From Odoribacter splanchnicus DSM 20712 (lineage in GTDB: Bacteria; Bacteroidota; Bacteroidia; Bacteroidales; Marinifilaceae): DNA of 64,000 nucleotides. A program made the translations under genes and the position numbers. The notes under the pieces were generated by a model. That model searched no databases. It saw only the letters and a program-made list of their open reading frames with translations, and was not told the DNA's origin. The stretch spans positions 4,328,289 through 4,392,288 of the forward strand of contig NC_015160.1 in the NCBI RefSeq assembly GCF_000190535.1. The letters run 5' to 3'. This document shows, in pieces, positions 1 to 64,000 of this stretch (the stretch's first letter is position 1; each line of letters opens with the position of its first letter).

Positions 1-921
1 CTTCCATTTCTCCCGCACGCGATCCCACGAGAGGACGCCGCGAAACGTCTGCTCCCTTTGGCGGTTCTCGAAGTCCATGTCGTTCCCGTAATCCGTGCTG
101 AGCATCGCCAGTTCCCGGTTGGAATTGATATACCAGGCGTTTAGCCCGAACTTGTCGCCTTCGCCCGTGTTATAATAAATTTCCTGCAAGACGTGCAGAT
201 CCTTATAAGCCCCGCTGCGGTTGCGTTCCGTCGGGTAATAGGAACCGATGATGTTCTTGTCCTCGTCATAGATGTTTTCCTTCTTGTCCCGGTTTCGGTA
301 TTTGTAGTCGTTGGGGGAAGAGGAATACACCACACGGGTGGAGGACTGCCAGTGTTTGTCACCGTAGGTCAGGCGGAGAAACTCGTCGAACGTGCTGAAC
401 GACCCCACTCCCTGCACGTACTGCAACCCGAACCCTTCATGGTTGGCCGGAGAAGTGGAGAGCCTGACCAGACCACCCAAGCCGCCGCCCGTTTCGTTTA
501 CCGATGACGTTCCGTGCAGCAGCGAGGCATCATCGATAAAGTAAGAAGGGATGGTGGAAAAATCCGTCATGCCCAGCATCGGGTTGTTAATGCGCATACC
601 ATTCCACGTCACTTGGGTATGCGAGGGAGAGGTACCCCGGAAAGCCACGGTGGATAACGTGGCGCGTCCGTAGTTCTTGACAAAAACGGATGAGTTGAAT
701 GTCAGCACATCGGCCATAGACAAGGCGATGTTCTCTTTCATGGCGATGGAATCGAAACGGGTTCGTTGCACGCCTATATCCTTCATAGGTCGTTTGCCCA
801 CCACCGTAACCTCCGGAAGACGTAGTACCCTTTTGGTAATGCTGACGGAATTTTTCTGCTGGGCGGCAAGCAGAAAGGGCAGGCTTACCCCCACGAACAA
901 TAGAATAAGATGTCTTTTCAT
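1..921 (-). CDS. btuB: BtuB-type TonB-dependent receptor, N-terminal part (cut by window edge)
   Basis: About 307 residues are visible; the rest lies beyond the left edge. The start at 921 is preceded by a strong purine-rich site (AGGAGG, about 5 bases upstream). The first ~20 residues form a signal peptide ending near LLAAQQ. A TonB plug domain follows at about 35-150, with a VTVVGKRPMKD-like TonB-box region and the plug signature around WNGMRINNPMLGMTDFS. Beta-barrel strands then begin. It would import a ligand across the outer membrane using TonB energy. The assignment to cobalamin comes from context: it is the last visible gene of an operon headed by a cobalamin riboswitch and sits directly after a BtuG-like lipoprotein. 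In Bacteroides, BtuB and BtuG form a stable pair. The substrate is inferred. Confidence 0.85.
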   Translation of the reverse strand, partial: MKRHLILLFVGVSLPFLLAAQQKNSVSITKRVLRLPEVTVVGKRPMKDIGVQRTRFDSIAMKENIALSMADVLTFNSSVFVKNYGRATLSTVAFRGTSPSHTQVTWNGMRINNPMLGMTDFSTIPSYFIDDASLLHGTSSVNETGGGLGGLVRLSTSPANHEGFGLQYVQGVGSFSTFDEFLRLTYGDKHWQSSTRVVYSSSPNDYKYRNRDKKENIYDEDKNIIGSYYPTERNRSGAYKDLHVLQEIYYNTGEGDKFGLNAWYINSNRELAMLSTDYGNDMDFENRQREQTFRGVLSWDRVREKWK

Positions 922-939
922 TTTTGTCCTCCTTCCTCG

Positions 940-2013
940 TTATTTCCAGCAGAAAGCTCCCGGAATGATTCCCACGTAAAATTCATCGATCAGCTTGCCT
1001 TGCGGCGAATAGCGATACACGATACCTTGTTGCTGGTAATCAATAGCGTCGGCCACATATACCTCCCCGTTGTTGGGATTGACCGTAAGGCCGTAGTATT
1101 TGGTGTCCCGAAACTCCAGAAAAGGCCGGACGGGAACACGGTCGGCTTCCACCGGCATTCGCCAAATATCGTTGTTGATCCAGTAAAGTGTATCCCGTGT
1201 ACCGTTGAGCTGGACTTCCGAAGGCCAGTCGCCCAGCTTAAACTTGAACTGTTTCTCTACGGTGAAAGTCTCGGCGTCTATACGATAGAGAGACGGTGCC
1301 TCGTAACCGTATGGGCTGCCCTCGTAACCGCCATCCGTGATGGTCCACATCTTGTTGTATTTGTCCATGACCAGCGAAGTAGGTTGTATGCCGATGGTCA
1401 GTTCGTCCACGACCTTGTCCGTCTCCGTGTCGATTTTCAGGATGCGGTTCTGGTACGACCAGCAGTTCACATAGACGTACTTGCCGTATTGTACCATTTG
1501 TTCGGTGGAACCCGATTCCATGTCCATGTCTGGACATTCGATATAGCCGGTAATCTCGTATGTCTTGGGGTTGATGATGAAGATACGGTAGTCCCATATC
1601 TGCGTCACATAGGCTTTCTCATCCGACAGAAAATGGATATACCGGGGTGAGGTGAAACCTGTGATACGGCCCACTTCCTTGAAAGTATTGATGTCGATGG
1701 CGAAAATCACATGCGAGTTGTTCACCACGATCCAGCCTATACCGTCCCGGATAACCATAGACTGGGCCACATCGCCCAACTTGAACCCGTTGGCACGGTA
1801 AAACACTTCATTCTCCACTTCGCACGTGGCGGGATCGTAGTAGGAAAGCGTGGCATTGCTGTACTGGAAATTCCCCTCGTTGGTAATGAAAAGACCAGAG
1901 GCCGATACAGAGAAATCTTCCATCTCTCCGTAATCCCATTTCATGCAACTGCCGAAAACTGGCAGGCAGAAAAGAAAAAGGCAAATCCGTTGTATTGTTC
2001 TGCTCATTGTCAT
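940..2013 (-). CDS. btuG: BtuG-like surface beta-propeller lipoprotein (YncE/DUF5074 type)
   Basis: About 357 residues. The signal peptide ends in a lipobox (PVFGSC), so the mature protein should be a lipoprotein. The rest is a repeated propeller pattern of the YncE/DUF5074 type (for example DGIGWIVVNNSHVIFAIDI, then further blades to the C-terminus). Bacteroides BtuG proteins are surface propellers that bind B12 very tightly and cap BtuB; the gene order here, btuG then btuB, fits that. An earlier in-frame ATG at 2040 lies in the loop of an intrinsic terminator, so I prefer the start at 2013 (2007 is also possible). No clear Shine-Dalgarno site is seen, which is common in this phylum. B12 binding itself is inferred from context and fold. 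Confidence 0.8.
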   Translation of the reverse strand: MTMSRTIQRICLFLFCLPVFGSCMKWDYGEMEDFSVSASGLFITNEGNFQYSNATLSYYDPATCEVENEVFYRANGFKLGDVAQSMVIRDGIGWIVVNNSHVIFAIDINTFKEVGRITGFTSPRYIHFLSDEKAYVTQIWDYRIFIINPKTYEITGYIECPDMDMESGSTEQMVQYGKYVYVNCWSYQNRILKIDTETDKVVDELTIGIQPTSLVMDKYNKMWTITDGGYEGSPYGYEAPSLYRIDAETFTVEKQFKFKLGDWPSEVQLNGTRDTLYWINNDIWRMPVEADRVPVRPFLEFRDTKYYGLTVNPNNGEVYVADAIDYQQQGIVYRYSPQGKLIDEFYVGIIPGAFCWK

Positions 2014-2019
2014 TCGGAT

Positions 2020-2052
2020 AAAAAAGAGTACCCGAATCATTACGGGTACTCT
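2020..2052 (-). terminator. Intrinsic terminator inside the B12 operon
   Basis: A perfect 10-bp inverted repeat (AGAGTACCCG at 2025-2034, CGGGTACTCT at 2043-2052) with an 8-base loop is followed on the minus strand by six T residues (2020-2025). It lies between the LRR-like gene and the btuG-like gene. It would reduce read-through into btuG and btuB, or protect the upstream mRNA 3' end. Confidence 0.75.
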
Positions 2053-2068
2053 GGTTAAGGTATAAGGT

Positions 2069-4159
2069 TTAATCCTGCTGCGTATATTGTTTGTCCTTCA
2101 TATTTTGGAAGGTTGGGTTATACCCACATTTCGTCACGCTCCAACTTTCCCCCGTAATCATTCCGTTTTCTATAAACTTGCCGAAGAAAGTGTAGTCGGT
2201 AAATTTCGTCAAACCGTCAAAAACAACCCCATGCAAGGTCTCCAACTTCTCCATGGAAAGTGTTTCCTGAGAAAGAGAAGTCGCACTTTTTATCTGTAGC
2301 GTACCATCTATAGTCTGTAATTTATCACAAGTAATGCCTGTTGCTTTATTAACGAACAACCCTTCACCTCCTACGTGAAGCAATTCCGGAATATCCAGCG
2401 ATTTACTTTGTAAAGATATTGCTAACGAACCCCCTCCCTCTTTATAATATACAGGAGAAGCTGAACAACAAACTTTGGATAGTAAGGGCAAGTTACAACT
2501 GGTAAAATTTCCAGATAAATAGAACTGTCCTCCCACTTCTTTCAAGACTGGCATTGTGATTGAAGCAAACATGGGTATTTGGATATATCCATATCCATCT
2601 ATGATTTCCAAGTCGGGAAATTTGGCATTGCTTCGCATTTGGCCTGTCACATTTAGATTTCCATATACATGTTGAATTGTCGATATGGTATAATCGATAT
2701 TGTTGGTGGTTGGCTTACAAGTGAAGTCTTTGATATTCTTGAACGTGATTTCAGGGAACTTATTATTCGTGAGACTGGTGATGACAAAATTTACATTTGA
2801 CAAATCTTCGGCTGTTTCAATTTTGGAGAGCTGCACCTTGTTTATAATTTCAATCTGGGGCGCTGTTTCTCCGAAGGTTTCAAATCGGGCGTTCGGCAAC
2901 AGCAGTGTTCCGCTCACATCTTCAAGATAATCCAGCGTGATGCTTCCAAGTGTGGTGATCTTGCTCCAGTCGGGAAGTTGTTTGAGTGCCGTGAAATTCT
3001 TTATCTTTATCTGTCCCTTTATCGTTGTCAGTTTGTCCATTCCACCGAAAGCCTGAAGCACGTCATTTCGTTGGGGAACAAAACTACCGGTAGGAGGAGC
3101 TTCCATATTGGCTTCCATAATAATACTTCCGTTTACTGTTTCGATTTCCGGAAGGTTGATGGTTTCCAACATCACGGGGACGGTATGGAAATCAAGGCCA
3201 CCGGTCTCTTTCAGCTTAAGGAAGCTCATGGAAGTCAGCTTGGCAAGATTGTTTACGGACAAGACCCCTCCGACACTTGTCAGTTCCGGTATTTCCAAAG
3301 ACGCAATCGAACCGGCTGCTGTGTTCTCTTCATTGAGTCCTTGAAGATTCAGATCCTGACCTACAGTAGTCAGAACCGGAAACTCAAAACTCTGTAACGA
3401 CGACGCATTGAACATCACGCTTCCTTCAATAGTTGCCAGTTTCTCGAATAGGACATACGTCACTTGGTCGTTATATACCGATATGTCTCCGGAGAGCGTT
3501 TCCAATGCTTTCATGGAAATCATGTGAAGTTCCGTAGCTTTCGAGGCGACATCGGTCGAACCTACCTGTAAACCTCCGGCAGAAACGATATTATCCAACC
3601 CTGTCAAGTCTGCACCGTTGTAACTGTTACGAATGACAATGTTGCCAGTAACCTCTTTCAAAGATGCCAATGCAGATATGTCAGTGATTTTTTCTGCCTC
3701 TTCCGCATCAGAGCCGATAATCAGGTTCCCTTTGACAACGGTTGTTTTGGTTGCGGCAAAAGAAGCTACCTCCTCGGTGGTCTTCAACTCCACATCTCCG
3801 TCAGATTCTATCTCGCTTTTCACGACCTTATAGGTATATTCGCGGGCATCTCCGTTATAGGATGTCACCCGGAAGGTTCGTTCGTTATCCCAGTCCGTTA
3901 CCGTTTCAAGAGCAGGTATGATTGTTGCAGAAGTTGTGTACTTGAATTCCACTTCGGCGTTGTTCAGCGATACCGTATAGGGAACGGTTATTGTTACTGT
4001 ATTGTCCGTAATGTCGGCCGTGTACGATTTCCCGTCCACGGTCATCACGACCGATGTGATGAAATTTTCATCTGCATCTTCAGGTATAATTTCATCGTTT
4101 TTGTCACACGCTCCCAAAAAGAACAAGGATAGGAGCATGGGAAGAAAATAAATTTTCAT
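2069..4159 (-). CDS. Surface lipoprotein with receptor-L/LRR-like repeats, B12 operon
   Basis: 696 residues. A lipobox (FFLGAC) ends the signal peptide near residue 18. Residues about 30-120 form a beta-rich domain resembling the N-terminal Ig-like modules of Bacteroidetes surface proteins. From about 125 onward there are repeated segments of the form hydrophobic-x-x-L-x-x-I-x-G-x-hydrophobic (for example LKEVTGNIVIRNS, LETLSGDISVYND, LTTIKGQIKIKN), which look like a right-handed solenoid of the receptor-L/BspA class. It is transcribed in the riboswitch-led operon, 14 bases upstream in coordinates of the PKD gene. Its role is unknown; docking on the cell surface beside the B12 receptor is a reasonable guess. 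An intrinsic terminator follows its stop. Confidence 0.75.
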   Translation of the reverse strand: MKIYFLPMLLSLFFLGACDKNDEIIPEDADENFITSVVMTVDGKSYTADITDNTVTITVPYTVSLNNAEVEFKYTTSATIIPALETVTDWDNERTFRVTSYNGDAREYTYKVVKSEIESDGDVELKTTEEVASFAATKTTVVKGNLIIGSDAEEAEKITDISALASLKEVTGNIVIRNSYNGADLTGLDNIVSAGGLQVGSTDVASKATELHMISMKALETLSGDISVYNDQVTYVLFEKLATIEGSVMFNASSLQSFEFPVLTTVGQDLNLQGLNEENTAAGSIASLEIPELTSVGGVLSVNNLAKLTSMSFLKLKETGGLDFHTVPVMLETINLPEIETVNGSIIMEANMEAPPTGSFVPQRNDVLQAFGGMDKLTTIKGQIKIKNFTALKQLPDWSKITTLGSITLDYLEDVSGTLLLPNARFETFGETAPQIEIINKVQLSKIETAEDLSNVNFVITSLTNNKFPEITFKNIKDFTCKPTTNNIDYTISTIQHVYGNLNVTGQMRSNAKFPDLEIIDGYGYIQIPMFASITMPVLKEVGGQFYLSGNFTSCNLPLLSKVCCSASPVYYKEGGGSLAISLQSKSLDIPELLHVGGEGLFVNKATGITCDKLQTIDGTLQIKSATSLSQETLSMEKLETLHGVVFDGLTKFTDYTFFGKFIENGMITGESWSVTKCGYNPTFQNMKDKQYTQQD

Positions 4160-4173
4160 ACTTGTAATTTTTA

Positions 4174-5955
4174 TTATTTGGTTAGATCCTCAAAAGAAAA
4201 TACCTCCGTAGAAACTTCGCCCAGCCAGCCGCTTTTGGCCAGAACACCGCATTGTATTTTGATAAAGTCAATATATTGCAGATTGGCTTCCGTTCCATCG
4301 GCATGGATGGCATTGGAAATTTTGAAACCGTTCCTTTGTCCGCTTCCATCCACCGTACTGCCGCCTTCTATCTGGTCGTTTCCGAAATTATCCACGTACC
4401 CCCAGTCATAACTCTGATTATCCCAATAACCGGTTTGAGAATCTTGGGTGTTGCGGGCGGCCAGACAAGTGCCTGTCAGGGTATAACTGTTTTCCGAAAT
4501 CCAAGCCGGATAATAATAGTCTTGTGTATGATAAGCGGACAGATAGTCTACCCAGCCGTTTCTACCGTCGGAACTGATCCATTGGACATCCATTTTTTTG
4601 CCTTCCGGACGGTAATAGGTCACTTCAAAATTCTGTATTGTTTCTTCCTTGCCTGCTTCAGATCCTTTCAGTTCGTACCACTCGTCATCCGGCAATCCGT
4701 TTCCGTTTATATCTTGCATGACCCATACGATACCCGGTTCGGAACTGCCGTCAAAGGCGTTCCCCTGAACACAGAAATCATATTGGTTACCCGAATTGGG
4801 AATACTGTGGTCGAAGCCGACGATGATATAACCCCCGAAAGAACCTAAAGAGACGTGCAGTTTGTCTTTCAAACGCTGTGTTGCCCATGCGACAGCCGCT
4901 TCAGGGGATGTTTCGTTGCCGGTCATACCGCCTATCGTGCTCGTCTCGTTGATAAATTGGCCGGGAGCTGGGGTATATTCATAGACTTTATTCCAGAGCT
5001 TGGAACTTCCCGAAGCCCGGAAGCCGTCTTGTTCCTTTTTGTCCACACAAACGACTTTTACGGTGGCAGTGACAGCCGTTTTCCCTTTGTCGATATTCCT
5101 GCTTATTTTTTCCGTCGGTGTGTCTTCCGACACAGTACAGGAGACGGTGTATTCTCCGGGTGCGGACGGCGTGAACTTGAACATGCGTTCCACTTCTCCT
5201 TCCATGACCTGACCGTCCACACTCCACTCAAAACGGGGATTGTCGAAATACTCCAACAACGGACGCAGGAAAACAGGACGGTCGGCAAAAGTGTACCTGT
5301 CCGTGGATGTTTGCAGGTAAGACGGGGTCGGGAATTTGACAACGTAGGGCATCGTTTCCACGACCTCTACGCTTACGTCTTTCGTTGTTGTCCCATCTAT
5401 ATTGGAAGCGTTGATTGTCACCGTATAAACACCGAGTTCTTTTTCATTGAAAGTATAAGTATTCTCGGTGGAAACGATTTTTCCTTCCCGTACCCATTCG
5501 ATTTTGAACCCTTCGACATCCGAATGCTGAATATCGGGAGTAAATGTGTAATCGGTATTCCGGACGACTTTTAGCCCCTGCGAAGGTAGTGCCAGTGAGA
5601 TGACCGGAGGGGTGAGTTCTTTCACTTCTACTTTCAGTTCCTCTTCGGCATAGCCTTCCGCATTGTCTACTCTTAGTTTGACATAAAAATCCCCGCATTC
5701 ATTCCATGTACGTTGAAGAGACGGACCCGAAGAAACCAGCGTACCGTCTATCGTCCAAGCAAAAAGAGCATCTTCAACATTCTGGTATGTCGGGGCGATA
5801 GTCAATTCGTGATCGACCTTGACCGTGTAAATACCGGTCTCGCTGTCAAGTTCTATTATAGGTTGTCCTCCTACTTCTTCGGTAATGACTTCATCCTTGT
5901 TGCAGGAGGTGAACAGCATACAGGCAGAAATAATAAAATAGTGAAAACGATGCAT
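4174..5955 (-). CDS. PKD/Ig-like cell surface lipoprotein, B12 operon
   Basis: 593 residues with a lipobox (MLFTSC) near residue 18. Residues about 30-310 contain three or four PKD/Ig-like repeats, recognisable by patterns such as YTFTPDIQHSDVEGFKIEW and GVYTVTINASN. The C-terminal half (about 320-593) is a distinct globular domain with a calcium-loop-like stretch (DINGNGLPDDEWYEL) and many aromatic residues. Proteins of this layout occur in cobalamin-riboswitch operons of Bacteroidales, so a part in capturing B12 or a B12-protein complex is plausible, but no function can be read from the sequence. The next gene starts 14 bases after its stop. Domain boundaries are estimates. Confidence 0.75.
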   Translation of the reverse strand: MHRFHYFIISACMLFTSCNKDEVITEEVGGQPIIELDSETGIYTVKVDHELTIAPTYQNVEDALFAWTIDGTLVSSGPSLQRTWNECGDFYVKLRVDNAEGYAEEELKVEVKELTPPVISLALPSQGLKVVRNTDYTFTPDIQHSDVEGFKIEWVREGKIVSTENTYTFNEKELGVYTVTINASNIDGTTTKDVSVEVVETMPYVVKFPTPSYLQTSTDRYTFADRPVFLRPLLEYFDNPRFEWSVDGQVMEGEVERMFKFTPSAPGEYTVSCTVSEDTPTEKISRNIDKGKTAVTATVKVVCVDKKEQDGFRASGSSKLWNKVYEYTPAPGQFINETSTIGGMTGNETSPEAAVAWATQRLKDKLHVSLGSFGGYIIVGFDHSIPNSGNQYDFCVQGNAFDGSSEPGIVWVMQDINGNGLPDDEWYELKGSEAGKEETIQNFEVTYYRPEGKKMDVQWISSDGRNGWVDYLSAYHTQDYYYPAWISENSYTLTGTCLAARNTQDSQTGYWDNQSYDWGYVDNFGNDQIEGGSTVDGSGQRNGFKISNAIHADGTEANLQYIDFIKIQCGVLAKSGWLGEVSTEVFSFEDLTK

Positions 5956-5982
5956 GATGTGTGGATTTTAGAAAAATAACAG

Positions 5983-6008
5983 GGATACCCCCGACAGAAG
6001 GGATATCC
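5983..6008 (-). other. Imperfect intercistronic hairpin
   Basis: GGATACCCC (5983-5991) and GGGATATCC (6000-6008) can form a 9-bp stem with one mismatch and an 8-base loop, between the DUF4465 gene and the PKD gene. On the minus strand a T-rich stretch follows a few bases later. It may be a weak terminator or an mRNA-stabilising hairpin that sets unequal expression in the operon. Confidence 0.45.
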
Positions 6009-6019
6009 TTGTATTCTTT

Positions 6020-6937
6020 TTATTGTATGGTGATATCATCAATACAGATATAAGCCGGAGTATTCAAACCGTATGCTCCCGAATCCGAACCCTCGAAGTT
6101 GAATTTCACACTTTGCACCCCTTCGGCATTGATTTCCCAATAATCCCATGTCGTGATAGGATCAACCTGTTGTTGGCCGTTACGATAATCGGCTAAAAGA
6201 CGTTTGTAAGTGCGGATCAGACCGCCATTCGCATCATAACATTCCAGATTCACTTGGAAATACCCTTTCATCTCTTTCAGAGGAGTCGCTACCCCCGTAG
6301 AACCGAACTGATTACCATAAGTAATGACACCATAAGTGTATGAGGTGTTGCAGATCCACAGGCCGACCAATTTCCGGGGAACATTGAAATAAAATTCTGG
6401 TTTAGCCATCCATGCCTGATTGTAAGCATCCACATATCCGTAAACGACACCGAAATTGGAACCGCTGTGCCCGGCTTCCTTATTCTGTCCTTCCGCTTCC
6501 ACCGCAGTGTTATAGACAGAACATTGGTTTAGATAAGAATACCACCAGTCTCCGGTATTTCCCGACTGATTGGAGCGGATGTTCCAGTTGGAAAGTGCGA
6601 TGCCGCCGCTGGAATACTCTGTGCTTCCACCTACAGTATTAAACATTGAAAGGAAGAGATATTCTTCCGGAGTATTGTCGTAAATGGTGGTTACTTGAGG
6701 ATACCCTTGGTACGAATAAAGATTTTCTCCGGCCGAGGTAGGTCCTGCTAACATGCCGGGATCGAAATCATCGAAAGTGATAGTTAAAGTACCGTCCGGA
6801 TTTGTCACAGCACGGGTTTGCGAAGTTCCGGAATCAACCGGGTCCATCAAAAAGTCATCGTCCGAGCTACAGCCAGAGAACAAGGCGGTTGCGGTAAATA
6901 GACAGGCACCTGCCAGAAAGCGTAATTTTCTTTTCAT
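6020..6937 (-). CDS. DUF4465 family lipoprotein, first gene of B12 operon
   Basis: 305 residues. A lipobox (LFSGCSSDDD) lies near residue 22, followed by an acidic linker typical of exported surface lipoproteins. The body matches the DUF4465 pattern: ITFDDFD near the start, SSGGIALSNWN, SGSNFGVVYGY, a segment of the type KLVGLWICNTSYTYG, and the C-terminal YICIDDITIQ typical of carbohydrate-binding-like beta-sandwiches. DUF4465 genes are frequent in Bacteroidales cobalamin uptake loci; here it is the first gene after the riboswitch. A B12-binding accessory role similar to BtuH is possible but not shown. Confidence 0.8.
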   Translation of the reverse strand: MKRKLRFLAGACLFTATALFSGCSSDDDFLMDPVDSGTSQTRAVTNPDGTLTITFDDFDPGMLAGPTSAGENLYSYQGYPQVTTIYDNTPEEYLFLSMFNTVGGSTEYSSGGIALSNWNIRSNQSGNTGDWWYSYLNQCSVYNTAVEAEGQNKEAGHSGSNFGVVYGYVDAYNQAWMAKPEFYFNVPRKLVGLWICNTSYTYGVITYGNQFGSTGVATPLKEMKGYFQVNLECYDANGGLIRTYKRLLADYRNGQQQVDPITTWDYWEINAEGVQSVKFNFEGSDSGAYGLNTPAYICIDDITIQ

Positions 6938-6983
6938 AGGTCACTCATTTTAATGTAAAACATATTATTAACAAACACAAAAA

Positions 6984-7017
6984 ATTCCCGTTCGTGCGGA
7001 CTTACACGAACGGGAAT
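6984..7017 (-). terminator. Riboswitch expression-platform terminator
   Basis: A perfect 13-bp inverted repeat (6984-6996 with 7005-7017, loop of 8) is followed on the minus strand by TTTTTTG. It lies between the cobalamin aptamer and the first gene, so ligand binding probably favours this terminator and shuts the operon when B12 is plentiful. Confidence 0.8.
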
Positions 7018-7104
7018 ATGTCTGTCTTCAAATATTGAATGGCCGATGAGCTATTCCTTATTTGATTACGACCCGTATATCCCGCAGGTGTAAATCTCAT
7101 TCCG

Positions 7105-7275
7105 GTCATGGCAGGTCTTCTGACTCGTCCCGGTCATCGTGCCTTCCCGGTATTACACCAGTGGCAAAAGTTCGATGTCCGTTTTTGTGGACTCACAGCA
7201 GCGGGTACTGTCCCGGATTTTCACCGGGTTCCCTTTTCATTCGGAAGGCGTAAACCTCCCGAAACCATTTCCCGA
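7105..7275 (-). promoter_or_regulatory. Cobalamin (B12) riboswitch
   Basis: Read on the minus strand, the leader has the canonical conserved blocks in order: AAGGGAACCCGGTGAAAATC, CGGGACAGTACCCGCTGCTG, TGCCACTG, CCGGGAAGGC, and the B12-box GAGTCAGAAGACCTGCC near the 3' end. The spacing matches the full-length cobalamin aptamer. It starts just after a predicted transcription start and is followed about 90 bases later by an intrinsic terminator, so it controls the DUF4465-PKD-LRR-btuG-btuB operon at transcription. Confidence 0.97.
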
Positions 7276-7278
7276 CTG

Positions 7279-7310
7279 CAAAATTATCTATATTACATAT
7301 CAATTCCAAA
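7279..7310 (-). promoter_or_regulatory. Promoter of the B12 operon
   Basis: On the minus strand TTTG (7307-7310) is separated by 20 bases from TAATTTTG (7279-7286), matching the Bacteroidetes vegetative consensus TTTG-N19-21-TAnnTTTG. Transcription would begin near 7272, right at the riboswitch. Confidence 0.75.
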
Positions 7311-7670
7311 TAATTCATAATATTTATAATAAAACACACAAAGCATGACAACCGTACTGTTTTAATTAGAGCATTCAAGTTTACGACAAACGAAGACGGT
7401 AATTATCATACACAATATCCATAAACCAACAAAACAGCTTGCCATTTTCCATAACAATGCGTTCTGGAATAGATAACTGTTAGCTGCAATTATGCAAGCA
7501 AAAAAAGCAGACAGAATAATGACTATTAATATCATGCACCAGAAATTAATCCTATAAATTTATGGAAAACAAGTAAGGGAATGGAAGTTCCGTTGCCGCA
7601 TGGATGCAGGTGAAGGACCTTCTCTTTTAACGTTGGATACGCCAATGCACGCCAACGGAAGACTCTGATA
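7311..7670. other. Noncoding stretch, nothing recognised
   Basis: This 360-base stretch between the B12 operon promoter and the broken integrase has no convincing gene, RNA or clear repeat. It is AT-rich and probably belongs to the mobile-element scar. Confidence 0.5.
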
Positions 7671-8940
7671 TTATCTGTTTGGAAAGGATATAGGATGTGC
7701 GTTACTTTGTCGCATATTCAGAATCTTAAAAAGAATTTTAGTATGGAACTGACAATTATTGAAACAAGCGCGTATTAGGAGTTGAGAAAGCTGGTCAGCA
7801 CGCTGGTCGTACAGATGGGCGACTTCCAGAAAAAGATTGCCCCGCCTGCGCCGGACAAGTGAATGGATGCGCAGGACGTATGTGATGGACTTATGCCCAA
7901 ACACTTTCTGAAGAGTTTCCAGCAGCATCCCCTTGAGTATGGCCAGAACGGCAAATGCGTGGCGTCCGATGTGCGGGGTGACCTCGCCCCGGAGTTGCAT
8001 TTCCTGCCTATGATTCCAAGACTGAGCCGCATGGCATTGTATTCACCTACCGGAAAGACACATTCGGGGAGTCTTTCTTTTCATCCGTACCCCTATATTT
8101 TTCAATCAGTTCGATAGCAATGGGCAATAATTTTACGACATACGCCACTCCCGTTTTTATACGGTTGCCCATCAGCCATGTACCACCGTCGGAGTCGGTA
8201 TGGATATTATCGTATGTTATGGCTTTCAAGTCCACATAGGAAAGACCGGTGAAGCACATGAACAGGAACATGTCGCGCATGGCACGCTGGCGTTTGTATC
8301 TCGGTTCTATATGGATTATCCTTTGCAGTTCCTCTTCGGAAAGGAAAGAACGCCTCTTGTATTCGGGCATACACTCGAATGATGCGAACGGATGAACCCG
8401 TATCCAGCCTTTTTCCTGCGCGATATACATCAGCCACTTCAAGGTATTGACACGCCCGAAGACAGTGGAGTTTGCCAAAGCGCATGTACCGAGCATCCAG
8501 TTGTAGTAATCCTCGATGAATGATTTCTCAAGTTCTTCGATGACAATATCCTCTGCATTCTTCTTGCTTTTCATGAAAAGCAGGAGACTCTTGTAATCGG
8601 CAACCAGACCGCAGTAGGTGCTTTCGGCTTTCTCTATGCCGATTTTCTTTTTATACGGTTCCAGCTGTTCCCTGAAAAGGTTCATAAGGGTGTGGCATTC
8701 CTCTGAGAAGCCGACATAGCGGTTATAGACTTTCTTGGCTGTAACAAAACTGTCGTGGTCGCAGATGTACTGGTAGTGCCTGGTGATTTGCGCCTTGATA
8801 TTGTCAAGCTCCTGATTGAGTGTACGGGCCTCCTCGGACTTGCCTTTGGCCCGGTTGGTTTTGACGTCCCACAAAGCGAGGGACACTTCTTTCTTACAAC
8901 TGAAACCGGCTTGGGTTCCATTGATGGTGATACGGCCCAT
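7671..8940 (-). pseudogene. Broken tyrosine recombinase (Bacteroidetes integrase)
   Basis: Two frames together give one integrase. Residues coded by 8940-8047 contain an arm-binding region (MGRITINGTQAGFSCKKE), a SAM-like core-binding domain and the start of the catalytic domain (FTGLSYVDLKAI). The catalytic C-terminus continues in another frame at about 8000-7671, with TPHIGRHAFAV (the H-x-x-R box) and LQKVFGHKSIT (the G-H box). At least one frameshift lies between about 8000 and 8050. The normal N-terminal ~40 residues are also missing an ATG: in-frame coding continues upstream (KQSVKNGKTPIMGR) without a clear start. No good tyrosine motif remains. It is a dead remnant of an integrative element. 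Confidence 0.85.
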
Positions 8941-9369
8941 AATCGGTGTCTTTCCGTTTTTTACAGACTGTTTATTCTCAAAACACTTAGCTATACATGG
9001 TCTGCGATAAGCTAAGAGAGATTCCCCTTACACAAAAGCATGGCATCTCCTTGTCGTATCTCGCCTTTATACTTTTATGTATAGTAGTCTACCGGATCGA
9101 ATGAACAAGACCTATCCCATACATAAACCAATTTAGACTGCTATGTTATTTTTGAGGAAGAAGATGGAATGAGACCAGATACCCTCTTTAAGGCTGACTG
9201 TAAGTCGATTAAATGTAGAAAAAGATTGCTTTTGTCACAAGTAAAGTGTATATTTGCATTGAAAGAATCGTTCTTTGACAGAGGCAAAAGAAAACAGAAT
9301 ATTGTAATTCGCTCGTTTCTAAATCGTTACCTGATATTAATTAAACAGAAATAACTGTTTAATTTTCAA
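8941..9369. other. Intergenic stretch of the integrase scar
   Basis: No gene is supported here. A promoter-like pair on the plus strand (ATTG at 9225-9228, 20-base gap, TATATTTG at 9249-9256) points to no intact gene. A perfect 10-bp inverted repeat at 9339-9348 and 9355-9364 (loop AAATAA) sits just past the truncated integrase end. Confidence 0.45.
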
Positions 9370-10431
9370 TTAGATAGAGATTGTATGATGTTTCGCGGTA
9401 TAAAAACGATAGCAATCATCTTTTGTCATACCCATATCTTTGCATATCTTCCGAATACCGATATTTACATTGGCGTTGAAACTGTCCGAATTGCTGTATC
9501 TACTATGAAAGTTAAACAGGTATTCTTCATTTTCATCAGTAGAAAGATACTTGTCAAAGGTGGATTGGATAAAAGGCTCAACTCTCATTTCCATATATCC
9601 CTCGTCTCGGCGACTGTTCCGAACCTTTGCTCTCTTATAGCTAATGATACCATTGCGGTAATTTGTCTTTTTAAGCTCATACAGGTCAACGGAATTCATT
9701 CCACCTAAACAAATAGAAAGGAGTGCTACGTCTCTTCCCAGTTCCGGCAGGGATGAAATCATTTTGCTTACAGGGAGCGGTCGATTGAAGAACTCACGAC
9801 AAGCCTCCGCACTGATGGCCCGCTTTAAAGTTGTGTCTGCCTTGGGAATTTTAATCTTATGCCAAGGATTGAACTTGATACGCACTATGTCACGCTCCTC
9901 GTCGTTGTACTCCGTTATCGCACTGTTAAAGATTTGCCGGATGCAAGTAGGGTACATTTCTTTGGCTCTGTTGGTCAAAGCAAGAGACTCAATCCACTTT
10001 TTCAATACAGTGGATGACATATGCCCAAACATGATTTGGGTTGTTCCCAGATAGCGTTCAAGATGGCAGACGGCAAGTTTGTAGTTCTTTGCGGTACGGT
10101 CTCGCCCCTCTGATTCAATCTTTCTGATGAAAAATTGAGCATATTCGCTAAAGCAGAGTTCTTCATCTGCCTTTAGCAAATAATCTACGACTTCGCTGAC
10201 GCTCCAAAGAGAAGCATCAACTCTGTTCAGCCGGTCACTGTATTGCCTGATGATCATGGCACAGAATTCATTCACTACCGGGTCTGTAATTTCACCATTA
10301 GATACATGGTTCGCATCGACAATTTTATCTGTCTTGATGTAACCGGGCTTGCGGTTGTGTACGATTCGGATGTACACTGAGTAAAGACCGTCTGTTCTCG
10401 GCTTTCTCACCATTGCTTTTAATGTTGTCAT
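9370..10431 (-). pseudogene. C-terminally truncated tyrosine recombinase
   Basis: 353 residues of a Bacteroidales phage/ICE-type integrase. It has an N-terminal beta domain (residues 1-90, MTTLKAMVRKPRTDGLYSVY), a SAM-like helical domain (about 105-200) and the first half of the catalytic domain with CLGGMNSVDLYELKK. Translation stops at FYTAKHHTISI, exactly where the H-x-x-R box should be (intact relatives read like YTARHTWAT). The GH box and the nucleophilic tyrosine are therefore missing, and it cannot recombine DNA by itself. It lies just downstream of a repeat cluster that looks like integrase arm sites. Confidence 0.8.
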
Positions 10432-10476
10432 ACTTTTTGAATTTTAATTTTACTGCTGCAATAGGCTTTTTCCTTG

Positions 10477-10527
10477 GTGTAAGCAGGTGTAAGCAACGGG
10501 TAATTTGGTGTAAGCATAGTGTAAGCA
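10477..10527. repeat. Four direct GTGTAAGCA repeats upstream of integrase
   Basis: GTGTAAGCA occurs at 10477-10485, 10487-10495, 10508-10516 and 10519-10527. The start-to-start spacing is 10, 21 and 11 bases, close to whole helical turns, so the copies lie on one face of the helix. They sit 45 bases upstream of an integrase start. That position and phasing suggest arm-type integrase binding sites or operators for the integrase promoter. Confidence 0.75.
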
Positions 10528-10583
10528 AATACGTTCATTTGGCTCATTTTTTGCGGTCAAATGTACGAACCGCCCAAGCGCAA

Positions 10584-10626
10584 ATCAGGCTGTAATTACC
10601 GCTAAAGCAGTGAATTACAGCCTGAT
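10584..10626 (-). terminator. Terminator-like hairpin after ppdK
   Basis: A perfect 14-bp inverted repeat (10584-10597 with 10613-10626, 15-base loop) lies 25 bases past the ppdK stop. Only a short T run follows on the minus strand, so its strength is uncertain. Confidence 0.6.
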
Positions 10627-10650
10627 ATTAAGAATGTTTATATTAGAGTG

Positions 10651-13374
10651 TTATTCCTCTATTGCTGCCTGAGCCGCGGCTACGCGGGCGATGGGCACGC
10701 GGAACGGTGAACAGCTGACATAGTTCATACCTACTGAGTCGCAGAAGATGACGGATGAAGGTTCTCCACCGTGTTCTCCACAGATACCTACTTTCAGGTC
10801 TGCATTAGTCTTACGACCCAGTTTCACACCCATTTCAACCAGACGGCCTACACCTTCCTGATCCAATACAGCGAACGGATCGGTTTTCAGGATACCTTTC
10901 CTGATGTATTCCGGTAAGAATTTGCCGGCGTCGTCACGGGAGTAACCGAAGGTCATCTGAGTCAGGTCGTTGGTACCGAATGAGAAGAATTCGGCTACTT
11001 CGGCGATCTGATCTGCGGTGATAGCGGCACGCGGGATTTCGATCATCGTACCTACTTTGTAATCTACTTTAACGCCTTTTTCTTCGAATACCATAGCTGC
11101 AACACGGTTGATGATTTCAGCCTGCTGTTTCAGTTCTTTCACAGTACCTACCAAAGGAACCATAATTTCCGGACGAGGATCCAGACCACGCAGTTTCAGG
11201 TTACAAGCTGCTTCGATGATCGCACGGGCCTGCATTTCGGTGATTTCCGGATAGGTAACTCCCAAACGGCAGCCACGATGACCCAGCATCGGGTTGAATT
11301 CGTGCAGTGCATCTACTTTTTCTTTGATACGTTCTACCGGAATTCCCAGTTTCTGAGCCATATATTGTTGTGAAGCCGGTTCGTTCGGAGTAAATTCGTG
11401 TAAAGGTGGGTCGAGCAGACGGATGGTAACCCCCAGTCCGTTCATGGCTTCGAGGATACCTTCGAAGTCTCCCCGCTGCATCGGCAGGATCTTGTTCAGT
11501 GCATCCCGGCGTCCTTCTACCGTGTCGGACAGGATCATTTCACGCATAGCGTCGATACGGTGTCCTTCGAAGAACATATGTTCTGTACGGCAAAGTCCGA
11601 CACCTTTGGCTCCGAAGTCACGGGCTTTACGGGCATCTTTCGGGGTATCGGCATTAGTACGTACATACATACGGGTATATTTTTCAGCCAGGTTCATGAT
11701 GGCTGTGAAGTCTTCGTCCAATGTTGCATCTTCTGTTTCTACTTTTCCTAAATAAACTTCACCGGTAGAACCGTTCAGGGAAATCCAGTCTCCTTCTTTG
11801 ATGATTGTTCCGTTTACGGAGAAATTACGTTTGGCATAATCGACTACGATATCTCCTGCGCCGGATACACAACATTTACCCATACCACGGGCAACGACAG
11901 CTGCGTGAGAAGTCATACCACCGCGTGCGGTCAGGATTCCTTCGGATACGTTCATACCCCGCAGGTCTTCGGGAGAAGTTTCCTGGCGTACCAGAACCAC
12001 TTTTTCACCTCTGTTTTTCCATTCTTCGGCTTCGTCGGCGAAGAATACGACACGCCCGCAGGCAGCACCCGGAGAAGCCGGCAGACCTTTGGTAATAACG
12101 TGAGCTTTTTTCAGAGCTTCTTTATTGAATACCGGATGGAGCAGCTCGTCCAATTTAGCCGGTTCCTGACGCAACAAAGCTGTTTTTTCATCGATCATAC
12201 CTTGTTTCAGCATATCGACAGCCATTTTCACCATAGCGGCTCCGGTACGTTTTCCGTTACGGGTCTGTAACATCCACAGCTTACCGTCCTGGATGGTGAA
12301 TTCCATATCCTGCATATCGTGGAAGTGGTCTTCCAGTTTTTCCTGTACAGCGTTCAGGTCGGCATAAGCCTGAGGCATAGCTTCTTCCAGCGAAGGATAT
12401 TTGGAAGCACGTTCTTCTTCGGAAATACCCTGCAGTTTAGCCCAACGGCGTGAACCCTCGATGGTGATTTCCTGCGGTGTACGGATACCGGCTACAACGT
12501 CTTCCCCCTGTGCATTGATCAGGTATTCTCCGTTGAAGATGTCTTCTCCGGTTGCAGCGTCACGGCTGAAAGCAACACCGGTAGCCGAATTGTTACCCAT
12601 GTTACCGTAAACCATAGACTGTACGTTAACAGCAGTACCCCATTCTTCCGGGATCTGGTTCAACTGACGGTACAGAACGGCACGTTCGGTCATCCATGAA
12701 TCGAATACGGCACAGATGGCTCCCCACAGCTGTTCCCACGGACAAGTCGGGAAATCTTTGCCGGTTTTGGTTTTGACTACTTTTTTGAAGTTTTCGACCA
12801 ATACCTGCAAATCTTCAACGGTAAATTCAGTATCTTGTTTGATATGTTTGGCTTCTTTCAGCTTGTCGATTTCAACTTCGAACGGATTGTGCTCGCCTTT
12901 TGCTGCTGCTACACCCATTACAACATCGCCGTACATCTGAATAAAACGACGGTAAGAGTCCCAGGCAAAACGGGCATTTCCTGATTTTTCTGCCAGTAAT
13001 TTTACGGCATCGTCATTCAATCCCAGGTTCAGCACGGTGTCCATCATACCCGGCATAGAAACACGGGCACCGGAACGTACGGATACCATCAACGGGAAAG
13101 CCTCTCCTTTAGAACCGAATTTTGCATTCATGATTTTTTCCATGTGTGCAATACCGGCTTTAACGTCGTTTTCTATTAATTTTACAACAGCATCTTTACC
13201 TTTCTGGTTGTAAAGTGTACAAACTTCAGTGGTAATCGTGAAACCTGCAGGTACAGGCAGGCCGATCAGGTTCATCTCCGCCAGGTTGGCGCCTTTACCA
13301 CCGAGCAGATTTTTCATGTCTGCCTTGCCTTCTGCTTTTCCGTCTCCGAATGTGTAAACGTACTTCGTACTCAT
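10651..13374 (-). CDS. ppdK: Pyruvate, phosphate dikinase
   Basis: 907 residues, full length for the family. It interconverts pyruvate + ATP + phosphate and phosphoenolpyruvate + AMP + diphosphate in central carbon metabolism. The N-terminal ATP-grasp domain begins LLGGKGANLAEM. The mobile phosphohistidine domain carries GGMTSHAAVVARGMGK with its catalytic His at about residue 455. The C-terminal TIM barrel contains the PEP-site motif GICGEHGGEP with the catalytic Cys. No frameshift or missing residue is seen. It is a single-gene transcript flanked by noncoding DNA, with a TATATTTG promoter element about 120 bases upstream and a hairpin behind it. Confidence 0.97.
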   Translation of the reverse strand: MSTKYVYTFGDGKAEGKADMKNLLGGKGANLAEMNLIGLPVPAGFTITTEVCTLYNQKGKDAVVKLIENDVKAGIAHMEKIMNAKFGSKGEAFPLMVSVRSGARVSMPGMMDTVLNLGLNDDAVKLLAEKSGNARFAWDSYRRFIQMYGDVVMGVAAAKGEHNPFEVEIDKLKEAKHIKQDTEFTVEDLQVLVENFKKVVKTKTGKDFPTCPWEQLWGAICAVFDSWMTERAVLYRQLNQIPEEWGTAVNVQSMVYGNMGNNSATGVAFSRDAATGEDIFNGEYLINAQGEDVVAGIRTPQEITIEGSRRWAKLQGISEEERASKYPSLEEAMPQAYADLNAVQEKLEDHFHDMQDMEFTIQDGKLWMLQTRNGKRTGAAMVKMAVDMLKQGMIDEKTALLRQEPAKLDELLHPVFNKEALKKAHVITKGLPASPGAACGRVVFFADEAEEWKNRGEKVVLVRQETSPEDLRGMNVSEGILTARGGMTSHAAVVARGMGKCCVSGAGDIVVDYAKRNFSVNGTIIKEGDWISLNGSTGEVYLGKVETEDATLDEDFTAIMNLAEKYTRMYVRTNADTPKDARKARDFGAKGVGLCRTEHMFFEGHRIDAMREMILSDTVEGRRDALNKILPMQRGDFEGILEAMNGLGVTIRLLDPPLHEFTPNEPASQQYMAQKLGIPVERIKEKVDALHEFNPMLGHRGCRLGVTYPEITEMQARAIIEAACNLKLRGLDPRPEIMVPLVGTVKELKQQAEIINRVAAMVFEEKGVKVDYKVGTMIEIPRAAITADQIAEVAEFFSFGTNDLTQMTFGYSRDDAGKFLPEYIRKGILKTDPFAVLDQEGVGRLVEMGVKLGRKTNADLKVGICGEHGGEPSSVIFCDSVGMNYVSCSPFRVPIARVAAAQAAIEE

Positions 13375-13493
13375 ATTTCTGTTAGATTTGATTTATTTCC
13401 CTGAGAGGGAAGGTTTATTATTATGATATTGTTTTTATAAACTATTGATATACAATAAACTGAAAGCCACGCGAGCTTGCGTATTCAGAGTTG

Positions 13494-13501
13494 CAAATAT
13501 A
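13494..13501 (-). promoter_or_regulatory. Putative -7 element of ppdK promoter
   Basis: TATATTTG on the minus strand matches TAnnTTTG. No good -33 TTTG is present at 19-21 bases, so only half of the consensus is supported. The leader to ppdK would be about 110 bases. Confidence 0.45.
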
Positions 13502-13590
13502 GAATATTTTTTGTTATTATAAAAATCGGCTTCTATTTTTATAATGATCTATTACTCAAACGTTTTCAATTTTGAATTCTTGGCTCTTTA

Positions 13591-16218
13591 TCATTCCCTC
13601 CGGATTGTCGTTTGCCGGTATACCGGTTCCCCGTTTTTCCCCAATCCTTCGACGGTGATGGTATAACTGCCGGCCATGTCGGAAGTGAAAAAAGAGAGGG
13701 AAGTCTGCCCGGATGAATCGATCGGGACGACCGGTTGCCAATAAATCGTGCTGCGGTAGTCGATCTCAGGAGCTTTGAGTATTTCCGGGTCGTTGTATTG
13801 GGGCATGTAGAATTCATCCGGTTCGGAGTAACCTAAAGGAATGAATTTGATCAACCCTGGAGTGGCTTTGGGGGTGAAATGGCCATGTTTGGTATTGATG
13901 ACAATCACACCGCCGGCACCGCCTTGGGCCATGAAGAAAGTCAGCCGGGCTCCGTCGCGGATGACTCCCAGATTGTCCACATCCTCCGGCATCACTGCGT
14001 TCAGCATGTCTTCGGTCTGTGGCAATCCGTCGATCATGAACAGAGGCGTACTTCCGTTGCGGGCCATCGTCACTTTGGTACCGGAGACAATAACACCCGG
14101 AAGACGGGATAATAGTTGATAGATACTGGAAGTATTGAATTTATTCAATTCTTCCTGGCCCAGGATGTAATCCGTCATATCTGTGTATTGGCCTTCGTAT
14201 TTGTGTTGTACGCTTTCCGGACGGTGACGTAATACGACCGCTTCGTCGAGAATATAGACTTTCACACCGTTCTGGTAGAAATAACTACCTTTGAACTGGT
14301 CCATAAATTCTTCTTTGCCCAGTGGTTTATTTTCCCGGGGGATTGTAAAATGAGTGACGGGATCTTTAAATAGCCGGGGAGTGATAGTTATATCTACCAT
14401 TTTTCCTCCTTTCTCTTTGTAGCCACGTACCAGAAAAATCGTACTATCGGGGAAATCCAGATCCCGGATGATGAATTCTCCGTTTTCGTTCGACTTCACT
14501 TCTCCCAATGTATTTTCACCGGGGATAAAGATTTGTACACTGGCATTCGCCATCGGCTTATTGCTATAATTGGTGATTTTTCCCCGGATTTCTTGTCCCT
14601 GTTCAAGCTTGAAAGTGGCTTTAGAAGGTGTGGCAGTCAGGAATTTCCCGATCTCATAACGGGTCCAGCCATGAGTGAGCATGAGGAGATCGATGTGTTC
14701 GGGAGTTTCACGACTATAACTTCCCGGGGCTTCGATGTGCCCTTTGAGGTCGGAGGTCAGGAGCAGATAACTGACGATATTGTCCGATAGGGTGTCACGG
14801 GGAACCATCGTATTGTCCGTAACAGAGAGGGAAAAACTGCCTTCGAGGGGGTGCTCGCCGATGTCTGTAAACTGTAGTGTCAGGTTTACTTTTTCCCGTC
14901 TGTCGTATTTTTCTTTATCGGTCCGGAGTTGTAATACAGGTTGCGGATCCGGCTTTATAAAATAAGAACGCTGGCTGTAAATGTGTGAGTCGGCATCGGC
15001 TAGTACGAACTGCACGGTACCACCGGGCAGGGAGTTCAGGGGTAAGGCTCCCACGAAATCGTCTTTTGCCGGTAGCACGCCTAACAGACGTCCTCTGGAG
15101 TGCATAACGATATAAATCGTTTTCCCTGCAGGAAAATGAATTCCTTTTTTGACAGCAAGGATCAGGTGGTTGTCCTGAGGATAAACCTGCAAGGCCAGAT
15201 TTTCCGCTTGGGGAATCTGCAAGTCGACTCTTTTTTCCCGGTTTGTGGCGGTATGTACCAGGGCATAGTAGCGTTCGCCCGGCTGGGTGGTCAGTTCCAG
15301 GGTTCCCATTCCCCGGTGAAAGGTTGAAAAAGAAACGACTTCCTGTTCCTTACTATTGTAAATTTTTCCCTCGGCAGCTATCGAACGTCCGTTTGCATCC
15401 AGTGCCTTAAAGGCGACGGTTTGCGTGGTGCCCGCTAATAAATTACCGCCTTCCGGGAAGAATTGAAAGTCGAAGTCGTCGGAAAGATTCAATAAAGGGA
15501 TTTCTCTTGAAAAAGCAAAAGGCAAGTCCGTCGGGAACGCTACCTGAATCCGGTCGATACTGTCGCTGACCGGATATTGTAAAGTGGCGGATCCTTGTTC
15601 ATCGGTTTTCAAGGTAGTCTTGTTTACCGCTAGTTTATGACGGTAGGTCGTGATTTTCAGACGTTGATGAACATAAGGTTTGCCGGCATTATCGATTAGG
15701 GTGAGCGTCGTCCGGATTGCATTGTCCTGACGGCTGCTTGCCGTGTGAATGTTTACTTCATTCACTGTACTGACGATCTGTATATTTTTTTTGAAGAAAA
15801 AATCTTCTTCGTTATTTTGCATCCAGTTGGTAAAGACACGCAGGCAATACTCTCCCGGAGGGGTGGTGGATGGAATCGTCAAATTGCCATAAAAACAAGA
15901 ATCGGTCTGTTTTATTTGGATACGTTTTAAAATCGAATCCTGACGGTTGATGAGTTCGAGGTAGATAAATTTACTTAATTGGGTCGGGATATGATAGCTG
16001 GCATCTACGCAGTAGGCTCTGAACCAGATATTTTCGCCGGCAGAGTAGGTCGGTTTATCGGTATGTAGATAAATTTTTTCCTGGGGGTTGAAATTGAAAT
16101 AGTTGTTGAAACATTGTTCGATGTATGAAGGAAAAGCATCTTCGGTTTGAGCTCCGACGGGACGGAAAAGAAGGACCAGCATGATCGTGAACATGCCCGT
16201 GCAGATTGTTTTCATCAT
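13591..16218 (-). CDS. MG2 / TonB-plug domain surface protein
   Basis: 875 residues. A signal peptide ends near VGAQTED. Residues about 40-140 match the MG2 domain of alpha-2-macroglobulin-like proteins (EKIYLHTDKPTYSAGENIWF). Several macroglobulin-like beta domains follow. Residues about 545-620 form a carboxypeptidase-regulatory-like fold (IRGKITNYSNKPMANASVQI), and about 680-780 form a TonB-receptor plug-like domain (LLSRLPGVIVSGTKVTMARNG, then INTKHG). The C-terminus is a short beta domain, with no beta-barrel. This layout is common in Bacteroidetes as an uncharacterised outer-membrane-associated family. It is monocistronic. Its role is unknown. Confidence 0.75.
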   Translation of the reverse strand: MMKTICTGMFTIMLVLLFRPVGAQTEDAFPSYIEQCFNNYFNFNPQEKIYLHTDKPTYSAGENIWFRAYCVDASYHIPTQLSKFIYLELINRQDSILKRIQIKQTDSCFYGNLTIPSTTPPGEYCLRVFTNWMQNNEEDFFFKKNIQIVSTVNEVNIHTASSRQDNAIRTTLTLIDNAGKPYVHQRLKITTYRHKLAVNKTTLKTDEQGSATLQYPVSDSIDRIQVAFPTDLPFAFSREIPLLNLSDDFDFQFFPEGGNLLAGTTQTVAFKALDANGRSIAAEGKIYNSKEQEVVSFSTFHRGMGTLELTTQPGERYYALVHTATNREKRVDLQIPQAENLALQVYPQDNHLILAVKKGIHFPAGKTIYIVMHSRGRLLGVLPAKDDFVGALPLNSLPGGTVQFVLADADSHIYSQRSYFIKPDPQPVLQLRTDKEKYDRREKVNLTLQFTDIGEHPLEGSFSLSVTDNTMVPRDTLSDNIVSYLLLTSDLKGHIEAPGSYSRETPEHIDLLMLTHGWTRYEIGKFLTATPSKATFKLEQGQEIRGKITNYSNKPMANASVQIFIPGENTLGEVKSNENGEFIIRDLDFPDSTIFLVRGYKEKGGKMVDITITPRLFKDPVTHFTIPRENKPLGKEEFMDQFKGSYFYQNGVKVYILDEAVVLRHRPESVQHKYEGQYTDMTDYILGQEELNKFNTSSIYQLLSRLPGVIVSGTKVTMARNGSTPLFMIDGLPQTEDMLNAVMPEDVDNLGVIRDGARLTFFMAQGGAGGVIVINTKHGHFTPKATPGLIKFIPLGYSEPDEFYMPQYNDPEILKAPEIDYRSTIYWQPVVPIDSSGQTSLSFFTSDMAGSYTITVEGLGKNGEPVYRQTTIRRE

Positions 16219-16289
16219 TTATTGTTTGTGGTTACGGGAACAAAATTAAGAAATAAAATGATATTTTTGTTCTGCTAAAGAGAAAATGC

Positions 16290-17237
16290 ATGAAGCCAAC
16301 AGAGAGTCGGAAACGGTACAATGATTACCCCGCTTATTTCAAAGAATTATTTGGAGAACGGGTGCAAAAATTGTCTATCGACGGTGGATTTACTTGTCCG
16401 AACCGGGATGGGAAAAAAGGGACCGGTGGTTGTACGTTTTGTAATAATGAGAGTTTTAATCCGGGTTATTGCCGGGCTGTGTCGGGGATATCCCGACAGA
16501 TCGGGGAGGGAAGGGCCTTTTTTGCCCGAAAGTATATCGGTCAAAAGTATCTGGCTTATTTTCAGGCTTATTCGAATACCTATGCTCCTTTGGAAGAGTT
16601 ACGGCAAAAGTATGAGGAGGCATTGGATTGTCCCGATGTAGTAGGATTGGTGATCGCTACCCGTCCGGATGCTGTGACCGATGACGTATTGGATTATATT
16701 GCCGGATTGTCCCGGCGTTGTTATGTTTGTGTAGAGTATGGAGTCGAATCTGCAAATGATGAAGTTTTGCGAACGGTCAACCGGGGACATACTTTTGCCG
16801 AAGCTGAGGAAGCGATACGGAAAACGGCTGAGAGAGGTATCCGGATAGGAGCTCATTTGATTTTCGGCTTACCCGGAGAGAGCCGGGAGTCTATGTTGGA
16901 GGGGGCGGTCCGTGTGTGCGATCTGCCGATTCAGGTATTGAAGCTACATCAGTTGCAGATTGTCCGGGGAACGGCGATGGCCGAACAATATCTTCGGCAT
17001 CCGGAGGTTTTCAGGTTGTATAGTTATGAAGAATACCTCGATTTTGTAGTGGACGTGATCGGACATATCCGGCCGGATGTTTATCTGGAACGTTTTGTCA
17101 ATCAATCACCCGAAGAATATCTGATCGCTCCGAAATGGGGGATAAAGAATTATGAGTTTGTGGCTAAACTGGAGAAGAGATTGCGCGAGAGAGGAGAGTG
17201 GCAGGGGAGGTGGTATAGGGGGAAAGGTAAAAAGTAA
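16290..17237 (+). CDS. YhcC-like radical SAM protein (TIGR01212 family)
   Basis: 315 residues. The radical-SAM cysteines appear in the family-typical expanded form: CPNRDGKKGTGGCTFCNN, with the triad Cys at about 31, 43 and 46. Later motifs (YGVESANDEVLRTVNRGHTF and IGAHLIFGLPGES) match the YhcC/TIGR01212 family, whose E. coli member has been linked to redox and tRNA-related functions without a settled reaction. A TATTTTTG element lies at 16262-16269, about 20 bases before the ATG. The next gene follows on the same strand after 76 bases. The exact reaction is unknown. Confidence 0.85.
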   Translation: MKPTESRKRYNDYPAYFKELFGERVQKLSIDGGFTCPNRDGKKGTGGCTFCNNESFNPGYCRAVSGISRQIGEGRAFFARKYIGQKYLAYFQAYSNTYAPLEELRQKYEEALDCPDVVGLVIATRPDAVTDDVLDYIAGLSRRCYVCVEYGVESANDEVLRTVNRGHTFAEAEEAIRKTAERGIRIGAHLIFGLPGESRESMLEGAVRVCDLPIQVLKLHQLQIVRGTAMAEQYLRHPEVFRLYSYEEYLDFVVDVIGHIRPDVYLERFVNQSPEEYLIAPKWGIKNYEFVAKLEKRLRERGEWQGRWYRGKGKK

Positions 17238-17313
17238 AAAGCTAAAAGTTGAAGGTTTGGGGAAAATGAAGGAGGGGAAAAGAAGAGAGATGAAAAAAAT
17301 AAAATAAAATGAG

Positions 17314-17808
17314 ATGATGATTGGACAGGAGAAAGTGTATGAGACATTGAAAGCTTTGGGTATTGAATTCGATTATCTGGAACATCCTGAGGCACCTACG
17401 ATCGAGATTGCCCGCCAATATTGGAAAAATTTGGACAGTACACATTGTAAGAATTTGTTTTTCAGGAATCATAAGGGAAACCGGCATTACCTGGTTATTT
17501 TTCATTGTGATCGGAATCTGGCGATTCATGATCTGGAACAACTATTAAAACAAGGGAAATTAAGTTTTGCTTCGGAAAAACGGATGGAGAAATACCTGGG
17601 GTTGAAGCCGGGATCTGTCAGCCCTTTCGGATTAGTGAACGATACGGAACACCATGTCTATGTTTTCCTTGATGAAAATTTGAAACAAGCCCGGAAATTG
17701 TCGTTTCATCCGAATGATAACCGGGCTTCTCTGGCTATAAAGACGGAAGATTTTATCCGTTATATGGATCAGACAGGGAATGGGTATGAGTGGATCAGAC
17801 TTTATTGA
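17314..17808 (+). CDS. proX: YbaK/ProX-type aminoacyl-tRNA deacylase
   Basis: 164 residues, the usual size for free-standing ProX/PrdX editing proteins. It starts GQEKVYETLKALGIEFDYLEHP, followed by the domain core (STHCKNLFFRNHKGNRHYLVI), a conserved Lys region (LSFASEKRMEKYLGLKPGSVSPFGL) and an END-like segment. The family hydrolyses mischarged tRNA(Pro), classically Ala-tRNA(Pro). The gene lies tail to tail with an Xaa-Pro aminopeptidase and near hydroxyproline genes, so a role in protecting tRNA(Pro) when proline analogues are abundant is a tempting but unproven thought. Two adjacent ATGs (17314, 17317) are equally possible starts. Confidence 0.85.
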   Translation: MMIGQEKVYETLKALGIEFDYLEHPEAPTIEIARQYWKNLDSTHCKNLFFRNHKGNRHYLVIFHCDRNLAIHDLEQLLKQGKLSFASEKRMEKYLGLKPGSVSPFGLVNDTEHHVYVFLDENLKQARKLSFHPNDNRASLAIKTEDFIRYMDQTGNGYEWIRLY

Positions 17809-17827
17809 TTGGCGCAGTGCGCCAATC

Positions 17828-19207
17828 CTACTTCATTCCTTCCACCTCCCCGATTGTCATCGGTTTATATTTGCCGAGCCGGCGTGCTCCGTCGGGAGTG
17901 ATCAGGTAGTCTTCTTCGTTACGGATGCCGCTGAAACCTTTCCAGGGTTCCAATTTGTCGTATTGGATAAATTCGCAGAACCGTTTTTCACTTCTCCAAT
18001 AGTCGATGAGCTCAGGAATAAAATAGATGCCGGGTTCTATGGTAAAGACAAAACCGGGTTCCAGGGGGCGGGCCAGACGGAGCGATTTGAAACCGAACTG
18101 TGTACTTTTGGGTTGTCCGTTATATCCTACCCATACTTCGCCTAAATTCTCCATGTCGTGAACATCGAGTCCCATCATGTGGCCGAGTCCGCAGGGAAAG
18201 AACAACGCATAAGCACCCGAACGGGCTGCTTCGTCGGGATCTCCTTTCATCAGGCCGATCGATTTCATCCCTTCTGCAATCGTACGGGCGGCAATCAGAT
18301 GGACCTCTTTGAACGGAATGCCCGGTCTTAGGGCGGCAACTGCGGCCTGATGGGCTTGTAAAGCGATTTGATAGATGGTTTTCTGCTGTTCTGTAAAATG
18401 TTTACTTACCGGAATGGTCGACGAGAGGTCGCCGGAATAGTGCATGCCGTTTTCCGCTCCTGCATCCAACAATAACAACTGCCCTTCGTGGAGGATATTA
18501 CCGTGATAATGATTATGGAGGGTTTGCCCGTTAATGGTGGCAATCACCGGGAAAGACAATTGTCCGCCATTTTGTAAAGCGACTTCTGTCACTGCTGCTG
18601 CTATTTCACATTCTTTCATCCCCGGCCGGACAAGTTGCATCGCCCGGATGTGCATATCGGCGGAGATATTTACTGCTTCTTCTATCTCCCTGATCTCCTC
18701 GGCCGATTTGTAGTTTCGTTGGCCGACTACAGCCCGGATCAGTTCGGTAGAGGCTCCGGCAACTTGCGCTTCAGGGGCAATCCCCAGTAAACGGAGTAGG
18801 GTGACCTGATGTTCACCCCGGTAAGGAGGCAGATAATGGATACGACGTCCCTGCTGTACCGCTTTATTTAAATAATCGCTCAGCTGGGCGGTCGGAGCGG
18901 TTGCTGTGATGCCTACTGAAGCACTCTTTTCCCGTATCGTGGGTTGGGTGCCCATCCAGACGATATCGTCGATGGTCAGTTCATCCCCGAAAATAATTTC
19001 CCGGTCTTCATCGATATCGATCAGAGCCGAAAGACCGGCATAATCCGAACCGAAAAAATATAAAAAAGTCGAATCCTGACGGAAATGATACGTGTTGTCG
19101 GTATAATTCATACCGCTTTCATTGTTGCCGAGAAATAGTAAAATCCCTTTACCGATTTCTTTCTTCAGTCTGTTACGTCTCTGAATGTAAGTTTCTTTGT
19201 TGAACAT
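17828..19207 (-). CDS. pepP: Xaa-Pro aminopeptidase (M24, aminopeptidase P family)
   Basis: 459 residues. The N-terminal creatinase-like domain runs to about residue 170. The C-terminal pita-bread domain carries the five metal ligands: Asp in LLLDAGAENG, Asp in YSGDLSST, His in GLGHMMGLDVHD, Glu in FTIEPGIYF and Glu in GIRNEEDYLIT. It removes the N-terminal residue from peptides with proline at position 2 and should be cytoplasmic, as no signal peptide is seen. It sits immediately beside the HTCS gene, transcribed the same way 36 bases after it, so it may be co-transcribed. It would fit intracellular breakdown of Pro/Hyp peptides. Confidence 0.92.
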   Translation of the reverse strand: MFNKETYIQRRNRLKKEIGKGILLFLGNNESGMNYTDNTYHFRQDSTFLYFFGSDYAGLSALIDIDEDREIIFGDELTIDDIVWMGTQPTIREKSASVGITATAPTAQLSDYLNKAVQQGRRIHYLPPYRGEHQVTLLRLLGIAPEAQVAGASTELIRAVVGQRNYKSAEEIREIEEAVNISADMHIRAMQLVRPGMKECEIAAAVTEVALQNGGQLSFPVIATINGQTLHNHYHGNILHEGQLLLLDAGAENGMHYSGDLSSTIPVSKHFTEQQKTIYQIALQAHQAAVAALRPGIPFKEVHLIAARTIAEGMKSIGLMKGDPDEAARSGAYALFFPCGLGHMMGLDVHDMENLGEVWVGYNGQPKSTQFGFKSLRLARPLEPGFVFTIEPGIYFIPELIDYWRSEKRFCEFIQYDKLEPWKGFSGIRNEEDYLITPDGARRLGKYKPMTIGEVEGMK

Positions 19208-19242
19208 AATCGTATGGTTTTATAAGTAGATATTGGGTTTGG

Positions 19243-22200
19243 TCAGTTGGTATTGTTGATAAAATCTTTGGGTAATACGCCGAATTGATTTTGGAAACAT
19301 TTGGCAAAGTAGGAGGGACTGTTAAAGCCGACCATATAACAGATCTCGTTGATCTTATATTCGTTTCCGGCCAGATATTCCGCTGCTTTACGCAGGCGTA
19401 CCAACCGGATAAATTCATTCGGGGTCAAACCGGTTACTGCCTTTACTTTGGCATACAGAAGGGTACGGCTCATATTGACACTTCGGGTGAGTTGGTCGAC
19501 GGAAAATTCTGTATTCGAGATATTCTCCTGGATGATCTCGTTCAAACGGTTAAACCATTTTTCGTCGGCCTGTGTTTCGGTCAGGGTATTGATCGGGGTG
19601 AAAGGTTTCTCTGAAAAAAGACAACGCAGTTTGTTCCGGTTTTCCAGCAGACTGACCATCTGTGCATACAGATAGCTCACAGATACCGGTTTCTCGATAT
19701 AGACATCCGCTCCGTTTTCCAGGCCGGCGATTTTGCTTGCTGTATCCGTGCGTGCTGTGAGCAGGATTACCGGGATATGACTTAGATTGATGTCGCTTTT
19801 TATTCGTTTGCATAATTCTATTCCATCCATTACCGGCATCATGACGTCGCTGATGACAATGTCCGGTTTCAGATTTTCCAGTGATTTCAATGCTTCTTCG
19901 CCATTTCCGGCCGTGTGGATATGATATCGTTGTCCGATGACACGGGTGAGATAAGAAATAAACTCTTCGTTATCTTCGACAATCAGTACGGTTCCGGCCT
20001 TTTTCCCATCTTTGTCGGTCTTCTCTGTTCCGGCAGGTTCGATCGGATCTTCAGCTTTTACTTCCTGGAGTTCTGCTGTTTTATCCGGAGAGGTCACAGA
20101 AATAGAAAGGTCGTTTTGTTCGTCCTGGGGAAGCGTGATCCGGAAACGGGTAAACCGGTTTTCTTCGCTTTCCACTTCTATCTTTCCCATCATTCGTTTC
20201 ACCAACAGGCTGACGATGGCTAGCCCGATACCGAAACCTTTGTTCGGGAGTTGTGGTTTATTGGCCGATTGGTAAAAGAGGTTGAATATTTTTTCTTTCT
20301 CCGTAGGTTTGATTCCCGTACCGTTGTCTTCGACTGAGATCGTTACCGTATGTGCTTCAGGATTTTCAGTGAGGGAGACCAGAATACGGTCTTTGGTAAA
20401 TTTCATGGCATTGGTCAGCAGGTTACTCAACACTTTGGTCAGTGCTTCCCGGTCGGTGCAAATCCGGATCGGTTGTGGAGTATCGTGGGAGAGCTGTATC
20501 CCCTTTTGCTGAGCTGCAGGCGTAAAACGCTGTACAGTTTTTTCCACCAGATCATCGATGTCGAACCAGGTGTTTTGGGAGGAAAAAGCTTCTTGTTCGG
20601 CTTTCGTAAAATCCAGAATCTGATTCACCAGGTCCAGTAACCGTTCGCTGTTGCGTTTGACAACTTCCAGGTCGTCCCTGATTTCCTCCGGGATGTTTTT
20701 TTGACGCATGATCTCCTCTACGGGGGCCAGGATCAGCGTTACCGGAGTACGGATTTCATGGGTAATATGAGTGAAAAATCCGATTTTAGCATCGAACAGT
20801 TTGCGTTCGTTCTCGTGATGCAAGGCTGCGATCTTGTTGCGGTGGCGTCGGTTGGTCCGTTGTAATAAAAGTGCATACCCCAAAGCGATCGCTAAAACGA
20901 TCAGGATACCGTAAACGACTAACATACCGTTCGACAACCACCAGGGTGGAAGAATTGTAATCCGGATTTCTGCTTTTTCGGGATTCCATACCTCGTCGTT
21001 ATTACAGGCCATCACCTGGAAGGTATAATTCCCCGGGGATAGGTTGGTGTAGGTGGCTATGTTGTTTTGATTGTCCGTGTTGTTCCAGGTTTTATCGAAA
21101 CCTTTCAACATGTATTTGTATTTGTTTTTACTCGGGGCACAATAGCTGGTCGTTACAAATTCGATAGAGAAAACGGCTTCGTTGTGAGGGAGAATGACCG
21201 AGCGCTGACGGTCGATCTGAGCTTGCAGAACCGAATGTCCGCCGATTGTTATATCCTGATTGAAAAGCCGGAAGGCCGTAAAAACAATATGGGGAATCAC
21301 TTCATTCTTGCGGATACTTTGCGGATGGAAGACATTGAACCCATTGCTGCCGCCGATATAAATCTGTCCACCGGAAGTTTGCAGGCCGGCCTGGTTGGTA
21401 AACGGAAGGCAGACGAGTCCGTCTTCCTGATTGTAATAACTGATGGTTCCGTCTGAAGTATTGAACCGGAGTAAACCGGCATTGGTCGTGATCCACAATT
21501 CATTATAACTGGAGATGATCGTCTGTATGGTGGTATGGGTACGAAATAACGGATCGGGATGACGGGTAAAGCTATGATCGGCCGGATTGTAGGTATAAAG
21601 TCCGTATCCGCCCGTACCGATCCTTAACTTGCCCTGATCGCTGCACAGGCACACGATAGATTGTGGTAAACCGGTCTGATCGTTGGAATGAAATTTGAGG
21701 GTACTGGTTTTCAGGTCATAGCTGATCAATCCTTTGCCTTGCGAAGCAAACCAGATCGTGTGGTTGGCGTCTTCGGTGATGTCGGTGATGTAGCTGTTGT
21801 ATCCCAGATCGGCGATAGTAACGAACGAATTGCTGAAGATATCGTAATATAGGATGCCGGTTTGGGTACCGAACCAGAGCCTGCCTGAGCTGTCTTTGTA
21901 TATAGCGTATACACTGCCCGGATTCAAGCCCTTGATATTTTTATCCGAATAGTTGGTCACTTTACCGGTAGCTGAATTTAACCGGTACACACCGTGAGCA
22001 TAAGTCCCGACCCATAATTCATGGTGGTCGCAATATAAGGCGTGCACGCTGAGGTCCGGATTTTGGGCGTCTAAGTATACCGGAGTGAAAGATTGGTCGT
22101 GTGGGTTGTAGTTCCAAAGCCCTTTATTATCTGTTCCGATCCATATCGTCCCGTCGGTGTTTTCACAAAAAGAATTGATGACTTTCCCCGGGGCACTTGT

Positions 22201-23262
22201 TTTGCCCGGTGTATAGCAGAACGTATTGAACCAATTGGTACCCGGCGTAAGATAATTGATACCTCCGGCGTTCGTTCCCACCCAGATACCTCCTTCCCGG
22301 TCTTTCAGAATCGAATAGACAATCCCGTCATTTAATCCTTGCGGAAAAAGAACATTGTATCCGATCGTAGAAAAAGTGTTCTCCGCCAGATTATATTGTG
22401 TCAGTCCGCTATTGGAACCGATGAGCAATATACCCGGTTGTATTTCGGTAATAAAATGGATATAGGTTATCGGTTCGTCAGCAGGAGGGAGGCAGGCCGT
22501 ACAGTTGCGGGTTGTTTTATCGTATTTGAAAAGTCCGTTGTCACACAACCAGATATTTCCGAAAGAATCTTCACATAGGGCGTAAATGTAACGGGCTGTA
22601 TATCCTTTTTGTTTATCTGTAGCATCGATCCGGAAAAAAGAGTCGGTGAAGGGATCGTATTTACATACTCCCTGATCATGAGTGGCTATCCATACTTCTC
22701 CGGTGTGGTCGATCAGAATTTTGGTGGTCAGATTGGAAATAAGACTCTTTTCATCGTTGATGTCGTGACTGTAATGTTTGATCTTGCCGTCCGAAGGATT
22801 GTAGCGGAAAACACCGCTTCCATAAACCGATATCCAGATTTTTCCCAATTGGTCTTCCTTGATCGAGTAGATGATTTTTTGAGAAAGCCGGTCCGGGATA
22901 TCCGGTAGATGAAAGGTCGAAAATTTTTCTTCGGATACCCGGTAGCGGAAAACACCGTTCTCAGTACCGATCCAAAGATTACCTTTCGAATCCTCGAATA
23001 AAGAATGAATGACATTATTGCCTAAAGAAGCCGTGTCGCCGGGAATATGCCGGAAAGTTTTGAAATGGCGCGAATCGAAGCGATTCAGACCGTCTGAAGT
23101 GCCACACCAGATATATCCTGTCCGGTCCTGCAACAAACATTGTACAGCATTACTCGATAAGCCGTTTTCAACCGTATAATGGCGAAATTGGGAAGGAATG
23201 CCGAAGGTCGGGGAGAGTGAAGCGAGCGATAGAAAGAATAAGATAAAGACAAACGTTTTCAT
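19243..23262 (-). CDS. Hybrid two-component system regulator (HTCS) of the PUL
   Basis: About 1,339 residues from the ATG at 23262. I prefer this start over the more distal in-frame one because it begins with a good signal peptide (MKTFVFILFFLSLASLS). Residues about 25-690 hold two seven-bladed reg_prop propellers (repeats like DRTGYIWCGTSDGLNRF). A Y_Y_Y domain follows (GNYTFQVMACNND), then a membrane helix at about 785-805. Next come a histidine kinase (FFTHITHEIRTPVTL with the His; NGTGIKPTEKEKIF in the ATP domain), a receiver (DIVISDVMMPVMDG with the phospho-Asp) and a C-terminal AraC-type HTH. Such proteins sense an oligomer in the periplasm and activate a nearby polysaccharide/glycoprotein locus. 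It is divergent from hypE-hypD. Confidence 0.95.
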   Translation of the reverse strand: MKTFVFILFFLSLASLSPTFGIPSQFRHYTVENGLSSNAVQCLLQDRTGYIWCGTSDGLNRFDSRHFKTFRHIPGDTASLGNNVIHSLFEDSKGNLWIGTENGVFRYRVSEEKFSTFHLPDIPDRLSQKIIYSIKEDQLGKIWISVYGSGVFRYNPSDGKIKHYSHDINDEKSLISNLTTKILIDHTGEVWIATHDQGVCKYDPFTDSFFRIDATDKQKGYTARYIYALCEDSFGNIWLCDNGLFKYDKTTRNCTACLPPADEPITYIHFITEIQPGILLIGSNSGLTQYNLAENTFSTIGYNVLFPQGLNDGIVYSILKDREGGIWVGTNAGGINYLTPGTNWFNTFCYTPGKTSAPGKVINSFCENTDGTIWIGTDNKGLWNYNPHDQSFTPVYLDAQNPDLSVHALYCDHHELWVGTYAHGVYRLNSATGKVTNYSDKNIKGLNPGSVYAIYKDSSGRLWFGTQTGILYYDIFSNSFVTIADLGYNSYITDITEDANHTIWFASQGKGLISYDLKTSTLKFHSNDQTGLPQSIVCLCSDQGKLRIGTGGYGLYTYNPADHSFTRHPDPLFRTHTTIQTIISSYNELWITTNAGLLRFNTSDGTISYYNQEDGLVCLPFTNQAGLQTSGGQIYIGGSNGFNVFHPQSIRKNEVIPHIVFTAFRLFNQDITIGGHSVLQAQIDRQRSVILPHNEAVFSIEFVTTSYCAPSKNKYKYMLKGFDKTWNNTDNQNNIATYTNLSPGNYTFQVMACNNDEVWNPEKAEIRITILPPWWLSNGMLVVYGILIVLAIALGYALLLQRTNRRHRNKIAALHHENERKLFDAKIGFFTHITHEIRTPVTLILAPVEEIMRQKNIPEEIRDDLEVVKRNSERLLDLVNQILDFTKAEQEAFSSQNTWFDIDDLVEKTVQRFTPAAQQKGIQLSHDTPQPIRICTDREALTKVLSNLLTNAMKFTKDRILVSLTENPEAHTVTISVEDNGTGIKPTEKEKIFNLFYQSANKPQLPNKGFGIGLAIVSLLVKRMMGKIEVESEENRFTRFRITLPQDEQNDLSISVTSPDKTAELQEVKAEDPIEPAGTEKTDKDGKKAGTVLIVEDNEEFISYLTRVIGQRYHIHTAGNGEEALKSLENLKPDIVISDVMMPVMDGIELCKRIKSDINLSHIPVILLTARTDTASKIAGLENGADVYIEKPVSVSYLYAQMVSLLENRNKLRCLFSEKPFTPINTLTETQADEKWFNRLNEIIQENISNTEFSVDQLTRSVNMSRTLLYAKVKAVTGLTPNEFIRLVRLRKAAEYLAGNEYKINEICYMVGFNSPSYFAKCFQNQFGVLPKDFINNTN

Positions 23263-23322
23263 AATCATTTGGTTAATAGTGATGTAGCACATGCCCCTCT
23301 GGCGGTTTCCTTTTTTTTGCTT

Positions 23323-23330
23323 CAAATTTA
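23323..23330 (-). promoter_or_regulatory. Putative -7 element for the HTCS gene
   Basis: TAAATTTG on the minus strand, 60 bases upstream of the preferred HTCS start. It fits TAnnTTTG, but no matching -33 element is obvious. It shares the divergent control region with the hypE promoter. Confidence 0.35.
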
Positions 23331-23370
23331 AAAAAATTATCATTTGAAGTGTATTTTCGATACTTATATT

Positions 23371-23401
23371 TTTGTTTTATAAAAAAATGTTTTTATCTTT
23401 G
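23371..23401 (+). promoter_or_regulatory. Promoter of hypE-hypD
   Basis: TTTG (23371-23374), a 19-base gap and TATCTTTG (23394-23401) form a full match to the Bacteroidetes promoter consensus. The leader to hypE would be about 180 bases, long enough to hold a regulatory element, although none is recognised. Confidence 0.75.
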
Positions 23402-23589
23402 AGATGTTTATTCGATGATTATGCTAAATGAAATTCGCATATTGCAGAACCGTTCCTACAAAGGACTTTTTGAATGCTGGTTATATTAGCGGATTCTTTT
23501 CTTTATCCTGAATCCGAAGGACAATTTTTCTCTGTGTTTTTTTTATCTTGAGAGTGAGATAAATTTTATTATTCTAAATTTATTTCGTC

Positions 23590-24372
23590 ATGCGTGGAAA
23601 TATATTCGATATCAAGCGTTATGCGATTCATGACGGGCCGGGAATACGAACGACTGTTTTCTTGAAAGGGTGTCGTTTGCATTGTCGTTGGTGTCATAAC
23701 CCGGAAAGTCAGGCTGTGGGAACTGTGTCGATGAAACAAGTCCGGAAATTAGGAGACCGTGAATTCGAAGAAATCCGGAAGGTGGGCTACGGGATTTCGG
23801 TCGATGAATTAGTCGAAGAGATAGCTAAAGATGCGGTGTTTTTCGAAGAATCGGGAGGAGGCGTTACTTTTTCAGGAGGAGAACCTTTGTTGCAACCGGT
23901 TTTTCTGTTGGAATGTCTCAAAGCTTGTAAGGCCCGTCGTATCCATACCTGTATCGATACGGCCGGAGTGGCTTCCGGAGCATATTTAGAAGAAATATGC
24001 CGGTATACGGATTTGTTTCTTTACGACGTAAAAACTGCCGATCCTCAAAAGTTCGAAGCGTACATCGGTAAAGGATTCCGGGAGGCGTGTGAACATCTGA
24101 GGAAAATTGCCGGACAGGGTGCCGGAGTGATTGTCCGGATACCTGTTATTCCCGGTTTTAACGACGATAAGAAGAGTGTGCAGGAGACGATTCGTTTTTT
24201 ACAGACGATGCCTGTTTTGAAAGAGGTGAATCTGCTCCCTTTCCACCGTACGGGGGCAGATAAATACAAACGGCTCGGTATGGATTGGGAAATGGGAGAT
24301 CTTCCGGGCCTGAAAGAGGAAGACCTGAAAGATATCCGGGAAATGTTCAGGGAACAAGGCTTTCGGATATAA
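23590..24372 (+). CDS. hypE: Glycyl radical enzyme activase (HypD-activating enzyme)
   Basis: 260 residues. The radical SAM cluster motif is CRLHCRWC (Cys at about 28, 32 and 35), preceded by the activase signature IHDGPGIRTTVFLKG. GGGVTFSGGEPLLQ binds SAM. It uses a 4Fe-4S cluster and SAM to make the glycyl radical on its partner, here the product of the next gene, 36 bases downstream. Many activases of this group carry an inserted ferredoxin-like domain with two extra clusters; here the stretch after HNPESQ has only about 35 residues and no cysteine pairs, so the auxiliary clusters are absent, as in pyruvate formate-lyase activase. The specificity is inferred from the neighbour. Confidence 0.92.
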   Translation: MRGNIFDIKRYAIHDGPGIRTTVFLKGCRLHCRWCHNPESQAVGTVSMKQVRKLGDREFEEIRKVGYGISVDELVEEIAKDAVFFEESGGGVTFSGGEPLLQPVFLLECLKACKARRIHTCIDTAGVASGAYLEEICRYTDLFLYDVKTADPQKFEAYIGKGFREACEHLRKIAGQGAGVIVRIPVIPGFNDDKKSVQETIRFLQTMPVLKEVNLLPFHRTGADKYKRLGMDWEMGDLPGLKEEDLKDIREMFREQGFRI

Positions 24373-24408
24373 CCTGTTAAAAAACTATAAATCAAAACCA
24401 TACTTATT

Positions 24409-26778
24409 ATGAAAATGACCGAACGAATCAGAAAACTGCGTGAGCAGAGTCTGAATGCTGAGAATCGGATCTCGGCGGAAAGAGCTTTACTGATTACTGA
24501 ATTTTATCAATCGGGGATGGCCGATGCCGAACCGGTACCGGTTCAACGGGCTTTAGCGTTTAAATATATCCTGGAACATAAGTATATTTGTGTGAATGAG
24601 GGTGAATTGATTGTCGGCGAGCGGGGACCGGCCCCGAAGGCTACTCCGACTTATCCCGAAATCTGTATCCACTCGTTACAAGATCTCGAGATATTGAACG
24701 ATCGCCCGAAAGTATCCTTTAAATCCGATGAAACTACCCGGGCTGCTTACCGGGATATCATTATTCCCTACTGGAAAGGGAAAAGTAATCGCGACCGGAT
24801 ATTTCAGAATTTGCCACAGGAGTGGAAAGAGGCTTATACTGCCGGTGTATTTACGGAATTTCAGGAACAAAGGGCGCCGGGACATACGGCTTTAGGGATA
24901 AAGATGTTTCGTACCGGGTTGTTGGATTTGAAAGAAGAAATAGCCGAAAGTCTGGCTAAGACCGACCTGGTAAACGATCCGGAAGGCGTGGATAAACGCG
25001 ACGAGCTGAGGGCGATGGATATCGTTTGTGATGCAATGATCCGCTATGCCGAACGGTATGCCGAACGCCTGGAAGAGCTGGCGGCTGAAGAAAAAGACCC
25101 GGTGAGAAAGAAAGAGCTGGAGAAAATGGCTGCGATTTGTCGTCGGGTACCGGCTCATGCTCCGACAACCGTTCATGAGGCATTACAACATTATTGGTTT
25201 ATCCATTTGGGTGTGGTTACCGAATTGAATCCCTGGGACTCTTTCAATCCCGGACGTTTGGATCAGAGCCTGTATCCGCTGTATAAAAAACAGCTGGAAG
25301 AGGGGACGGTCACTCAGGAAGAAGTATACGAAATGTTGCAGTCTTTCTGGGTGAAATTCAACAACCATCCTTCTCCGCCCAAAGTGGGGGTTACGGCTGA
25401 AGAAAGTAATACTTATACCGATTTTTGTCTGATCAATGTCGGAGGGGTGAAGGAAGACGGTAGCGACGGGGTGAACGAGATGTCGTATATCCTGCTGGAT
25501 GTAATCCGGGAGATGCGTTTACTGCAACCCAGTTCGATGATTCAGGTCAGTAAGAAAAATCCGGACCGTTTTATCCGGGCTGCTGTCGAAATCATCAAAA
25601 CCGGCTTCGGTCAACCGTCGGTGTTCAATACGGATGCTTTGGTACAGGAAATGTTGCGGGCGGGAAAAGATGTCCGCGATGCCCGGAACGGCGGGTGCTC
25701 GGGATGTGTGGAAACCGGGGCTTTCGGTACCGAAGCTTATATCCTTACCGGCTATTTTAATCTGCCGAAAATTCTGGAATTGACCCTGAACGACGGATTC
25801 GATAAGCGGACCGGCAAACAGATCGGTCTGAAAACCGGGACAGCTACAGATTATCGGACCTATGAGGAATTGTTTGCAGCCTATAAGGCACAGGTACAAC
25901 ATTTTATGCGGATCAAACTGACCGGTAACAATATCATCGAACGCATATTTATGAAATATATGCCGGTACCTTTCTTGTCCGTACTGATCGAAGATTGTAT
26001 CCGGAACGGAAAAGATTATATGTGTGGTGGCGCCCGTTACAACAGTAGCTATGTGCAAGGGGTGGGCCTGGGTAGCATTACGGATATGCTGACCGCTTTA
26101 CGCTATCATGTGTATGATAAAAAGACCATCGCGATGGAGACTATGGAGAAAGCTTTGGCGAACGATTTCAAAGGGTTCGAAGAGTTGCAGTATCAGTTGG
26201 TGTATCATACTCCGAAATACGGTAACGATGATGATTATGCCGACGAGCAGGAGGTACAGGTGTTCGATATGTACTATGATGTTTTGTCGGGACATAAATC
26301 TCCCCGGGGGGCGGACTATCGGGTAAATATGTTGCCTACTACCTGTCATGTTTATTTCGGTAAAGTGACCGGAGCTACTCCGGATGGACGGAATGCCTGG
26401 AAAGTGCTGTCGGAAGGCATCTCTCCGGTCCAGGGGGCCGATACGAACGGACCGACGGCAGTCATCCGTTCTGCCGCCAAAATCGATCATATCAAAACCG
26501 GCGGGACGTTACTGAATCAGAAATTTACTCCTTCGCTTCTTTCAACCGAAGAAGGATGTAATAATCTGGTACATCTGATCCGGGCTTATTTCCGGATGGA
26601 CGGGCATCATATCCAGTTTAATGTGGTCGATGCCGATACGCTCCGGGAAGCTCAGAAACATCCCGAAGACTACAGGGATCTGATTGTCCGGGTTGCCGGA
26701 TATAGTGATTATTTCAACGACCTGGGCGAAGATTTGCAGAACGAGATCATTTGTCGTACGGAACAAACGACATTTTAA
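24409..26778 (+). CDS. hypD: trans-4-hydroxy-L-proline dehydratase (glycyl radical enzyme)
   Basis: 789 residues. It converts trans-4-hydroxy-L-proline to pyrroline-5-carboxylate, which ProC can reduce to proline. The active-site loop GGCSGCVETGAFGTE places the thiyl Cys at 433 and Glu at 435; the glycyl loop RVAGYSDYFND places Gly at 764. These agree within one residue with Clostridioides difficile HypD (Cys434, Glu436, Gly765) as I recall it. Length, the stretch ELNPWDSFNPGRLDQ with its conserved Asp, GISPVQGADTNGPTAVI and the C-terminal RTEQT also match HypD rather than glycerol/diol dehydratase or choline lyase. It follows hypE in an operon, opposite the HTCS gene, and neighbours a locus rich in proline peptidases and arabinofuranosidases. 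Confidence 0.9.
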   Translation: MKMTERIRKLREQSLNAENRISAERALLITEFYQSGMADAEPVPVQRALAFKYILEHKYICVNEGELIVGERGPAPKATPTYPEICIHSLQDLEILNDRPKVSFKSDETTRAAYRDIIIPYWKGKSNRDRIFQNLPQEWKEAYTAGVFTEFQEQRAPGHTALGIKMFRTGLLDLKEEIAESLAKTDLVNDPEGVDKRDELRAMDIVCDAMIRYAERYAERLEELAAEEKDPVRKKELEKMAAICRRVPAHAPTTVHEALQHYWFIHLGVVTELNPWDSFNPGRLDQSLYPLYKKQLEEGTVTQEEVYEMLQSFWVKFNNHPSPPKVGVTAEESNTYTDFCLINVGGVKEDGSDGVNEMSYILLDVIREMRLLQPSSMIQVSKKNPDRFIRAAVEIIKTGFGQPSVFNTDALVQEMLRAGKDVRDARNGGCSGCVETGAFGTEAYILTGYFNLPKILELTLNDGFDKRTGKQIGLKTGTATDYRTYEELFAAYKAQVQHFMRIKLTGNNIIERIFMKYMPVPFLSVLIEDCIRNGKDYMCGGARYNSSYVQGVGLGSITDMLTALRYHVYDKKTIAMETMEKALANDFKGFEELQYQLVYHTPKYGNDDDYADEQEVQVFDMYYDVLSGHKSPRGADYRVNMLPTTCHVYFGKVTGATPDGRNAWKVLSEGISPVQGADTNGPTAVIRSAAKIDHIKTGGTLLNQKFTPSLLSTEEGCNNLVHLIRAYFRMDGHHIQFNVVDADTLREAQKHPEDYRDLIVRVAGYSDYFNDLGEDLQNEIICRTEQTTF

Positions 26779-27220
26779 TACATTTTTAACGACTGGTGCT
26801 TTTTGAAGTAGTTTCTACAGCAAAAAGCATAAGTCGTATCTGAAAGTGTGAATAGTTATTAAAATTATGGAGATTTATTTAATGTATGGCATCTGTTAAC
26901 TTAAAAAACGTTCGATTAAATCAGTCGAAAGTTTATAAAGTTCATAAATTCCCTGGACTCTGCGGGTACTTTGTTAATTGACAATTGTCATTTGACAATT
27001 GATAATGTATCTTTAAACCTATGGTTTGTTTTTTATTTATTTGATAATCAATGATTATCTTCTTTATTCTTGCTCTCATTTTTCTTTTATTTTTCATTCT
27101 TTAACGGAAGCGAAGCTTCCAATATCTGTCAATTGTCGGTTATCGTTTGTCCATTTTTCTTCTGGCGGATTTTCGCCAAAAGAATCGAACGTTTTTTGTG
27201 TAATCTAACAAATACATTTT
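26779..27220. other. Intergenic region between hypD and the surface-protein operon
   Basis: 442 bases without a convincing gene. A 9-bp hairpin (TGCTTTTTG at 26797-26805, CAAAAAGCA at 26821-26829) probably ends hypD transcription. Around 26978-27003 the sequence holds overlapping TTGACAATTGTCATTTGACAA-like inverted repeats, with related TCAATTGTC near 27128. These could be simple repeats or binding sites for the HTCS. Confidence 0.5.
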
Positions 27221-28330
27221 ATGAAAGGTAAACAAATTTTTTATTGGCTGAGTTTATTATTATGTCTGGCGGTGGCAGGATGTAGTAGTGACGGAGAAGA
27301 CGAGGTTACGCCTAAAGATGAACCGGGAGAAGAAGGAGGAGGGGAACAGACCGGCCGGGAAGTATGGAGCTTCGATGTAAAAGTAATGCTCGACCGGGCG
27401 ACTTTTAAATCTTACGGTTCTTCCGCAAACGTTGTAAACAATAAATTGAAACAGCGTTTTAAAGAAGTAAGAGAGCTTTACCATGGGAAAAAAGGAATCA
27501 CCTATTTCGATGCCGATATAGAATTTGTCCCTTTCTTCGACGAAACTTGTGTATACGATTGTTCTTCTCAGGAAGTCCTGGATCATGCTGTGACCTATCG
27601 GGGCGATTATCCTTATCTTGTGATGTTCGACGGTAAAGTCGGTGATTTTTCCGATGAACGGGTACATAGCGATTGGACCGGCTGGGGGATCGAGGTCGTT
27701 TGCATTTCCGATAACAATAAAGGAGCACCTGACGGCGGGGCCACTACCTACGATATTTTATCCCCTTACAAAACTTCCGAATGCCTGGCCCATGAATTAG
27801 GGCATGCCCGCGGAGTTCCCGATATCTATGCGATGGAAGTGAAAACGAACCCGATCAGCGGGACCTTGTTCAGCCCGGTGACCTGTATGATGAATATTTG
27901 CTGGGGGGGAGATTCCTGGAGCGAATATGCACAATTACTGATCAACCGGAATAAAAATCTGGTGCGGGGACAAGAAGGATTCATTCCGTTGGAAGAACCC
28001 AAATATCCGAAGAACTTAGTGTTGAATATTACCCGGGACGGACAACCGGTGAAATATGCGGCAGTCAATATCTACCGGGAGGAAATGTATAAAAACACTG
28101 TCGATGTTACTGCTTTTATGAAAAAAACACTGGGGACCGACGGCTTGTTGAGCTTATCACCGGTCACTCTGTTCAATGGTGCGGGAGGAGGGATCGGATA
28201 TGGCGTCCTCTTGATCGAAGTCGTTGACGGAGAGAGCAAAACCTACCGTTATATTCCGGTTTATGAGGTTCAGATCGCTTATTTGAAAGGAGATACGGAC
28301 CAATATACGATAGAAATAAAATGTGATTGA
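27221..28330 (+). CDS. Lipoprotein with metzincin-type zinc site (putative metallopeptidase)
   Basis: 369 residues. A lipobox (LAVAGCSSD) is followed by an acidic, Gly-rich linker. The motif HELGHARGVPD (His191, Glu192, His195, Asp201) has the metzincin spacing HExxHxxGxxD, with Asp as the third zinc ligand. TCMMN at about 222-226 could be the Met-turn. The C-terminal ~110 residues look like a beta domain with a CNA-B-like start (LNITRDGQPVKYAAVNIY). I do not recognise a named family. It is the first gene of a SusC/SusD operon, 68 bases before susC. It probably cuts a protein ligand at the cell surface. Confidence 0.75.
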   Translation: MKGKQIFYWLSLLLCLAVAGCSSDGEDEVTPKDEPGEEGGGEQTGREVWSFDVKVMLDRATFKSYGSSANVVNNKLKQRFKEVRELYHGKKGITYFDADIEFVPFFDETCVYDCSSQEVLDHAVTYRGDYPYLVMFDGKVGDFSDERVHSDWTGWGIEVVCISDNNKGAPDGGATTYDILSPYKTSECLAHELGHARGVPDIYAMEVKTNPISGTLFSPVTCMMNICWGGDSWSEYAQLLINRNKNLVRGQEGFIPLEEPKYPKNLVLNITRDGQPVKYAAVNIYREEMYKNTVDVTAFMKKTLGTDGLLSLSPVTLFNGAGGGIGYGVLLIEVVDGESKTYRYIPVYEVQIAYLKGDTDQYTIEIKCD

Positions 28331-28397
28331 AGAGTAAGGGGTAAGTAACCTCTCTTATACATACAATTACTTATTACAAACCATTAAATGATGTCTT

Positions 28398-31300
28398 ATG
28401 AAGAAAATGCTAAAAGTAAACATGTTGCGTTTGCTATTGGGGATGTCGACTCTGGTATTTTTTGGTATATCAGGTAGTTTTACAGCCTATGCCGGCGATA
28501 CGCCGGCAGCGCCACAGCAACATAAACGGGTAGTGAAAGGAAGGGTTACCGATAAAAAGACCGGAGAACCCATTGTCGGAGCTACGGTATGGTTTAAGGA
28601 ATCGACCAGCGGAACAGCAACGGATGCTGCCGGAAATTATTCGCTCAACCGCCCTCAGGGAAATGCAATCCTTTCGGTGTCTTTTATCGGATATAAAAGC
28701 CAGGAAGTGGTATTAGGAAAAGAAGATGTGATTAATTTCCAGTTGGAAGAAACCAGTGAAATGATCGAGGAAGCCGTTGTCGTCGGTTATGGATCTCAAC
28801 GTAAAGAGAGTGTAATCGGAGCGATCACGACTGTCGGAGTGGCTGAACTGAAACAACCGACGGGACAGATCAGTAACAGTCTGGCGGGGCGTCTGGCCGG
28901 TGTGGTTGCTGTGCAGCGAAGCGGTGAACCCGGGCAAAGTTCCGAGTTCTGGATCCGGGGAATCAGTACTTTCGGTGCCAACAAAGACCCGTTGATCCTG
29001 GTCGATGGAGTGGAAAGAAGTCTCGACTTGCTGGACCCCGAAGATATCGAATCTTTTTCTATCCTGAAAGATGCTACGGCAACAGCCGTCTACGGAGTGC
29101 GGGGAGCGAACGGGGTGATCATCGTGAATACCCGGCGGGGAAAAGAGGGACGACCCGATATCAACGTGAAAGCACAGGTCGGTATCCTTACACCTACCAA
29201 AGTGCCCAAAATGGCGAACTCGGCTACCTGGGCCGAGATGTATAATGTAGCCCGTACTTCTCACGATAAGGCTCCTCTGTATACTCCTGAAGAAATTCAA
29301 AAATACAAAGATCACAGTGATCCCTATTTGTATCCCGATATCGATTGGTTGGATGCTTTAATGAAAAATCATACTACTCAACAACGGGTGAATCTGAATG
29401 TCACCGGTGGGGGGAGTATTGCCCGTTATTATATTTCAGGCGCTTTCTTTAACGAAAACGGTTTGTTTATCAGTGATCCCGAACATGAATGGGATTCCAG
29501 GATCAATTACAAACGCTATAATTTCACTTCTAATGTGGATGTAAACCTTCATCCCACTACGATTCTGAAACTGAATATCGGTGGAAGTATGGAGACCAAA
29601 CATCAGCCATACAACAGTATTAGCTCGATATTTAACGATGCGATGAATACTTCTCCGAACGTGATGCCTTTATTTTATCCCGATCGGGATGAGGATGGGG
29701 CTGTTCGTTATGCCGAATACGGGGAGGCAGTTCCGAATCCTTATAATACTTTGACTCAGGCAGGGTATAACGATAACTGGTGGACTAAGATAAACGCCAT
29801 GATAGCTCTGGAACAGGATTTTTCGAAATTGGTGACCGAAGGGTTGAAGGCTGAAATTAAATTTTCATTCGATGCCAATTCCTGGAATCAGATTTTGCGG
29901 GGAGGTTCGCCTCATACCTGGTACGCCCGGATGAGAGATGATGATAATAATTTGGTATACGAGGAAAAGTCGTTAGGTTCAAATACGTTAAGCTATACTT
30001 CTTATGCGAATGGAGAACGCGCTTTATATTTGGAAGGACGTATCAACTACGACCGGCTGTTCGGGAAACATCGGGTTGGAGCACTCTTTTTATACAACCA
30101 GCGGAATTATCAGGTAGCTGCCGGTTCTTCTATCGACGCTTTGCCTTACCGGGATCAGGGGCTTGCCGGACGAGTGACTTATTCTTACGACGACCGGTAT
30201 TTTATCGAAGGAAATTTCGGGTATAACGGATCGGAGAACTTTGCCAGCGGTAATCGTTTCGGTTTCTTTCCGGCAGGTGCTATCGGCTGGATTGTTTCGA
30301 ATGAAAAATTCATGGGTGGTGTAACCCATATCATCGATATGTTGAAATTGAAAGCTTCTATCGGTCAGAGTGGTAACGACGAAATCGGAGGAGGACGGCG
30401 TTTCGTGTATTTGCCTACGATTGTCGGAGCTTACGGAACGTATTGGGGTACTTCCCATACCTATACCGGAGGTACTGCTGTCGGAGAGTATGCCAATGAG
30501 GATGTGTCGTGGGAAGTATCTACCAAAACAAATGTCGGTTTTGAATTGTCTTTATTCAATGCTTTACGTTTACAAGCCGATTATTTTTACGAAAGACGGA
30601 AAGGTATTTTTGTTCAACGGCAGTCGTTACCCGATTATGTCGGGGTATCTACCATGCCGTGGTCCAATGTCGGAAAGATGCAGAATCAGGGAATCGATGC
30701 AACGCTCGAATTCGATAAAAGTTTCGGTGAGTTTTTCTTGTCGGCCCGGGGAACCTTTACGTATGCCCGCAACAAACAAATCGATAACGATCAACCCGAT
30801 TATATCGATAAATACCGGAACCGGAACGGACAAAAATATGGCCAGCAATTCGGTCTCATAGCACTCGGATTGTTTAAAGATGAAACGGAGATTGCCAATA
30901 GCCCTTCCCAGTTCGGTACTTCCTACCTCAAACCCGGAGACATCAAATATAAAGATATCAATGGAGACGGCGTAATCGACGATGCCGACGAAGTGCCTAT
31001 CGGTTATTCCGATGTACCGGAAATTGTATACGGTATGGGAGTAAGTATGAATTACAAAGGATTCGATTTATCGTTGTTTTTCCAGGGGGTGGCCCGGACG
31101 ACTTTTTTCCTGGGAGATGCCTATTTCCCGTTCAATTATCCGAATATCGGACGGACAGGTTTTCTGGATGATTTGAAAGATAAATATTTCGATCCGGCCA
31201 AACAGAATTTCGATGCAGAAATCCCTCTCTTGTATGATGAAGGATGGCATGGGAGCAACTATAAAAATTCCACCTGGTGGCAACGCAGCGGAGCTTTCCT

Positions 31301-31511
31301 GCGTTTGAAAACTGCTGAACTCGGGTATACTTTACCGAAATCGGTGACTCAAAAATTGCGTTTGAAAACAGTGCGTTTCTTCGTTTCCGGTACGAATCTC
31401 CTCACTTTTGCCAAGGATGTGAAACTCTGGGATCCGGAAATCAATTCAACGGACGGACGTGGTTATCCTTTGATGCGTACCGCTAATTTCGGCGTGAACA
31501 TTAACTTCTAA
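28398..31511 (+). CDS. SusC/RagA-type TonB-linked outer membrane transporter
   Basis: 1,037 residues. The signal peptide ends near AYAGD. A carboxypeptidase-like domain follows at about 46-130 (VKGRVTDKKTGEPIVGATVWF), then the TonB box region and SusC signature (EEAVVVGYGSQRKESVIGAI). The plug domain comes next (ILKDATATAVYGVRGANGVIIVNT), then a 22-strand barrel ending in NFGVNINF. It would import oligomers with the SusD partner encoded 9 bases downstream. The cargo is probably a glycopeptide or arabino-oligosaccharide, judged only from the neighbouring enzymes. Confidence 0.95.
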   Translation: MKKMLKVNMLRLLLGMSTLVFFGISGSFTAYAGDTPAAPQQHKRVVKGRVTDKKTGEPIVGATVWFKESTSGTATDAAGNYSLNRPQGNAILSVSFIGYKSQEVVLGKEDVINFQLEETSEMIEEAVVVGYGSQRKESVIGAITTVGVAELKQPTGQISNSLAGRLAGVVAVQRSGEPGQSSEFWIRGISTFGANKDPLILVDGVERSLDLLDPEDIESFSILKDATATAVYGVRGANGVIIVNTRRGKEGRPDINVKAQVGILTPTKVPKMANSATWAEMYNVARTSHDKAPLYTPEEIQKYKDHSDPYLYPDIDWLDALMKNHTTQQRVNLNVTGGGSIARYYISGAFFNENGLFISDPEHEWDSRINYKRYNFTSNVDVNLHPTTILKLNIGGSMETKHQPYNSISSIFNDAMNTSPNVMPLFYPDRDEDGAVRYAEYGEAVPNPYNTLTQAGYNDNWWTKINAMIALEQDFSKLVTEGLKAEIKFSFDANSWNQILRGGSPHTWYARMRDDDNNLVYEEKSLGSNTLSYTSYANGERALYLEGRINYDRLFGKHRVGALFLYNQRNYQVAAGSSIDALPYRDQGLAGRVTYSYDDRYFIEGNFGYNGSENFASGNRFGFFPAGAIGWIVSNEKFMGGVTHIIDMLKLKASIGQSGNDEIGGGRRFVYLPTIVGAYGTYWGTSHTYTGGTAVGEYANEDVSWEVSTKTNVGFELSLFNALRLQADYFYERRKGIFVQRQSLPDYVGVSTMPWSNVGKMQNQGIDATLEFDKSFGEFFLSARGTFTYARNKQIDNDQPDYIDKYRNRNGQKYGQQFGLIALGLFKDETEIANSPSQFGTSYLKPGDIKYKDINGDGVIDDADEVPIGYSDVPEIVYGMGVSMNYKGFDLSLFFQGVARTTFFLGDAYFPFNYPNIGRTGFLDDLKDKYFDPAKQNFDAEIPLLYDEGWHGSNYKNSTWWQRSGAFLRLKTAELGYTLPKSVTQKLRLKTVRFFVSGTNLLTFAKDVKLWDPEINSTDGRGYPLMRTANFGVNINF

Positions 31512-31519
31512 CCTAAAAC

Positions 31520-33397
31520 ATGAAGATTATGAAATCAAAAATACTTTTTTATATCGCTGTCGGTTTGGCTTTTCTGACCGTTTCGTGTGATTCGTACCTG
31601 GATAAAGAGCCCGACGATATGCAAACGATCGAGGGGGTATTCGCTAAACGTAGCACTACCGAGCAATATCTGGCCAATGCTTATGCTTACTTGCCGGAAC
31701 AGTATGATGCGGTATGTATCGTTCCGCCGATGTATGGCTGGCCTTTTGTACCTGCCAGCGATGAGGCGGAATGGGGTGCTGTTCGGGTGTATGCTTTTAT
31801 GCAGAACGGTACTTTGTCGGCCTCCAATCCTTCTCTTAACTTCTGGACTCCTCTTTATCGCGGAATCCGGGAAACCAATGTATTCCTCGAACATGTGGGA
31901 GAATGTAAAGAATTGGAAGATGGCGAACTGGAAGCCTGGACTGCCGAAGCCAGATATATCAATGTGATGTGTCATTATTGGTTGGCTATGATTTATGGAC
32001 CTATCGTGTTGGTGAAAAATGAGATTATCGATGTAAATTCCACGATTTATCGGGAAAGAGACTCCTGGGAAGATTGTGTGAAGTGGATTTGTGATGAGTT
32101 GGAAGCTGTGGCTTACGAGTTGCCACCGACTCAGGGAGATACTTACAAAGGTAAACCGACCCGTGGTGCTGCCCTGGCCTATCGTTCCCGTTTATTGCTT
32201 TATACGGCAAGTCCCTTATTTAACGGTAATGCTTATTTTTCATCGGTAAAGAAAAAAGACGGAACGGCTTTATTCCCGACAACCAAAGATCCGGAAAAAT
32301 GGAGAGTGGCTGCCAATGCTGCCAAGAACTTTATCGATATGTGTGAAGACGGTTCCCTGCCTCATCAGCTGTTGACCGGTTCGGATGAAGAGAATGCAAA
32401 AGGGAAAACCTACAAAAGAGTATTTATCGAGGCTTGGAACAGTGAATTGATCGATGCCGAATTTCCCGGAGCAAACAATACGTATTACGTTTATTTACTG
32501 GAACAAGGACCTGCTCCGAACGGAGATCGTTTCCTGAATGGGCATGCCACCAATTGTGCCACTCAGTTCCAGGTAGACGCTTATGCCATGGAAAACGGGC
32601 GTTATCCGATTACCGGCTATAACAACGACGGTTCGCCGGTGATCGACGAGGAATCCGGTTATACAGAATCCGGCTTTTCCACTTTTACCGTACCTACTTT
32701 TGATTTGGACTACAAAGGTTTTACCAGCGAGATGTTCAATATGTATAAAAACCGGGAACCCCGTTTTTATGCCAGTATATTCTATAACGAAGGGGTATGG
32801 CCGAATACGGTAACCGATAAACCGGTGTATATCAATAAATACGGAACCGACGGCAGTAATAGTTCGGACTATAACCGTACCGGGTATTTGATTACTAAAT
32901 TCGTTCATCCGGGATCGACCCTGAATCCCTACAATCTGAATTATGAACGGAGTTGGTCGAATTTCCGCTATGCCGAGATTTTACTGAATTATGTGGAAGC
33001 AAAGATTGAGCTGGGTGAGTTGGACGACGAGGTATTGGGCTATTGGAATGCCGTGCGTAACCGGGGTGGTGTGCCGGATATCGAGACCGTATATCCGGAT
33101 GTAAAAAGCGACCAGAATCTGGCACGTGACCTGATCCATCGGGAACGTCAGGTGGAATTTGCTTTCGAAAATATCCGCTGGTTCGATGCTAATCGCTGGA
33201 AGATTGCAACGGAGACCAATCATGGGAAAACCTACGGTATGAATGTAAACATATCTTCTAAGAATGCTTTGCGTTCCGAATATTATCAGCGTACGGCTTT
33301 CGAAACCCGTGTTTTCCTCGAAAGACAGTATTTACAGCCGATTCCACAGACTGCTATTATGAAGAATCCGGATCTGAAACAGAATCCCGGTTGGTAA
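31520..33397 (+). CDS. SusD/RagB-type surface glycan/peptide-binding lipoprotein
   Basis: 625 residues. A lipobox (FLTVSCDSYLDKEP) gives the usual SusD start. The N-terminal TPR-like segment (TTEQYLANAYAYLPEQYD) and the C-terminal RagB/SusD signature (LIHRERQVEFAFENIRWFDANRWK) are clear, and the protein ends with LKQNPGW. It forms the lid of the SusC transporter. A second in-frame ATG at 31529 is also a possible start. Co-transcribed with susC and the following lipoprotein. Confidence 0.95.
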   Translation: MKIMKSKILFYIAVGLAFLTVSCDSYLDKEPDDMQTIEGVFAKRSTTEQYLANAYAYLPEQYDAVCIVPPMYGWPFVPASDEAEWGAVRVYAFMQNGTLSASNPSLNFWTPLYRGIRETNVFLEHVGECKELEDGELEAWTAEARYINVMCHYWLAMIYGPIVLVKNEIIDVNSTIYRERDSWEDCVKWICDELEAVAYELPPTQGDTYKGKPTRGAALAYRSRLLLYTASPLFNGNAYFSSVKKKDGTALFPTTKDPEKWRVAANAAKNFIDMCEDGSLPHQLLTGSDEENAKGKTYKRVFIEAWNSELIDAEFPGANNTYYVYLLEQGPAPNGDRFLNGHATNCATQFQVDAYAMENGRYPITGYNNDGSPVIDEESGYTESGFSTFTVPTFDLDYKGFTSEMFNMYKNREPRFYASIFYNEGVWPNTVTDKPVYINKYGTDGSNSSDYNRTGYLITKFVHPGSTLNPYNLNYERSWSNFRYAEILLNYVEAKIELGELDDEVLGYWNAVRNRGGVPDIETVYPDVKSDQNLARDLIHRERQVEFAFENIRWFDANRWKIATETNHGKTYGMNVNISSKNALRSEYYQRTAFETRVFLERQYLQPIPQTAIMKNPDLKQNPGW

Positions 33398-33421
33398 TGT
33401 TTAACCTCTAAACGAAAAAAG

Positions 33422-34774
33422 ATGAAAATCAAATATTTAATTCTTTGTTTTGTCGCTTCTTTATTGGCTTCGTGCGGAGAAATCGACGAGTCGAATCTGA
33501 AGCTCTATCCTTCCAAACTTTATCTGGGAGTGAGTGGTTACAACCTGCAAGAAATATACGATCTGGGCGAAGAATCTTTGGTATGGGATGTATATGTGGA
33601 TAAGAGCGGTTATTACGATAATGCCGCCGAAGTAGAATTGTCGTATGATCCGACAGTACTGACCGATTATCAGGAGCTGACTCAGGAGGGACTGGATTTC
33701 GAAGTATTACCTGAGCATGTCGGTACTTTGGGGCAAAAACGCCTGAGTCTGGCTGCCGACGCCACCTTGGGAGGTACACAACTGACTTTCGATATGACTA
33801 CTCTTCGAACACTGATTCCGAAAGATGAAGAAGTGAAGTACGTTTATCCGGTACGGATCAAGAGCCTGACCGAGGGGGTAGAGGTCAATACCGATAAAGA
33901 TTACCTGTTGCTGGCGATCCGGCTGAATACACCTCAGGCAAATTTGCGCGGAAGAGGGAGTTTGATAGAGGTAAGCTGTGATCCGTGGCGGAATGTCAAT
34001 ATGGATAAAGTCACTGTTCCTTTGGTCATAGACTTGCCTTTCGAGAATAAAGATATGGAGCTGACCTTTACCTATGAAGCCGACCCGGATTTACTCGTTA
34101 CCTATAATCGGCAGAATGGTACTTCTTATGAACTTTTACCAGATTGTTATACGACTCCGGAATTGAAAATTAAGGCAGGAGAAGTAACTACTACAGCGGA
34201 GATCGAAGTGACTCCGACCAGCTTGACTGCTGCACCTGGTGGAAAAGAGTATCTTTTGCCAATACGGATAACGGGATGTGATAATTCTTCGGTAAAGATT
34301 CAGGATGGTGCTGTTACTTATTTGTCAATTAATATGAGAGATAAGTATACGGGTTCCTGGACAATGACTATTTTAGATGGAGAGAGTGGTATTTCAACTA
34401 GCCCAGGTGCTGTTATAAATGCACAACTTTATCATTTAAAAGCAATGAAAAAAAGTGGTTTGGGAGATGCAAGTTGCCAGAATCTAATTAATAATGTTTC
34501 TGATGAGGAAGTTATTTTTAGTCCTGGCTGGGCAGGTACGTTCTGGGATCAGACAACTCAAGCATTTAAAATAACAGAGGAAGATGTTGGAAATGAACGA
34601 AAGAAAGTAGAGATTATATATGGCTGGAATGGCGATGTTTATAATTATCGGGTTACTAATAATCAAAGTTGGTATGAGCCTGCTACTCAGACATTACATA
34701 TTGAATATGATGGTGTCTATGATTGGGGAAACTATTCCGTACGCAGAAATTTTACAAATCCTGTATTTAATTAA
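33422..34774 (+). CDS. DUF1735-type surface lipoprotein of the PUL
   Basis: 450 residues with a lipobox (LLASCGEID). Two tandem BT_3987/DUF1735-like domains are visible (about 30-160 and 170-300), each with the pattern beta-strand, YNRQNGTSYELLP, then a GxxTTTAEIEV-like strand. The C-terminal ~140 residues (from DKYTGSWTM) form a separate lectin-like or adhesin-like domain. It is the usual third gene of a susC-susD operon and would bind the substrate at the surface. Base composition changes inside the gene: from about 34300 it becomes AT-rich with different codon choice, matching the downstream cassette rather than its own 5' part. The 3' end may have been replaced. Confidence 0.8.
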   Translation: MKIKYLILCFVASLLASCGEIDESNLKLYPSKLYLGVSGYNLQEIYDLGEESLVWDVYVDKSGYYDNAAEVELSYDPTVLTDYQELTQEGLDFEVLPEHVGTLGQKRLSLAADATLGGTQLTFDMTTLRTLIPKDEEVKYVYPVRIKSLTEGVEVNTDKDYLLLAIRLNTPQANLRGRGSLIEVSCDPWRNVNMDKVTVPLVIDLPFENKDMELTFTYEADPDLLVTYNRQNGTSYELLPDCYTTPELKIKAGEVTTTAEIEVTPTSLTAAPGGKEYLLPIRITGCDNSSVKIQDGAVTYLSINMRDKYTGSWTMTILDGESGISTSPGAVINAQLYHLKAMKKSGLGDASCQNLINNVSDEEVIFSPGWAGTFWDQTTQAFKITEEDVGNERKKVEIIYGWNGDVYNYRVTNNQSWYEPATQTLHIEYDGVYDWGNYSVRRNFTNPVFN

Positions 34775-34786
34775 AATATTTTGATT

Positions 34787-34815
34787 CATACGGACGATTT
34801 TAAATCGTCCGTATG
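34787..34815 (+). terminator. Strong hairpin after the susC-susD operon
   Basis: A perfect 14-bp inverted repeat (34787-34800 with 34802-34815) follows the DUF1735 stop by 12 bases. In practice the centre would open to a TTTTAAA-type loop. No T run follows on the plus strand, so it may act in mRNA stability as much as termination. Confidence 0.6.
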
Positions 34816-34860
34816 AAAATCGGTAATAGAGTATCCCGAAAATCCAATGGAAGTGAGTAG
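34813..34860 (+). other. Micro-ORF tail of repeat unit, copy 1
   Basis: A 15-codon frame ends VSRKSNGSE, very like the end of the 23-residue micro-ORF at 37599 (MVNRKANRSE). It seems to be the remaining end of a duplicated short gene. Its start overlaps a hairpin, so it may not be translated. Confidence 0.35.
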
Positions 34861-34894
34861 GGAATTTTAAAATTTTAAGTCATGAAAAAATGGA
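34837..34894 (+). repeat. Duplicated leader segment, copy 1
   Basis: This segment and 37648-37697 share the order CCAATxGAAGTGAGTAG, an ATTTTAAGTCATGAAAA block and the start of a MKKW/MKRW reading frame, with an 8-9 base insertion in this copy. The copies lead into the secreted protein at 34882 and into a stopped remnant at 37684. Confidence 0.7.
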
Positions 34895-35457
34895 TATTTA
34901 TTACAACTTGTACCGTTGGGGTTTTATTATCGGCTGTAAATGTTTATAATGCTCAAGGTGCTTGGAATACCTTGTCGGGCGGCTTAAAGCAAGAGTGCTA
35001 TTTTTCTGAAAAAATGAGAAATTATGTTGAAATGCGAGAATATGCTGATCCTCCTGTGTTAACATCTTTTTTAATAACTCCTATGTGTATGTCTTCTACT
35101 GCTGATATGGGGATTAATAGTTCAACTTATTCTTTTCTGATTGACGGTGGATTACAAAAAGCTCCTAATGCTATATTATGTAGACGTGATATATATAATA
35201 CAGGTTTGCATATATGGCATGTGAAACTTGCAGCACAAGGAATATTTAAAGATGTTCAGGTAAAGAGGAATAATGAGAATTGTGTTAATATTAGTAATGT
35301 TGTGTTTAATCAGAGTAATTGTGAATTTATAGTATCTTCTGAAACGCCTTTACAAAGAGAAAGTACTACACTTCTTCTCTATATTTACAATTCTTGTATA
35401 GTATGGGATATAGAGGCCGGGCTGTTTTCTACGATACCTGGGCCGTTACCTGATTAG
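34882..35457 (+). CDS. Secreted protein with NVEALA-like leader, unknown function
   Basis: 191 residues. The N-terminus (MKKWIFITTCTVGVLLSAVNVYNAQG) has the hydrophobic leader and NVYNAQ ending typical of NVEALA-family peptides, but the rest is much longer and lacks the LANVEALA motif. Five cysteines could form disulphides after export. I do not recognise a domain. It is AT-rich like its neighbours and is directly followed by a decayed IS. It belongs to the propeller cassette by position and leader type. Confidence 0.6.
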   Translation: MKKWIFITTCTVGVLLSAVNVYNAQGAWNTLSGGLKQECYFSEKMRNYVEMREYADPPVLTSFLITPMCMSSTADMGINSSTYSFLIDGGLQKAPNAILCRRDIYNTGLHIWHVKLAAQGIFKDVQVKRNNENCVNISNVVFNQSNCEFIVSSETPLQRESTTLLLYIYNSCIVWDIEAGLFSTIPGPLPD

Positions 35458-35549
35458 GAGCCTGTTTATCATAAAGAGTTCAATGTTGCAAGAGTGTTCC
35501 TTCTTTCCGGGAAGATGATTATTTTTAAGTTACCGCACTTGAAATAATT

Positions 35550-36291
35550 ATGTATTTAACAGATTTAGAAGAAATACAAAGACAAGTTTTCAAGAAAATC
35601 TTGAACTTGCAAAAAAGAAAACGAAAATATGATTTGCGTGAAATATGGAATGTCGTTTTCTACTTCGTGAAGACGGGTTGCCAATGGCGTATGCCCCCTT
35701 CTCATTTCGCTTCCTGGGGACTGTTTATTACTATTAGCGAAATAGGCTTTCTTAATTTGTTAATGAACAACTTATGAGAGAAAGTACGTTTTCAAAAAGG
35801 TCAAAATGCCAAAGCAAGCGTGTGGGCATCATGGACAGTCAAAGCGTCCAGTGGGGCGATAATTGCTTCTTGAACGATATAGACGGCAACAAAAAAGTAT
35901 AGGAATTAATACCATGTGGTCATAGACAAGAATGGCTTCCTGATTGTAGTCATGGTGTCTACAGCTTGTATAAATGACGGTAAGGTAGCCCGCCTGTTGG
36001 CACGATTCGTGAAAGAGCTTTGCTGTAGCATTAAAGTCATTCTTGCGGATGCTGGAACCGGAGCGCCGATAAAATCAAAAAGGCTTTCGGGTACATACTT
36101 GATATTTAAGTAAGCAGGGACAAGTCAAAAGGCTTTAAACTAGTAGTAAAGGCTGGGTTATGGAAAGGACTTTCTCATGGTTTGATAATTACAAAAGGCT
36201 TTGCCGAAATTACGAATTCACGTTTGATTCGGCAGAGGAGATGAGCAAACTTGCTGCCATAAGGATGTTACTTAAAGGATTTCTTAGATAA
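35550..36291 (+). pseudogene. Decayed IS5-family transposase
   Basis: Pieces of one transposase occur in different frames. The N-terminal part reads YDLREIWNVVFYFVKTGCQWRMPPSHFASW (IS5/DUF4096 type). A broken catalytic part follows (MDSQSV near 35830, then VVIDKNGFLIVVMVSTACIND and ILADAG). The end reads VMERTFSWFDNYKRLCRNYEF, holding the catalytic Glu, and closes with MLLKGFLR. Several frameshifts and at least one stop separate them. No confident terminal inverted repeats were found. It lies 12 bases from the next gene start, so it may have changed that gene's leader. Confidence 0.85.
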
Positions 36292-36302
36292 CTCCGTTAG
36301 CT

Positions 36303-37586
36303 ATGAAATTAAATTTTGCAATGTTTAGGATAAAATTGAATAAGTCGGTGTATATTATTTCCGTTTTATATACTGTGTTATTATGGAATTGTAAGAATAC
36401 AGGTCATTCAAGTGATTTGAGAATTAATAATGATTCTTTATTTAACAGGTTAATTATTATTGATTTAGATAGTTTGGAAGAGAAGGACCTTGTCACTTAC
36501 CCTGTCAGGTTAGAATATTTACGAAAGATTGAGGTTGGCGGCAGCGTTTTTGAAGTGGCGGATAAATGGCCGGATAGTGTAGAGATTGTGAAATTAGAGA
36601 CAGCTCAGGAATGTCTGATGGGAGTTGTAAAACGGATTTATGTCGTGGATAGTTTGTTATTTATCAGTGATTCTAATGAAAAATTATTTGTTTTTGACAG
36701 ATCGGGAAAATTTAGAAATACGATAGGAACTTTGGGGCGAGGAAATGATGAGTTGTTGTCTATGGTTGATTTTTGTGTAGATGCTTTAAAACGGAACGTA
36801 TATGTTTTTGATCTATTGAGAAAGAAAATTTTCAAATATGATTTTCAAGGTCATTTGCTTGACAAGCTACGTTTTGAAAATGAGGTGGTAAATCATACCG
36901 GCCATATTTATTGGATGCCGGATGGAAATATAGTGGCAGAATTGGACTATTTTCCCGGAAGTAATTATCATTATGCCATATTGGACCGGAATAACGATTA
37001 TCAGGTAAAAAATTATGCCTGTCCGTATGGCATTCCTTCGACTCTGCCGGTAGCTTTCGATCATACGATGCAAAGTTGCCGGGGAGATCATTGTTGGATG
37101 CTGACTTTATTATCCGATACGATCTATAGATATGCCGATGGGGAAATTGTGCCGGCAATGGTTGTAAAATCGAATGCCAGACCTGTAACTGCAGAAGTAC
37201 TTTCCGGACAAAATTGGGAAACGGCTTTCCATGCTGATGCGGATTTGCTGCGTTGGGGATATTCGACAGGCATTTCGAAAATTTGGGCTACCGATCGTTT
37301 CCTTTATTTTACATATAGAGATATGAAAGACTGGTATGTTGTCTGTTGGGACCGGATAACCTGTAAAGGTTATAAGTACAAACAATATCCGCGGGGAAAT
37401 ATATTTATGCCAGGTGGTTTTATAGCAACATGCGCAGATGCTTTTATTGGTGCTGTTTCTGCTCTTGATTTTCTTACTCCGCCTGAGGGAGTTGGGGGAA
37501 AAGAGAGGGCTCAATGGAAAGAGTGGATTAAAGGGATACAGGAAGACGATAATCCGATATTGTTGTTGTATTATGTTCGTAAATAA
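36303..37586 (+). CDS. 6-bladed beta-propeller protein 1 (DUF5128/BF3164-like)
   Basis: 427 residues with an N-terminal hydrophobic segment ending LLWNCKN, a poor lipobox, so lipidation is uncertain. The body shows the family pattern: an N-terminal IIIDLDSLEEKDL motif, then propeller blades (LLFISDSNEKLFVFDRSGKFRNTIGTLGRG is typical of blade one). It ends with the family tail EDDNPILLLYYVRK. First of four related genes. An alternative start is 36321. Function unknown; these proteins commonly lie next to NVEALA peptide genes. Confidence 0.8.
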   Translation: MKLNFAMFRIKLNKSVYIISVLYTVLLWNCKNTGHSSDLRINNDSLFNRLIIIDLDSLEEKDLVTYPVRLEYLRKIEVGGSVFEVADKWPDSVEIVKLETAQECLMGVVKRIYVVDSLLFISDSNEKLFVFDRSGKFRNTIGTLGRGNDELLSMVDFCVDALKRNVYVFDLLRKKIFKYDFQGHLLDKLRFENEVVNHTGHIYWMPDGNIVAELDYFPGSNYHYAILDRNNDYQVKNYACPYGIPSTLPVAFDHTMQSCRGDHCWMLTLLSDTIYRYADGEIVPAMVVKSNARPVTAEVLSGQNWETAFHADADLLRWGYSTGISKIWATDRFLYFTYRDMKDWYVVCWDRITCKGYKYKQYPRGNIFMPGGFIATCADAFIGAVSALDFLTPPEGVGGKERAQWKEWIKGIQEDDNPILLLYYVRK

Positions 37587-37598
37587 AATATTGAACCG

Positions 37599-37670
37599 AT
37601 GAGAATGATACTATACCTGTTGGTATTTGCAGTTATCATGGTGAATCGAAAAGCCAATAGAAGTGAGTAG
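37599..37670 (+). CDS. Micro-ORF, 23-residue single-helix peptide
   Basis: ATG to TAG gives a peptide of one hydrophobic helix with a basic end (LYLLVFAVIMVNRKANRSE). It starts 12 bases after the propeller 1 stop. The last residues recur at 34837-34860, and a similar short hydrophobic frame starts at 42032, each time between cassette genes. Translation is not proven. Confidence 0.35.
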   Translation: MRMILYLLVFAVIMVNRKANRSE

Positions 37671-37719
37671 AAAATTTTAAGTCATGAAAAGATGGAAATG
37701 TTTTGATTCCTATATGTGA
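37648..37719 (+). repeat. Duplicated leader segment, copy 2, with gene-start remnant
   Basis: Matches 34837-34894. After the block ATTTTAAGTCATGAAAA an ATG at 37684 opens a 11-codon frame (MKRWKCFDSYM) that stops at once, whereas copy 1 leads into a 191-residue secreted protein. It looks like the stub of a lost NVEALA-type gene. Confidence 0.6.
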
Positions 37720-37776
37720 GAAAAGTGAGGGAAATTGTTGTAAAAAGAGTTGGTTAGATAGTTCGATTAGGTATTT

Positions 37777-38970
37777 ATGATTAATTTAAAGAGGAAAATA
37801 ATAATATTGTCCTTGATCTTTTTTGTATATCTCTTATTTTCATGTGGGAGAAAAAATGATGGGGGGATAGGAGATATACGGAAAATAGACTTGGCCGGTT
37901 TATCTGTTTATAATCCTTTTATTAAAGGAAATCAGCTTGACAGTATCAAAATAGTAAAATTAGCTACAGATACGAATTGTTTACTTGGAGGGATAATAAA
38001 GGTTATAATTGAAGATTCACTGATCTTTATCAGAGATGCTAATGAGAAATTATTTGTTTTTGATTTGAATGGGAAATTCCGGAATATGATAGGGGTTATG
38101 GGAAATGGTCCGCTGGAATATACTTCATTATCAGATTTTTATGTTAATTGTCAAAAGAAATTTGTTTGCATTTTGGATCGGATTAAGGGTAAGATTTATC
38201 GTTATACTTTTGACGGTCAGTATATAGAGGAGTTTGATTGTGACCGAAGTGTTTTTAATAATGTTATCGATATTCACTATGTGGGAGAGAACAAATTGTT
38301 GTTGAATATGAATAATCATATCGGTACGCTTTATAACTATGCTCTGGTAAATGAAAGTAGTTATAAGCTTGAACAATTCTTACACCCTTATCCTGTAGTG
38401 TCAAGAGAGCGTATTTCTAATGGAATGCTACCGACAGTCGTATATGGTAACGGAAATATTTTTTATACAGTATTGTTGTCCGATACAATTTATACTATAC
38501 AGGATGGAGAAAGCAGACCGATTTATTTGTATGAAGGAGGATTAAAACATATTAATTATGAAGCCTTACAGCAGGAAACTCCTTACCAAAGTATTTTTGA
38601 GGCGGAGATGAAGCTTATAAAAAAAGGTTATTCAGGAGGACTGTTACAATTATTTCAGTTAAAGGATCATTTATATTTTGAAATTTGCCAGGGGGAAGAA
38701 TGTTGGAATATTTTTTGGAATCTGAAGGAGCAAACAGGATTTAAATATAATAGCTGTCTTCCTGGAATAAGGATCTTTCCAGGTAAAGTTCAAACTGTAT
38801 ATGAGAATTACATTGTTCGCAGTATATCTGCCTTAGATCTGAAAACGGAATATTTCAGAAAGCATAATTTTAAGGATAGTAGAATCGATGCGGTTAGCCG
38901 GGAAGTGTTGGAAGATGATAATCCTGTTCTGTTGTTTTATTATGTAAATACAGAAAGATTGAAAAAGTGA
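37777..38970 (+). CDS. 6-bladed beta-propeller lipoprotein 2
   Basis: 397 residues. A good lipobox (YLLFSCGRKND) lies near residue 23. Propeller blades align with those of the gene before it (LIFIRDANEKLFVFDLNGKFRNMIGVMGNG), and the tail is EDDNPVLLFYYVN. It lacks the N-terminal xxIDLDSLEE motif seen in copies 1 and 3. Base composition is very AT-rich. Likely anchored in the outer membrane; ligand unknown. Confidence 0.85.
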   Translation: MINLKRKIIILSLIFFVYLLFSCGRKNDGGIGDIRKIDLAGLSVYNPFIKGNQLDSIKIVKLATDTNCLLGGIIKVIIEDSLIFIRDANEKLFVFDLNGKFRNMIGVMGNGPLEYTSLSDFYVNCQKKFVCILDRIKGKIYRYTFDGQYIEEFDCDRSVFNNVIDIHYVGENKLLLNMNNHIGTLYNYALVNESSYKLEQFLHPYPVVSRERISNGMLPTVVYGNGNIFYTVLLSDTIYTIQDGESRPIYLYEGGLKHINYEALQQETPYQSIFEAEMKLIKKGYSGGLLQLFQLKDHLYFEICQGEECWNIFWNLKEQTGFKYNSCLPGIRIFPGKVQTVYENYIVRSISALDLKTEYFRKHNFKDSRIDAVSREVLEDDNPVLLFYYVNTERLKK

Positions 38971-39035
38971 AATATACTTTGTTTACACAGAATATTTACT
39001 GGGAAGGATAACTTAAAACATTTAATTGTTTTAAT

Positions 39036-40295
39036 ATGAGATACTTTGAGATGAAAGGAATTTTTAGATTCTTATCCGGGATTATGGGTATTACCTGGCT
39101 ATTATGGGGTGGTTGTAGACCTACAATAAAGGAACATGACCAATCTCTGTCGGATATAACAATAATCGATTTAGATAGTTTGGAGGAAGCAGATCTTTTG
39201 TTATCTCATCACCGAGTGGATTCTTTGAGGAAATTTGCTTTCCAGGGGCATGTTATGACTGTTGCGGATGGGTGGCCCGATAGTTTACGGGTAATTAAGT
39301 TGGAGACTTCGGCGGATTGTTTGCTCGGAGCAATAAAGAAAATCCGCTTTGTAGATTCTTTGATTTTTATAAGTGATTATAACGATCATCTCTATGTGTT
39401 TGATAGTTCTGGGAGTTTTCGGAATTCAATCGGTGAATTAGGTCGGGCTCCCAATCAGGTAGTTGCCTTGAGTAGTTTTTATGTGGATAGAAAGAGGAAA
39501 GTAGTTGGAGTGTATGATGGCTATAGCGATTGTATTCATAGATATGCATTCGATGGAATAAAGCAAGATAAAATATCCTGTAGGAATGAGGTAAATGGCT
39601 ATATTCTCGATGTCAATCAAATAGATGACAATGAAATATTGTTGACCTTATCATCCGGTGTCGGCGATTTGTACAATTATGCAGTGGTTTCAGCTAAAGA
39701 TTATAAATTGAAAGAATATATTCTTCCTTATAATTTAAGATATCTTGAAAATTCTAGTCGGGGAGAACTATCGTGTCTTGCTCAGCCTAACGGACAACTT
39801 TGGTTGACAGCTCTGTTGTCGGATACCATATATGAGTATAAAGCGGGAAAAATGTTGTCACGATTTGTAGTGAAATCTGATTGTATGTCTCTAAATGATC
39901 GGGTCTTTGAAAGTCATAAAGAATGGATTTCTCCTGCTCATGCATCGGCTTTTTTACGTGATAATGGGTATTCTCAGGGGCTGATGGCAATATGGGCAAC
40001 TGATCAATATTTGCAATTCGATCTTTCCTATAAAGATGCCGGATACAGTGTCTATTATGATTATCTGAATCACAAAGGATATAAATCGAAACAGTATTCC
40101 CGTGGTAATGTTTTAATGCCCGGCCGGTTTCTGACAACCACTTCGGATGCTTTTGTGAGTTATGTTACAGCTTATGATTTTATTCATCAGCCGGAGGGTT
40201 GTATCGATGTCGACCGCCCCTTGTGGCGGGATTTGAGAGAACGGACGATGGAGGACGATAATCCGATATTGCTGTTGTATTATATTCGAAAGTAA
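39036..40295 (+). CDS. 6-bladed beta-propeller lipoprotein 3
   Basis: 419 residues with a lipobox (LLWGGCRPT). The layout is the same as propeller 1: IIDLDSLEEADLL, VADGWPDSLRVIKLET, the blade motif LIFISDYNDHLYVFDSSGSFRNSIGELGRA, and the tail EDDNPILLLYYIRK. It is clearly a tandem paralogue of the 36303 gene, with many substitutions in blade loops, which suggests diverging ligands. It follows propeller 2 by 65 bases on the same strand. Confidence 0.85.
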   Translation: MRYFEMKGIFRFLSGIMGITWLLWGGCRPTIKEHDQSLSDITIIDLDSLEEADLLLSHHRVDSLRKFAFQGHVMTVADGWPDSLRVIKLETSADCLLGAIKKIRFVDSLIFISDYNDHLYVFDSSGSFRNSIGELGRAPNQVVALSSFYVDRKRKVVGVYDGYSDCIHRYAFDGIKQDKISCRNEVNGYILDVNQIDDNEILLTLSSGVGDLYNYAVVSAKDYKLKEYILPYNLRYLENSSRGELSCLAQPNGQLWLTALLSDTIYEYKAGKMLSRFVVKSDCMSLNDRVFESHKEWISPAHASAFLRDNGYSQGLMAIWATDQYLQFDLSYKDAGYSVYYDYLNHKGYKSKQYSRGNVLMPGRFLTTTSDAFVSYVTAYDFIHQPEGCIDVDRPLWRDLRERTMEDDNPILLLYYIRK

Positions 40296-40404
40296 ATAGT
40301 TGGTTTGTAACAAAATGAATAATTGAAAGGAGGTGCTTTGTCACTGTGTCTTAGTGTGTATTAGGTCGGCAGTGATGGAGTATGAACTATTTAATATTTG
40401 AATT

Positions 40405-40744
40405 ATGAAAAAAAGTAAAATTGTATTTTTATTAAGCATATTATCGGTCTCTGCTTTGACATGTATAGTCTGTGCAGGGAAATCCTTTTTCCGTTTATGG
40501 GGCATTGGCCTTAACGAATTTAGAGGCTTTAGCTAATGGAGAAGGAGGAGCGACAGGAACGACTACTGGAGAGTATGTTTATTATGATTTTAATGGACAA
40601 AGATGGTATGGGGTAGAGAATGAAGGAACAGGGAAGTGGTTTCCGAAATTCGATAAATGCTATATACAGGGGAAATGGGGAAATCATGTGTATTGTATTA
40701 TCGGTTCGGGAAATTGTTGGAATGGAACCTCCTGTATTCATTGA
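40405..40744 (+). pseudogene. NVEALA-family peptide gene with frameshift
   Basis: The leader (MKKSKIVFLLSILSVSALTCIVCAG) starts at 40405, but its frame closes at 40536. The family motif LALTNLEALANGEGG and the Cys-rich mature part, ending NCWNGTSCIH, lie one frame over up to 40744. A single-base change near 40474-40485 would join them into a protein of about 112 residues, normal for NVEALA proteins. Either it is a recent pseudogene, a sequencing error in a G/A run, or a frameshift with some role. A GTG at 40472 could start the second part, without a signal peptide. The mature part has four cysteines. Confidence 0.8.
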
Positions 40745-40763
40745 ATTAAATAATTGATAAATC

Positions 40764-40800
40764 GGATGTCAGAAAATGAGTTATTATTTTTCTGACATCC
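40764..40800 (+). terminator. Hairpin after the NVEALA gene
   Basis: A perfect 13-bp inverted repeat (GGATGTCAGAAAA at 40764-40776, TTTTCTGACATCC at 40788-40800) with an 11-base loop. No T run follows, so it could end or attenuate transcription of the peptide gene ahead of propeller 4. Confidence 0.65.
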
Positions 40801-40812
40801 ATTAAATGAAAA

Positions 40813-42030
40813 GTGACGATGCTTAGATTACTTAAATTTTTGTTATTATTTTCTTTATTTTTTGTCTCCTGTCGTTCAAAAAATAAAGTCGAACAACCAA
40901 TGATTAAAGATTTTGATTTATTACAGCGTGCTAATAATGATTATACTACAATAGATTTAGAACATGCGGAAGAATTGGCCTATCGTGAACTTATTGATAG
41001 TATTCGTTATATATCCTTAGGAGATGAATGTGGAGTAATGGGAAATATTGCCAATATAATTACTTATAAAGGACGTTTTTATATTCAGGAAGAGCAGTTC
41101 GATCGGGTTTTTATTTATGACGATACTGGTAGATGTTTAAAAAAGATAGATAATAAAGGACGTGGTCCGGGCGAATATTTAAGAATAGAATCTATAGATA
41201 TAAATACGGAAAAAGAGGAACTGATGCTCGTTGATGGTATGTCGGATAAACTTTTTTTTTATGATTTAGACGGGAATTTTAAATCTATTCATTCCATACG
41301 GTATTTTCAAACAGAGAATACTCTATGTTTAAGAGATAGTGTATTTCTTCATATATCTGCTCCTTCTCAAAATTTTGGAAATGAGGGATTATATGGATAT
41401 GCTTTGGTATTGTCAAAAGGTAATGAAAATTTTCTTAAAGGGTATCGTTATTTACCTCTTCAAGTAGGATATAAGGGAGGAGGGCAAATCTTTAAAGGAT
41501 ATGAACGTTCATGTTATCATCCAATCTATTCAGATACAATTTATCAAATATTATCCGATACAACTTATGGACCGATTTTCTATTTTAAAATAAAAAATTC
41601 AAGTTGGGAAAAGTATCATAATTCAGATAGATTTGTTGATATAGATGGAAGTGAAGAAGGAGTGTTTACGTTACTTTACGAAAATCAGGATTTTTTTCTA
41701 GGATACATAGCCGATAAAAAAAAGAAAGGTAATTATATGCAGCCTTTTTTGTATGATAAAATGAAAGATAAGACTTATCTATTGAGGTGGTGCGATTATT
41801 ATGAACATTTGAAGGAACTCGACTACTTTGAGGGATATGAGGCACGCGGAATATTTGAAGATTACTTTATTGCTCACGTAAGTTTTTCGACTCTTGATCA
41901 ATATAATATATTCGAGCGCGTGAAAGATGGGGCTCTTAAAATTACAAATCCGGAGTTGGAAAGAGTAATCCAGAATTTGAATACAGATTCGAATCCGGTT
42001 TTGATCCTGACGAAGTTTAAACATTTATGA
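40813..42030 (+). CDS. 6-bladed beta-propeller lipoprotein 4
   Basis: 405 residues with a lipobox (LFFVSCRSK). It belongs to the same propeller family but to a different branch: IDLEHAEELAYRELIDSIRYISL near the start, GRCLKKIDNKGRGPGEYLRIESIDI in the second blade (the GRGPGEY motif is typical of BF3164-like proteins), and tail DSNPVLILTKF. It lies between the NVEALA gene and the O-antigen-ligase-like gene. Very AT-rich. Confidence 0.85.
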   Translation: MTMLRLLKFLLLFSLFFVSCRSKNKVEQPMIKDFDLLQRANNDYTTIDLEHAEELAYRELIDSIRYISLGDECGVMGNIANIITYKGRFYIQEEQFDRVFIYDDTGRCLKKIDNKGRGPGEYLRIESIDINTEKEELMLVDGMSDKLFFYDLDGNFKSIHSIRYFQTENTLCLRDSVFLHISAPSQNFGNEGLYGYALVLSKGNENFLKGYRYLPLQVGYKGGGQIFKGYERSCYHPIYSDTIYQILSDTTYGPIFYFKIKNSSWEKYHNSDRFVDIDGSEEGVFTLLYENQDFFLGYIADKKKKGNYMQPFLYDKMKDKTYLLRWCDYYEHLKELDYFEGYEARGIFEDYFIAHVSFSTLDQYNIFERVKDGALKITNPELERVIQNLNTDSNPVLILTKFKHL

Positions 42031-42031
42031 T

Positions 42032-42130
42032 ATGCAAAGGTTTATGAGATGGCCTTTATTACTGGCTATCGTGGTAAGTATTTTTTTACGGGAAACGAAA
42101 ATAAATAAGTTATGGCAGATGGGAAAATAA
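42032..42130 (+). CDS. Micro-ORF overlapping the O-ligase-like gene
   Basis: A 32-residue frame starts two bases after the propeller 4 stop and contains one hydrophobic stretch (MRWPLLLAIVVSIFLRETK). It overlaps the next gene start by 19 bases in another frame, a layout that could couple translation. It resembles the 37599 micro-ORF in length, helix and basic end, but the similarity is weak. Confidence 0.3.
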   Translation: MQRFMRWPLLLAIVVSIFLRETKINKLWQMGK

Positions 42131-43899
42131 ATAGACCGTATGGGGGAGTCTTGTTATTGGGAATCTTTTTAACTCCTTTGTTATCGTTAGGTCATGATTA
42201 TGCTGATGGTATAATTACCGCCAAATATTTCCGTTTTGCAGAAGTTGTCGGGATTGGTTTATTGCTGACATGGATGGTGGCATGGAAACGGAATTTTCAA
42301 TTCTGTTTCAGATGGGTGGATGTCGGTGTGGTGCTGTTCGCTTTGTATGGGGTGGGAAGTTTTTTGTTGAATGATTTCAGGGGAGAAACGCAAACGTTGT
42401 TATTGATATTATTAGTGGGACTGTATTTTGTGTGTCGGGGTTTGGGAGGATGGAAGGTTTCTCAGAGGTTGCTTTTTACCTTTGTTTTATTGCTCGCCGG
42501 GAGCATCGAAGCGATATGGGGATTTTTACAGGTATACGGTTGGGCTGATCAATACCATAGCTTATACCGCTTGACCGGGAGTTTTTTTAATCCGGGCCCC
42601 TACAGCGGTTTTCTGGCGGTGATATTACCGGTGGCTTTGCATACTCTGTTAGGGCCGAAGCCTCTTTGCCGGGTTGATAAAATCGTGTACGGACTCGGAG
42701 TTATTTGTTTGGTTTCGATCATCCTGGTTTTACCGGCCGGCATGAGCCGGAGTGCCTGGGTGGCTGCCGGAGCCGGTTGCGGAGTTGTTGTGTGGAGGCA
42801 GAAACGCTCGAGGGAATACGTTAGGAGGGGAATAGGGCGGATAGGACGAGGTTGGAAAAGATGTTGGCTGGGGGGTATTTTATTACTGGGATTATCGATC
42901 GGGGGTGGATTGTATTTGCTGAAAAAGGATTCCGCCGATGGACGTTTGTTGGTATGGAAAATGGATCTGGCGGTGATGCGTTCCCAACCTTGGCTAGGTG
43001 TCGGTATCGGTCGGTATCCGGGTGCTTTAGGAGAAGCTCAGGCGGTTTATTTTGCAAACAGTCCTGCAGATCCGCGGGAAGAATATGTGGCTGATGCTCC
43101 TGAATATGGTTTCAATGAGTTTTTGCAATTGGGAGGTGAATATGGTTTGATCGGTTTGTGCTTGTTTTTATCGATAACGGGTATAGCGTCGGGAGGGCTG
43201 TTTAAAAGGAACACGCAGCAAACCGGTGGAGTATCGGGCGCTTTAAGCGCATTTCTGGTATTCGCTTGTTTTTCCTATCCTTTGCATATGTTACCGATGG
43301 CGATGCTGTTTGTGCTGTTATTGGCGTGGAGTGTGAATGTCGGTGCGAAAGGAGTAAGGATAAGACGCTGGGCAGGACAAATCCTGTGGTTACCGGTTAT
43401 GGTACTGGGGCTTGTTGCTGCCTGGAGATTGACAGAAAAGGAAACCGCCTATAAAACATGGAAAACCGCAAGGGCTTATTTCCGTCAGGGAGATTATCAA
43501 GAGGCTTTAAACCGGTATACACCTTTATTTTCTGCCCTATCCGACCGGCCGGCTTTTGTGTTCGAGTTTGGCGAATGTCAATTTCAAAACGCCCAATATG
43601 GAAATGCGACGGCGATTTTTTTGTGGGCGGCGGAACTCAGTGCCGATCCGATGGTGTATAATAAGCTCGGGAAAAACTATCAGGCCCTGAAACAATATGA
43701 CCGGGCCGAGAAAGCTTATGTCCAGGCTGCTCATATGATTCCCCATCGCATTTATCCGCTTTACCTGCTGGCTTTATTGTACCGGGAAATGGGAGATATG
43801 GAAAAGGCCCGTGATATGGCCCGGCAGGTAATCGACCAAGAACCCAAAGTGTGGTCACCTGCAGTGGAAGAAATGAAGACAGAAATGAAACAATTATAA
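42112..43899 (+). CDS. O-antigen ligase/polymerase-like membrane protein with TPR tail
   Basis: 595 residues. About ten to twelve membrane helices cover residues 10-440. The Wzy_C/O-antigen ligase signature appears as RLTGSFFNPGPYSGFLAVILP, and the large periplasmic loop contains VGIGRYPGALGEAQ and EYGFNEFLQLGGEYGLIGL. The last 140 residues are TPR repeats (FRQGDYQEALNRYTPLF, YNKLGKNYQALKQYDRAEKAY). Members transfer lipid-linked glycans to LPS or to proteins. Here no LPS gene cluster is near; it sits with secreted NVEALA peptides and propeller lipoproteins, so a protein or peptide glycan ligase role is possible. GC content rises again inside this gene. Confidence 0.85.
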   Translation: MADGKINRPYGGVLLLGIFLTPLLSLGHDYADGIITAKYFRFAEVVGIGLLLTWMVAWKRNFQFCFRWVDVGVVLFALYGVGSFLLNDFRGETQTLLLILLVGLYFVCRGLGGWKVSQRLLFTFVLLLAGSIEAIWGFLQVYGWADQYHSLYRLTGSFFNPGPYSGFLAVILPVALHTLLGPKPLCRVDKIVYGLGVICLVSIILVLPAGMSRSAWVAAGAGCGVVVWRQKRSREYVRRGIGRIGRGWKRCWLGGILLLGLSIGGGLYLLKKDSADGRLLVWKMDLAVMRSQPWLGVGIGRYPGALGEAQAVYFANSPADPREEYVADAPEYGFNEFLQLGGEYGLIGLCLFLSITGIASGGLFKRNTQQTGGVSGALSAFLVFACFSYPLHMLPMAMLFVLLLAWSVNVGAKGVRIRRWAGQILWLPVMVLGLVAAWRLTEKETAYKTWKTARAYFRQGDYQEALNRYTPLFSALSDRPAFVFEFGECQFQNAQYGNATAIFLWAAELSADPMVYNKLGKNYQALKQYDRAEKAYVQAAHMIPHRIYPLYLLALLYREMGDMEKARDMARQVIDQEPKVWSPAVEEMKTEMKQL

Positions 43900-43930
43900 T
43901 GATTTTTGCTTACCCTAAATAACAAATGTG

Positions 43931-45476
43931 ATGATGAAAATCCTATATTTTTACTTATCTGGCTTGTTGTTGCTGTGGAGTAGCTGTCAGCGGCCGACGA
44001 TGCTCGATTTTGCGTTGCGGTATGCCGGGGAAAACCGCGTGGAACTGGAAAAGGTACTCGACCACTACCGGAATGATTCGCTGAAGTATAGGGCGGCCGT
44101 TTTTTTGATCGGGAATATGCCTTATCATTATTTCTATACAGGTGCGCAGTTGGATAGCCTCAGGCAAGGATACCGGTGGATGCAACGGACCGGACTAAGT
44201 GCCAAAGCGGTCAAACACAAATTGTGGAAGACTTTCGGCGAGCCTGATGTCAGGAGGTGGACGAAACGCAACGATGCCCGGTCGGTTACGGCCGATTTCC
44301 TTATCCGGCATATCGATTATGTATTCGGGGTGTGGGAGAAGCGGCCCTGGGCTTCGTATTATTCTTTCGAAGATTTTTGCGAATTTGTCCTGCCTTACCG
44401 GATTGAAAGGGAACCCCTGGAATTTTGGCAAGAGGCGTATGTACGGCGTTACGGACGGTTGTGCGACTCGCTCTGTGCCGTGAATCCGGATGTGGTGTTT
44501 GTCGCTTCGGCTCTGAACGATCACTTACGGGCCGAGCAGAATTGGTATGCATCTTCCGATTTGTCGTTTGTGGAATATGGAGCCTTGCAGTTACTGGACG
44601 AACGATTCGGAGGTTGCCGGGAGTTGTCGGGGTTCAATGTGGCCCTGTTCCGGGCATTGGGGATCCCTTGCGGAATCGACCGGGTGGTGCAGAATCCCCA
44701 CCGGATCGGTTCGCATATGTGGACATTTATGGTGGATACCGACGGACGAAAGCTTCCCTACCTGTGGAATTACTGATCATGAAGTGAAATCCATCCGTGG
44801 TGGGAATGAAAGAGTACAAAAGATGCATCTGGTGAAAAAATATACCGGGACGGCTATGGATCGCTTGCTGCTGGATTTGATGGTACAGGGGGTATTCGAA
44901 GGAGCGAATACGCCGGATTTCCGGGATGCCGTGGTGCTCCACCGGATTACTAAAGTGCCGCTTCCCGATTCGAACTGGGTACGGGTGAACTGTCCGTCGG
45001 AATTTCGCTATCTGCGTTACCGGGGACCGAAAGGTTCCAATAGTTGTATTGCAGAGGCGATGTTTTTCGATGCGGACGGTAAACTGATCCGGGGGGCCTG
45101 TATCGGTACACCTTCGGCGGAGAACGGAAAGACCTGGGATTGTACAAAAGTTTATGATGGGAGCAAACATACCTATTTTGCCGCTCAGGATGCCGATACC
45201 TCCTGGGCCGGTTTGCAGTTGGCGATACCTGTCCGCGTCAGCCGGATCTGTTACATTCCCCGGAACGACGATAATTTTGTCAAACCGGGCGACCTATACG
45301 AACTGTTGGTGTGGGACCGGGGACAATGGTACACGATGGGACGGCAGGTGCCCGACACCTATGGACTCGATTATGAGGGAGTTCCTGCCGGACACCTCTA
45401 CTGGCTGAGGGATCTCACTGAGGGAGTGGAAGAACGGATATTTACGTACGAACAGGGAAAACAGGTGTGGTGGTAG
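43931..45476 (+). pseudogene. Transglutaminase-like lipoprotein with frameshift
   Basis: Two frames make one protein of about 515 residues. The first part (to about 44776) has a signal (LLLLWSSCQRP) and a transglutaminase-like core with the triad Cys in GGCRELSGFN, His in GSHMWTFM and Asp in VDTDGRK. The frame then closes at LWNY. The second part, from about 44750 in the next frame (GITDHEVKSIRGG), continues to 45476 and ends in a discoidin-like beta domain (LQLAIPVRVSRICYIPRNDDNF). The break lies between about 44745 and 44785. All three catalytic residues precede the break. A sequencing error is possible. It follows the ligase gene on the same strand by 31 bases. Confidence 0.75.
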
Positions 45477-45624
45477 GAAGTTTGTACGATTTTTGCATCT
45501 AAAAAAATTTTTGTTGCATTCTTTTTCTTTCGTTCATACTATTTTTAACCTCACTTAACGGAGCGGAAATGGGAGGATAGAAAGAAAAGTAACGGTGGAG
45601 AGTAAATTTTTATAAAAATTGAAT

Positions 45625-47607
45625 ATGGTAAAAAAAATCGTTGGAACAGGAGTATTACTTGTCCTGGCTTTGGCGTTGCAAGCCGGAGTGAAAATGTATA
45701 CTTTAAAGTCGCCGGACGGTAAAGTGAAACTCGAAGTGACTGCCGGACAGGGGATAGCTTATTCACTTTTCTATGATGGCCGGCTTTTATTAAAACCTTC
45801 CCGGATAGCCCTTCATACCGACCTGCCGGAAGCCGATCATTGGGAAAATATCCGTATAACGGGAACAAAACAGAGGCATGTGTCGGAGACGGTACAGGCT
45901 CCGTTCTATCGGGTGAAGGAGTTCGGAATCGATTGTAATGAACTCGAACTCCGGTTGAACAATGGTTTTTCACTGCTGATGCGGGCCTATAACGATGGTA
46001 TGGCCTATCGGTTCGTGGCCGGCCGGAAAGGAGAGATGACAGTGGTGGAGGAGAGGGCCGAATTTAATTTTGCTGATGATTTCGAAGCCTATATACCGTA
46101 TTCTACCAATCCGAAAGATCCCTGGAATATGGCTTTTCAAAATTTTTACACCAAAGCTCCTCTTACACAATATAATACAGAGTTACCTGCTTTTTTACCC
46201 TTGACTGTGGATGCCGGTGCGGTGAAACTGACCTTACTGGAATCCGATTTGGAAGCTTATCCGGGCATGTTCGTCTGTGGAGATGGAAAAACGCCGGCTT
46301 TGAAAGGGGTGTTTGCAGCCTATCCTCAGGAAACGTTTAAGAATAAGTGGCGTTGTCAGGAGACGGTGAAAACCCGCAGGCCTTATATTGCGCGGGTAGC
46401 CGGTAAATGTACCTTTCCCTGGAGAATTATGGCAGTGACTGCAGAAGATACTCAGATGCCGGTGAATCATCTGGTGTATGCGCTGGCCGCTCCCAACCGG
46501 ATCGGTGATTACAACTGGATAAAACCCGGGAAAGTGGCCTGGGAATGGTGGAACGACTGGGGGATCAGCGGAGTGGATTTTAAAGTAGGAATCAATACGC
46601 CGACTTATAAACATTATATCGACTTTGCTGCGGAACAAGGAATCGAATATGTGGTGCTCGACGAAGGTTGGTCGGATCCCAAACAGGGAGATATCATGAC
46701 CACTGTTCCGGAGATCGATTTACCGGAATTGGCCGAATATGCCCGCAACAAAGGGGTCGGACTGATTCTGTGGGCGGTGATGAACGTGCTGGACGAGCAG
46801 CTCGAAAAGGCTTGCCGGTATTATGCCGGTATGGGGATTAAGGGCTTCAAAGTCGACTTCCTCGACCGGGATGATCAGAAAGCGGTAGAGATGGTTTACC
46901 GGATCGCGGAAACTACTGCAAAATATAAGCTGTTCGTGGATTTTCACGGTATGTATAAACCGACCGGAATCAACCGTACTTTCCCGAATGCGATCAATTT
47001 CGAAGGAGTATTCGGCATGGAGGAACTGAAATGGAGTAATCCCGATATGCCTTTGTACGACGTAACTATGCCTTTTATTCGTATGATGGCCGGGAATGTG
47101 GATTATACCCAGGGAGCTATGCGGAATGCAGTGAAAAAGGACTTCAGGGATATTTACAGTAGCCCGATGAGTCAGGGGACCCGTTGTCATCAACTGGCTA
47201 CTTATATCGTGTTCGACAGTCCGTTGGTGATGCTGTGTGATGCCCCCACCGCCTATCGCAAGGAACCCGAATGTACCCGCTTTATCGCCGGTTTACCCGT
47301 TGTGGCCGATGAAACCCGGATATTGCAGGGGAAAATGGGAGAATATATCGTTACTGCCCGGCGGGTGGGGGAAGACTGGATCGTCGGAGGACTGACCGAT
47401 TGGGAAGCACGCACGGTGGATTTGGATTTGAGTTTCTTGCCGGAAGGGATGTTCCGGGCTGAAATTTTCTGCGACGGTATAAATGCGGATAAAAAGGGAG
47501 AGGATTACCGGCATGAATATCGTGATGTAAAAAGAGAGGATCGGTTGAAGATGCAACTTGCTCCGGGAGGAGGATTTGCTATCAGGTTGAAGAAAAATCA
47601 TAACTGA
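45625..47607 (+). CDS. Glycoside hydrolase family 97, retaining type (alpha-galactosidase candidate)
   Basis: About 660 residues with a signal peptide (VLLVLALALQAG). The family core is clear: EYVVLDEGWSDP, IKGFKVDFLDRDDQ and NAINFEGVFGMEELKW. Asp411 in KVDF corresponds to the nucleophile of retaining GH97 enzymes such as the B. thetaiotaomicron alpha-galactosidase; inverting SusB-type members lack it. Glu460 is the likely general acid. I use the ATG at 45625 rather than the TTG two codons upstream. It starts a same-strand run with the S9 peptidase, GH127 and M64 genes. Extensins carry Ser-linked alpha-galactose, a fitting substrate but unproven. Confidence 0.88.
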   Translation: MVKKIVGTGVLLVLALALQAGVKMYTLKSPDGKVKLEVTAGQGIAYSLFYDGRLLLKPSRIALHTDLPEADHWENIRITGTKQRHVSETVQAPFYRVKEFGIDCNELELRLNNGFSLLMRAYNDGMAYRFVAGRKGEMTVVEERAEFNFADDFEAYIPYSTNPKDPWNMAFQNFYTKAPLTQYNTELPAFLPLTVDAGAVKLTLLESDLEAYPGMFVCGDGKTPALKGVFAAYPQETFKNKWRCQETVKTRRPYIARVAGKCTFPWRIMAVTAEDTQMPVNHLVYALAAPNRIGDYNWIKPGKVAWEWWNDWGISGVDFKVGINTPTYKHYIDFAAEQGIEYVVLDEGWSDPKQGDIMTTVPEIDLPELAEYARNKGVGLILWAVMNVLDEQLEKACRYYAGMGIKGFKVDFLDRDDQKAVEMVYRIAETTAKYKLFVDFHGMYKPTGINRTFPNAINFEGVFGMEELKWSNPDMPLYDVTMPFIRMMAGNVDYTQGAMRNAVKKDFRDIYSSPMSQGTRCHQLATYIVFDSPLVMLCDAPTAYRKEPECTRFIAGLPVVADETRILQGKMGEYIVTARRVGEDWIVGGLTDWEARTVDLDLSFLPEGMFRAEIFCDGINADKKGEDYRHEYRDVKREDRLKMQLAPGGGFAIRLKKNHN

Positions 47608-47622
47608 TAAAATTATAAACTT

Positions 47623-49857
47623 ATGAAAATTATTCCTGTTATTTTATTATTGGTGTTCAGTTGTGCCGTTTGTGCACAGGAGCTGAAAGAAAAATATGCC
47701 GAAGCAGATGGGTTCAGGCAAAAGTATGAGGCCGGATATTTTGGAGGGAATATCACTCCCCGCTGGATCGGAAATACACATTTTTGCTGGTATGCGGTCA
47801 AGACTCCTGCAGGTACTGATTTTATACTGGTGAATGCCGGTAAACGACAGAAACAACCGGCTTTCGATCAGAAAGCTATGGCTAAAGCATTGACGGCTGA
47901 ACTGGGACGAAAAGTGGAACCCGGGAAAATGCCTTTCCGGGAGATTGTGTTTTCGGACGATCTGAAACAACTGACTTTTGTGACCGAAGGCATGAAATAT
48001 ACTTACGACCGGAATAAAAATAAGGTGATCGGTAAGGTGAAAGAAGAACCCCGCCGCCGGGAAGGCCACTGGGGAGGTGTGAATGAAGAGAATTGGCAGG
48101 GAGCTACTCCTTCGCCCGATGGAAAAAAAGAAGCCTTTGTCAGTGAAGGAAATCTGTTTGTCCGTGATATAAGTAGCGGCAAGGTGAACCGGCTGAGCTA
48201 CGACGGAGCCCCCGGAGAATACTATTCTTCTTTTATCAGCTGGTCGCCGGATTCCCGGAAATTGGTGAGTTGTAAATACCGCCCCGCCTGGATCCGGAAA
48301 TTGAAGACCGTCGTGTCTTCGCCTGCCGGACAACTGCAACCCAAAATGGAAGAGATCGATTATGTGAAACCGGGAGATGCCCTGCCTGTCAAACGACCGG
48401 TATTGTTTCTGGTGGAGGAAGGACGACAGGTAAATATCGAGTTTGCCGAACCGGAAAAACAGTTTAACCTGAACAATATCCGTTGGGCCGATGACAGTCG
48501 TTCTTTTACTTTCGATTATAACAAACGGGGACATCAGGAATATATAGTTTATAAAGTCACCGGGGACAACCCGAAGGCTCAAGTGCTGATCGGGGAGAAG
48601 ATGCCTACTTTTGTTTATTATAATTTGCTGTATCGCTACGATCTGAAAGACCGGAACGAGATCCTCTGGATTTCGGAGCGTGACGGATGGCGCCATCTTT
48701 ATCTCTATGATGCGGATAACGGTCAGGTGAAACGACAACTGACCAAAGGGGAATGGGTAGTGAAACGGGTGTTGCATGTGGACGATGCCGCCAGGGTGGT
48801 TTATTTGGTAGGGTGCGGAAAAGATGCCGGTGAAGATCCCTATCTCGAGAAAGTATACCGGCTGAATATAGAGAATGGAGAATTGCTCTGCCTGACACCT
48901 GAAAATGGAAACCATCAAGTGGAATTTTCCAGGGATTATACCTATTTTACAGATAGCTGGTCCCGGATCGATTGTCCGCCGGTAGCTGCTTTGCGTAGTG
49001 CGAAAGACGGATCGGTCTTGTTGTCTTTGGAAAAGGCCGATATCAGCAAGATGCTGGCAGAAGGGTGGAGAATGCCTGAAGTGTTTTGTGCTAAAGGAAG
49101 AGACGGAGAAACCGATATTTGGGGAGTTATCGTCCGTCCGGTAGATTTCGACCCGTCCAAAAAATATCCCGTAATCGAGTATATCTATGCCGGACCACAC
49201 GATTCTTTTGTCCCGAAATCTTTCACCGTATCTCCGGTAGATGCCGCTTTGGCGCAATTGGGCTTTATCGTGGTACAGATCGACGGAATGGGGACGGCTA
49301 ACCGTTCGAAAAAATTCCATGATGTATGTTGGAAAAACCTGAAAGACGGAGGCTTTCCCGACCGGATCGCCTGGATGAAGGCTGCGGCGGCTAAATATCC
49401 TGAGATGGATATCGACCGGGTTGGGATTTATGGCTGCTCGGCAGGCGGACAAAATGCGATGGGAGCTGTATTGTTCCACCCTGATTTTTATAAAGTGAGT
49501 GTCGCTGCTTGCGGTTGCCATGATAACCGGATGGATAAGATCTGGTGGAATGAACAGTGGATGGGGTATCCCGTCGGAAAAGAATATGAAGAATGCTCCA
49601 ATACGGTGAATGCTTATCGTCTGCAAGGGAAATTGATGCTGATCCTGGGGGAATTGGACGATAATGTCGATCCTTCGACAACTTTCCAGGTGGTGAATGC
49701 TTTGATCGGTGCCGGTAAAGAGTTTGAATTTGTAGTATTGCCCAACCAGCGGCATACGATGGGCGGAGCTTACGGTGAACGGAAAAGACGGGATTTCTTT
49801 ATCCGGCATTTACAAGGCCTGCAAACTCCGGATTGGAATAAAGAGGAAAAGAAATAA
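47623..49857 (+). CDS. S9 family dipeptidyl peptidase (DPP IV-like)
   Basis: 744 residues with a signal peptide (LLLVFSCAVCAQ; a lipoprotein is also possible). An eight-bladed DPP IV N-terminal propeller covers about 100-480 (GVNEENWQGATPSPDGKKEAF, ISWSPDSRKLV). The hydrolase domain holds the triad Ser606 (GIYGCSAGGQN), Asp679 (GELDDNVDP) and His711 (NQRHTMGG). The family releases N-terminal X-Pro dipeptides. It follows the GH97 stop by 15 bases, so it is co-transcribed. With pepP inside the cell, this would dismantle Pro/Hyp-rich peptides. The usual nucleophile elbow is GWSYGG; here it is GCSAGG. Confidence 0.9.
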   Translation: MKIIPVILLLVFSCAVCAQELKEKYAEADGFRQKYEAGYFGGNITPRWIGNTHFCWYAVKTPAGTDFILVNAGKRQKQPAFDQKAMAKALTAELGRKVEPGKMPFREIVFSDDLKQLTFVTEGMKYTYDRNKNKVIGKVKEEPRRREGHWGGVNEENWQGATPSPDGKKEAFVSEGNLFVRDISSGKVNRLSYDGAPGEYYSSFISWSPDSRKLVSCKYRPAWIRKLKTVVSSPAGQLQPKMEEIDYVKPGDALPVKRPVLFLVEEGRQVNIEFAEPEKQFNLNNIRWADDSRSFTFDYNKRGHQEYIVYKVTGDNPKAQVLIGEKMPTFVYYNLLYRYDLKDRNEILWISERDGWRHLYLYDADNGQVKRQLTKGEWVVKRVLHVDDAARVVYLVGCGKDAGEDPYLEKVYRLNIENGELLCLTPENGNHQVEFSRDYTYFTDSWSRIDCPPVAALRSAKDGSVLLSLEKADISKMLAEGWRMPEVFCAKGRDGETDIWGVIVRPVDFDPSKKYPVIEYIYAGPHDSFVPKSFTVSPVDAALAQLGFIVVQIDGMGTANRSKKFHDVCWKNLKDGGFPDRIAWMKAAAAKYPEMDIDRVGIYGCSAGGQNAMGAVLFHPDFYKVSVAACGCHDNRMDKIWWNEQWMGYPVGKEYEECSNTVNAYRLQGKLMLILGELDDNVDPSTTFQVVNALIGAGKEFEFVVLPNQRHTMGGAYGERKRRDFFIRHLQGLQTPDWNKEEKK

Positions 49858-49881
49858 AATCGAATCATAAATAAAAAGCTT

Positions 49882-52284
49882 ATGAAAAAAAGAGTGATGA
49901 CTTTTGTTGCCGCATGTCTGGCACTGAGTGTGTGTGCTCAGAAGAATGGACATACCGGTTATCCCATTACCCCGGTTCCTTTTACAGCTGTAAAAGTGAA
50001 CGATGCCTTTTGGGGACAACGACTGAAAGCCAGCCGTGAAGTGACGATTCCGCTGGCATTCAGTAAATGCGAAGAAACAGGACGCTACAAGAATTTCGAA
50101 ATGGCCGCTAATCCCGGTCCTCATAATAAAGTAACCGGATTTTCTTTTGACGATACCGATGTGTATAAAACGATCGAAGGGGCCAGCTATCTGTTGCAGA
50201 CGTATCCGGATGAAAAATTGAAAAAATATATCGACAGTGTGCTGGTGATCGTTGCCAGGGCACAGGAACCGGACGGATATCTGTATACTTCCCGGACGAT
50301 GAATCCGGAACACCCCCATGAATGGGCCGGATCGAAACGCTGGGAAAAAGTGGAAGACCTGAGCCACGAGTTTTATAACCTGGGGCATATGGTTGAAGGG
50401 GCTGTCGCTCACTATCAGGCTACCGGACAGAAAAACTTTCTGAATATTGCGATCCGCTATGCCGACTGTGTTTGCCGTGAGATCGGTGATAAACCCGGAC
50501 AGCAGGTGAAAGTGCCCGGACATCAGATCGCCGAGATGGCTTTGGCGAAGTTGTATGTGGTGACCGGGGATAAAAAATACCTGGATGAAGCGAAATTTTT
50601 CCTGGATAAGCGGGGATATACGGAACGGAAAGACGAATATAGCCAGGCTCATAAGCCGATTCTGGAACAGAACGAGGCCGTCGGACATGCTGTCAGGGCT
50701 GCTTATATGTATTCCGGTATCGCCGATGTCGCTGCCCTGACCGGTGATCAGGAGTATATCGATGCGATCGACCGGATCTGGGAGAATGTCGTTACTAAAA
50801 AGTTGTATATTACAGGCGGAATCGGAGCTACCGGCAGTGGTGAAGCTTTCGGTAAAAATTACGAATTACCCAACATGTCGGCCTATTGTGAGACTTGTGC
50901 CGCTATCGGTAATGTGTATTGGAATTATCGCTTGTTTCTGCTGAAAGGAGATGCCAAATATTACGATGTACTCGAACGTACCCTTTATAATGGCGTATTG
51001 TCGGGGATTTCTCTGGACGGTGGGGCTTTCTTTTATCCCAATCCTTTGGAATCTATCGGCCAGCATCAACGTTCGCCCTGGTTCGGATGTGCCTGTTGCC
51101 CGTCGAATGCCTGCCGTTTTATTCCTTCTGTTCCGGGATATATTTATGCTGTGAAAGATAAGGAAGTTTATGTCAATTTGTTTGTGGCCAACGAATCGAC
51201 CCTCGAAGTCGCCGGGAAGAAAGTAGGATTGAAACAGTCCACCTCTTATCCCTGGAACGGGGATATACGAGTGGCCGTGACTCCCCGCGGAATTTCCGAT
51301 TTTGCGATGAAAATCCGGATTCCGGGTTGGGTGCAGGGAAAGGTCGTACCGAGCGATTTGTACCGTTATGCCGATGGCAAAAAACTGGGCTATACAGTGA
51401 AAGTGAACGGTAAGCCGGCAGAGAGTACGCTGGAAAAAGGTTATTTTACCATTCAACGCAAATGGAAAAAAGGGGATATCGTAGATATTCATTTCGATAT
51501 GGAACCGCGGATTGTAAAAGCGAATTATAAAGTGGAAGCCGATCGTGGACGGGTATCCGTCGAGCGAGGACCGGTGGTGTATTGTGCCGAATGGCCGGAT
51601 AATGATTTCAGTGTCCGGGGAATCCTGATGAATCAAACACCCGAATTTACCGTAGAAAACCGCAGTGATCTGTTGTACGGCATAGAGCTGTTGAAAACAC
51701 AGGCTCAGACGCTGGAGTTCGATAAAGAGGGACGTCTGGAGGCAAAAGAAGTCACTTTATCCCTGATTCCTTATTATGCATGGGCACATCGGGGAGCCGG
51801 AGAGATGACCGTTTGGCTACCGATCGACCTGAATGCTACCCGTCCGGCAATGCCGCCGACGATTGCTTCCGAAAGTGAGGTTTCTGCCTCTCACCGGAGT
51901 AGTGCTATCTCGGCGGTAAACGACCGTTTGCAACCACAGAATCCCGAGGATCGCTCGATGCCTTATTACCATTGGTGGCCGAAAAAGAATACAACCGAAT
52001 GGATTGTATACGACTTCAAAGGCGAACAGACTGTCTCTTCTTCTACCGTTTACTGGTTCGACGACGGCCCGTGGGGTGGTTGCCGGATACCGGAAGCATG
52101 GAAGGTATATTATAAAAATGAAGCCGGAGCATGGGTCCCGGTGAAAAATACGGCTGATTATCCGATTCAGAAAGATGCTCCCTGTACGGTGGAATTCGAA
52201 CCGGTGAAAACCGCTGCGGTGAAACTCGAAGTTCAATTGCCGGAGGATAATGCGGCAGGAATTTTTGAGTGGGAAGTGAAATAA
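49882..52284 (+). CDS. GH127 beta-L-arabinofuranosidase
   Basis: 800 residues with a signal peptide (FVAACLALSVCAQ). The catalytic metal site of HypBA1-type enzymes is intact: Glu337 and Cys339 in YCETCAAIGNVYWN, and Cys403, Cys405 and Cys406 in WFGCACCPSN; the middle Cys (405) is the expected nucleophile. The helical barrel is followed by beta domains and a C-terminal extension of ~170 residues (ASHRSSAISAVNDRL onward) that looks like a carbohydrate-binding module. HypBA1 from Bifidobacterium cuts beta-1,2-linked arabinofuranose of hydroxyproline-linked arabinosides. Located 24 bases after the S9 gene. Confidence 0.93.
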   Translation: MKKRVMTFVAACLALSVCAQKNGHTGYPITPVPFTAVKVNDAFWGQRLKASREVTIPLAFSKCEETGRYKNFEMAANPGPHNKVTGFSFDDTDVYKTIEGASYLLQTYPDEKLKKYIDSVLVIVARAQEPDGYLYTSRTMNPEHPHEWAGSKRWEKVEDLSHEFYNLGHMVEGAVAHYQATGQKNFLNIAIRYADCVCREIGDKPGQQVKVPGHQIAEMALAKLYVVTGDKKYLDEAKFFLDKRGYTERKDEYSQAHKPILEQNEAVGHAVRAAYMYSGIADVAALTGDQEYIDAIDRIWENVVTKKLYITGGIGATGSGEAFGKNYELPNMSAYCETCAAIGNVYWNYRLFLLKGDAKYYDVLERTLYNGVLSGISLDGGAFFYPNPLESIGQHQRSPWFGCACCPSNACRFIPSVPGYIYAVKDKEVYVNLFVANESTLEVAGKKVGLKQSTSYPWNGDIRVAVTPRGISDFAMKIRIPGWVQGKVVPSDLYRYADGKKLGYTVKVNGKPAESTLEKGYFTIQRKWKKGDIVDIHFDMEPRIVKANYKVEADRGRVSVERGPVVYCAEWPDNDFSVRGILMNQTPEFTVENRSDLLYGIELLKTQAQTLEFDKEGRLEAKEVTLSLIPYYAWAHRGAGEMTVWLPIDLNATRPAMPPTIASESEVSASHRSSAISAVNDRLQPQNPEDRSMPYYHWWPKKNTTEWIVYDFKGEQTVSSSTVYWFDDGPWGGCRIPEAWKVYYKNEAGAWVPVKNTADYPIQKDAPCTVEFEPVKTAAVKLEVQLPEDNAAGIFEWEVK

Positions 52285-52342
52285 CTTTTGGCTTACCTCG
52301 TCATTATTGTTATTTTTGTAAAGAAAATCAAACTAACAAAAC

Positions 52343-53629
52343 ATGAACTTATTGAAAATCATTTTTTTATTTTTCTGTACCTGGATGACAGGAGAGTTGA
52401 CGGCCCAGACACCCTTTGAACGGTATTTTCTGGACAAGACACTACGGTTCGACTACTACCATTGCGGAGATAGCCGGAACCAGGAGTATTTTTTCGACGA
52501 ATTGAAGGAAGAACCCTATTGGGCAGGTTCGAAAGTGTCTCTGCTGGATGATACCGGTTATGGGGTGCAATTGTTTAAAATCTTCGATAAAGCCAGTGGT
52601 AAAGAGATTTATTCCCGAAGCTATTGTACCTTGTTCAATGAGTGGCAAACCACTCCCGAAGCGCAGACTGTGCGTAAAGCCATGCCTGAGTCGGTGGTTT
52701 TCCCTTACCCGAAAAATGAGGTACGGATCGAGATCTATGCCCGTAACCGGAAAGGAGTTTTTGAAAAGAAATTCGAACAGGACATCGATCCCAATTCTTA
52801 TTTTGTGAAAAAGTTTACTCCCCGCTACGAGACCTTCGAGGTGGCCTATAACGGTAATCCCTCGACGCGGGTAGATATCGTACTCGTTCCCGAAGGGTAT
52901 ACCCAGAATGAGAAGGAGAAATTTGCAGCTGCCTGCCGGGTGTTTGCTGAAGAGTTTTTCAGTTACTCTCCTTTCAAGGAGAATACTGCCCGTTTTAATA
53001 TCCGGGCGGTGTGGTCCCCTTCGATGGAATCGGGTGTGACTATTCCCGGCGAACATGTATGGCGGAATACGGCGGCTCAAGCCCGCTACTATACCTTCGA
53101 CTCGGAACGTTATCAAATGATCGAGGACTTTCAGGGACTCCGGGATATCGCTGCCCATGCGCCGTATGATCATATTTATGTGTTGTCCAATACGCAGAAA
53201 TATGGTGGTGGCGGAATCTATAATTTTTATGGTATCAGTGCAGCTCACCATCCTAACCGTACCGGTAAAATCTATGTACACGAATTCGGACATGTGTTGC
53301 TGGGATTAGGGGATGAATATATTGGCAACGTGTCGTACAACGATATGTATCCGACCGATGTAGAGCCATGGGAAGCCAATCTGACCACCCTGACCGATTT
53401 CGGCCGGAAGGAATGGAAAAAGATGCTGGACACGAAAACGCCGGTTCCTACTCCTGTCAATGAAAAAACACCTCAGAAATTAGGGGTTTATGAAGGAGGT
53501 GGTTATGTGAATAAAGGAGTGTATCGTCCATGGCCCAACTGTCTGATGAATAACCTGCATACCATCGATATCTTTTGCCCCGTATGTAGTCAGGCGATCC
53601 GGAAGCAAATCGATTTTCTGTGTCGTTGA
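52343..53629 (+). CDS. M64 family metallopeptidase (IgA-peptidase M64 type)
   Basis: 428 residues with a signal peptide (FFCTWMTGELTAQT). An N-terminal M64_N-like beta domain (about 25-155) precedes the catalytic domain. Its zinc site HEFGHVLLGLGDEY starts at His313 and matches the HExxH...GL.DEY form of the M64 family. Clostridium relatives cleave IgA after Pro-Val, so proline-rich targets are known for this family. It ends the GH97-S9-GH127-M64 gene run. Secreted or periplasmic. Confidence 0.9.
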   Translation: MNLLKIIFLFFCTWMTGELTAQTPFERYFLDKTLRFDYYHCGDSRNQEYFFDELKEEPYWAGSKVSLLDDTGYGVQLFKIFDKASGKEIYSRSYCTLFNEWQTTPEAQTVRKAMPESVVFPYPKNEVRIEIYARNRKGVFEKKFEQDIDPNSYFVKKFTPRYETFEVAYNGNPSTRVDIVLVPEGYTQNEKEKFAAACRVFAEEFFSYSPFKENTARFNIRAVWSPSMESGVTIPGEHVWRNTAAQARYYTFDSERYQMIEDFQGLRDIAAHAPYDHIYVLSNTQKYGGGGIYNFYGISAAHHPNRTGKIYVHEFGHVLLGLGDEYIGNVSYNDMYPTDVEPWEANLTTLTDFGRKEWKKMLDTKTPVPTPVNEKTPQKLGVYEGGGYVNKGVYRPWPNCLMNNLHTIDIFCPVCSQAIRKQIDFLCR

Positions 53630-53695
53630 TCGTACGGAGTAATTTTTAATATGCAGGCCGATGGTCCGGAGTGTTCCCGGAACATTCCGGAGTAG

Positions 53696-53860
53696 ACATG
53701 CCTCGCTGAAAGATTCCGATCTTATCTGGAGAATGAACGCAATACTTGGAACGGACGGGCGATAGCCATGAGCAGGAGTAAACGAAAAAACGGACAGATT
53801 ACGGTAAAAGTCGGCCCGGAAGGTATGCCGCAAGCGGTTCTTAAACTTAGGGCAGAATAA
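53696..53860 (+). pseudogene. C-terminal remnant of a glycoside hydrolase (GH2-like)
   Basis: An open frame without start reads YLENERNTWNGRAIAM, then GQITVKVGPEGMPQ, and ends VLKLRAE before TAA. This resembles the Ig-like C-terminal end of GH2 beta-galactosidases (pattern NGRALAIVR...GxIxVKVxAEGL). The upstream part is gone; an in-frame stop lies at 53693. It points to a deleted enzyme gene. Confidence 0.55.
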
Positions 53861-53890
53861 AAAAAGGGATATGTCGTCGAGACATATCCC
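53859..53890 (-). terminator. Minus-strand intrinsic terminator
   Basis: A perfect 10-bp stem (53866-53875 with 53881-53890, 5-base loop) followed on the minus strand by seven T residues. It faces minus-strand transcription, but no intact minus-strand gene lies just upstream of it. Confidence 0.65.
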
Positions 53891-54536
53891 CGGCTATTCA
53901 TTAGCCCGAAATCCCAAGTCAATAGTTGAAAGAAAGCAGCCGGTTGAATGTATAATAGTTGTACACACGGCTTGGGAGGCCTGTTGGAGTATCCGGTCTG
54001 CTTTCAAACAGTAGCCTGATAATTGTATATATGTTGAGTGGATTGAGAAAAACGCGGAGCTGCCTTTAAAACAACAAAGCGTGGAACTTAACTCAATCTG
54101 GCAAGAACCACTGACAATGGTTAGGAACAGAAAGAGCAAGCTCACGCTTAGGTATCATTGATATACGAACCTCCTACGTGAGCGTTGCTACAATCGTTCT
54201 GATTTCCTATTTAAAAATTGTCAGTTTTCTTGCTTTCAGAACGCGTAATAGTAACGCATCAACATTTTGTTGACAGATACCTCTTGTATCTGTTTTACAA
54301 AGGAAAAGAAAAAATTGAAGATAAACAAGTGAATAATGATTTTTTATTAAAATTAAAAAATGTAAGTTTATTCGTCGTTACTAATTCGTCTTCGGTGACC
54401 GGTTTGCCGGGACTCACTTTGTTCCTGTTGAGAGAACCTGAAGTTCGGGGTACAACTTTTAAAACCTAAATAGAATTAGTGCGTAAGGTACTTAAAATTA
54501 CTTCTTGCTTGTTTAAGGTTTATAAACCTTTTTTAT
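53891..54536. other. Region with remnants and no clear gene
   Basis: I see no credible gene. A minus-strand frame (54145-53894) ends IDLGFRANE right before the terminator and may be a transposase or other remnant, unidentified. An imperfect hairpin pairs GCTCACG (about 54150) with CGTGAGC (about 54180). Confidence 0.4.
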
Positions 54537-54544
54537 TATCTTTG
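54537..54544 (+). promoter_or_regulatory. -7 promoter element of propeller 5
   Basis: TATCTTTG fits TAnnTTTG and lies 17 bases before the start at 54562. The nearest TTG upstream is about 25 bases away, longer than normal, so the -33 box is doubtful. Confidence 0.45.
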
Positions 54545-54561
54545 TTGAAAAAGAGAACCTT

Positions 54562-55710
54562 ATGTCTATGCTAAAATTAGAATCTTTTTTCTTCTTTTCT
54601 TTCTTCCTGTTTCTTGCCGGGTGCGGAAATCAGAGTAAACCGGTTTCGGTTGAACAGGAAATAATAACTCCCTTGAGTGCAGGAAATGCGGTGAACGACC
54701 TGTTGCCGTATATCGATTCGGTTGAAGTTGTTCCTTTGGAGACTACCGGGAAAGCGTTGATCGGACTGGTGGGAAAAATACTGCTTTTGCCTAACGGAAA
54801 TGTCCTGATTAAAAGTACTGCCAGCATGTTCATGTTCAGTCCTGAAGGAAAGTTTTTATTTCAAATCGGAAAGAATGGCCGTGGCCCCGAAGAATACCTT
54901 ACTATCGATGATGTATGCCTCAGCCAGGATGCCCGGGAATTATGGATTTTGGGAGGATGTGAGATCGTGAAATATAGTACGGAGACCGGACGGTTTATCC
55001 GGAAAACGACACTGGAGCTTCCAGAGATATGTAATGGCTTCGATGCGATAGCGAGTGGACCCGGTCATTCGGCTTTTTTGTATTATTGCCCGCAAATGGA
55101 CGAGAATAATTTTTCGGAAGATTTCTATTGTTTGTATCGTTATGACGAACAGGGGCGAATCCTGCAAAAATTTCTGCCTCGTAAAGACTATGGCCTGAAT
55201 ATAGCTCTGATAACCCAGACTAGCGATAATCGATATATTCTCCGGCCTCAGGATAGTGATAATATCTGTTATTATCTTTCGGATAGTTTGCCGGTACCCC
55301 GGGTGAAAATCGATTTTGGGAAAGAGACGATAAAAAACCGGTATTCATCGGATCTGCAAACTTATCTCCGTTCTGATTATTATAAAATGCCGGTCTATAT
55401 TTACGATACCCGGGATTACTTCTATTTCTCGTATTGCGGACCTGAGGCAACCGATTGTTATTGTATCCACTCTTTTAAAAATAGCAAAACGATTACCTGG
55501 GAGAGAAAAGGAGATGATGCCGACGGGATGTTCATGATTGGGGGGGCCGATAAAGACTTTTTTTATGGTATCTATAACGATTACCGGGACTGGGATGAAA
55601 TCTTACTGAATCGGCAGGATCTTTTAAAAAGAGCTATTATTCAGAAAACCCATCTCCGGATCCCGGAAGATAGCAACCCTCTGTTGGTAAAAGTAAAGTT
55701 TAAGTTTTAA
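54562..55710 (+). CDS. 6-bladed beta-propeller lipoprotein 5
   Basis: 382 residues with a good lipobox (LFLAGCGNQ). Family signs are YIDSVEVVPLETTGKALIG at the start, the blade motif GKFLFQIGKNGRGPEEYLTIDDV, and tail EDSNPLLVKVKFKF. It is closer to propeller 4 than to 1-3. It is alone here, without an NVEALA gene, and converges on a GH127 gene with a 6-base gap between stops. GC content is higher than in copies 1-4, so it may be an older resident of the locus. Confidence 0.85.
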   Translation: MSMLKLESFFFFSFFLFLAGCGNQSKPVSVEQEIITPLSAGNAVNDLLPYIDSVEVVPLETTGKALIGLVGKILLLPNGNVLIKSTASMFMFSPEGKFLFQIGKNGRGPEEYLTIDDVCLSQDARELWILGGCEIVKYSTETGRFIRKTTLELPEICNGFDAIASGPGHSAFLYYCPQMDENNFSEDFYCLYRYDEQGRILQKFLPRKDYGLNIALITQTSDNRYILRPQDSDNICYYLSDSLPVPRVKIDFGKETIKNRYSSDLQTYLRSDYYKMPVYIYDTRDYFYFSYCGPEATDCYCIHSFKNSKTITWERKGDDADGMFMIGGADKDFFYGIYNDYRDWDEILLNRQDLLKRAIIQKTHLRIPEDSNPLLVKVKFKF

Positions 55711-55716
55711 GAGACT

Positions 55717-58107
55717 TTACCTTACTTTCCATTCCAATATTCCGGCTGATTTGCCTTCCTGTAACTGGGCGGTTAATCTCAGAGCTTTGGTTCTGACGGG
55801 CTGGAAGTGGACTGTACAATATTTATCTTTAGCGATTTCGTAAGGATCGGTATTTTTTACCGGCAGCCATTTCTCGCCGGCTTTGTATTCGAGACGCCAG
55901 GAGACCGGGAGTTGGAAATCGATATCGTAATGTCCTAATTCCAACCAATATACGGATGCTTCGGTGAGAGTCATCGGTTGGTCCCATTCGTATTGAGCCC
56001 ATTCTTCTGTGCCAAAGCATTGCCACCAATTGTGAAACTGCATCGATTTATCCGCCGAATTGCGGGGTTCGAACCGGTCGTTCAAACCGTATCCTCCGTA
56101 AGGGATCGAAACAGAAGCCTGTGCTTGTGAAGCCAGGGTTTCTGTGCGGCGTGGAATGCTGGCCTCGCGGGTATAAGGGATCCATACATTCATTTCGTTG
56201 GCTCCGCGGTTGTCCCAGGCATAATAAGGAATGGCCGTCACGGAGGTTGGCAGAGTCGTATGGCCGTCGGAAAGTAAATGATATCCCTGGCCTTTTAAGG
56301 TCATGACACCGTGAAGCAGATCGGGCTTAAACTCCGGACTGAACGGAGTATCTTCCTCTGTAAACAGATCCAAAGCGTAACCGTCATGATCGCTGGCTTC
56401 GACACAATATACTATCGGACCGTATATTAGAGCATATTTGTTACGATCGTCGATAACTTGTGGGTCGGCGATCACTTTTCTGACTTGCATCGGTAAATTC
56501 AGGACGATTTGATCGTTACCCTTCCAGTCGCCTCGGAGAAGGGCATAACCGTTCCGGACTTCCGGTTTTACCGTTTTTCCGTTCAGGCTGATGGTATAAC
56601 TTGGTGTATCTTTGTCGAGATAGGTATATAGGGTGCCGGGAAGAGGTTGCTGTTGTACCCAACCGGGAATACGCAAAGCCAGAGTAAACGAAGAAGCAGG
56701 AGAGTGATCCAAAGTCAGCTTGATCCTGCCTTCCCAGGGATAACGGGTTTCCTGTTTGATGCGGACCGGTTGGCCCTCCAGAGTTATTTGACCTTCGTTG
56801 CCCATGTACAGATTGACGAAAAGAGTATTCCCTCGGACGGCATACACATAACCCGGAATGGACGGCATAAAGCGGGTGATATTGGAAGGACAACAGGAAC
56901 AACCGAACCATTCGCTCCGGTCATGACTACCGTCCGACATCAAAGGATTGTCGTAAAAATAACGTTTCCCATCGAGAGAGACTCCCGAAATGACTCCATT
57001 GTATAAGGCACGTTCGAGCACATCGTAATATTTCGATTCCCCGGTTAGTAAAAACAGACGGTAGTTCCAGTAGACATTGGAGATAGAGGCACAAGTTTCA
57101 CAATAGGAAGTCATGTTCGGAAGTTCGTAATTTTCCCCGAATCCTTCTCCCCAGGCTCTGGCTCCGATACCTCCTGTGATATATAATTTCCGGTCGGTGA
57201 TATTGTTCCATAGCCGTTTTGAAGCTTCGATGAATCCTTGATCCTGGCACAAGGCGGCGACATCTGCGACACCCGAATACAGGTAACCGAACCGCACGGC
57301 GTGTCCTACAGCCTCGTCTTGTTCCTTGATCGGTTTGTGGTCCTGGCTATACGGACTGGCAGGGCGCCCATCGGAGAGACGTCCCGCTTCCTCACAAAAA
57401 TACTTCGCTTTTTCCAGGTATTTGGGATTACCGGTCACCCGGTACATTTTAACAAGCCCCATCTCGACAATGGGATGCCCCGAGGGCTGATGGATCTGTC
57501 CTGAATCTGTTCCGAAAACCTGACATACCAGGTCGGCATTCTTTATCGCGACGTCAAGTAAATGACGTTTACCGGTAGCATAATAATGAGCCGTGGCGGC
57601 TTCGTATAAATGTCCGCAGTTGTAAAGTTCGTGGCTATTGACTTTCTCCCAGCGACGGCTGCCCATCCAGCGCTGAAGGCGGTCACAACGATTGGTACGG
57701 CAAGTGTAAAGATAACCGTCCGGTTCCTGGGCTGCTGCTATCAGGTGGATGACACTGTCGAGATAATGGTCGAGCTGTGGGTCGTATTGCACTGCCAGCA
57801 CGTAGGAAGCTCCTTCGACTACTTTGTAAATGTCGGTGTCGTCAAAGGGAAAATCTCCCTGGTGTTCTCCGGTTTTCAGACCTGCGGCAAGAGCGAAATT
57901 GTCCAGGCGGCCGTTGATTTCACATTGGTGAAAAGCCGTCGGGATGGATACTTCGCGATTTATACTCAGTTTAGGACTCCAAAAAGAATCCGCTAAATGG
58001 ACTTGGGTGAAATTTACGGGTTGGATCGGATAATCGGTCACTTTTTTTTGACAAGCCACGAAATTCAGCATTCCGCAGAGTATAGATATGAATATTATTT
58101 CCCTCAT
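55717..58107 (-). CDS. GH127 beta-L-arabinofuranosidase, lipoprotein form
   Basis: About 796 residues from the ATG at 58107, which I chose because it gives a lipoprotein signal (GMLNFVACQKK); a frame-internal ATG 48 bases upstream would spoil it. The metal/catalytic residues fall at exactly the same numbers as in the other copy: Glu337, Cys339, and Cys403, Cys405, Cys406 in WFGCSCCPSN. The C-terminal extension is also present (SIPYGGYGLNDRFEPRNSADKS). It is transcribed opposite to the first copy. The two enzymes probably act at different places, one soluble or periplasmic and one membrane-anchored. Confidence 0.92.
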   Translation of the reverse strand: MREIIFISILCGMLNFVACQKKVTDYPIQPVNFTQVHLADSFWSPKLSINREVSIPTAFHQCEINGRLDNFALAAGLKTGEHQGDFPFDDTDIYKVVEGASYVLAVQYDPQLDHYLDSVIHLIAAAQEPDGYLYTCRTNRCDRLQRWMGSRRWEKVNSHELYNCGHLYEAATAHYYATGKRHLLDVAIKNADLVCQVFGTDSGQIHQPSGHPIVEMGLVKMYRVTGNPKYLEKAKYFCEEAGRLSDGRPASPYSQDHKPIKEQDEAVGHAVRFGYLYSGVADVAALCQDQGFIEASKRLWNNITDRKLYITGGIGARAWGEGFGENYELPNMTSYCETCASISNVYWNYRLFLLTGESKYYDVLERALYNGVISGVSLDGKRYFYDNPLMSDGSHDRSEWFGCSCCPSNITRFMPSIPGYVYAVRGNTLFVNLYMGNEGQITLEGQPVRIKQETRYPWEGRIKLTLDHSPASSFTLALRIPGWVQQQPLPGTLYTYLDKDTPSYTISLNGKTVKPEVRNGYALLRGDWKGNDQIVLNLPMQVRKVIADPQVIDDRNKYALIYGPIVYCVEASDHDGYALDLFTEEDTPFSPEFKPDLLHGVMTLKGQGYHLLSDGHTTLPTSVTAIPYYAWDNRGANEMNVWIPYTREASIPRRTETLASQAQASVSIPYGGYGLNDRFEPRNSADKSMQFHNWWQCFGTEEWAQYEWDQPMTLTEASVYWLELGHYDIDFQLPVSWRLEYKAGEKWLPVKNTDPYEIAKDKYCTVHFQPVRTKALRLTAQLQEGKSAGILEWKVR

Positions 58108-58284
58108 AATTGTTCGGTTTACCTCTGCAAAAATAGAATAGGGGTAGGAAAACAAATATCAGAAATGTACGTTTTCATATCAATATTGTCCGGTAAGGAG
58201 AATTTTTTTGACAAAGGCAGAAAAAAATCGGCGCGACTTGCGGTTGCTGACCGGCACATTGCTGAGCGGGTGTGCCGGGTGTGC

Positions 58285-61140
58285 TTACCTCCTGTCGTAC
58301 CAGGAGTCCCGCTTCGTTAGTTTCAGGTCTTTCAACAGACTGGAACGGACGTTGATCTGGAAATTGTAGGACTGGTGAGTGCCGAAGGGAATACAGGAAA
58401 AGGTCATTTCCCAGCAATGCAGGTCGCGGGTGAGGTTGAAACTGGTAGCCGTCACTTCTTTCTGCTGGAAGTCATAACCGGTGCTGTAGCCTATCTTCCA
58501 TTTCGGGGTCAGGGAAAAGTTGCCGTTGATACGCACCATCTGCGAAATGGTATTGCTGCTCAAAGGTTTTTTGGCTCCGGGAGCGGTATTGCGCGAATAA
58601 TTCTTCGAATAACTGAACGTATAGTCCAGACTGATACTCCAGGGAACATCGAAATCCATATATTCATCATAATGACCGTTCAGTCTATCGTTCTTTTCCT
58701 CTTTGTTTTTCCCGTTGTCCGAAGAGAATTGTATGCCCGAAGAAGCCGATACGCGGGTCAGACGTCCGATACCTCCATTGTACCTGTTGATTCTGACGGC
58801 ATTGGCATTGATGGCATAAGGGTCTAACGTTCCGGTCAGGTTAATGTTGACTTTTTCATTGAATACTTTGGTCCGGGCCGATAACTGAATCACCGACCAG
58901 CGCATAGAATCGGCAAAGAAATTATAACTGGATTGTAAACGAAAGCTCTCCAATAGTTTTATTTTCTTATACTCTTCCTTGCCGGTGGTATCTTTGTCGT
59001 TCCGGACTTTCATTTCCAGGTTGTTGTCGAGGCTCAGGCTCAGGCTCCCCGATTCTTCGGCACCGGAAGGGGTTCCGTATAACTTGTTGTCGAATATAGA
59101 ATATTCCTGATCGTTACCTTGTGAATCTGTGTAAGTTTTCCAGTATTTACTTTTAGGTACACCGATTTTAGGGGTATACGATACGCTGGCACTGGGGCGG
59201 ATGACATGCCGGATGGCAAAGATTTTGCTAGTCGGTAAGAATTGATACATACCGTAAATCGTCGGGTTGTAAGAAAGAGACAGACTTGCGTTGTAATTGT
59301 GGGCGTAATGCAGGCCATATACCGTATCGACAGGGATATAACCCCCTCCCGGCATCGTAGAATCGGCTACCCAGTCGCCTTTACGGATCGAACTTAGATA
59401 GGCTACACCGTTATAAGTGAACGAGGGAGAAAGGGATAGGTCTTTTACAATATTGATGCTGGTACTCAATGGAATAGAATGTTTAAAACCATTTTGCCAG
59501 TCCCGGGCCATATTCTGGAAAGATTTTCCCAGTTCGGATTCCTTGGTCTGAATACTGTTACGTAACTCTGCATTGTAGGTAAAACCGATATTCTCATACC
59601 ATTTTAATTTACCTGCACGTTCTTTACGCCGAAAAGGATATACCTGGGATACCCGGAAGTTCAGGTTCGGAAAAGAAAGTGAGATCGAGGAGTCACGGCT
59701 GTTCTGGTTGTGGGTAAAACTGGCTGTGATATTGAACGGACGGTCGGGCCACTTTTTGCTCCAGGAAATACTGGATTGTTTACGTTGGTTGGCTATATCA
59801 TTGATATTGTTGGCGTTATAATAGTTGTTTGTTGCAGAAGACATATCTACCGAAGCAGAAAATGTCGTATAAGGGTTGGCTTTGGGATCTTGGGAATGTT
59901 GCCAGCGGATGGACCAGTCTTTGGACTGGGTATAGTCCGGAGTTCCTTTTTCACTGGTATGGTTCCGGCTCATCGAGAAATCGAAATTACCGCTGAATTT
60001 ATACCTTTTTCTGTAATTCGAACCTACGTTGAGGCCCCACGACCCATTGGTATAGATCGTACCGGTAACCGTGAGGTCTACATAATCGTTGATAAACCAG
60101 TAGTAACCTCCGTCCCGCAAGTTGAATCCCCGCATACGTTCTTCACCGTAAGTAGGCATAATAATTCCCGAGGTTCCTTTTTTGGTGATCGGGAAGAATC
60201 CGAACGGGATAGCCAGAGGGAGAGGTACATCTTCGATGTAAAGATTGGCAAATCCCGAAACGACCTTTTTGTCCCGGATCATTTTGGCCTTGCTCAACCG
60301 TACGTAGAAGTGCGGATGATCGTGTTTGTCACAAGTGGTATACCAGCCGTCTTTGATACAATATACCGAATCCGACATTTTCTTGGTCAGCTTTCCCTGG
60401 ACGTAACCTTCGCCTTGTTGGGTGATGATCTCTTTGACAAATCCTTTTTCTGTCTTGAAATTATATTTGAGATCCAGACTTTCGAATTCCTGGCTACCGT
60501 CCTTGAATTTGGGTTTGCCGACGATCGTACCGCTACTGTCAGGAAGACCGGAAGCATAAGCCAGGCTGTTTTCCATATCTAATTCGATGTAGTCGGCTTT
60601 TAATTCCGTCGTCAGATATTTGACAAAGGCATTTTTATATAAGAAAGTTTTTTTATTGGGAACATCCAGAATGATCGAATCGGCTGCATTGTATTCTACT
60701 ACATCTTTAAAAAGAGGTTTCTCTGTTTTCGTACTATCCGTTTGGAGTGTATCGGATTGTACCTGTAGAGAATCCGACACAGTCGGACGGGGAGTCGAAT
60801 CGGTTGCAACTCCGATATTGACTATTGCAAGTAGAGAATCCGACACAGTTGGACGGGGAGCCATTAAAGCCGAATCGGCAGCAGATAAACTGTCTCTGAC
60901 CGATGCCGGACGTTTGACCGGGTGGTGGACTTCTTTAATCACCGGCCCGGGAGTTTTATCTTGAACCGTCGAATCTGGTTGTGCTGATTCTTGCTGCTTT
61001 CCCGCTGCTGTCTTTTCTTGCGTTTCGCTGGCGGCAATATCTTTCCGGGCATGTGAAGACCGTGATGCTACGGAACATGCTGCCATCATAAAAATGATGC
61101 AAATCGTAAGAAATTGAAGTATATTTGCTCTTAGTTGCAA
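58285..61140 (-). CDS. lptD: LptD-like LPS assembly outer membrane protein
   Basis: 951 residues. The signal segment ends near MMAACSVAS. A low-complexity Pro/Ser/Asp linker (about 30-140) contains two copies of PRPTVSDSL. Residues about 150-300 form the OstA/LptA-like beta-taco (NAFVKYLTTELKADYIELDMENSLAYASG), followed by the LptD barrel (FGFFPITKKGTSGIIMPTYGEERMRGFNLRDGGYYW). The N-terminal domain passes LPS to the barrel in the outer membrane. The gene is divergent from an amidase gene. It is likely essential housekeeping and marks the end of the accessory region. Confidence 0.9.
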   Translation of the reverse strand: MQLRANILQFLTICIIFMMAACSVASRSSHARKDIAASETQEKTAAGKQQESAQPDSTVQDKTPGPVIKEVHHPVKRPASVRDSLSAADSALMAPRPTVSDSLLAIVNIGVATDSTPRPTVSDSLQVQSDTLQTDSTKTEKPLFKDVVEYNAADSIILDVPNKKTFLYKNAFVKYLTTELKADYIELDMENSLAYASGLPDSSGTIVGKPKFKDGSQEFESLDLKYNFKTEKGFVKEIITQQGEGYVQGKLTKKMSDSVYCIKDGWYTTCDKHDHPHFYVRLSKAKMIRDKKVVSGFANLYIEDVPLPLAIPFGFFPITKKGTSGIIMPTYGEERMRGFNLRDGGYYWFINDYVDLTVTGTIYTNGSWGLNVGSNYRKRYKFSGNFDFSMSRNHTSEKGTPDYTQSKDWSIRWQHSQDPKANPYTTFSASVDMSSATNNYYNANNINDIANQRKQSSISWSKKWPDRPFNITASFTHNQNSRDSSISLSFPNLNFRVSQVYPFRRKERAGKLKWYENIGFTYNAELRNSIQTKESELGKSFQNMARDWQNGFKHSIPLSTSINIVKDLSLSPSFTYNGVAYLSSIRKGDWVADSTMPGGGYIPVDTVYGLHYAHNYNASLSLSYNPTIYGMYQFLPTSKIFAIRHVIRPSASVSYTPKIGVPKSKYWKTYTDSQGNDQEYSIFDNKLYGTPSGAEESGSLSLSLDNNLEMKVRNDKDTTGKEEYKKIKLLESFRLQSSYNFFADSMRWSVIQLSARTKVFNEKVNINLTGTLDPYAINANAVRINRYNGGIGRLTRVSASSGIQFSSDNGKNKEEKNDRLNGHYDEYMDFDVPWSISLDYTFSYSKNYSRNTAPGAKKPLSSNTISQMVRINGNFSLTPKWKIGYSTGYDFQQKEVTATSFNLTRDLHCWEMTFSCIPFGTHQSYNFQINVRSSLLKDLKLTKRDSWYDRR

Positions 61141-61196
61141 TTTATTATACTATTTTTGTGATGAATAAACGCATTCCGGTCCTTGGATTCGGTTTG

Positions 61197-61204
61197 CAAA
61201 TGTA
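61197..61204 (-). promoter_or_regulatory. Putative -7 element of lptD
   Basis: TACATTTG on the minus strand fits TAnnTTTG and lies 57 bases upstream of the lptD start; no -33 box is clear. A plus-strand TATTTTTG at 61151-61158 could serve the divergent amidase gene. Confidence 0.35.
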
Positions 61205-61256
61205 AGAAATATTGATTGTTAATAGCTAGCATTCTTTTTAAAAAGTTTTAAATATC

Positions 61257-62429
61257 ATGATAATTCGATACGGACTTACCGGAATATTGTTTTGGTTACT
61301 GGTAATATTTTCCGCATATGAATCTATGGCTCAGAAAGAATCGGGAAAAATCAAATGTATTTGTATTGATGCCGGTCATGGTGGATTTGCTAATAAAGAA
61401 GGCGATCCCGGGGCAATCGGTGCCCTTACTCAGGAAAAACACCTCACTTTGGGAATTGCTTTAAAGCTTGGAAAGATGATCTCGGAACGCTATCCGGATA
61501 TTCGGGTGGTGTATACCCGGACGAAAGACGTGCCTGTAGAGCTGAATAAACGGGGCAAGATCGCCAACGACTGTAAAGCCGATCTTTTTATTTCTATTCA
61601 TATCAATTCCTGTAAAACTCCTTCTGTGCGGGGACTGGAGACTTATGTGCTGGGATCTACCCGAAACAAGGAAAATCTGGAAGTGGCGATGAAAGAAAAC
61701 GCTGTAATCAGGCATGAAAAGGATTATGAAAAGAATTATGCCGGATTCGATCCGACAAGTCCCGAGTCTTATATTATTTTTAGTTTGATGCAGAATATCC
61801 ATCAGGAAAAAAGCCTGGAACTGGCCGGTGCCGTACAAGAAGAGATGGTCAAAGCGACCAATCATAAAGACCGGGGGGTCAGACAAGCCGGTTATCTGGT
61901 ACTGAAAGATGCAACAATGCCTGCCATCCTTGTCGAATCGGGTTTTATCTCTAACCGGGAAGATGAGAAATTTTTAATGTCGCAGGCCGGACAAACGAAG
62001 ATCGCTACTGCTATTTTTAAAGGAATTGAAACTTATAAACGACAAGTAGAGAAAAAAAGTAGCGTGAACCGCTCCGGACAACCCGGACCGGTAGTGGCAT
62101 CGGATGGAAATCAGCCCGTAAAGGCTGCAGAAGTACAAAAAACGCAAGTTGCCGAATCCGGAAAAAACGAATTGTTTTATGCTATTCAGGTGGCTTCTGT
62201 TCCTTCGAAAGTCAAAACTCCTGCAAAGCTTTGTACAGGCGAGAAGGTGGAGGAAATAAATTCCGGAGGACGCTATCGTTATTATGTGGCTAAGGATAAG
62301 GAATTAGATGTAGTGAAGAAAAAACTTTCTTCCGTAAAGCGTAAAGTGAAAGATTGTTTCATCATTGCGATATATAATAATAAAGTAATTACTGTGGCAG
62401 AAGCCAGAAAATTGGAGTCGGAAAAATAA
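61257..62429 (+). CDS. N-acetylmuramoyl-L-alanine amidase (Amidase_3) with SPOR-like tail
   Basis: 390 residues with a signal peptide (FSAYESMAQK). The Amidase_3 domain (about 32-255) has zinc and catalytic motifs IDAGHGG, SIHINSCKTPSVRGLETYV and PAILVESGFISN with the catalytic Glu. The C-terminal ~90 residues (FYAIQVASVPSKV, then YRYYVAKDKELDVVKKKL) resemble a SPOR-type peptidoglycan-binding domain. It cuts the amide bond between MurNAc and the peptide stem in cell separation. It precedes the MCE gene by 23 bases, probably one operon. Confidence 0.92.
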   Translation: MIIRYGLTGILFWLLVIFSAYESMAQKESGKIKCICIDAGHGGFANKEGDPGAIGALTQEKHLTLGIALKLGKMISERYPDIRVVYTRTKDVPVELNKRGKIANDCKADLFISIHINSCKTPSVRGLETYVLGSTRNKENLEVAMKENAVIRHEKDYEKNYAGFDPTSPESYIIFSLMQNIHQEKSLELAGAVQEEMVKATNHKDRGVRQAGYLVLKDATMPAILVESGFISNREDEKFLMSQAGQTKIATAIFKGIETYKRQVEKKSSVNRSGQPGPVVASDGNQPVKAAEVQKTQVAESGKNELFYAIQVASVPSKVKTPAKLCTGEKVEEINSGGRYRYYVAKDKELDVVKKKLSSVKRKVKDCFIIAIYNNKVITVAEARKLESEK

Positions 62430-62452
62430 AAAGTAGTAAGATATAAGATGTT

Positions 62453-63640
62453 ATGGGAATGAAGGTTAAAAGAGAAGTGAAACTGGCATTAACAGCAATT
62501 GTTGCTGTTGTTATATTGATCTGGGGAATTAATTTTTTGAAAGCGAAAGCATTGTTCGACCGGAATAATGTGTTTTATGGTATTTATGACCGGGTGGATG
62601 GATTGAAAGTTTCCAGTAGTGTAATCTATCGGGGATATAGTGTCGGACAGGTCAGTGCCATACAGTTTACCGGTGAACGGTACGATAAGGTATTGGTACA
62701 GTTTACCGTGGGAAAAAAATTGCAGATATCTTCCAATACCATTGCTGCTATCCGTAGCGCCGACTTGATGGGCTCGAAAGCCATCAACCTCATCCCCGGA
62801 GATGCAACGACTTATGCCCAGAGCGGGGATACCTTGAGAACGGAATTGGAATTGGGTATCATGGAACAACTGAACAAACAATTGGAACCCTTGAAGAAGA
62901 AAGCCGAGACGGTAATGGTCTCTTTGGATACGGTATTGGTGGCTTTGCAGGAGATTTTTAGTGAAGATGCCAATGGAAATATCCGGGGGTCCTTGAAAAG
63001 TGTCAGCCGCACACTGGATAACGTAGAGCATGCTTCCGGTACTTTGAACGATTTGCTGGCCAACGAGTCCTCCCGGATTTCTAAAATTCTCGAGAATATC
63101 AATAGCATAACCGGAAACCTGGAAAACAGTAATGCGAATATAACCCGTAGCCTGGATAATATTACCGGGATCAGCGATTCGCTTAAAGCGGTTAATCTGG
63201 CTAATACCGTTCGTTATTTGAATAGTGTTTTGGCACAGACCGATTCCATTGTCATGAAGATCAACCGGGGGAAAGGTACACTAGGGGGAGTGGTGAATGA
63301 CCGTGATTTGTATTATAATCTGACGGCAGTGAGTGAAAATCTCAATAAATTACTGACCGAATTCCGGCAAAATCCAAAACGCTTTGTGAATCTATCTTTG
63401 TTCGACTTTTCTTCCGGTAAATCGACCCAGGATACTTATGGGATCGTGATTGCGGAATCGGAGGAACCCTTGGCCTTGGATTCCGAATTATACCGGAAAT
63501 ATCCCGATTTAAGGGAAATGCGTAAAAACGGGAAATATCTTTATTTGATCCAAACTTATAAGAATTTGAAACAAGCGGAGAAAGATCTGAAAGATGTTAA
63601 TAAAATCTTTAAACAATCATTTATTGTTAAAATTCAATAA
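62453..63640 (+). CDS. mlaD: MlaD/MCE family lipid transport protein
   Basis: 395 residues. One N-terminal membrane helix (LALTAIVAVVILIWGINFL) is followed by an MCE domain (about 38-120: YDRVDGLKVSSSVIYRGYSVGQV and GSKAINLIPGD). A long helical region (about 135-300) with repeats of Asn/Ser-rich turns could form a periplasmic coiled coil. The C-terminal part after 330 has no known domain. MCE proteins carry phospholipids between membranes as hexamers with an ABC transporter; no such ABC genes are in view. Confidence 0.88.
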   Translation: MGMKVKREVKLALTAIVAVVILIWGINFLKAKALFDRNNVFYGIYDRVDGLKVSSSVIYRGYSVGQVSAIQFTGERYDKVLVQFTVGKKLQISSNTIAAIRSADLMGSKAINLIPGDATTYAQSGDTLRTELELGIMEQLNKQLEPLKKKAETVMVSLDTVLVALQEIFSEDANGNIRGSLKSVSRTLDNVEHASGTLNDLLANESSRISKILENINSITGNLENSNANITRSLDNITGISDSLKAVNLANTVRYLNSVLAQTDSIVMKINRGKGTLGGVVNDRDLYYNLTAVSENLNKLLTEFRQNPKRFVNLSLFDFSSGKSTQDTYGIVIAESEEPLALDSELYRKYPDLREMRKNGKYLYLIQTYKNLKQAEKDLKDVNKIFKQSFIVKIQ

Positions 63641-64000
63641 AATCTTAATTTGAATCATTCTAAATAGTAGCGTTGCCGTTGTGGTGATTATTAACATAAT
63701 GATGTGTATAATATGTTTGTTATGTTAATATGTTGCGAGAAACTTTTCCTTTAAGCTGAAACGATTAGGTTGGGTACTCTCCTTTTTTTAACTTTTGAAT
63801 ATGATAAATGGGGTATAGGTATTTTAATAAAAATAAATGATTTTGATGGAGTGTAATATATTTGTTATCAGATGGTTATATTTAATGTCTTGGTTCTTAG
63901 TTGATAAGCTTTTTTTGAATATAACCAAGTAAAATCCCATTTTTTTTATGATTTTTTTTTATGGAATTTAGCATGCTGAAAAGAGGCGGGTTGTGAAAAG
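63641..64000. other. Noncoding end of window
   Basis: 360 AT-rich bases after the MCE gene. No gene or RNA could be supported. It may hold the leader of a gene beyond the edge. Confidence 0.5.

Follow-up and report, generated by a model that had tools for sequence, protein, structure and literature searches.

A 64,000-nucleotide stretch of DNA from the gut bacterium Odoribacter splanchnicus DSM 20712 (the window) carries what is probably a polysaccharide utilization locus (PUL)-type system acting on hydroxyproline-rich glycoproteins of plants, extensins being the likeliest kind, with its own first step of hydroxyproline (Hyp) catabolism. A SusC/SusD pair, an HTCS sensor and glycosidases lie together in the window by Pfam, as expected of a PUL, and profile searches of the window ORFs back the family-level identity of the locus genes (Table 1). 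The identities read earlier from the sequence (HypD and its activase, Xaa-Pro aminopeptidase, DPP IV-like and M64 peptidases, a metzincin, retaining GH97, two GH127s, HTCS and SusC/D) are thereby borne out, the activase as a radical-SAM enzyme, the DPP IV-like peptidase as S9 and the metzincin as an ADAM-like lipoprotein. In the proposed scheme the HTCS would sense a glycan or glycopeptide, and the surface metzincin with the SusC, SusD and BT_3987-like proteins would cut, bind and import glycopeptides. GH127a and GH127b would take off β-L-arabinofuranose and GH97 α-galactose, the M64 and DPP IV-like peptidases would trim the peptide, the Xaa-Pro aminopeptidase would release Hyp in the cytoplasm, and HypE-activated HypD would convert Hyp to P5C. 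Substrate, compartments (signal peptides judged by eye), step order and co-regulation are those we infer.

Table 1 Features of the O. splanchnicus locus, in window positions.
Feature	Positions	Strand	Evidence
Xaa-Pro aminopeptidase (M24, AMP_N)	17828..19207	-	Pfam PF00557, PF05195
HTCS: Reg_prop/Y_Y_Y sensor, histidine kinase, receiver, AraC HTH	19243..23343	-	Pfam
Conserved leader peptide MLNEIRILQNRSYKGLFECWLY*	23421..23489	+	
HypE-type radical SAM activase, short form	23590..24372	+	PF04055, PF13353; TIGR02494
HypD	24409..26778	+	NF043068; best PDB match 6vxc; active-site residues
ADAM-like metzincin lipoprotein, putative surface endopeptidase	27221..28330	+	
SusC-like TonB-dependent transporter	28398..31511	+	Pfam
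SusD-like lipoprotein	31520..33397	+	Pfam PF07980, PF14322
BT_3987-like surface glycan-binding lipoprotein (putative role)	33422..34774	+	PF08522
Block outside the unit	34882..45476	+	Absent at site in G005, G003
GH97 retaining α-galactosidase	45619..47607	+	NF053844; Asp kept
DPP IV-like S9 peptidase	47623..49857	+	PF00930, PF00326; nearest PDB, bacterial DPP IV
GH127a with F5/8-type C-terminal domain	49882..52284	+	PF07944, PF00754; 6ex6; tree
M64 peptidase	52343..53629	+	PF09471, PF16217; PDB 4df9, 3p1v
GH127b, lipoprotein by eye	55717..58155	-	PF07944; tree

HypD, with 6vxc as its closest structure, scores 1262.9 bits against NF043068 (cut-off 1100) and keeps 14 of the 14 Hyp-binding and catalytic residues listed in PMC7077986 (His160, Asp278, Ser334, Asp339, Phe340, Cys434, Glu436, Tyr450, Thr645, Gly765 and four more). 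All 14 are shared with the Clostridioides difficile HypD/HypE hydroxyproline dehydratase system, to whose HypD it is 55% identical over 782 aligned residues; unlike that system, the Odoribacter HypD sits in a PUL, with a short activase and an upstream leader peptide, in a genome whose proC is truncated. The truncated proC counts against the extensin reading; with it, any onward use of P5C, and hence the fermentation or salvage of Hyp proposed earlier, is no more than a possibility. The activase falls below the curated NF043069 cut-off (283.8 vs 425) and clears the broader TIGR02494 one. Nearest in the PDB to Xaa-Pro dipeptidase/aminopeptidase P, the Xaa-Pro aminopeptidase is presumably cytoplasmic, having no signal peptide by eye; of the 80 HypD loci that were named, 17 contain a relative.

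ExC and CxCC motifs are the hallmark of GH127, and both GH127a and GH127b carry the PF07944 domain with, by eye, ETC and CACC / CSCC motifs. Both are assigned to the β-L-arabinofuranosidase family and are predicted to act on Hyp-linked β-Araf. To our knowledge GH127 β-L-arabinofuranosidases have no animal substrate, and animal collagen contains Hyp and lacks L-arabinofuranose. The two proteins fall in separate clades of the tree (support 100/100). Aceric acid hydrolase was considered and rejected as their identity, the scores being 487.7 and 502.2 bits against an NF049879 cut-off of 950. GH97 clears the NF053844 cut-off (898.1 vs 800) and retains the Asp that is altered in 5e1q, which we take to be the nucleophile. 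The metzincin lipoprotein has the HExxHxxGxxH/D motif and the fold of an adamalysin-like metzincin. DPP IV normally disfavours Pro at P1', which is a difficulty for cleavage of Ser-Hyp4 and counts against the extensin reading.

The best-supported substrate is a plant Hyp-rich glycoprotein, and between the extensin type and the also possible arabinogalactan-proteins (AGPs) we infer the former. Extensin and solanaceous lectins contain Hyp-Ara3/4 (PMC7263609). It is conceivable, though rather unlikely, that AGPs or their backbones are the target, with GH127 trimming β-L-Araf caps while the peptidases and HypD live off what other loci leave of the Hyp-rich backbone. AGPs are Hyp-rich too, and GH127a has as its best PDB match, and groups in the tree with, 6ex6, presumably BT3674 of B. 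thetaiotaomicron. BT3674 is reported to attack larch arabinogalactan together with exo-galactanases (PMC10850190), and this grouping is counted against the extensin reading, as are the lack of GH43 in the window and of any match named GH121 among its ORFs by Pfam; with ten window proteins scanned, the HypBA2 NCBIfam model gave GH127a 22.9 bits against a cut-off of 3200. The tree gave no resolution of GH127a into an HRGP-kit and an arabinogalactan clade. Against AGPs as the target, the Pfam scan found no galactanase or glucuronidase family among 30 window ORFs, and an α-galactosidase with paired GH127s recurs instead. The B. thetaiotaomicron arabinogalactan locus with BT3674 has a GH127 of the GH127a/6ex6 clade in common with the window, provided that 6ex6 is BT3674, whereas peptidases and HypD take the place of galactanases here.

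Synteny with another Odoribacter species (G005) upholds the earlier view of the locus as one unit. Xaa-Pro aminopeptidase, HTCS, HypE, HypD, metzincin, SusC, SusD and BT3987 are kept there, followed by GH97, DPPIV, GH127a, M64 and GH127b, at 67–95% identity, with a GH43 added. A 10.6-kb block (34.9–45.5 kb: a 191-aa protein, four DUF5128 propellers, a Wzy/TPR protein and a transglutaminase-like gene in two frames) is missing at the equivalent site of G005 and a further congener, G003, and on this comparison we place its genes outside the conserved unit. In G003, HypD, GH97, DPPIV and M64 look intact and both GH127s are remnants; HypD can thus occur apart from a whole arabinofuranosidase, a point against the extensin reading. 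The GH127b remnant lies near a contig end.

We consider it unlikely that the locus consists of two unrelated parts that happen to share one site, a unit for Pro/Hyp peptides (Xaa-Pro aminopeptidase, HypED, DPPIV, M64) and a PUL for an arabinose/galactose glycan. Such an origin would fit an Odoribacter without HypD (G002), where M64-leader-DPPIV stands alone in the same neighbourhood, flanked, by eye, by LptD and ProXp/PPDK, and the many relatives with HypED alone; the shared neighbourhood in G002 counts in favour of the extensin reading as well. Among these, O. laneus and two relatives from the rumen, L054 and L057 (HypD 84–89% identical), have HypE-HypD without the glycosidase/peptidase kit, which also counts against the extensin reading; other loci have DPPIV or Xaa-Pro aminopeptidase beside HypD without glycoside hydrolases. 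No regulatory motif common to the upstream regions of hypE, metzincin/susC, GH97 and GH127b was found, exact k-mers being only AT-rich and taken as chance, and the 442-bp gap downstream of hypD contains promoter-like sequence, so a single transcript is no more than a possibility; both findings weigh against the extensin reading too. Against independent origins, DPPIV is flanked by GH97 at a distance of 15 bp and by GH127a at 24 bp, DPPIV and DUF6055 HExxH proteins also lie within kit PULs of other families, and HypD is found with glycosidases again in a related genus (g11) and in G087.

The earlier reading of the locus as serving extensin use stands as regards the conserved unit and the presence of HypD with kit parts elsewhere; the general linkage of HypD and GH127 that it expected among relatives does not, and its lack in Bacteroidales counts against the extensin reading. 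Among 80 HypD-positive Bacteroidales genomes, GH127 lies ≤30 kb from HypD only in G000, G005 and G179, the last a weak match 21.5 kb away, against a chance expectation of 1.7 outside G000/G005. Two further arrangements, each built in its own way, do put HypD next to glycosidases or peptidases of the kit. HypD-HypE-GH97-DUF6055 occurs in G035, G037, G041 and G042, four of the five g11 genomes with that HypD type; the fifth, G040, has only a DUF6055 remnant, and all five carry 3–4 GH127 genes elsewhere. Four g12 genomes with the same HypD type (G045 left out) have neither feature, and G051, counted against the extensin reading, has a g11-type HypD and eight GH127 genes, no GH97 beside HypD and only a distant DUF6055 relative. 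In G087 (family f33) GH127-GH43-DPPIV is divergent from HypE-HypD. HypD is present in 8/12 genomes with long GH127a and in 134/393 overall (Fisher p 0.025, kinship uncorrected).

The same kit is found in PULs with HypD not linked, among them PULs of other families, and this recurrence is counted for the extensin reading: HTCS, then GH127b, SusC, SusD, DUF6055, GH97, GH43, GH127a and DPPIV in G219, and partial kits in G272, G352, G133, G236, G078, G264, G408 and G042/G041/G049, with a GH27 melibiase replacing GH97 in G042. With presence values entered by hand, thirteen long GH127a loci were compared with eight whose match ends near residue 650; several of the loci are cut off by the end of a contig, and related genomes do not count as independent samples. 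A G042-kind GH43 occurs in 10/13 vs 0/8 and DUF6055 in 7/13 vs 0/8, the differences for DPPIV (3/13), GH97 (3/13) and GH127b (4/13, each vs 0/8) not being significant (p 0.13–0.26). Of the eight, L166 has a different GH43, 34% identical to the G005 enzyme, and L167 has a distant GH97 (27%). Where the flanks were widened, in five of the long loci, GH127b also turned up in G219, G272 and G133. The HTCS sensor is 73% identical to that of G005, 51% to that of G029, there beside HypE-HypD-DPPIV, and 35–36% to those adjoining GH127 kits in G219, G133 and G078, a match that favours the extensin reading; to the kit HTCSs of G042, G041 and G049 it is 26–28% identical, no better than to unrelated sensors, which speaks against it.

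A host-directed locus for collagen or mucin is highly improbable, for while HypD is usually discussed with collagen (PMC7077986, PMC11574389) and M64 is an IgA-peptidase family, two GH127s are present and conserved in G005.

A new element, absent from the earlier reading, is a tiny ORF upstream of hypE that ends ..YKGLFECWLY* and recurs before hypE across Bacteroidales; in the family of O. splanchnicus it also precedes Xaa-Pro aminopeptidase, S9 peptidase and susC-like genes. Short, placed before genes that it would regulate and under coding selection, with translation deduced from codon pattern, it looks like an attenuating leader peptide. The first 30 nt past the stop have C 31.7% and G 10.8% in 63 leaders vs C 16.7% and G 17.5% in 577 controls; sequence before the leader core and before the gene is also G-poor, and in O. 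splanchnicus the figures are C 23% and G 17%. No common hairpin after the leader was seen by eye among the single-sequence folds listed, and on 23200–27400 Rfam gave one match, to a miRNA and below threshold. Leaders of the tnaC type are alike in having conserved C-terminal residues near the stop and a variable N-terminus, and perhaps in C-rich RNA past the stop; the sequence is unrelated, and ligand and Rho dependence are putative here. Being common to hypE-hypD and other Pro/Hyp-peptide genes, the leader suggests intracellular control of hypE-hypD in addition to the HTCS. Tentatively, Bacteroidales may govern Pro/Hyp-peptide catabolism through a nascent-peptide sensor, the leader with its end G/Y-K-G-L-Y/F-E-C-W-x-x-stop. 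It would stall the ribosome when Hyp, Pro or Pro-peptide is plentiful, shield a downstream Rho site and turn on hypED, along with Xaa-Pro aminopeptidase, S9 peptidases and susCD in part of the lineages. In Odoribacter the regulon would have become linked to an extensin PUL under HTCS control.

Among known systems, that of Bifidobacterium longum for HRGP β-arabinooligosaccharides (HypAA GH43, HypBA2 GH121, HypBA1 GH127 and an ABC importer; PMC7263609) has in common with the Odoribacter locus GH127, GH43 (G005 only) and plant Hyp-linked arabinose as the likely target. B. longum imports sugars by its ABC transporter, whereas the Odoribacter locus has SusC/D, peptidases, α-galactosidase and Hyp catabolism, and no GH121 was recognised in it. 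A proposal for HRGP degradation in Latescibacteria likewise reads GH127 as an extensin arabinosidase; PUL and HypD, present in Odoribacter, do not feature in the accessible part of that account (PMC4454575). In the open-access literature we found neither a Bacteroidota route for extensins, which is weak evidence of absence, nor "extensin" together with "hydroxyproline dehydratase".

Extensins and related wall glycoproteins belong to plant food. If the proposed function is true, glycan, peptide and amino-acid use would be coupled within one unit, the locus would offer candidate enzymes for Hyp-arabinosides, and gut hydroxyproline, tied mainly to collagen in the parts of the literature at hand, would also have a plant source. 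The leader peptide would mark a Pro/Hyp-peptide regulon in Bacteroidales, whose control becomes directly testable.

The genome consists of one contig of 4,392,288 bases, and the window is its final 64 kb. Profile searches and solved relatives bore out the gene list of the earlier note, which had proposed a locus for plant hydroxyproline-rich glycoproteins. HypD (hydroxyproline dehydratase) is 55.2% identical to the C. difficile enzyme over 782 aligned residues and keeps 14 of the 14 residues discussed for that enzyme (residue list from excerpts of PMC7077986). The GH97 scores above the cut-off of the retaining α-galactosidase model and conserves the Asp altered in PDB 5e1q, while the unnamed 369-aa lipoprotein has a predicted ADAM/adamalysin-like fold and an invariant HExxHxxGxxD. 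HypE, the activase, is here a 260-aa form, seemingly without a ferredoxin-like insert; the activase accompanying a second HypD type in genus g11 has 302 aa and carries the insert. Serine-linked galactose is part of extensin-type glycosylation. Extensins and solanaceous lectins, with Hyp-O-arabinosides and Ser-O-galactose on a backbone rich in Hyp, are a fitting target for two β-L-arabinofuranosidases, an α-galactosidase, prolyl and metallopeptidases and a Hyp dehydratase. Caution is due over the backbone-cutting step: classical DPP IV leaves bonds before proline uncut. Excerpts of PMC7263609 cover both Hyp-Ara3/4 and the B. longum system.

The unit is best preserved in the Odoribacter congener G005, where the Xaa-Pro aminopeptidase and HTCS sensor lie on one strand, followed by HypE-HypD-metzincin-SusC-SusD-BT3987-GH97-DPPIV-GH127a-M64, with GH127b convergent. 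Flanking PPDK, rSAM, ProXp, LptD, amidase and MlaD genes are common to both; the window genes at 34.9-45.5 kb are missing from the G005 locus, which has two extras without window counterpart: a GH43 separating GH127b from LptD and, separating ProXp from the aminopeptidase, a BNR sialidase-like gene. In G003 the genes are split between contigs, a short one carrying HTCS-HypE-HypD and a second one BT3987-GH97-DPPIV-M64, and only fragments of GH127a and GH127b are left. G002 is without HypD; there M64, the leader peptide and DPPIV adjoin LptD and ProXp/PPDK (flanks by eye). It therefore appears that a prolyl-peptidase site grew into a glycoprotein locus or shrank from one, in either direction. 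The 10.6-kb block missing at the same site in two congeners encodes DUF5128 propellers, a Wzy-like/TPR protein and, in two overlapping frames, transglutaminase-like and F5/8-like parts that may be a single broken gene. Next to the locus is a ProXp/YbaK-like aminoacyl-tRNA editing protein, as in G005 and (by eye) in G002; it could be relevant to the handling of Hyp or Pro analogues.

HypD was found in 37 of 56 genomes of Marinifilaceae (E ≤ 1e-100) and in 134 of 393 sampled Bacteroidales (E ≤ 1e-200; 128 above the curated cut-off). Among 80 named HypD loci (the best 80 of 578), many ending at contig ends, 17 have an Xaa-Pro aminopeptidase relative and 13 a DPPIV relative. A PF07944 search in 80 of the 169 HypD-positive genomes, mostly few-contig ones, gave matches in 38, with GH127 within 30 kb of HypD only in O. 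splanchnicus, G005 and G179 (a weak match, 21.5 kb away); chance would give 1.7 hits in the 36 other genomes with PF07944 matches. The co-occurrence of hypD and GH127 raised in the earlier note thus does not hold as a general neighbourhood in relatives, but partial reunions are found in g11 and G087. Four g11 species share a HypD-HypE-GH97-DUF6055 arrangement, a fifth has a DUF6055 remnant, and all five carry GH127 genes elsewhere in the genome. Four species of genus g12 share this HypD type but lack both HypD-adjacent GH97-DUF6055 and GH127 genes, and G051, with g11-type HypD and eight GH127s, has no GH97 adjoining HypD. In G087 (family f33), picked out post hoc, GH127-GH43-DPPIV is divergent from HypE-HypD within 10 kb; among 50 genomes in which GH127a has a close relative it is the sole case, besides O. 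splanchnicus and G005, with that relative within 60 kb of HypD.

In genomes other than Odoribacter, 24 places are at least 64% identical to GH127a, and 20 of these (18 genomes) were inspected for the glycosidase/peptidase kit, together with three g11/g14 PULs. Most of the 12 long GH127a genes have GH43 alongside, with GH127b, GH97, DPPIV and DUF6055 proteins variously; in two (loci L149 and L156) none of these enzymes is in view, and the G042 PUL has GH27 in place of GH97. Kit neighbours were not found within about 10 kb of eight GH127a relatives that match only up to about residue 650, the exceptions being L166, with a different GH43, and L167, with a distant GH97. The GH127a tree did not separate these from the long forms; GH127a and GH127b form distinct clades. 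The fullest kit (HTCS, GH127b, SusC, SusD, DUF6055, GH97 ORF, GH43, GH127a, DPPIV) is that of G219, a genome absent from the HypD-positive set of the 393 sampled Bacteroidales, and its GH97 ORF includes a region resembling a 274-aa kit protein. The window HTCS matches those of G219, G133 and G078 at 35-36% over most of the sensor length, against 22-28% for other HTCSs in the fetched loci, the G042, G041 and G049 kits among them. Because DUF6055 and the 274-aa protein carry HExxH (by eye), both are probably metallopeptidases. DUF6055 (PF19527) recurs in GH127 kits and beside HypD, a candidate metallopeptidase family for plant glycoproteins.

P5C, the HypD product, usually passes to proline via ProC. 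The proC of O. splanchnicus is truncated, matching 1-117 of 263 profile positions (71.6 bits, cut-off 196.75). Of the 8 genomes searched in the genus, not all of them complete, only G005 has a ProC above the cut-off, with one in-frame TAA flagged there, and the profile gave no match in six. P5C may instead be converted to glutamate or ornithine.

Coordinates of features in the window and in fetched loci (L numbers)
Feature	Location	Strand	Remark
ProXp/YbaK-like protein	window 17314-17808		
Leader peptide ORF, 22 codons	window 23421-23489	+	between HTCS and hypE; ends RSYKGLFECWLY
HypE	window 23590-24372		
10.6-kb block	window 34882-45476		
Transglutaminase-like and F5/8-like parts	window 43928-45476		
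Truncated proC	L189 about 1054-1417; genome 3433557-3433907 (match)		unrelated DNA after break
DUF6055 proteins	L051 14552-15922; L141 7082-8980; L150 2217-3569		HExxH seen in both proteins read by eye
G005 GH43	L034 1450-2982		
G005 BNR sialidase-like gene	L032 11725-13386		

A fuzzy search of 89 loci, with some genomes counted twice, located a similar leader ORF before hypE in 59. A 24-base degenerate pattern occurs at 55 places in 30 of the 56 Marinifilaceae genomes, and its reverse at none. An 18-base pattern gave 78 hits in the 393 Bacteroidales, 40 of them upstream of HypD on the same strand in 40 of the 134 HypD-positive genomes (39 at 854-1043 bp); the remaining 38 approximate background (32 hits with the reversed pattern). 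Thirteen of 70 distinct leaders, all from 11 Marinifilaceae regions fetched for that purpose, precede other genes, namely Xaa-Pro aminopeptidases (8), S9 peptidases (3) and SusC-like genes (2), with one aminopeptidase and one S9 peptidase profile-checked and the rest called by eye. In one of these operons there are, in addition, proteins of the proline racemase and ornithine cyclodeaminase families (Pfam); the NCBIfam models that they match, below cut-offs, include trans-3-hydroxyproline dehydratase and pyrroline-2-carboxylate reductase.

Leu, Cys and Trp are invariant among 65 distinct leader peptides, in a search tolerating a single substitution among eight positions, and the stop falls exactly two residues past the Trp in 56; residues upstream of about -12 show little conservation. 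Single-base codon differences are overwhelmingly synonymous, at ratios (0.004 and 0.031) flattered because the motif was picked from those same leaders; all six Leu codons are in use, which motif choice cannot explain. The first 30 nt after the stop contain 31.7% C, compared with 20% upstream of the core and 16.7% in controls, a bias that is small in O. splanchnicus; G is about 11% in each of three stretches surrounding the leader and its scarcity is therefore not peculiar to post-stop RNA. Judged by titles, a literature search found no published account of such a leader. On our reading the ORF is an attenuating leader belonging to a regulon for Pro/Hyp peptides, whose action would involve stalling, a ligand and Rho.
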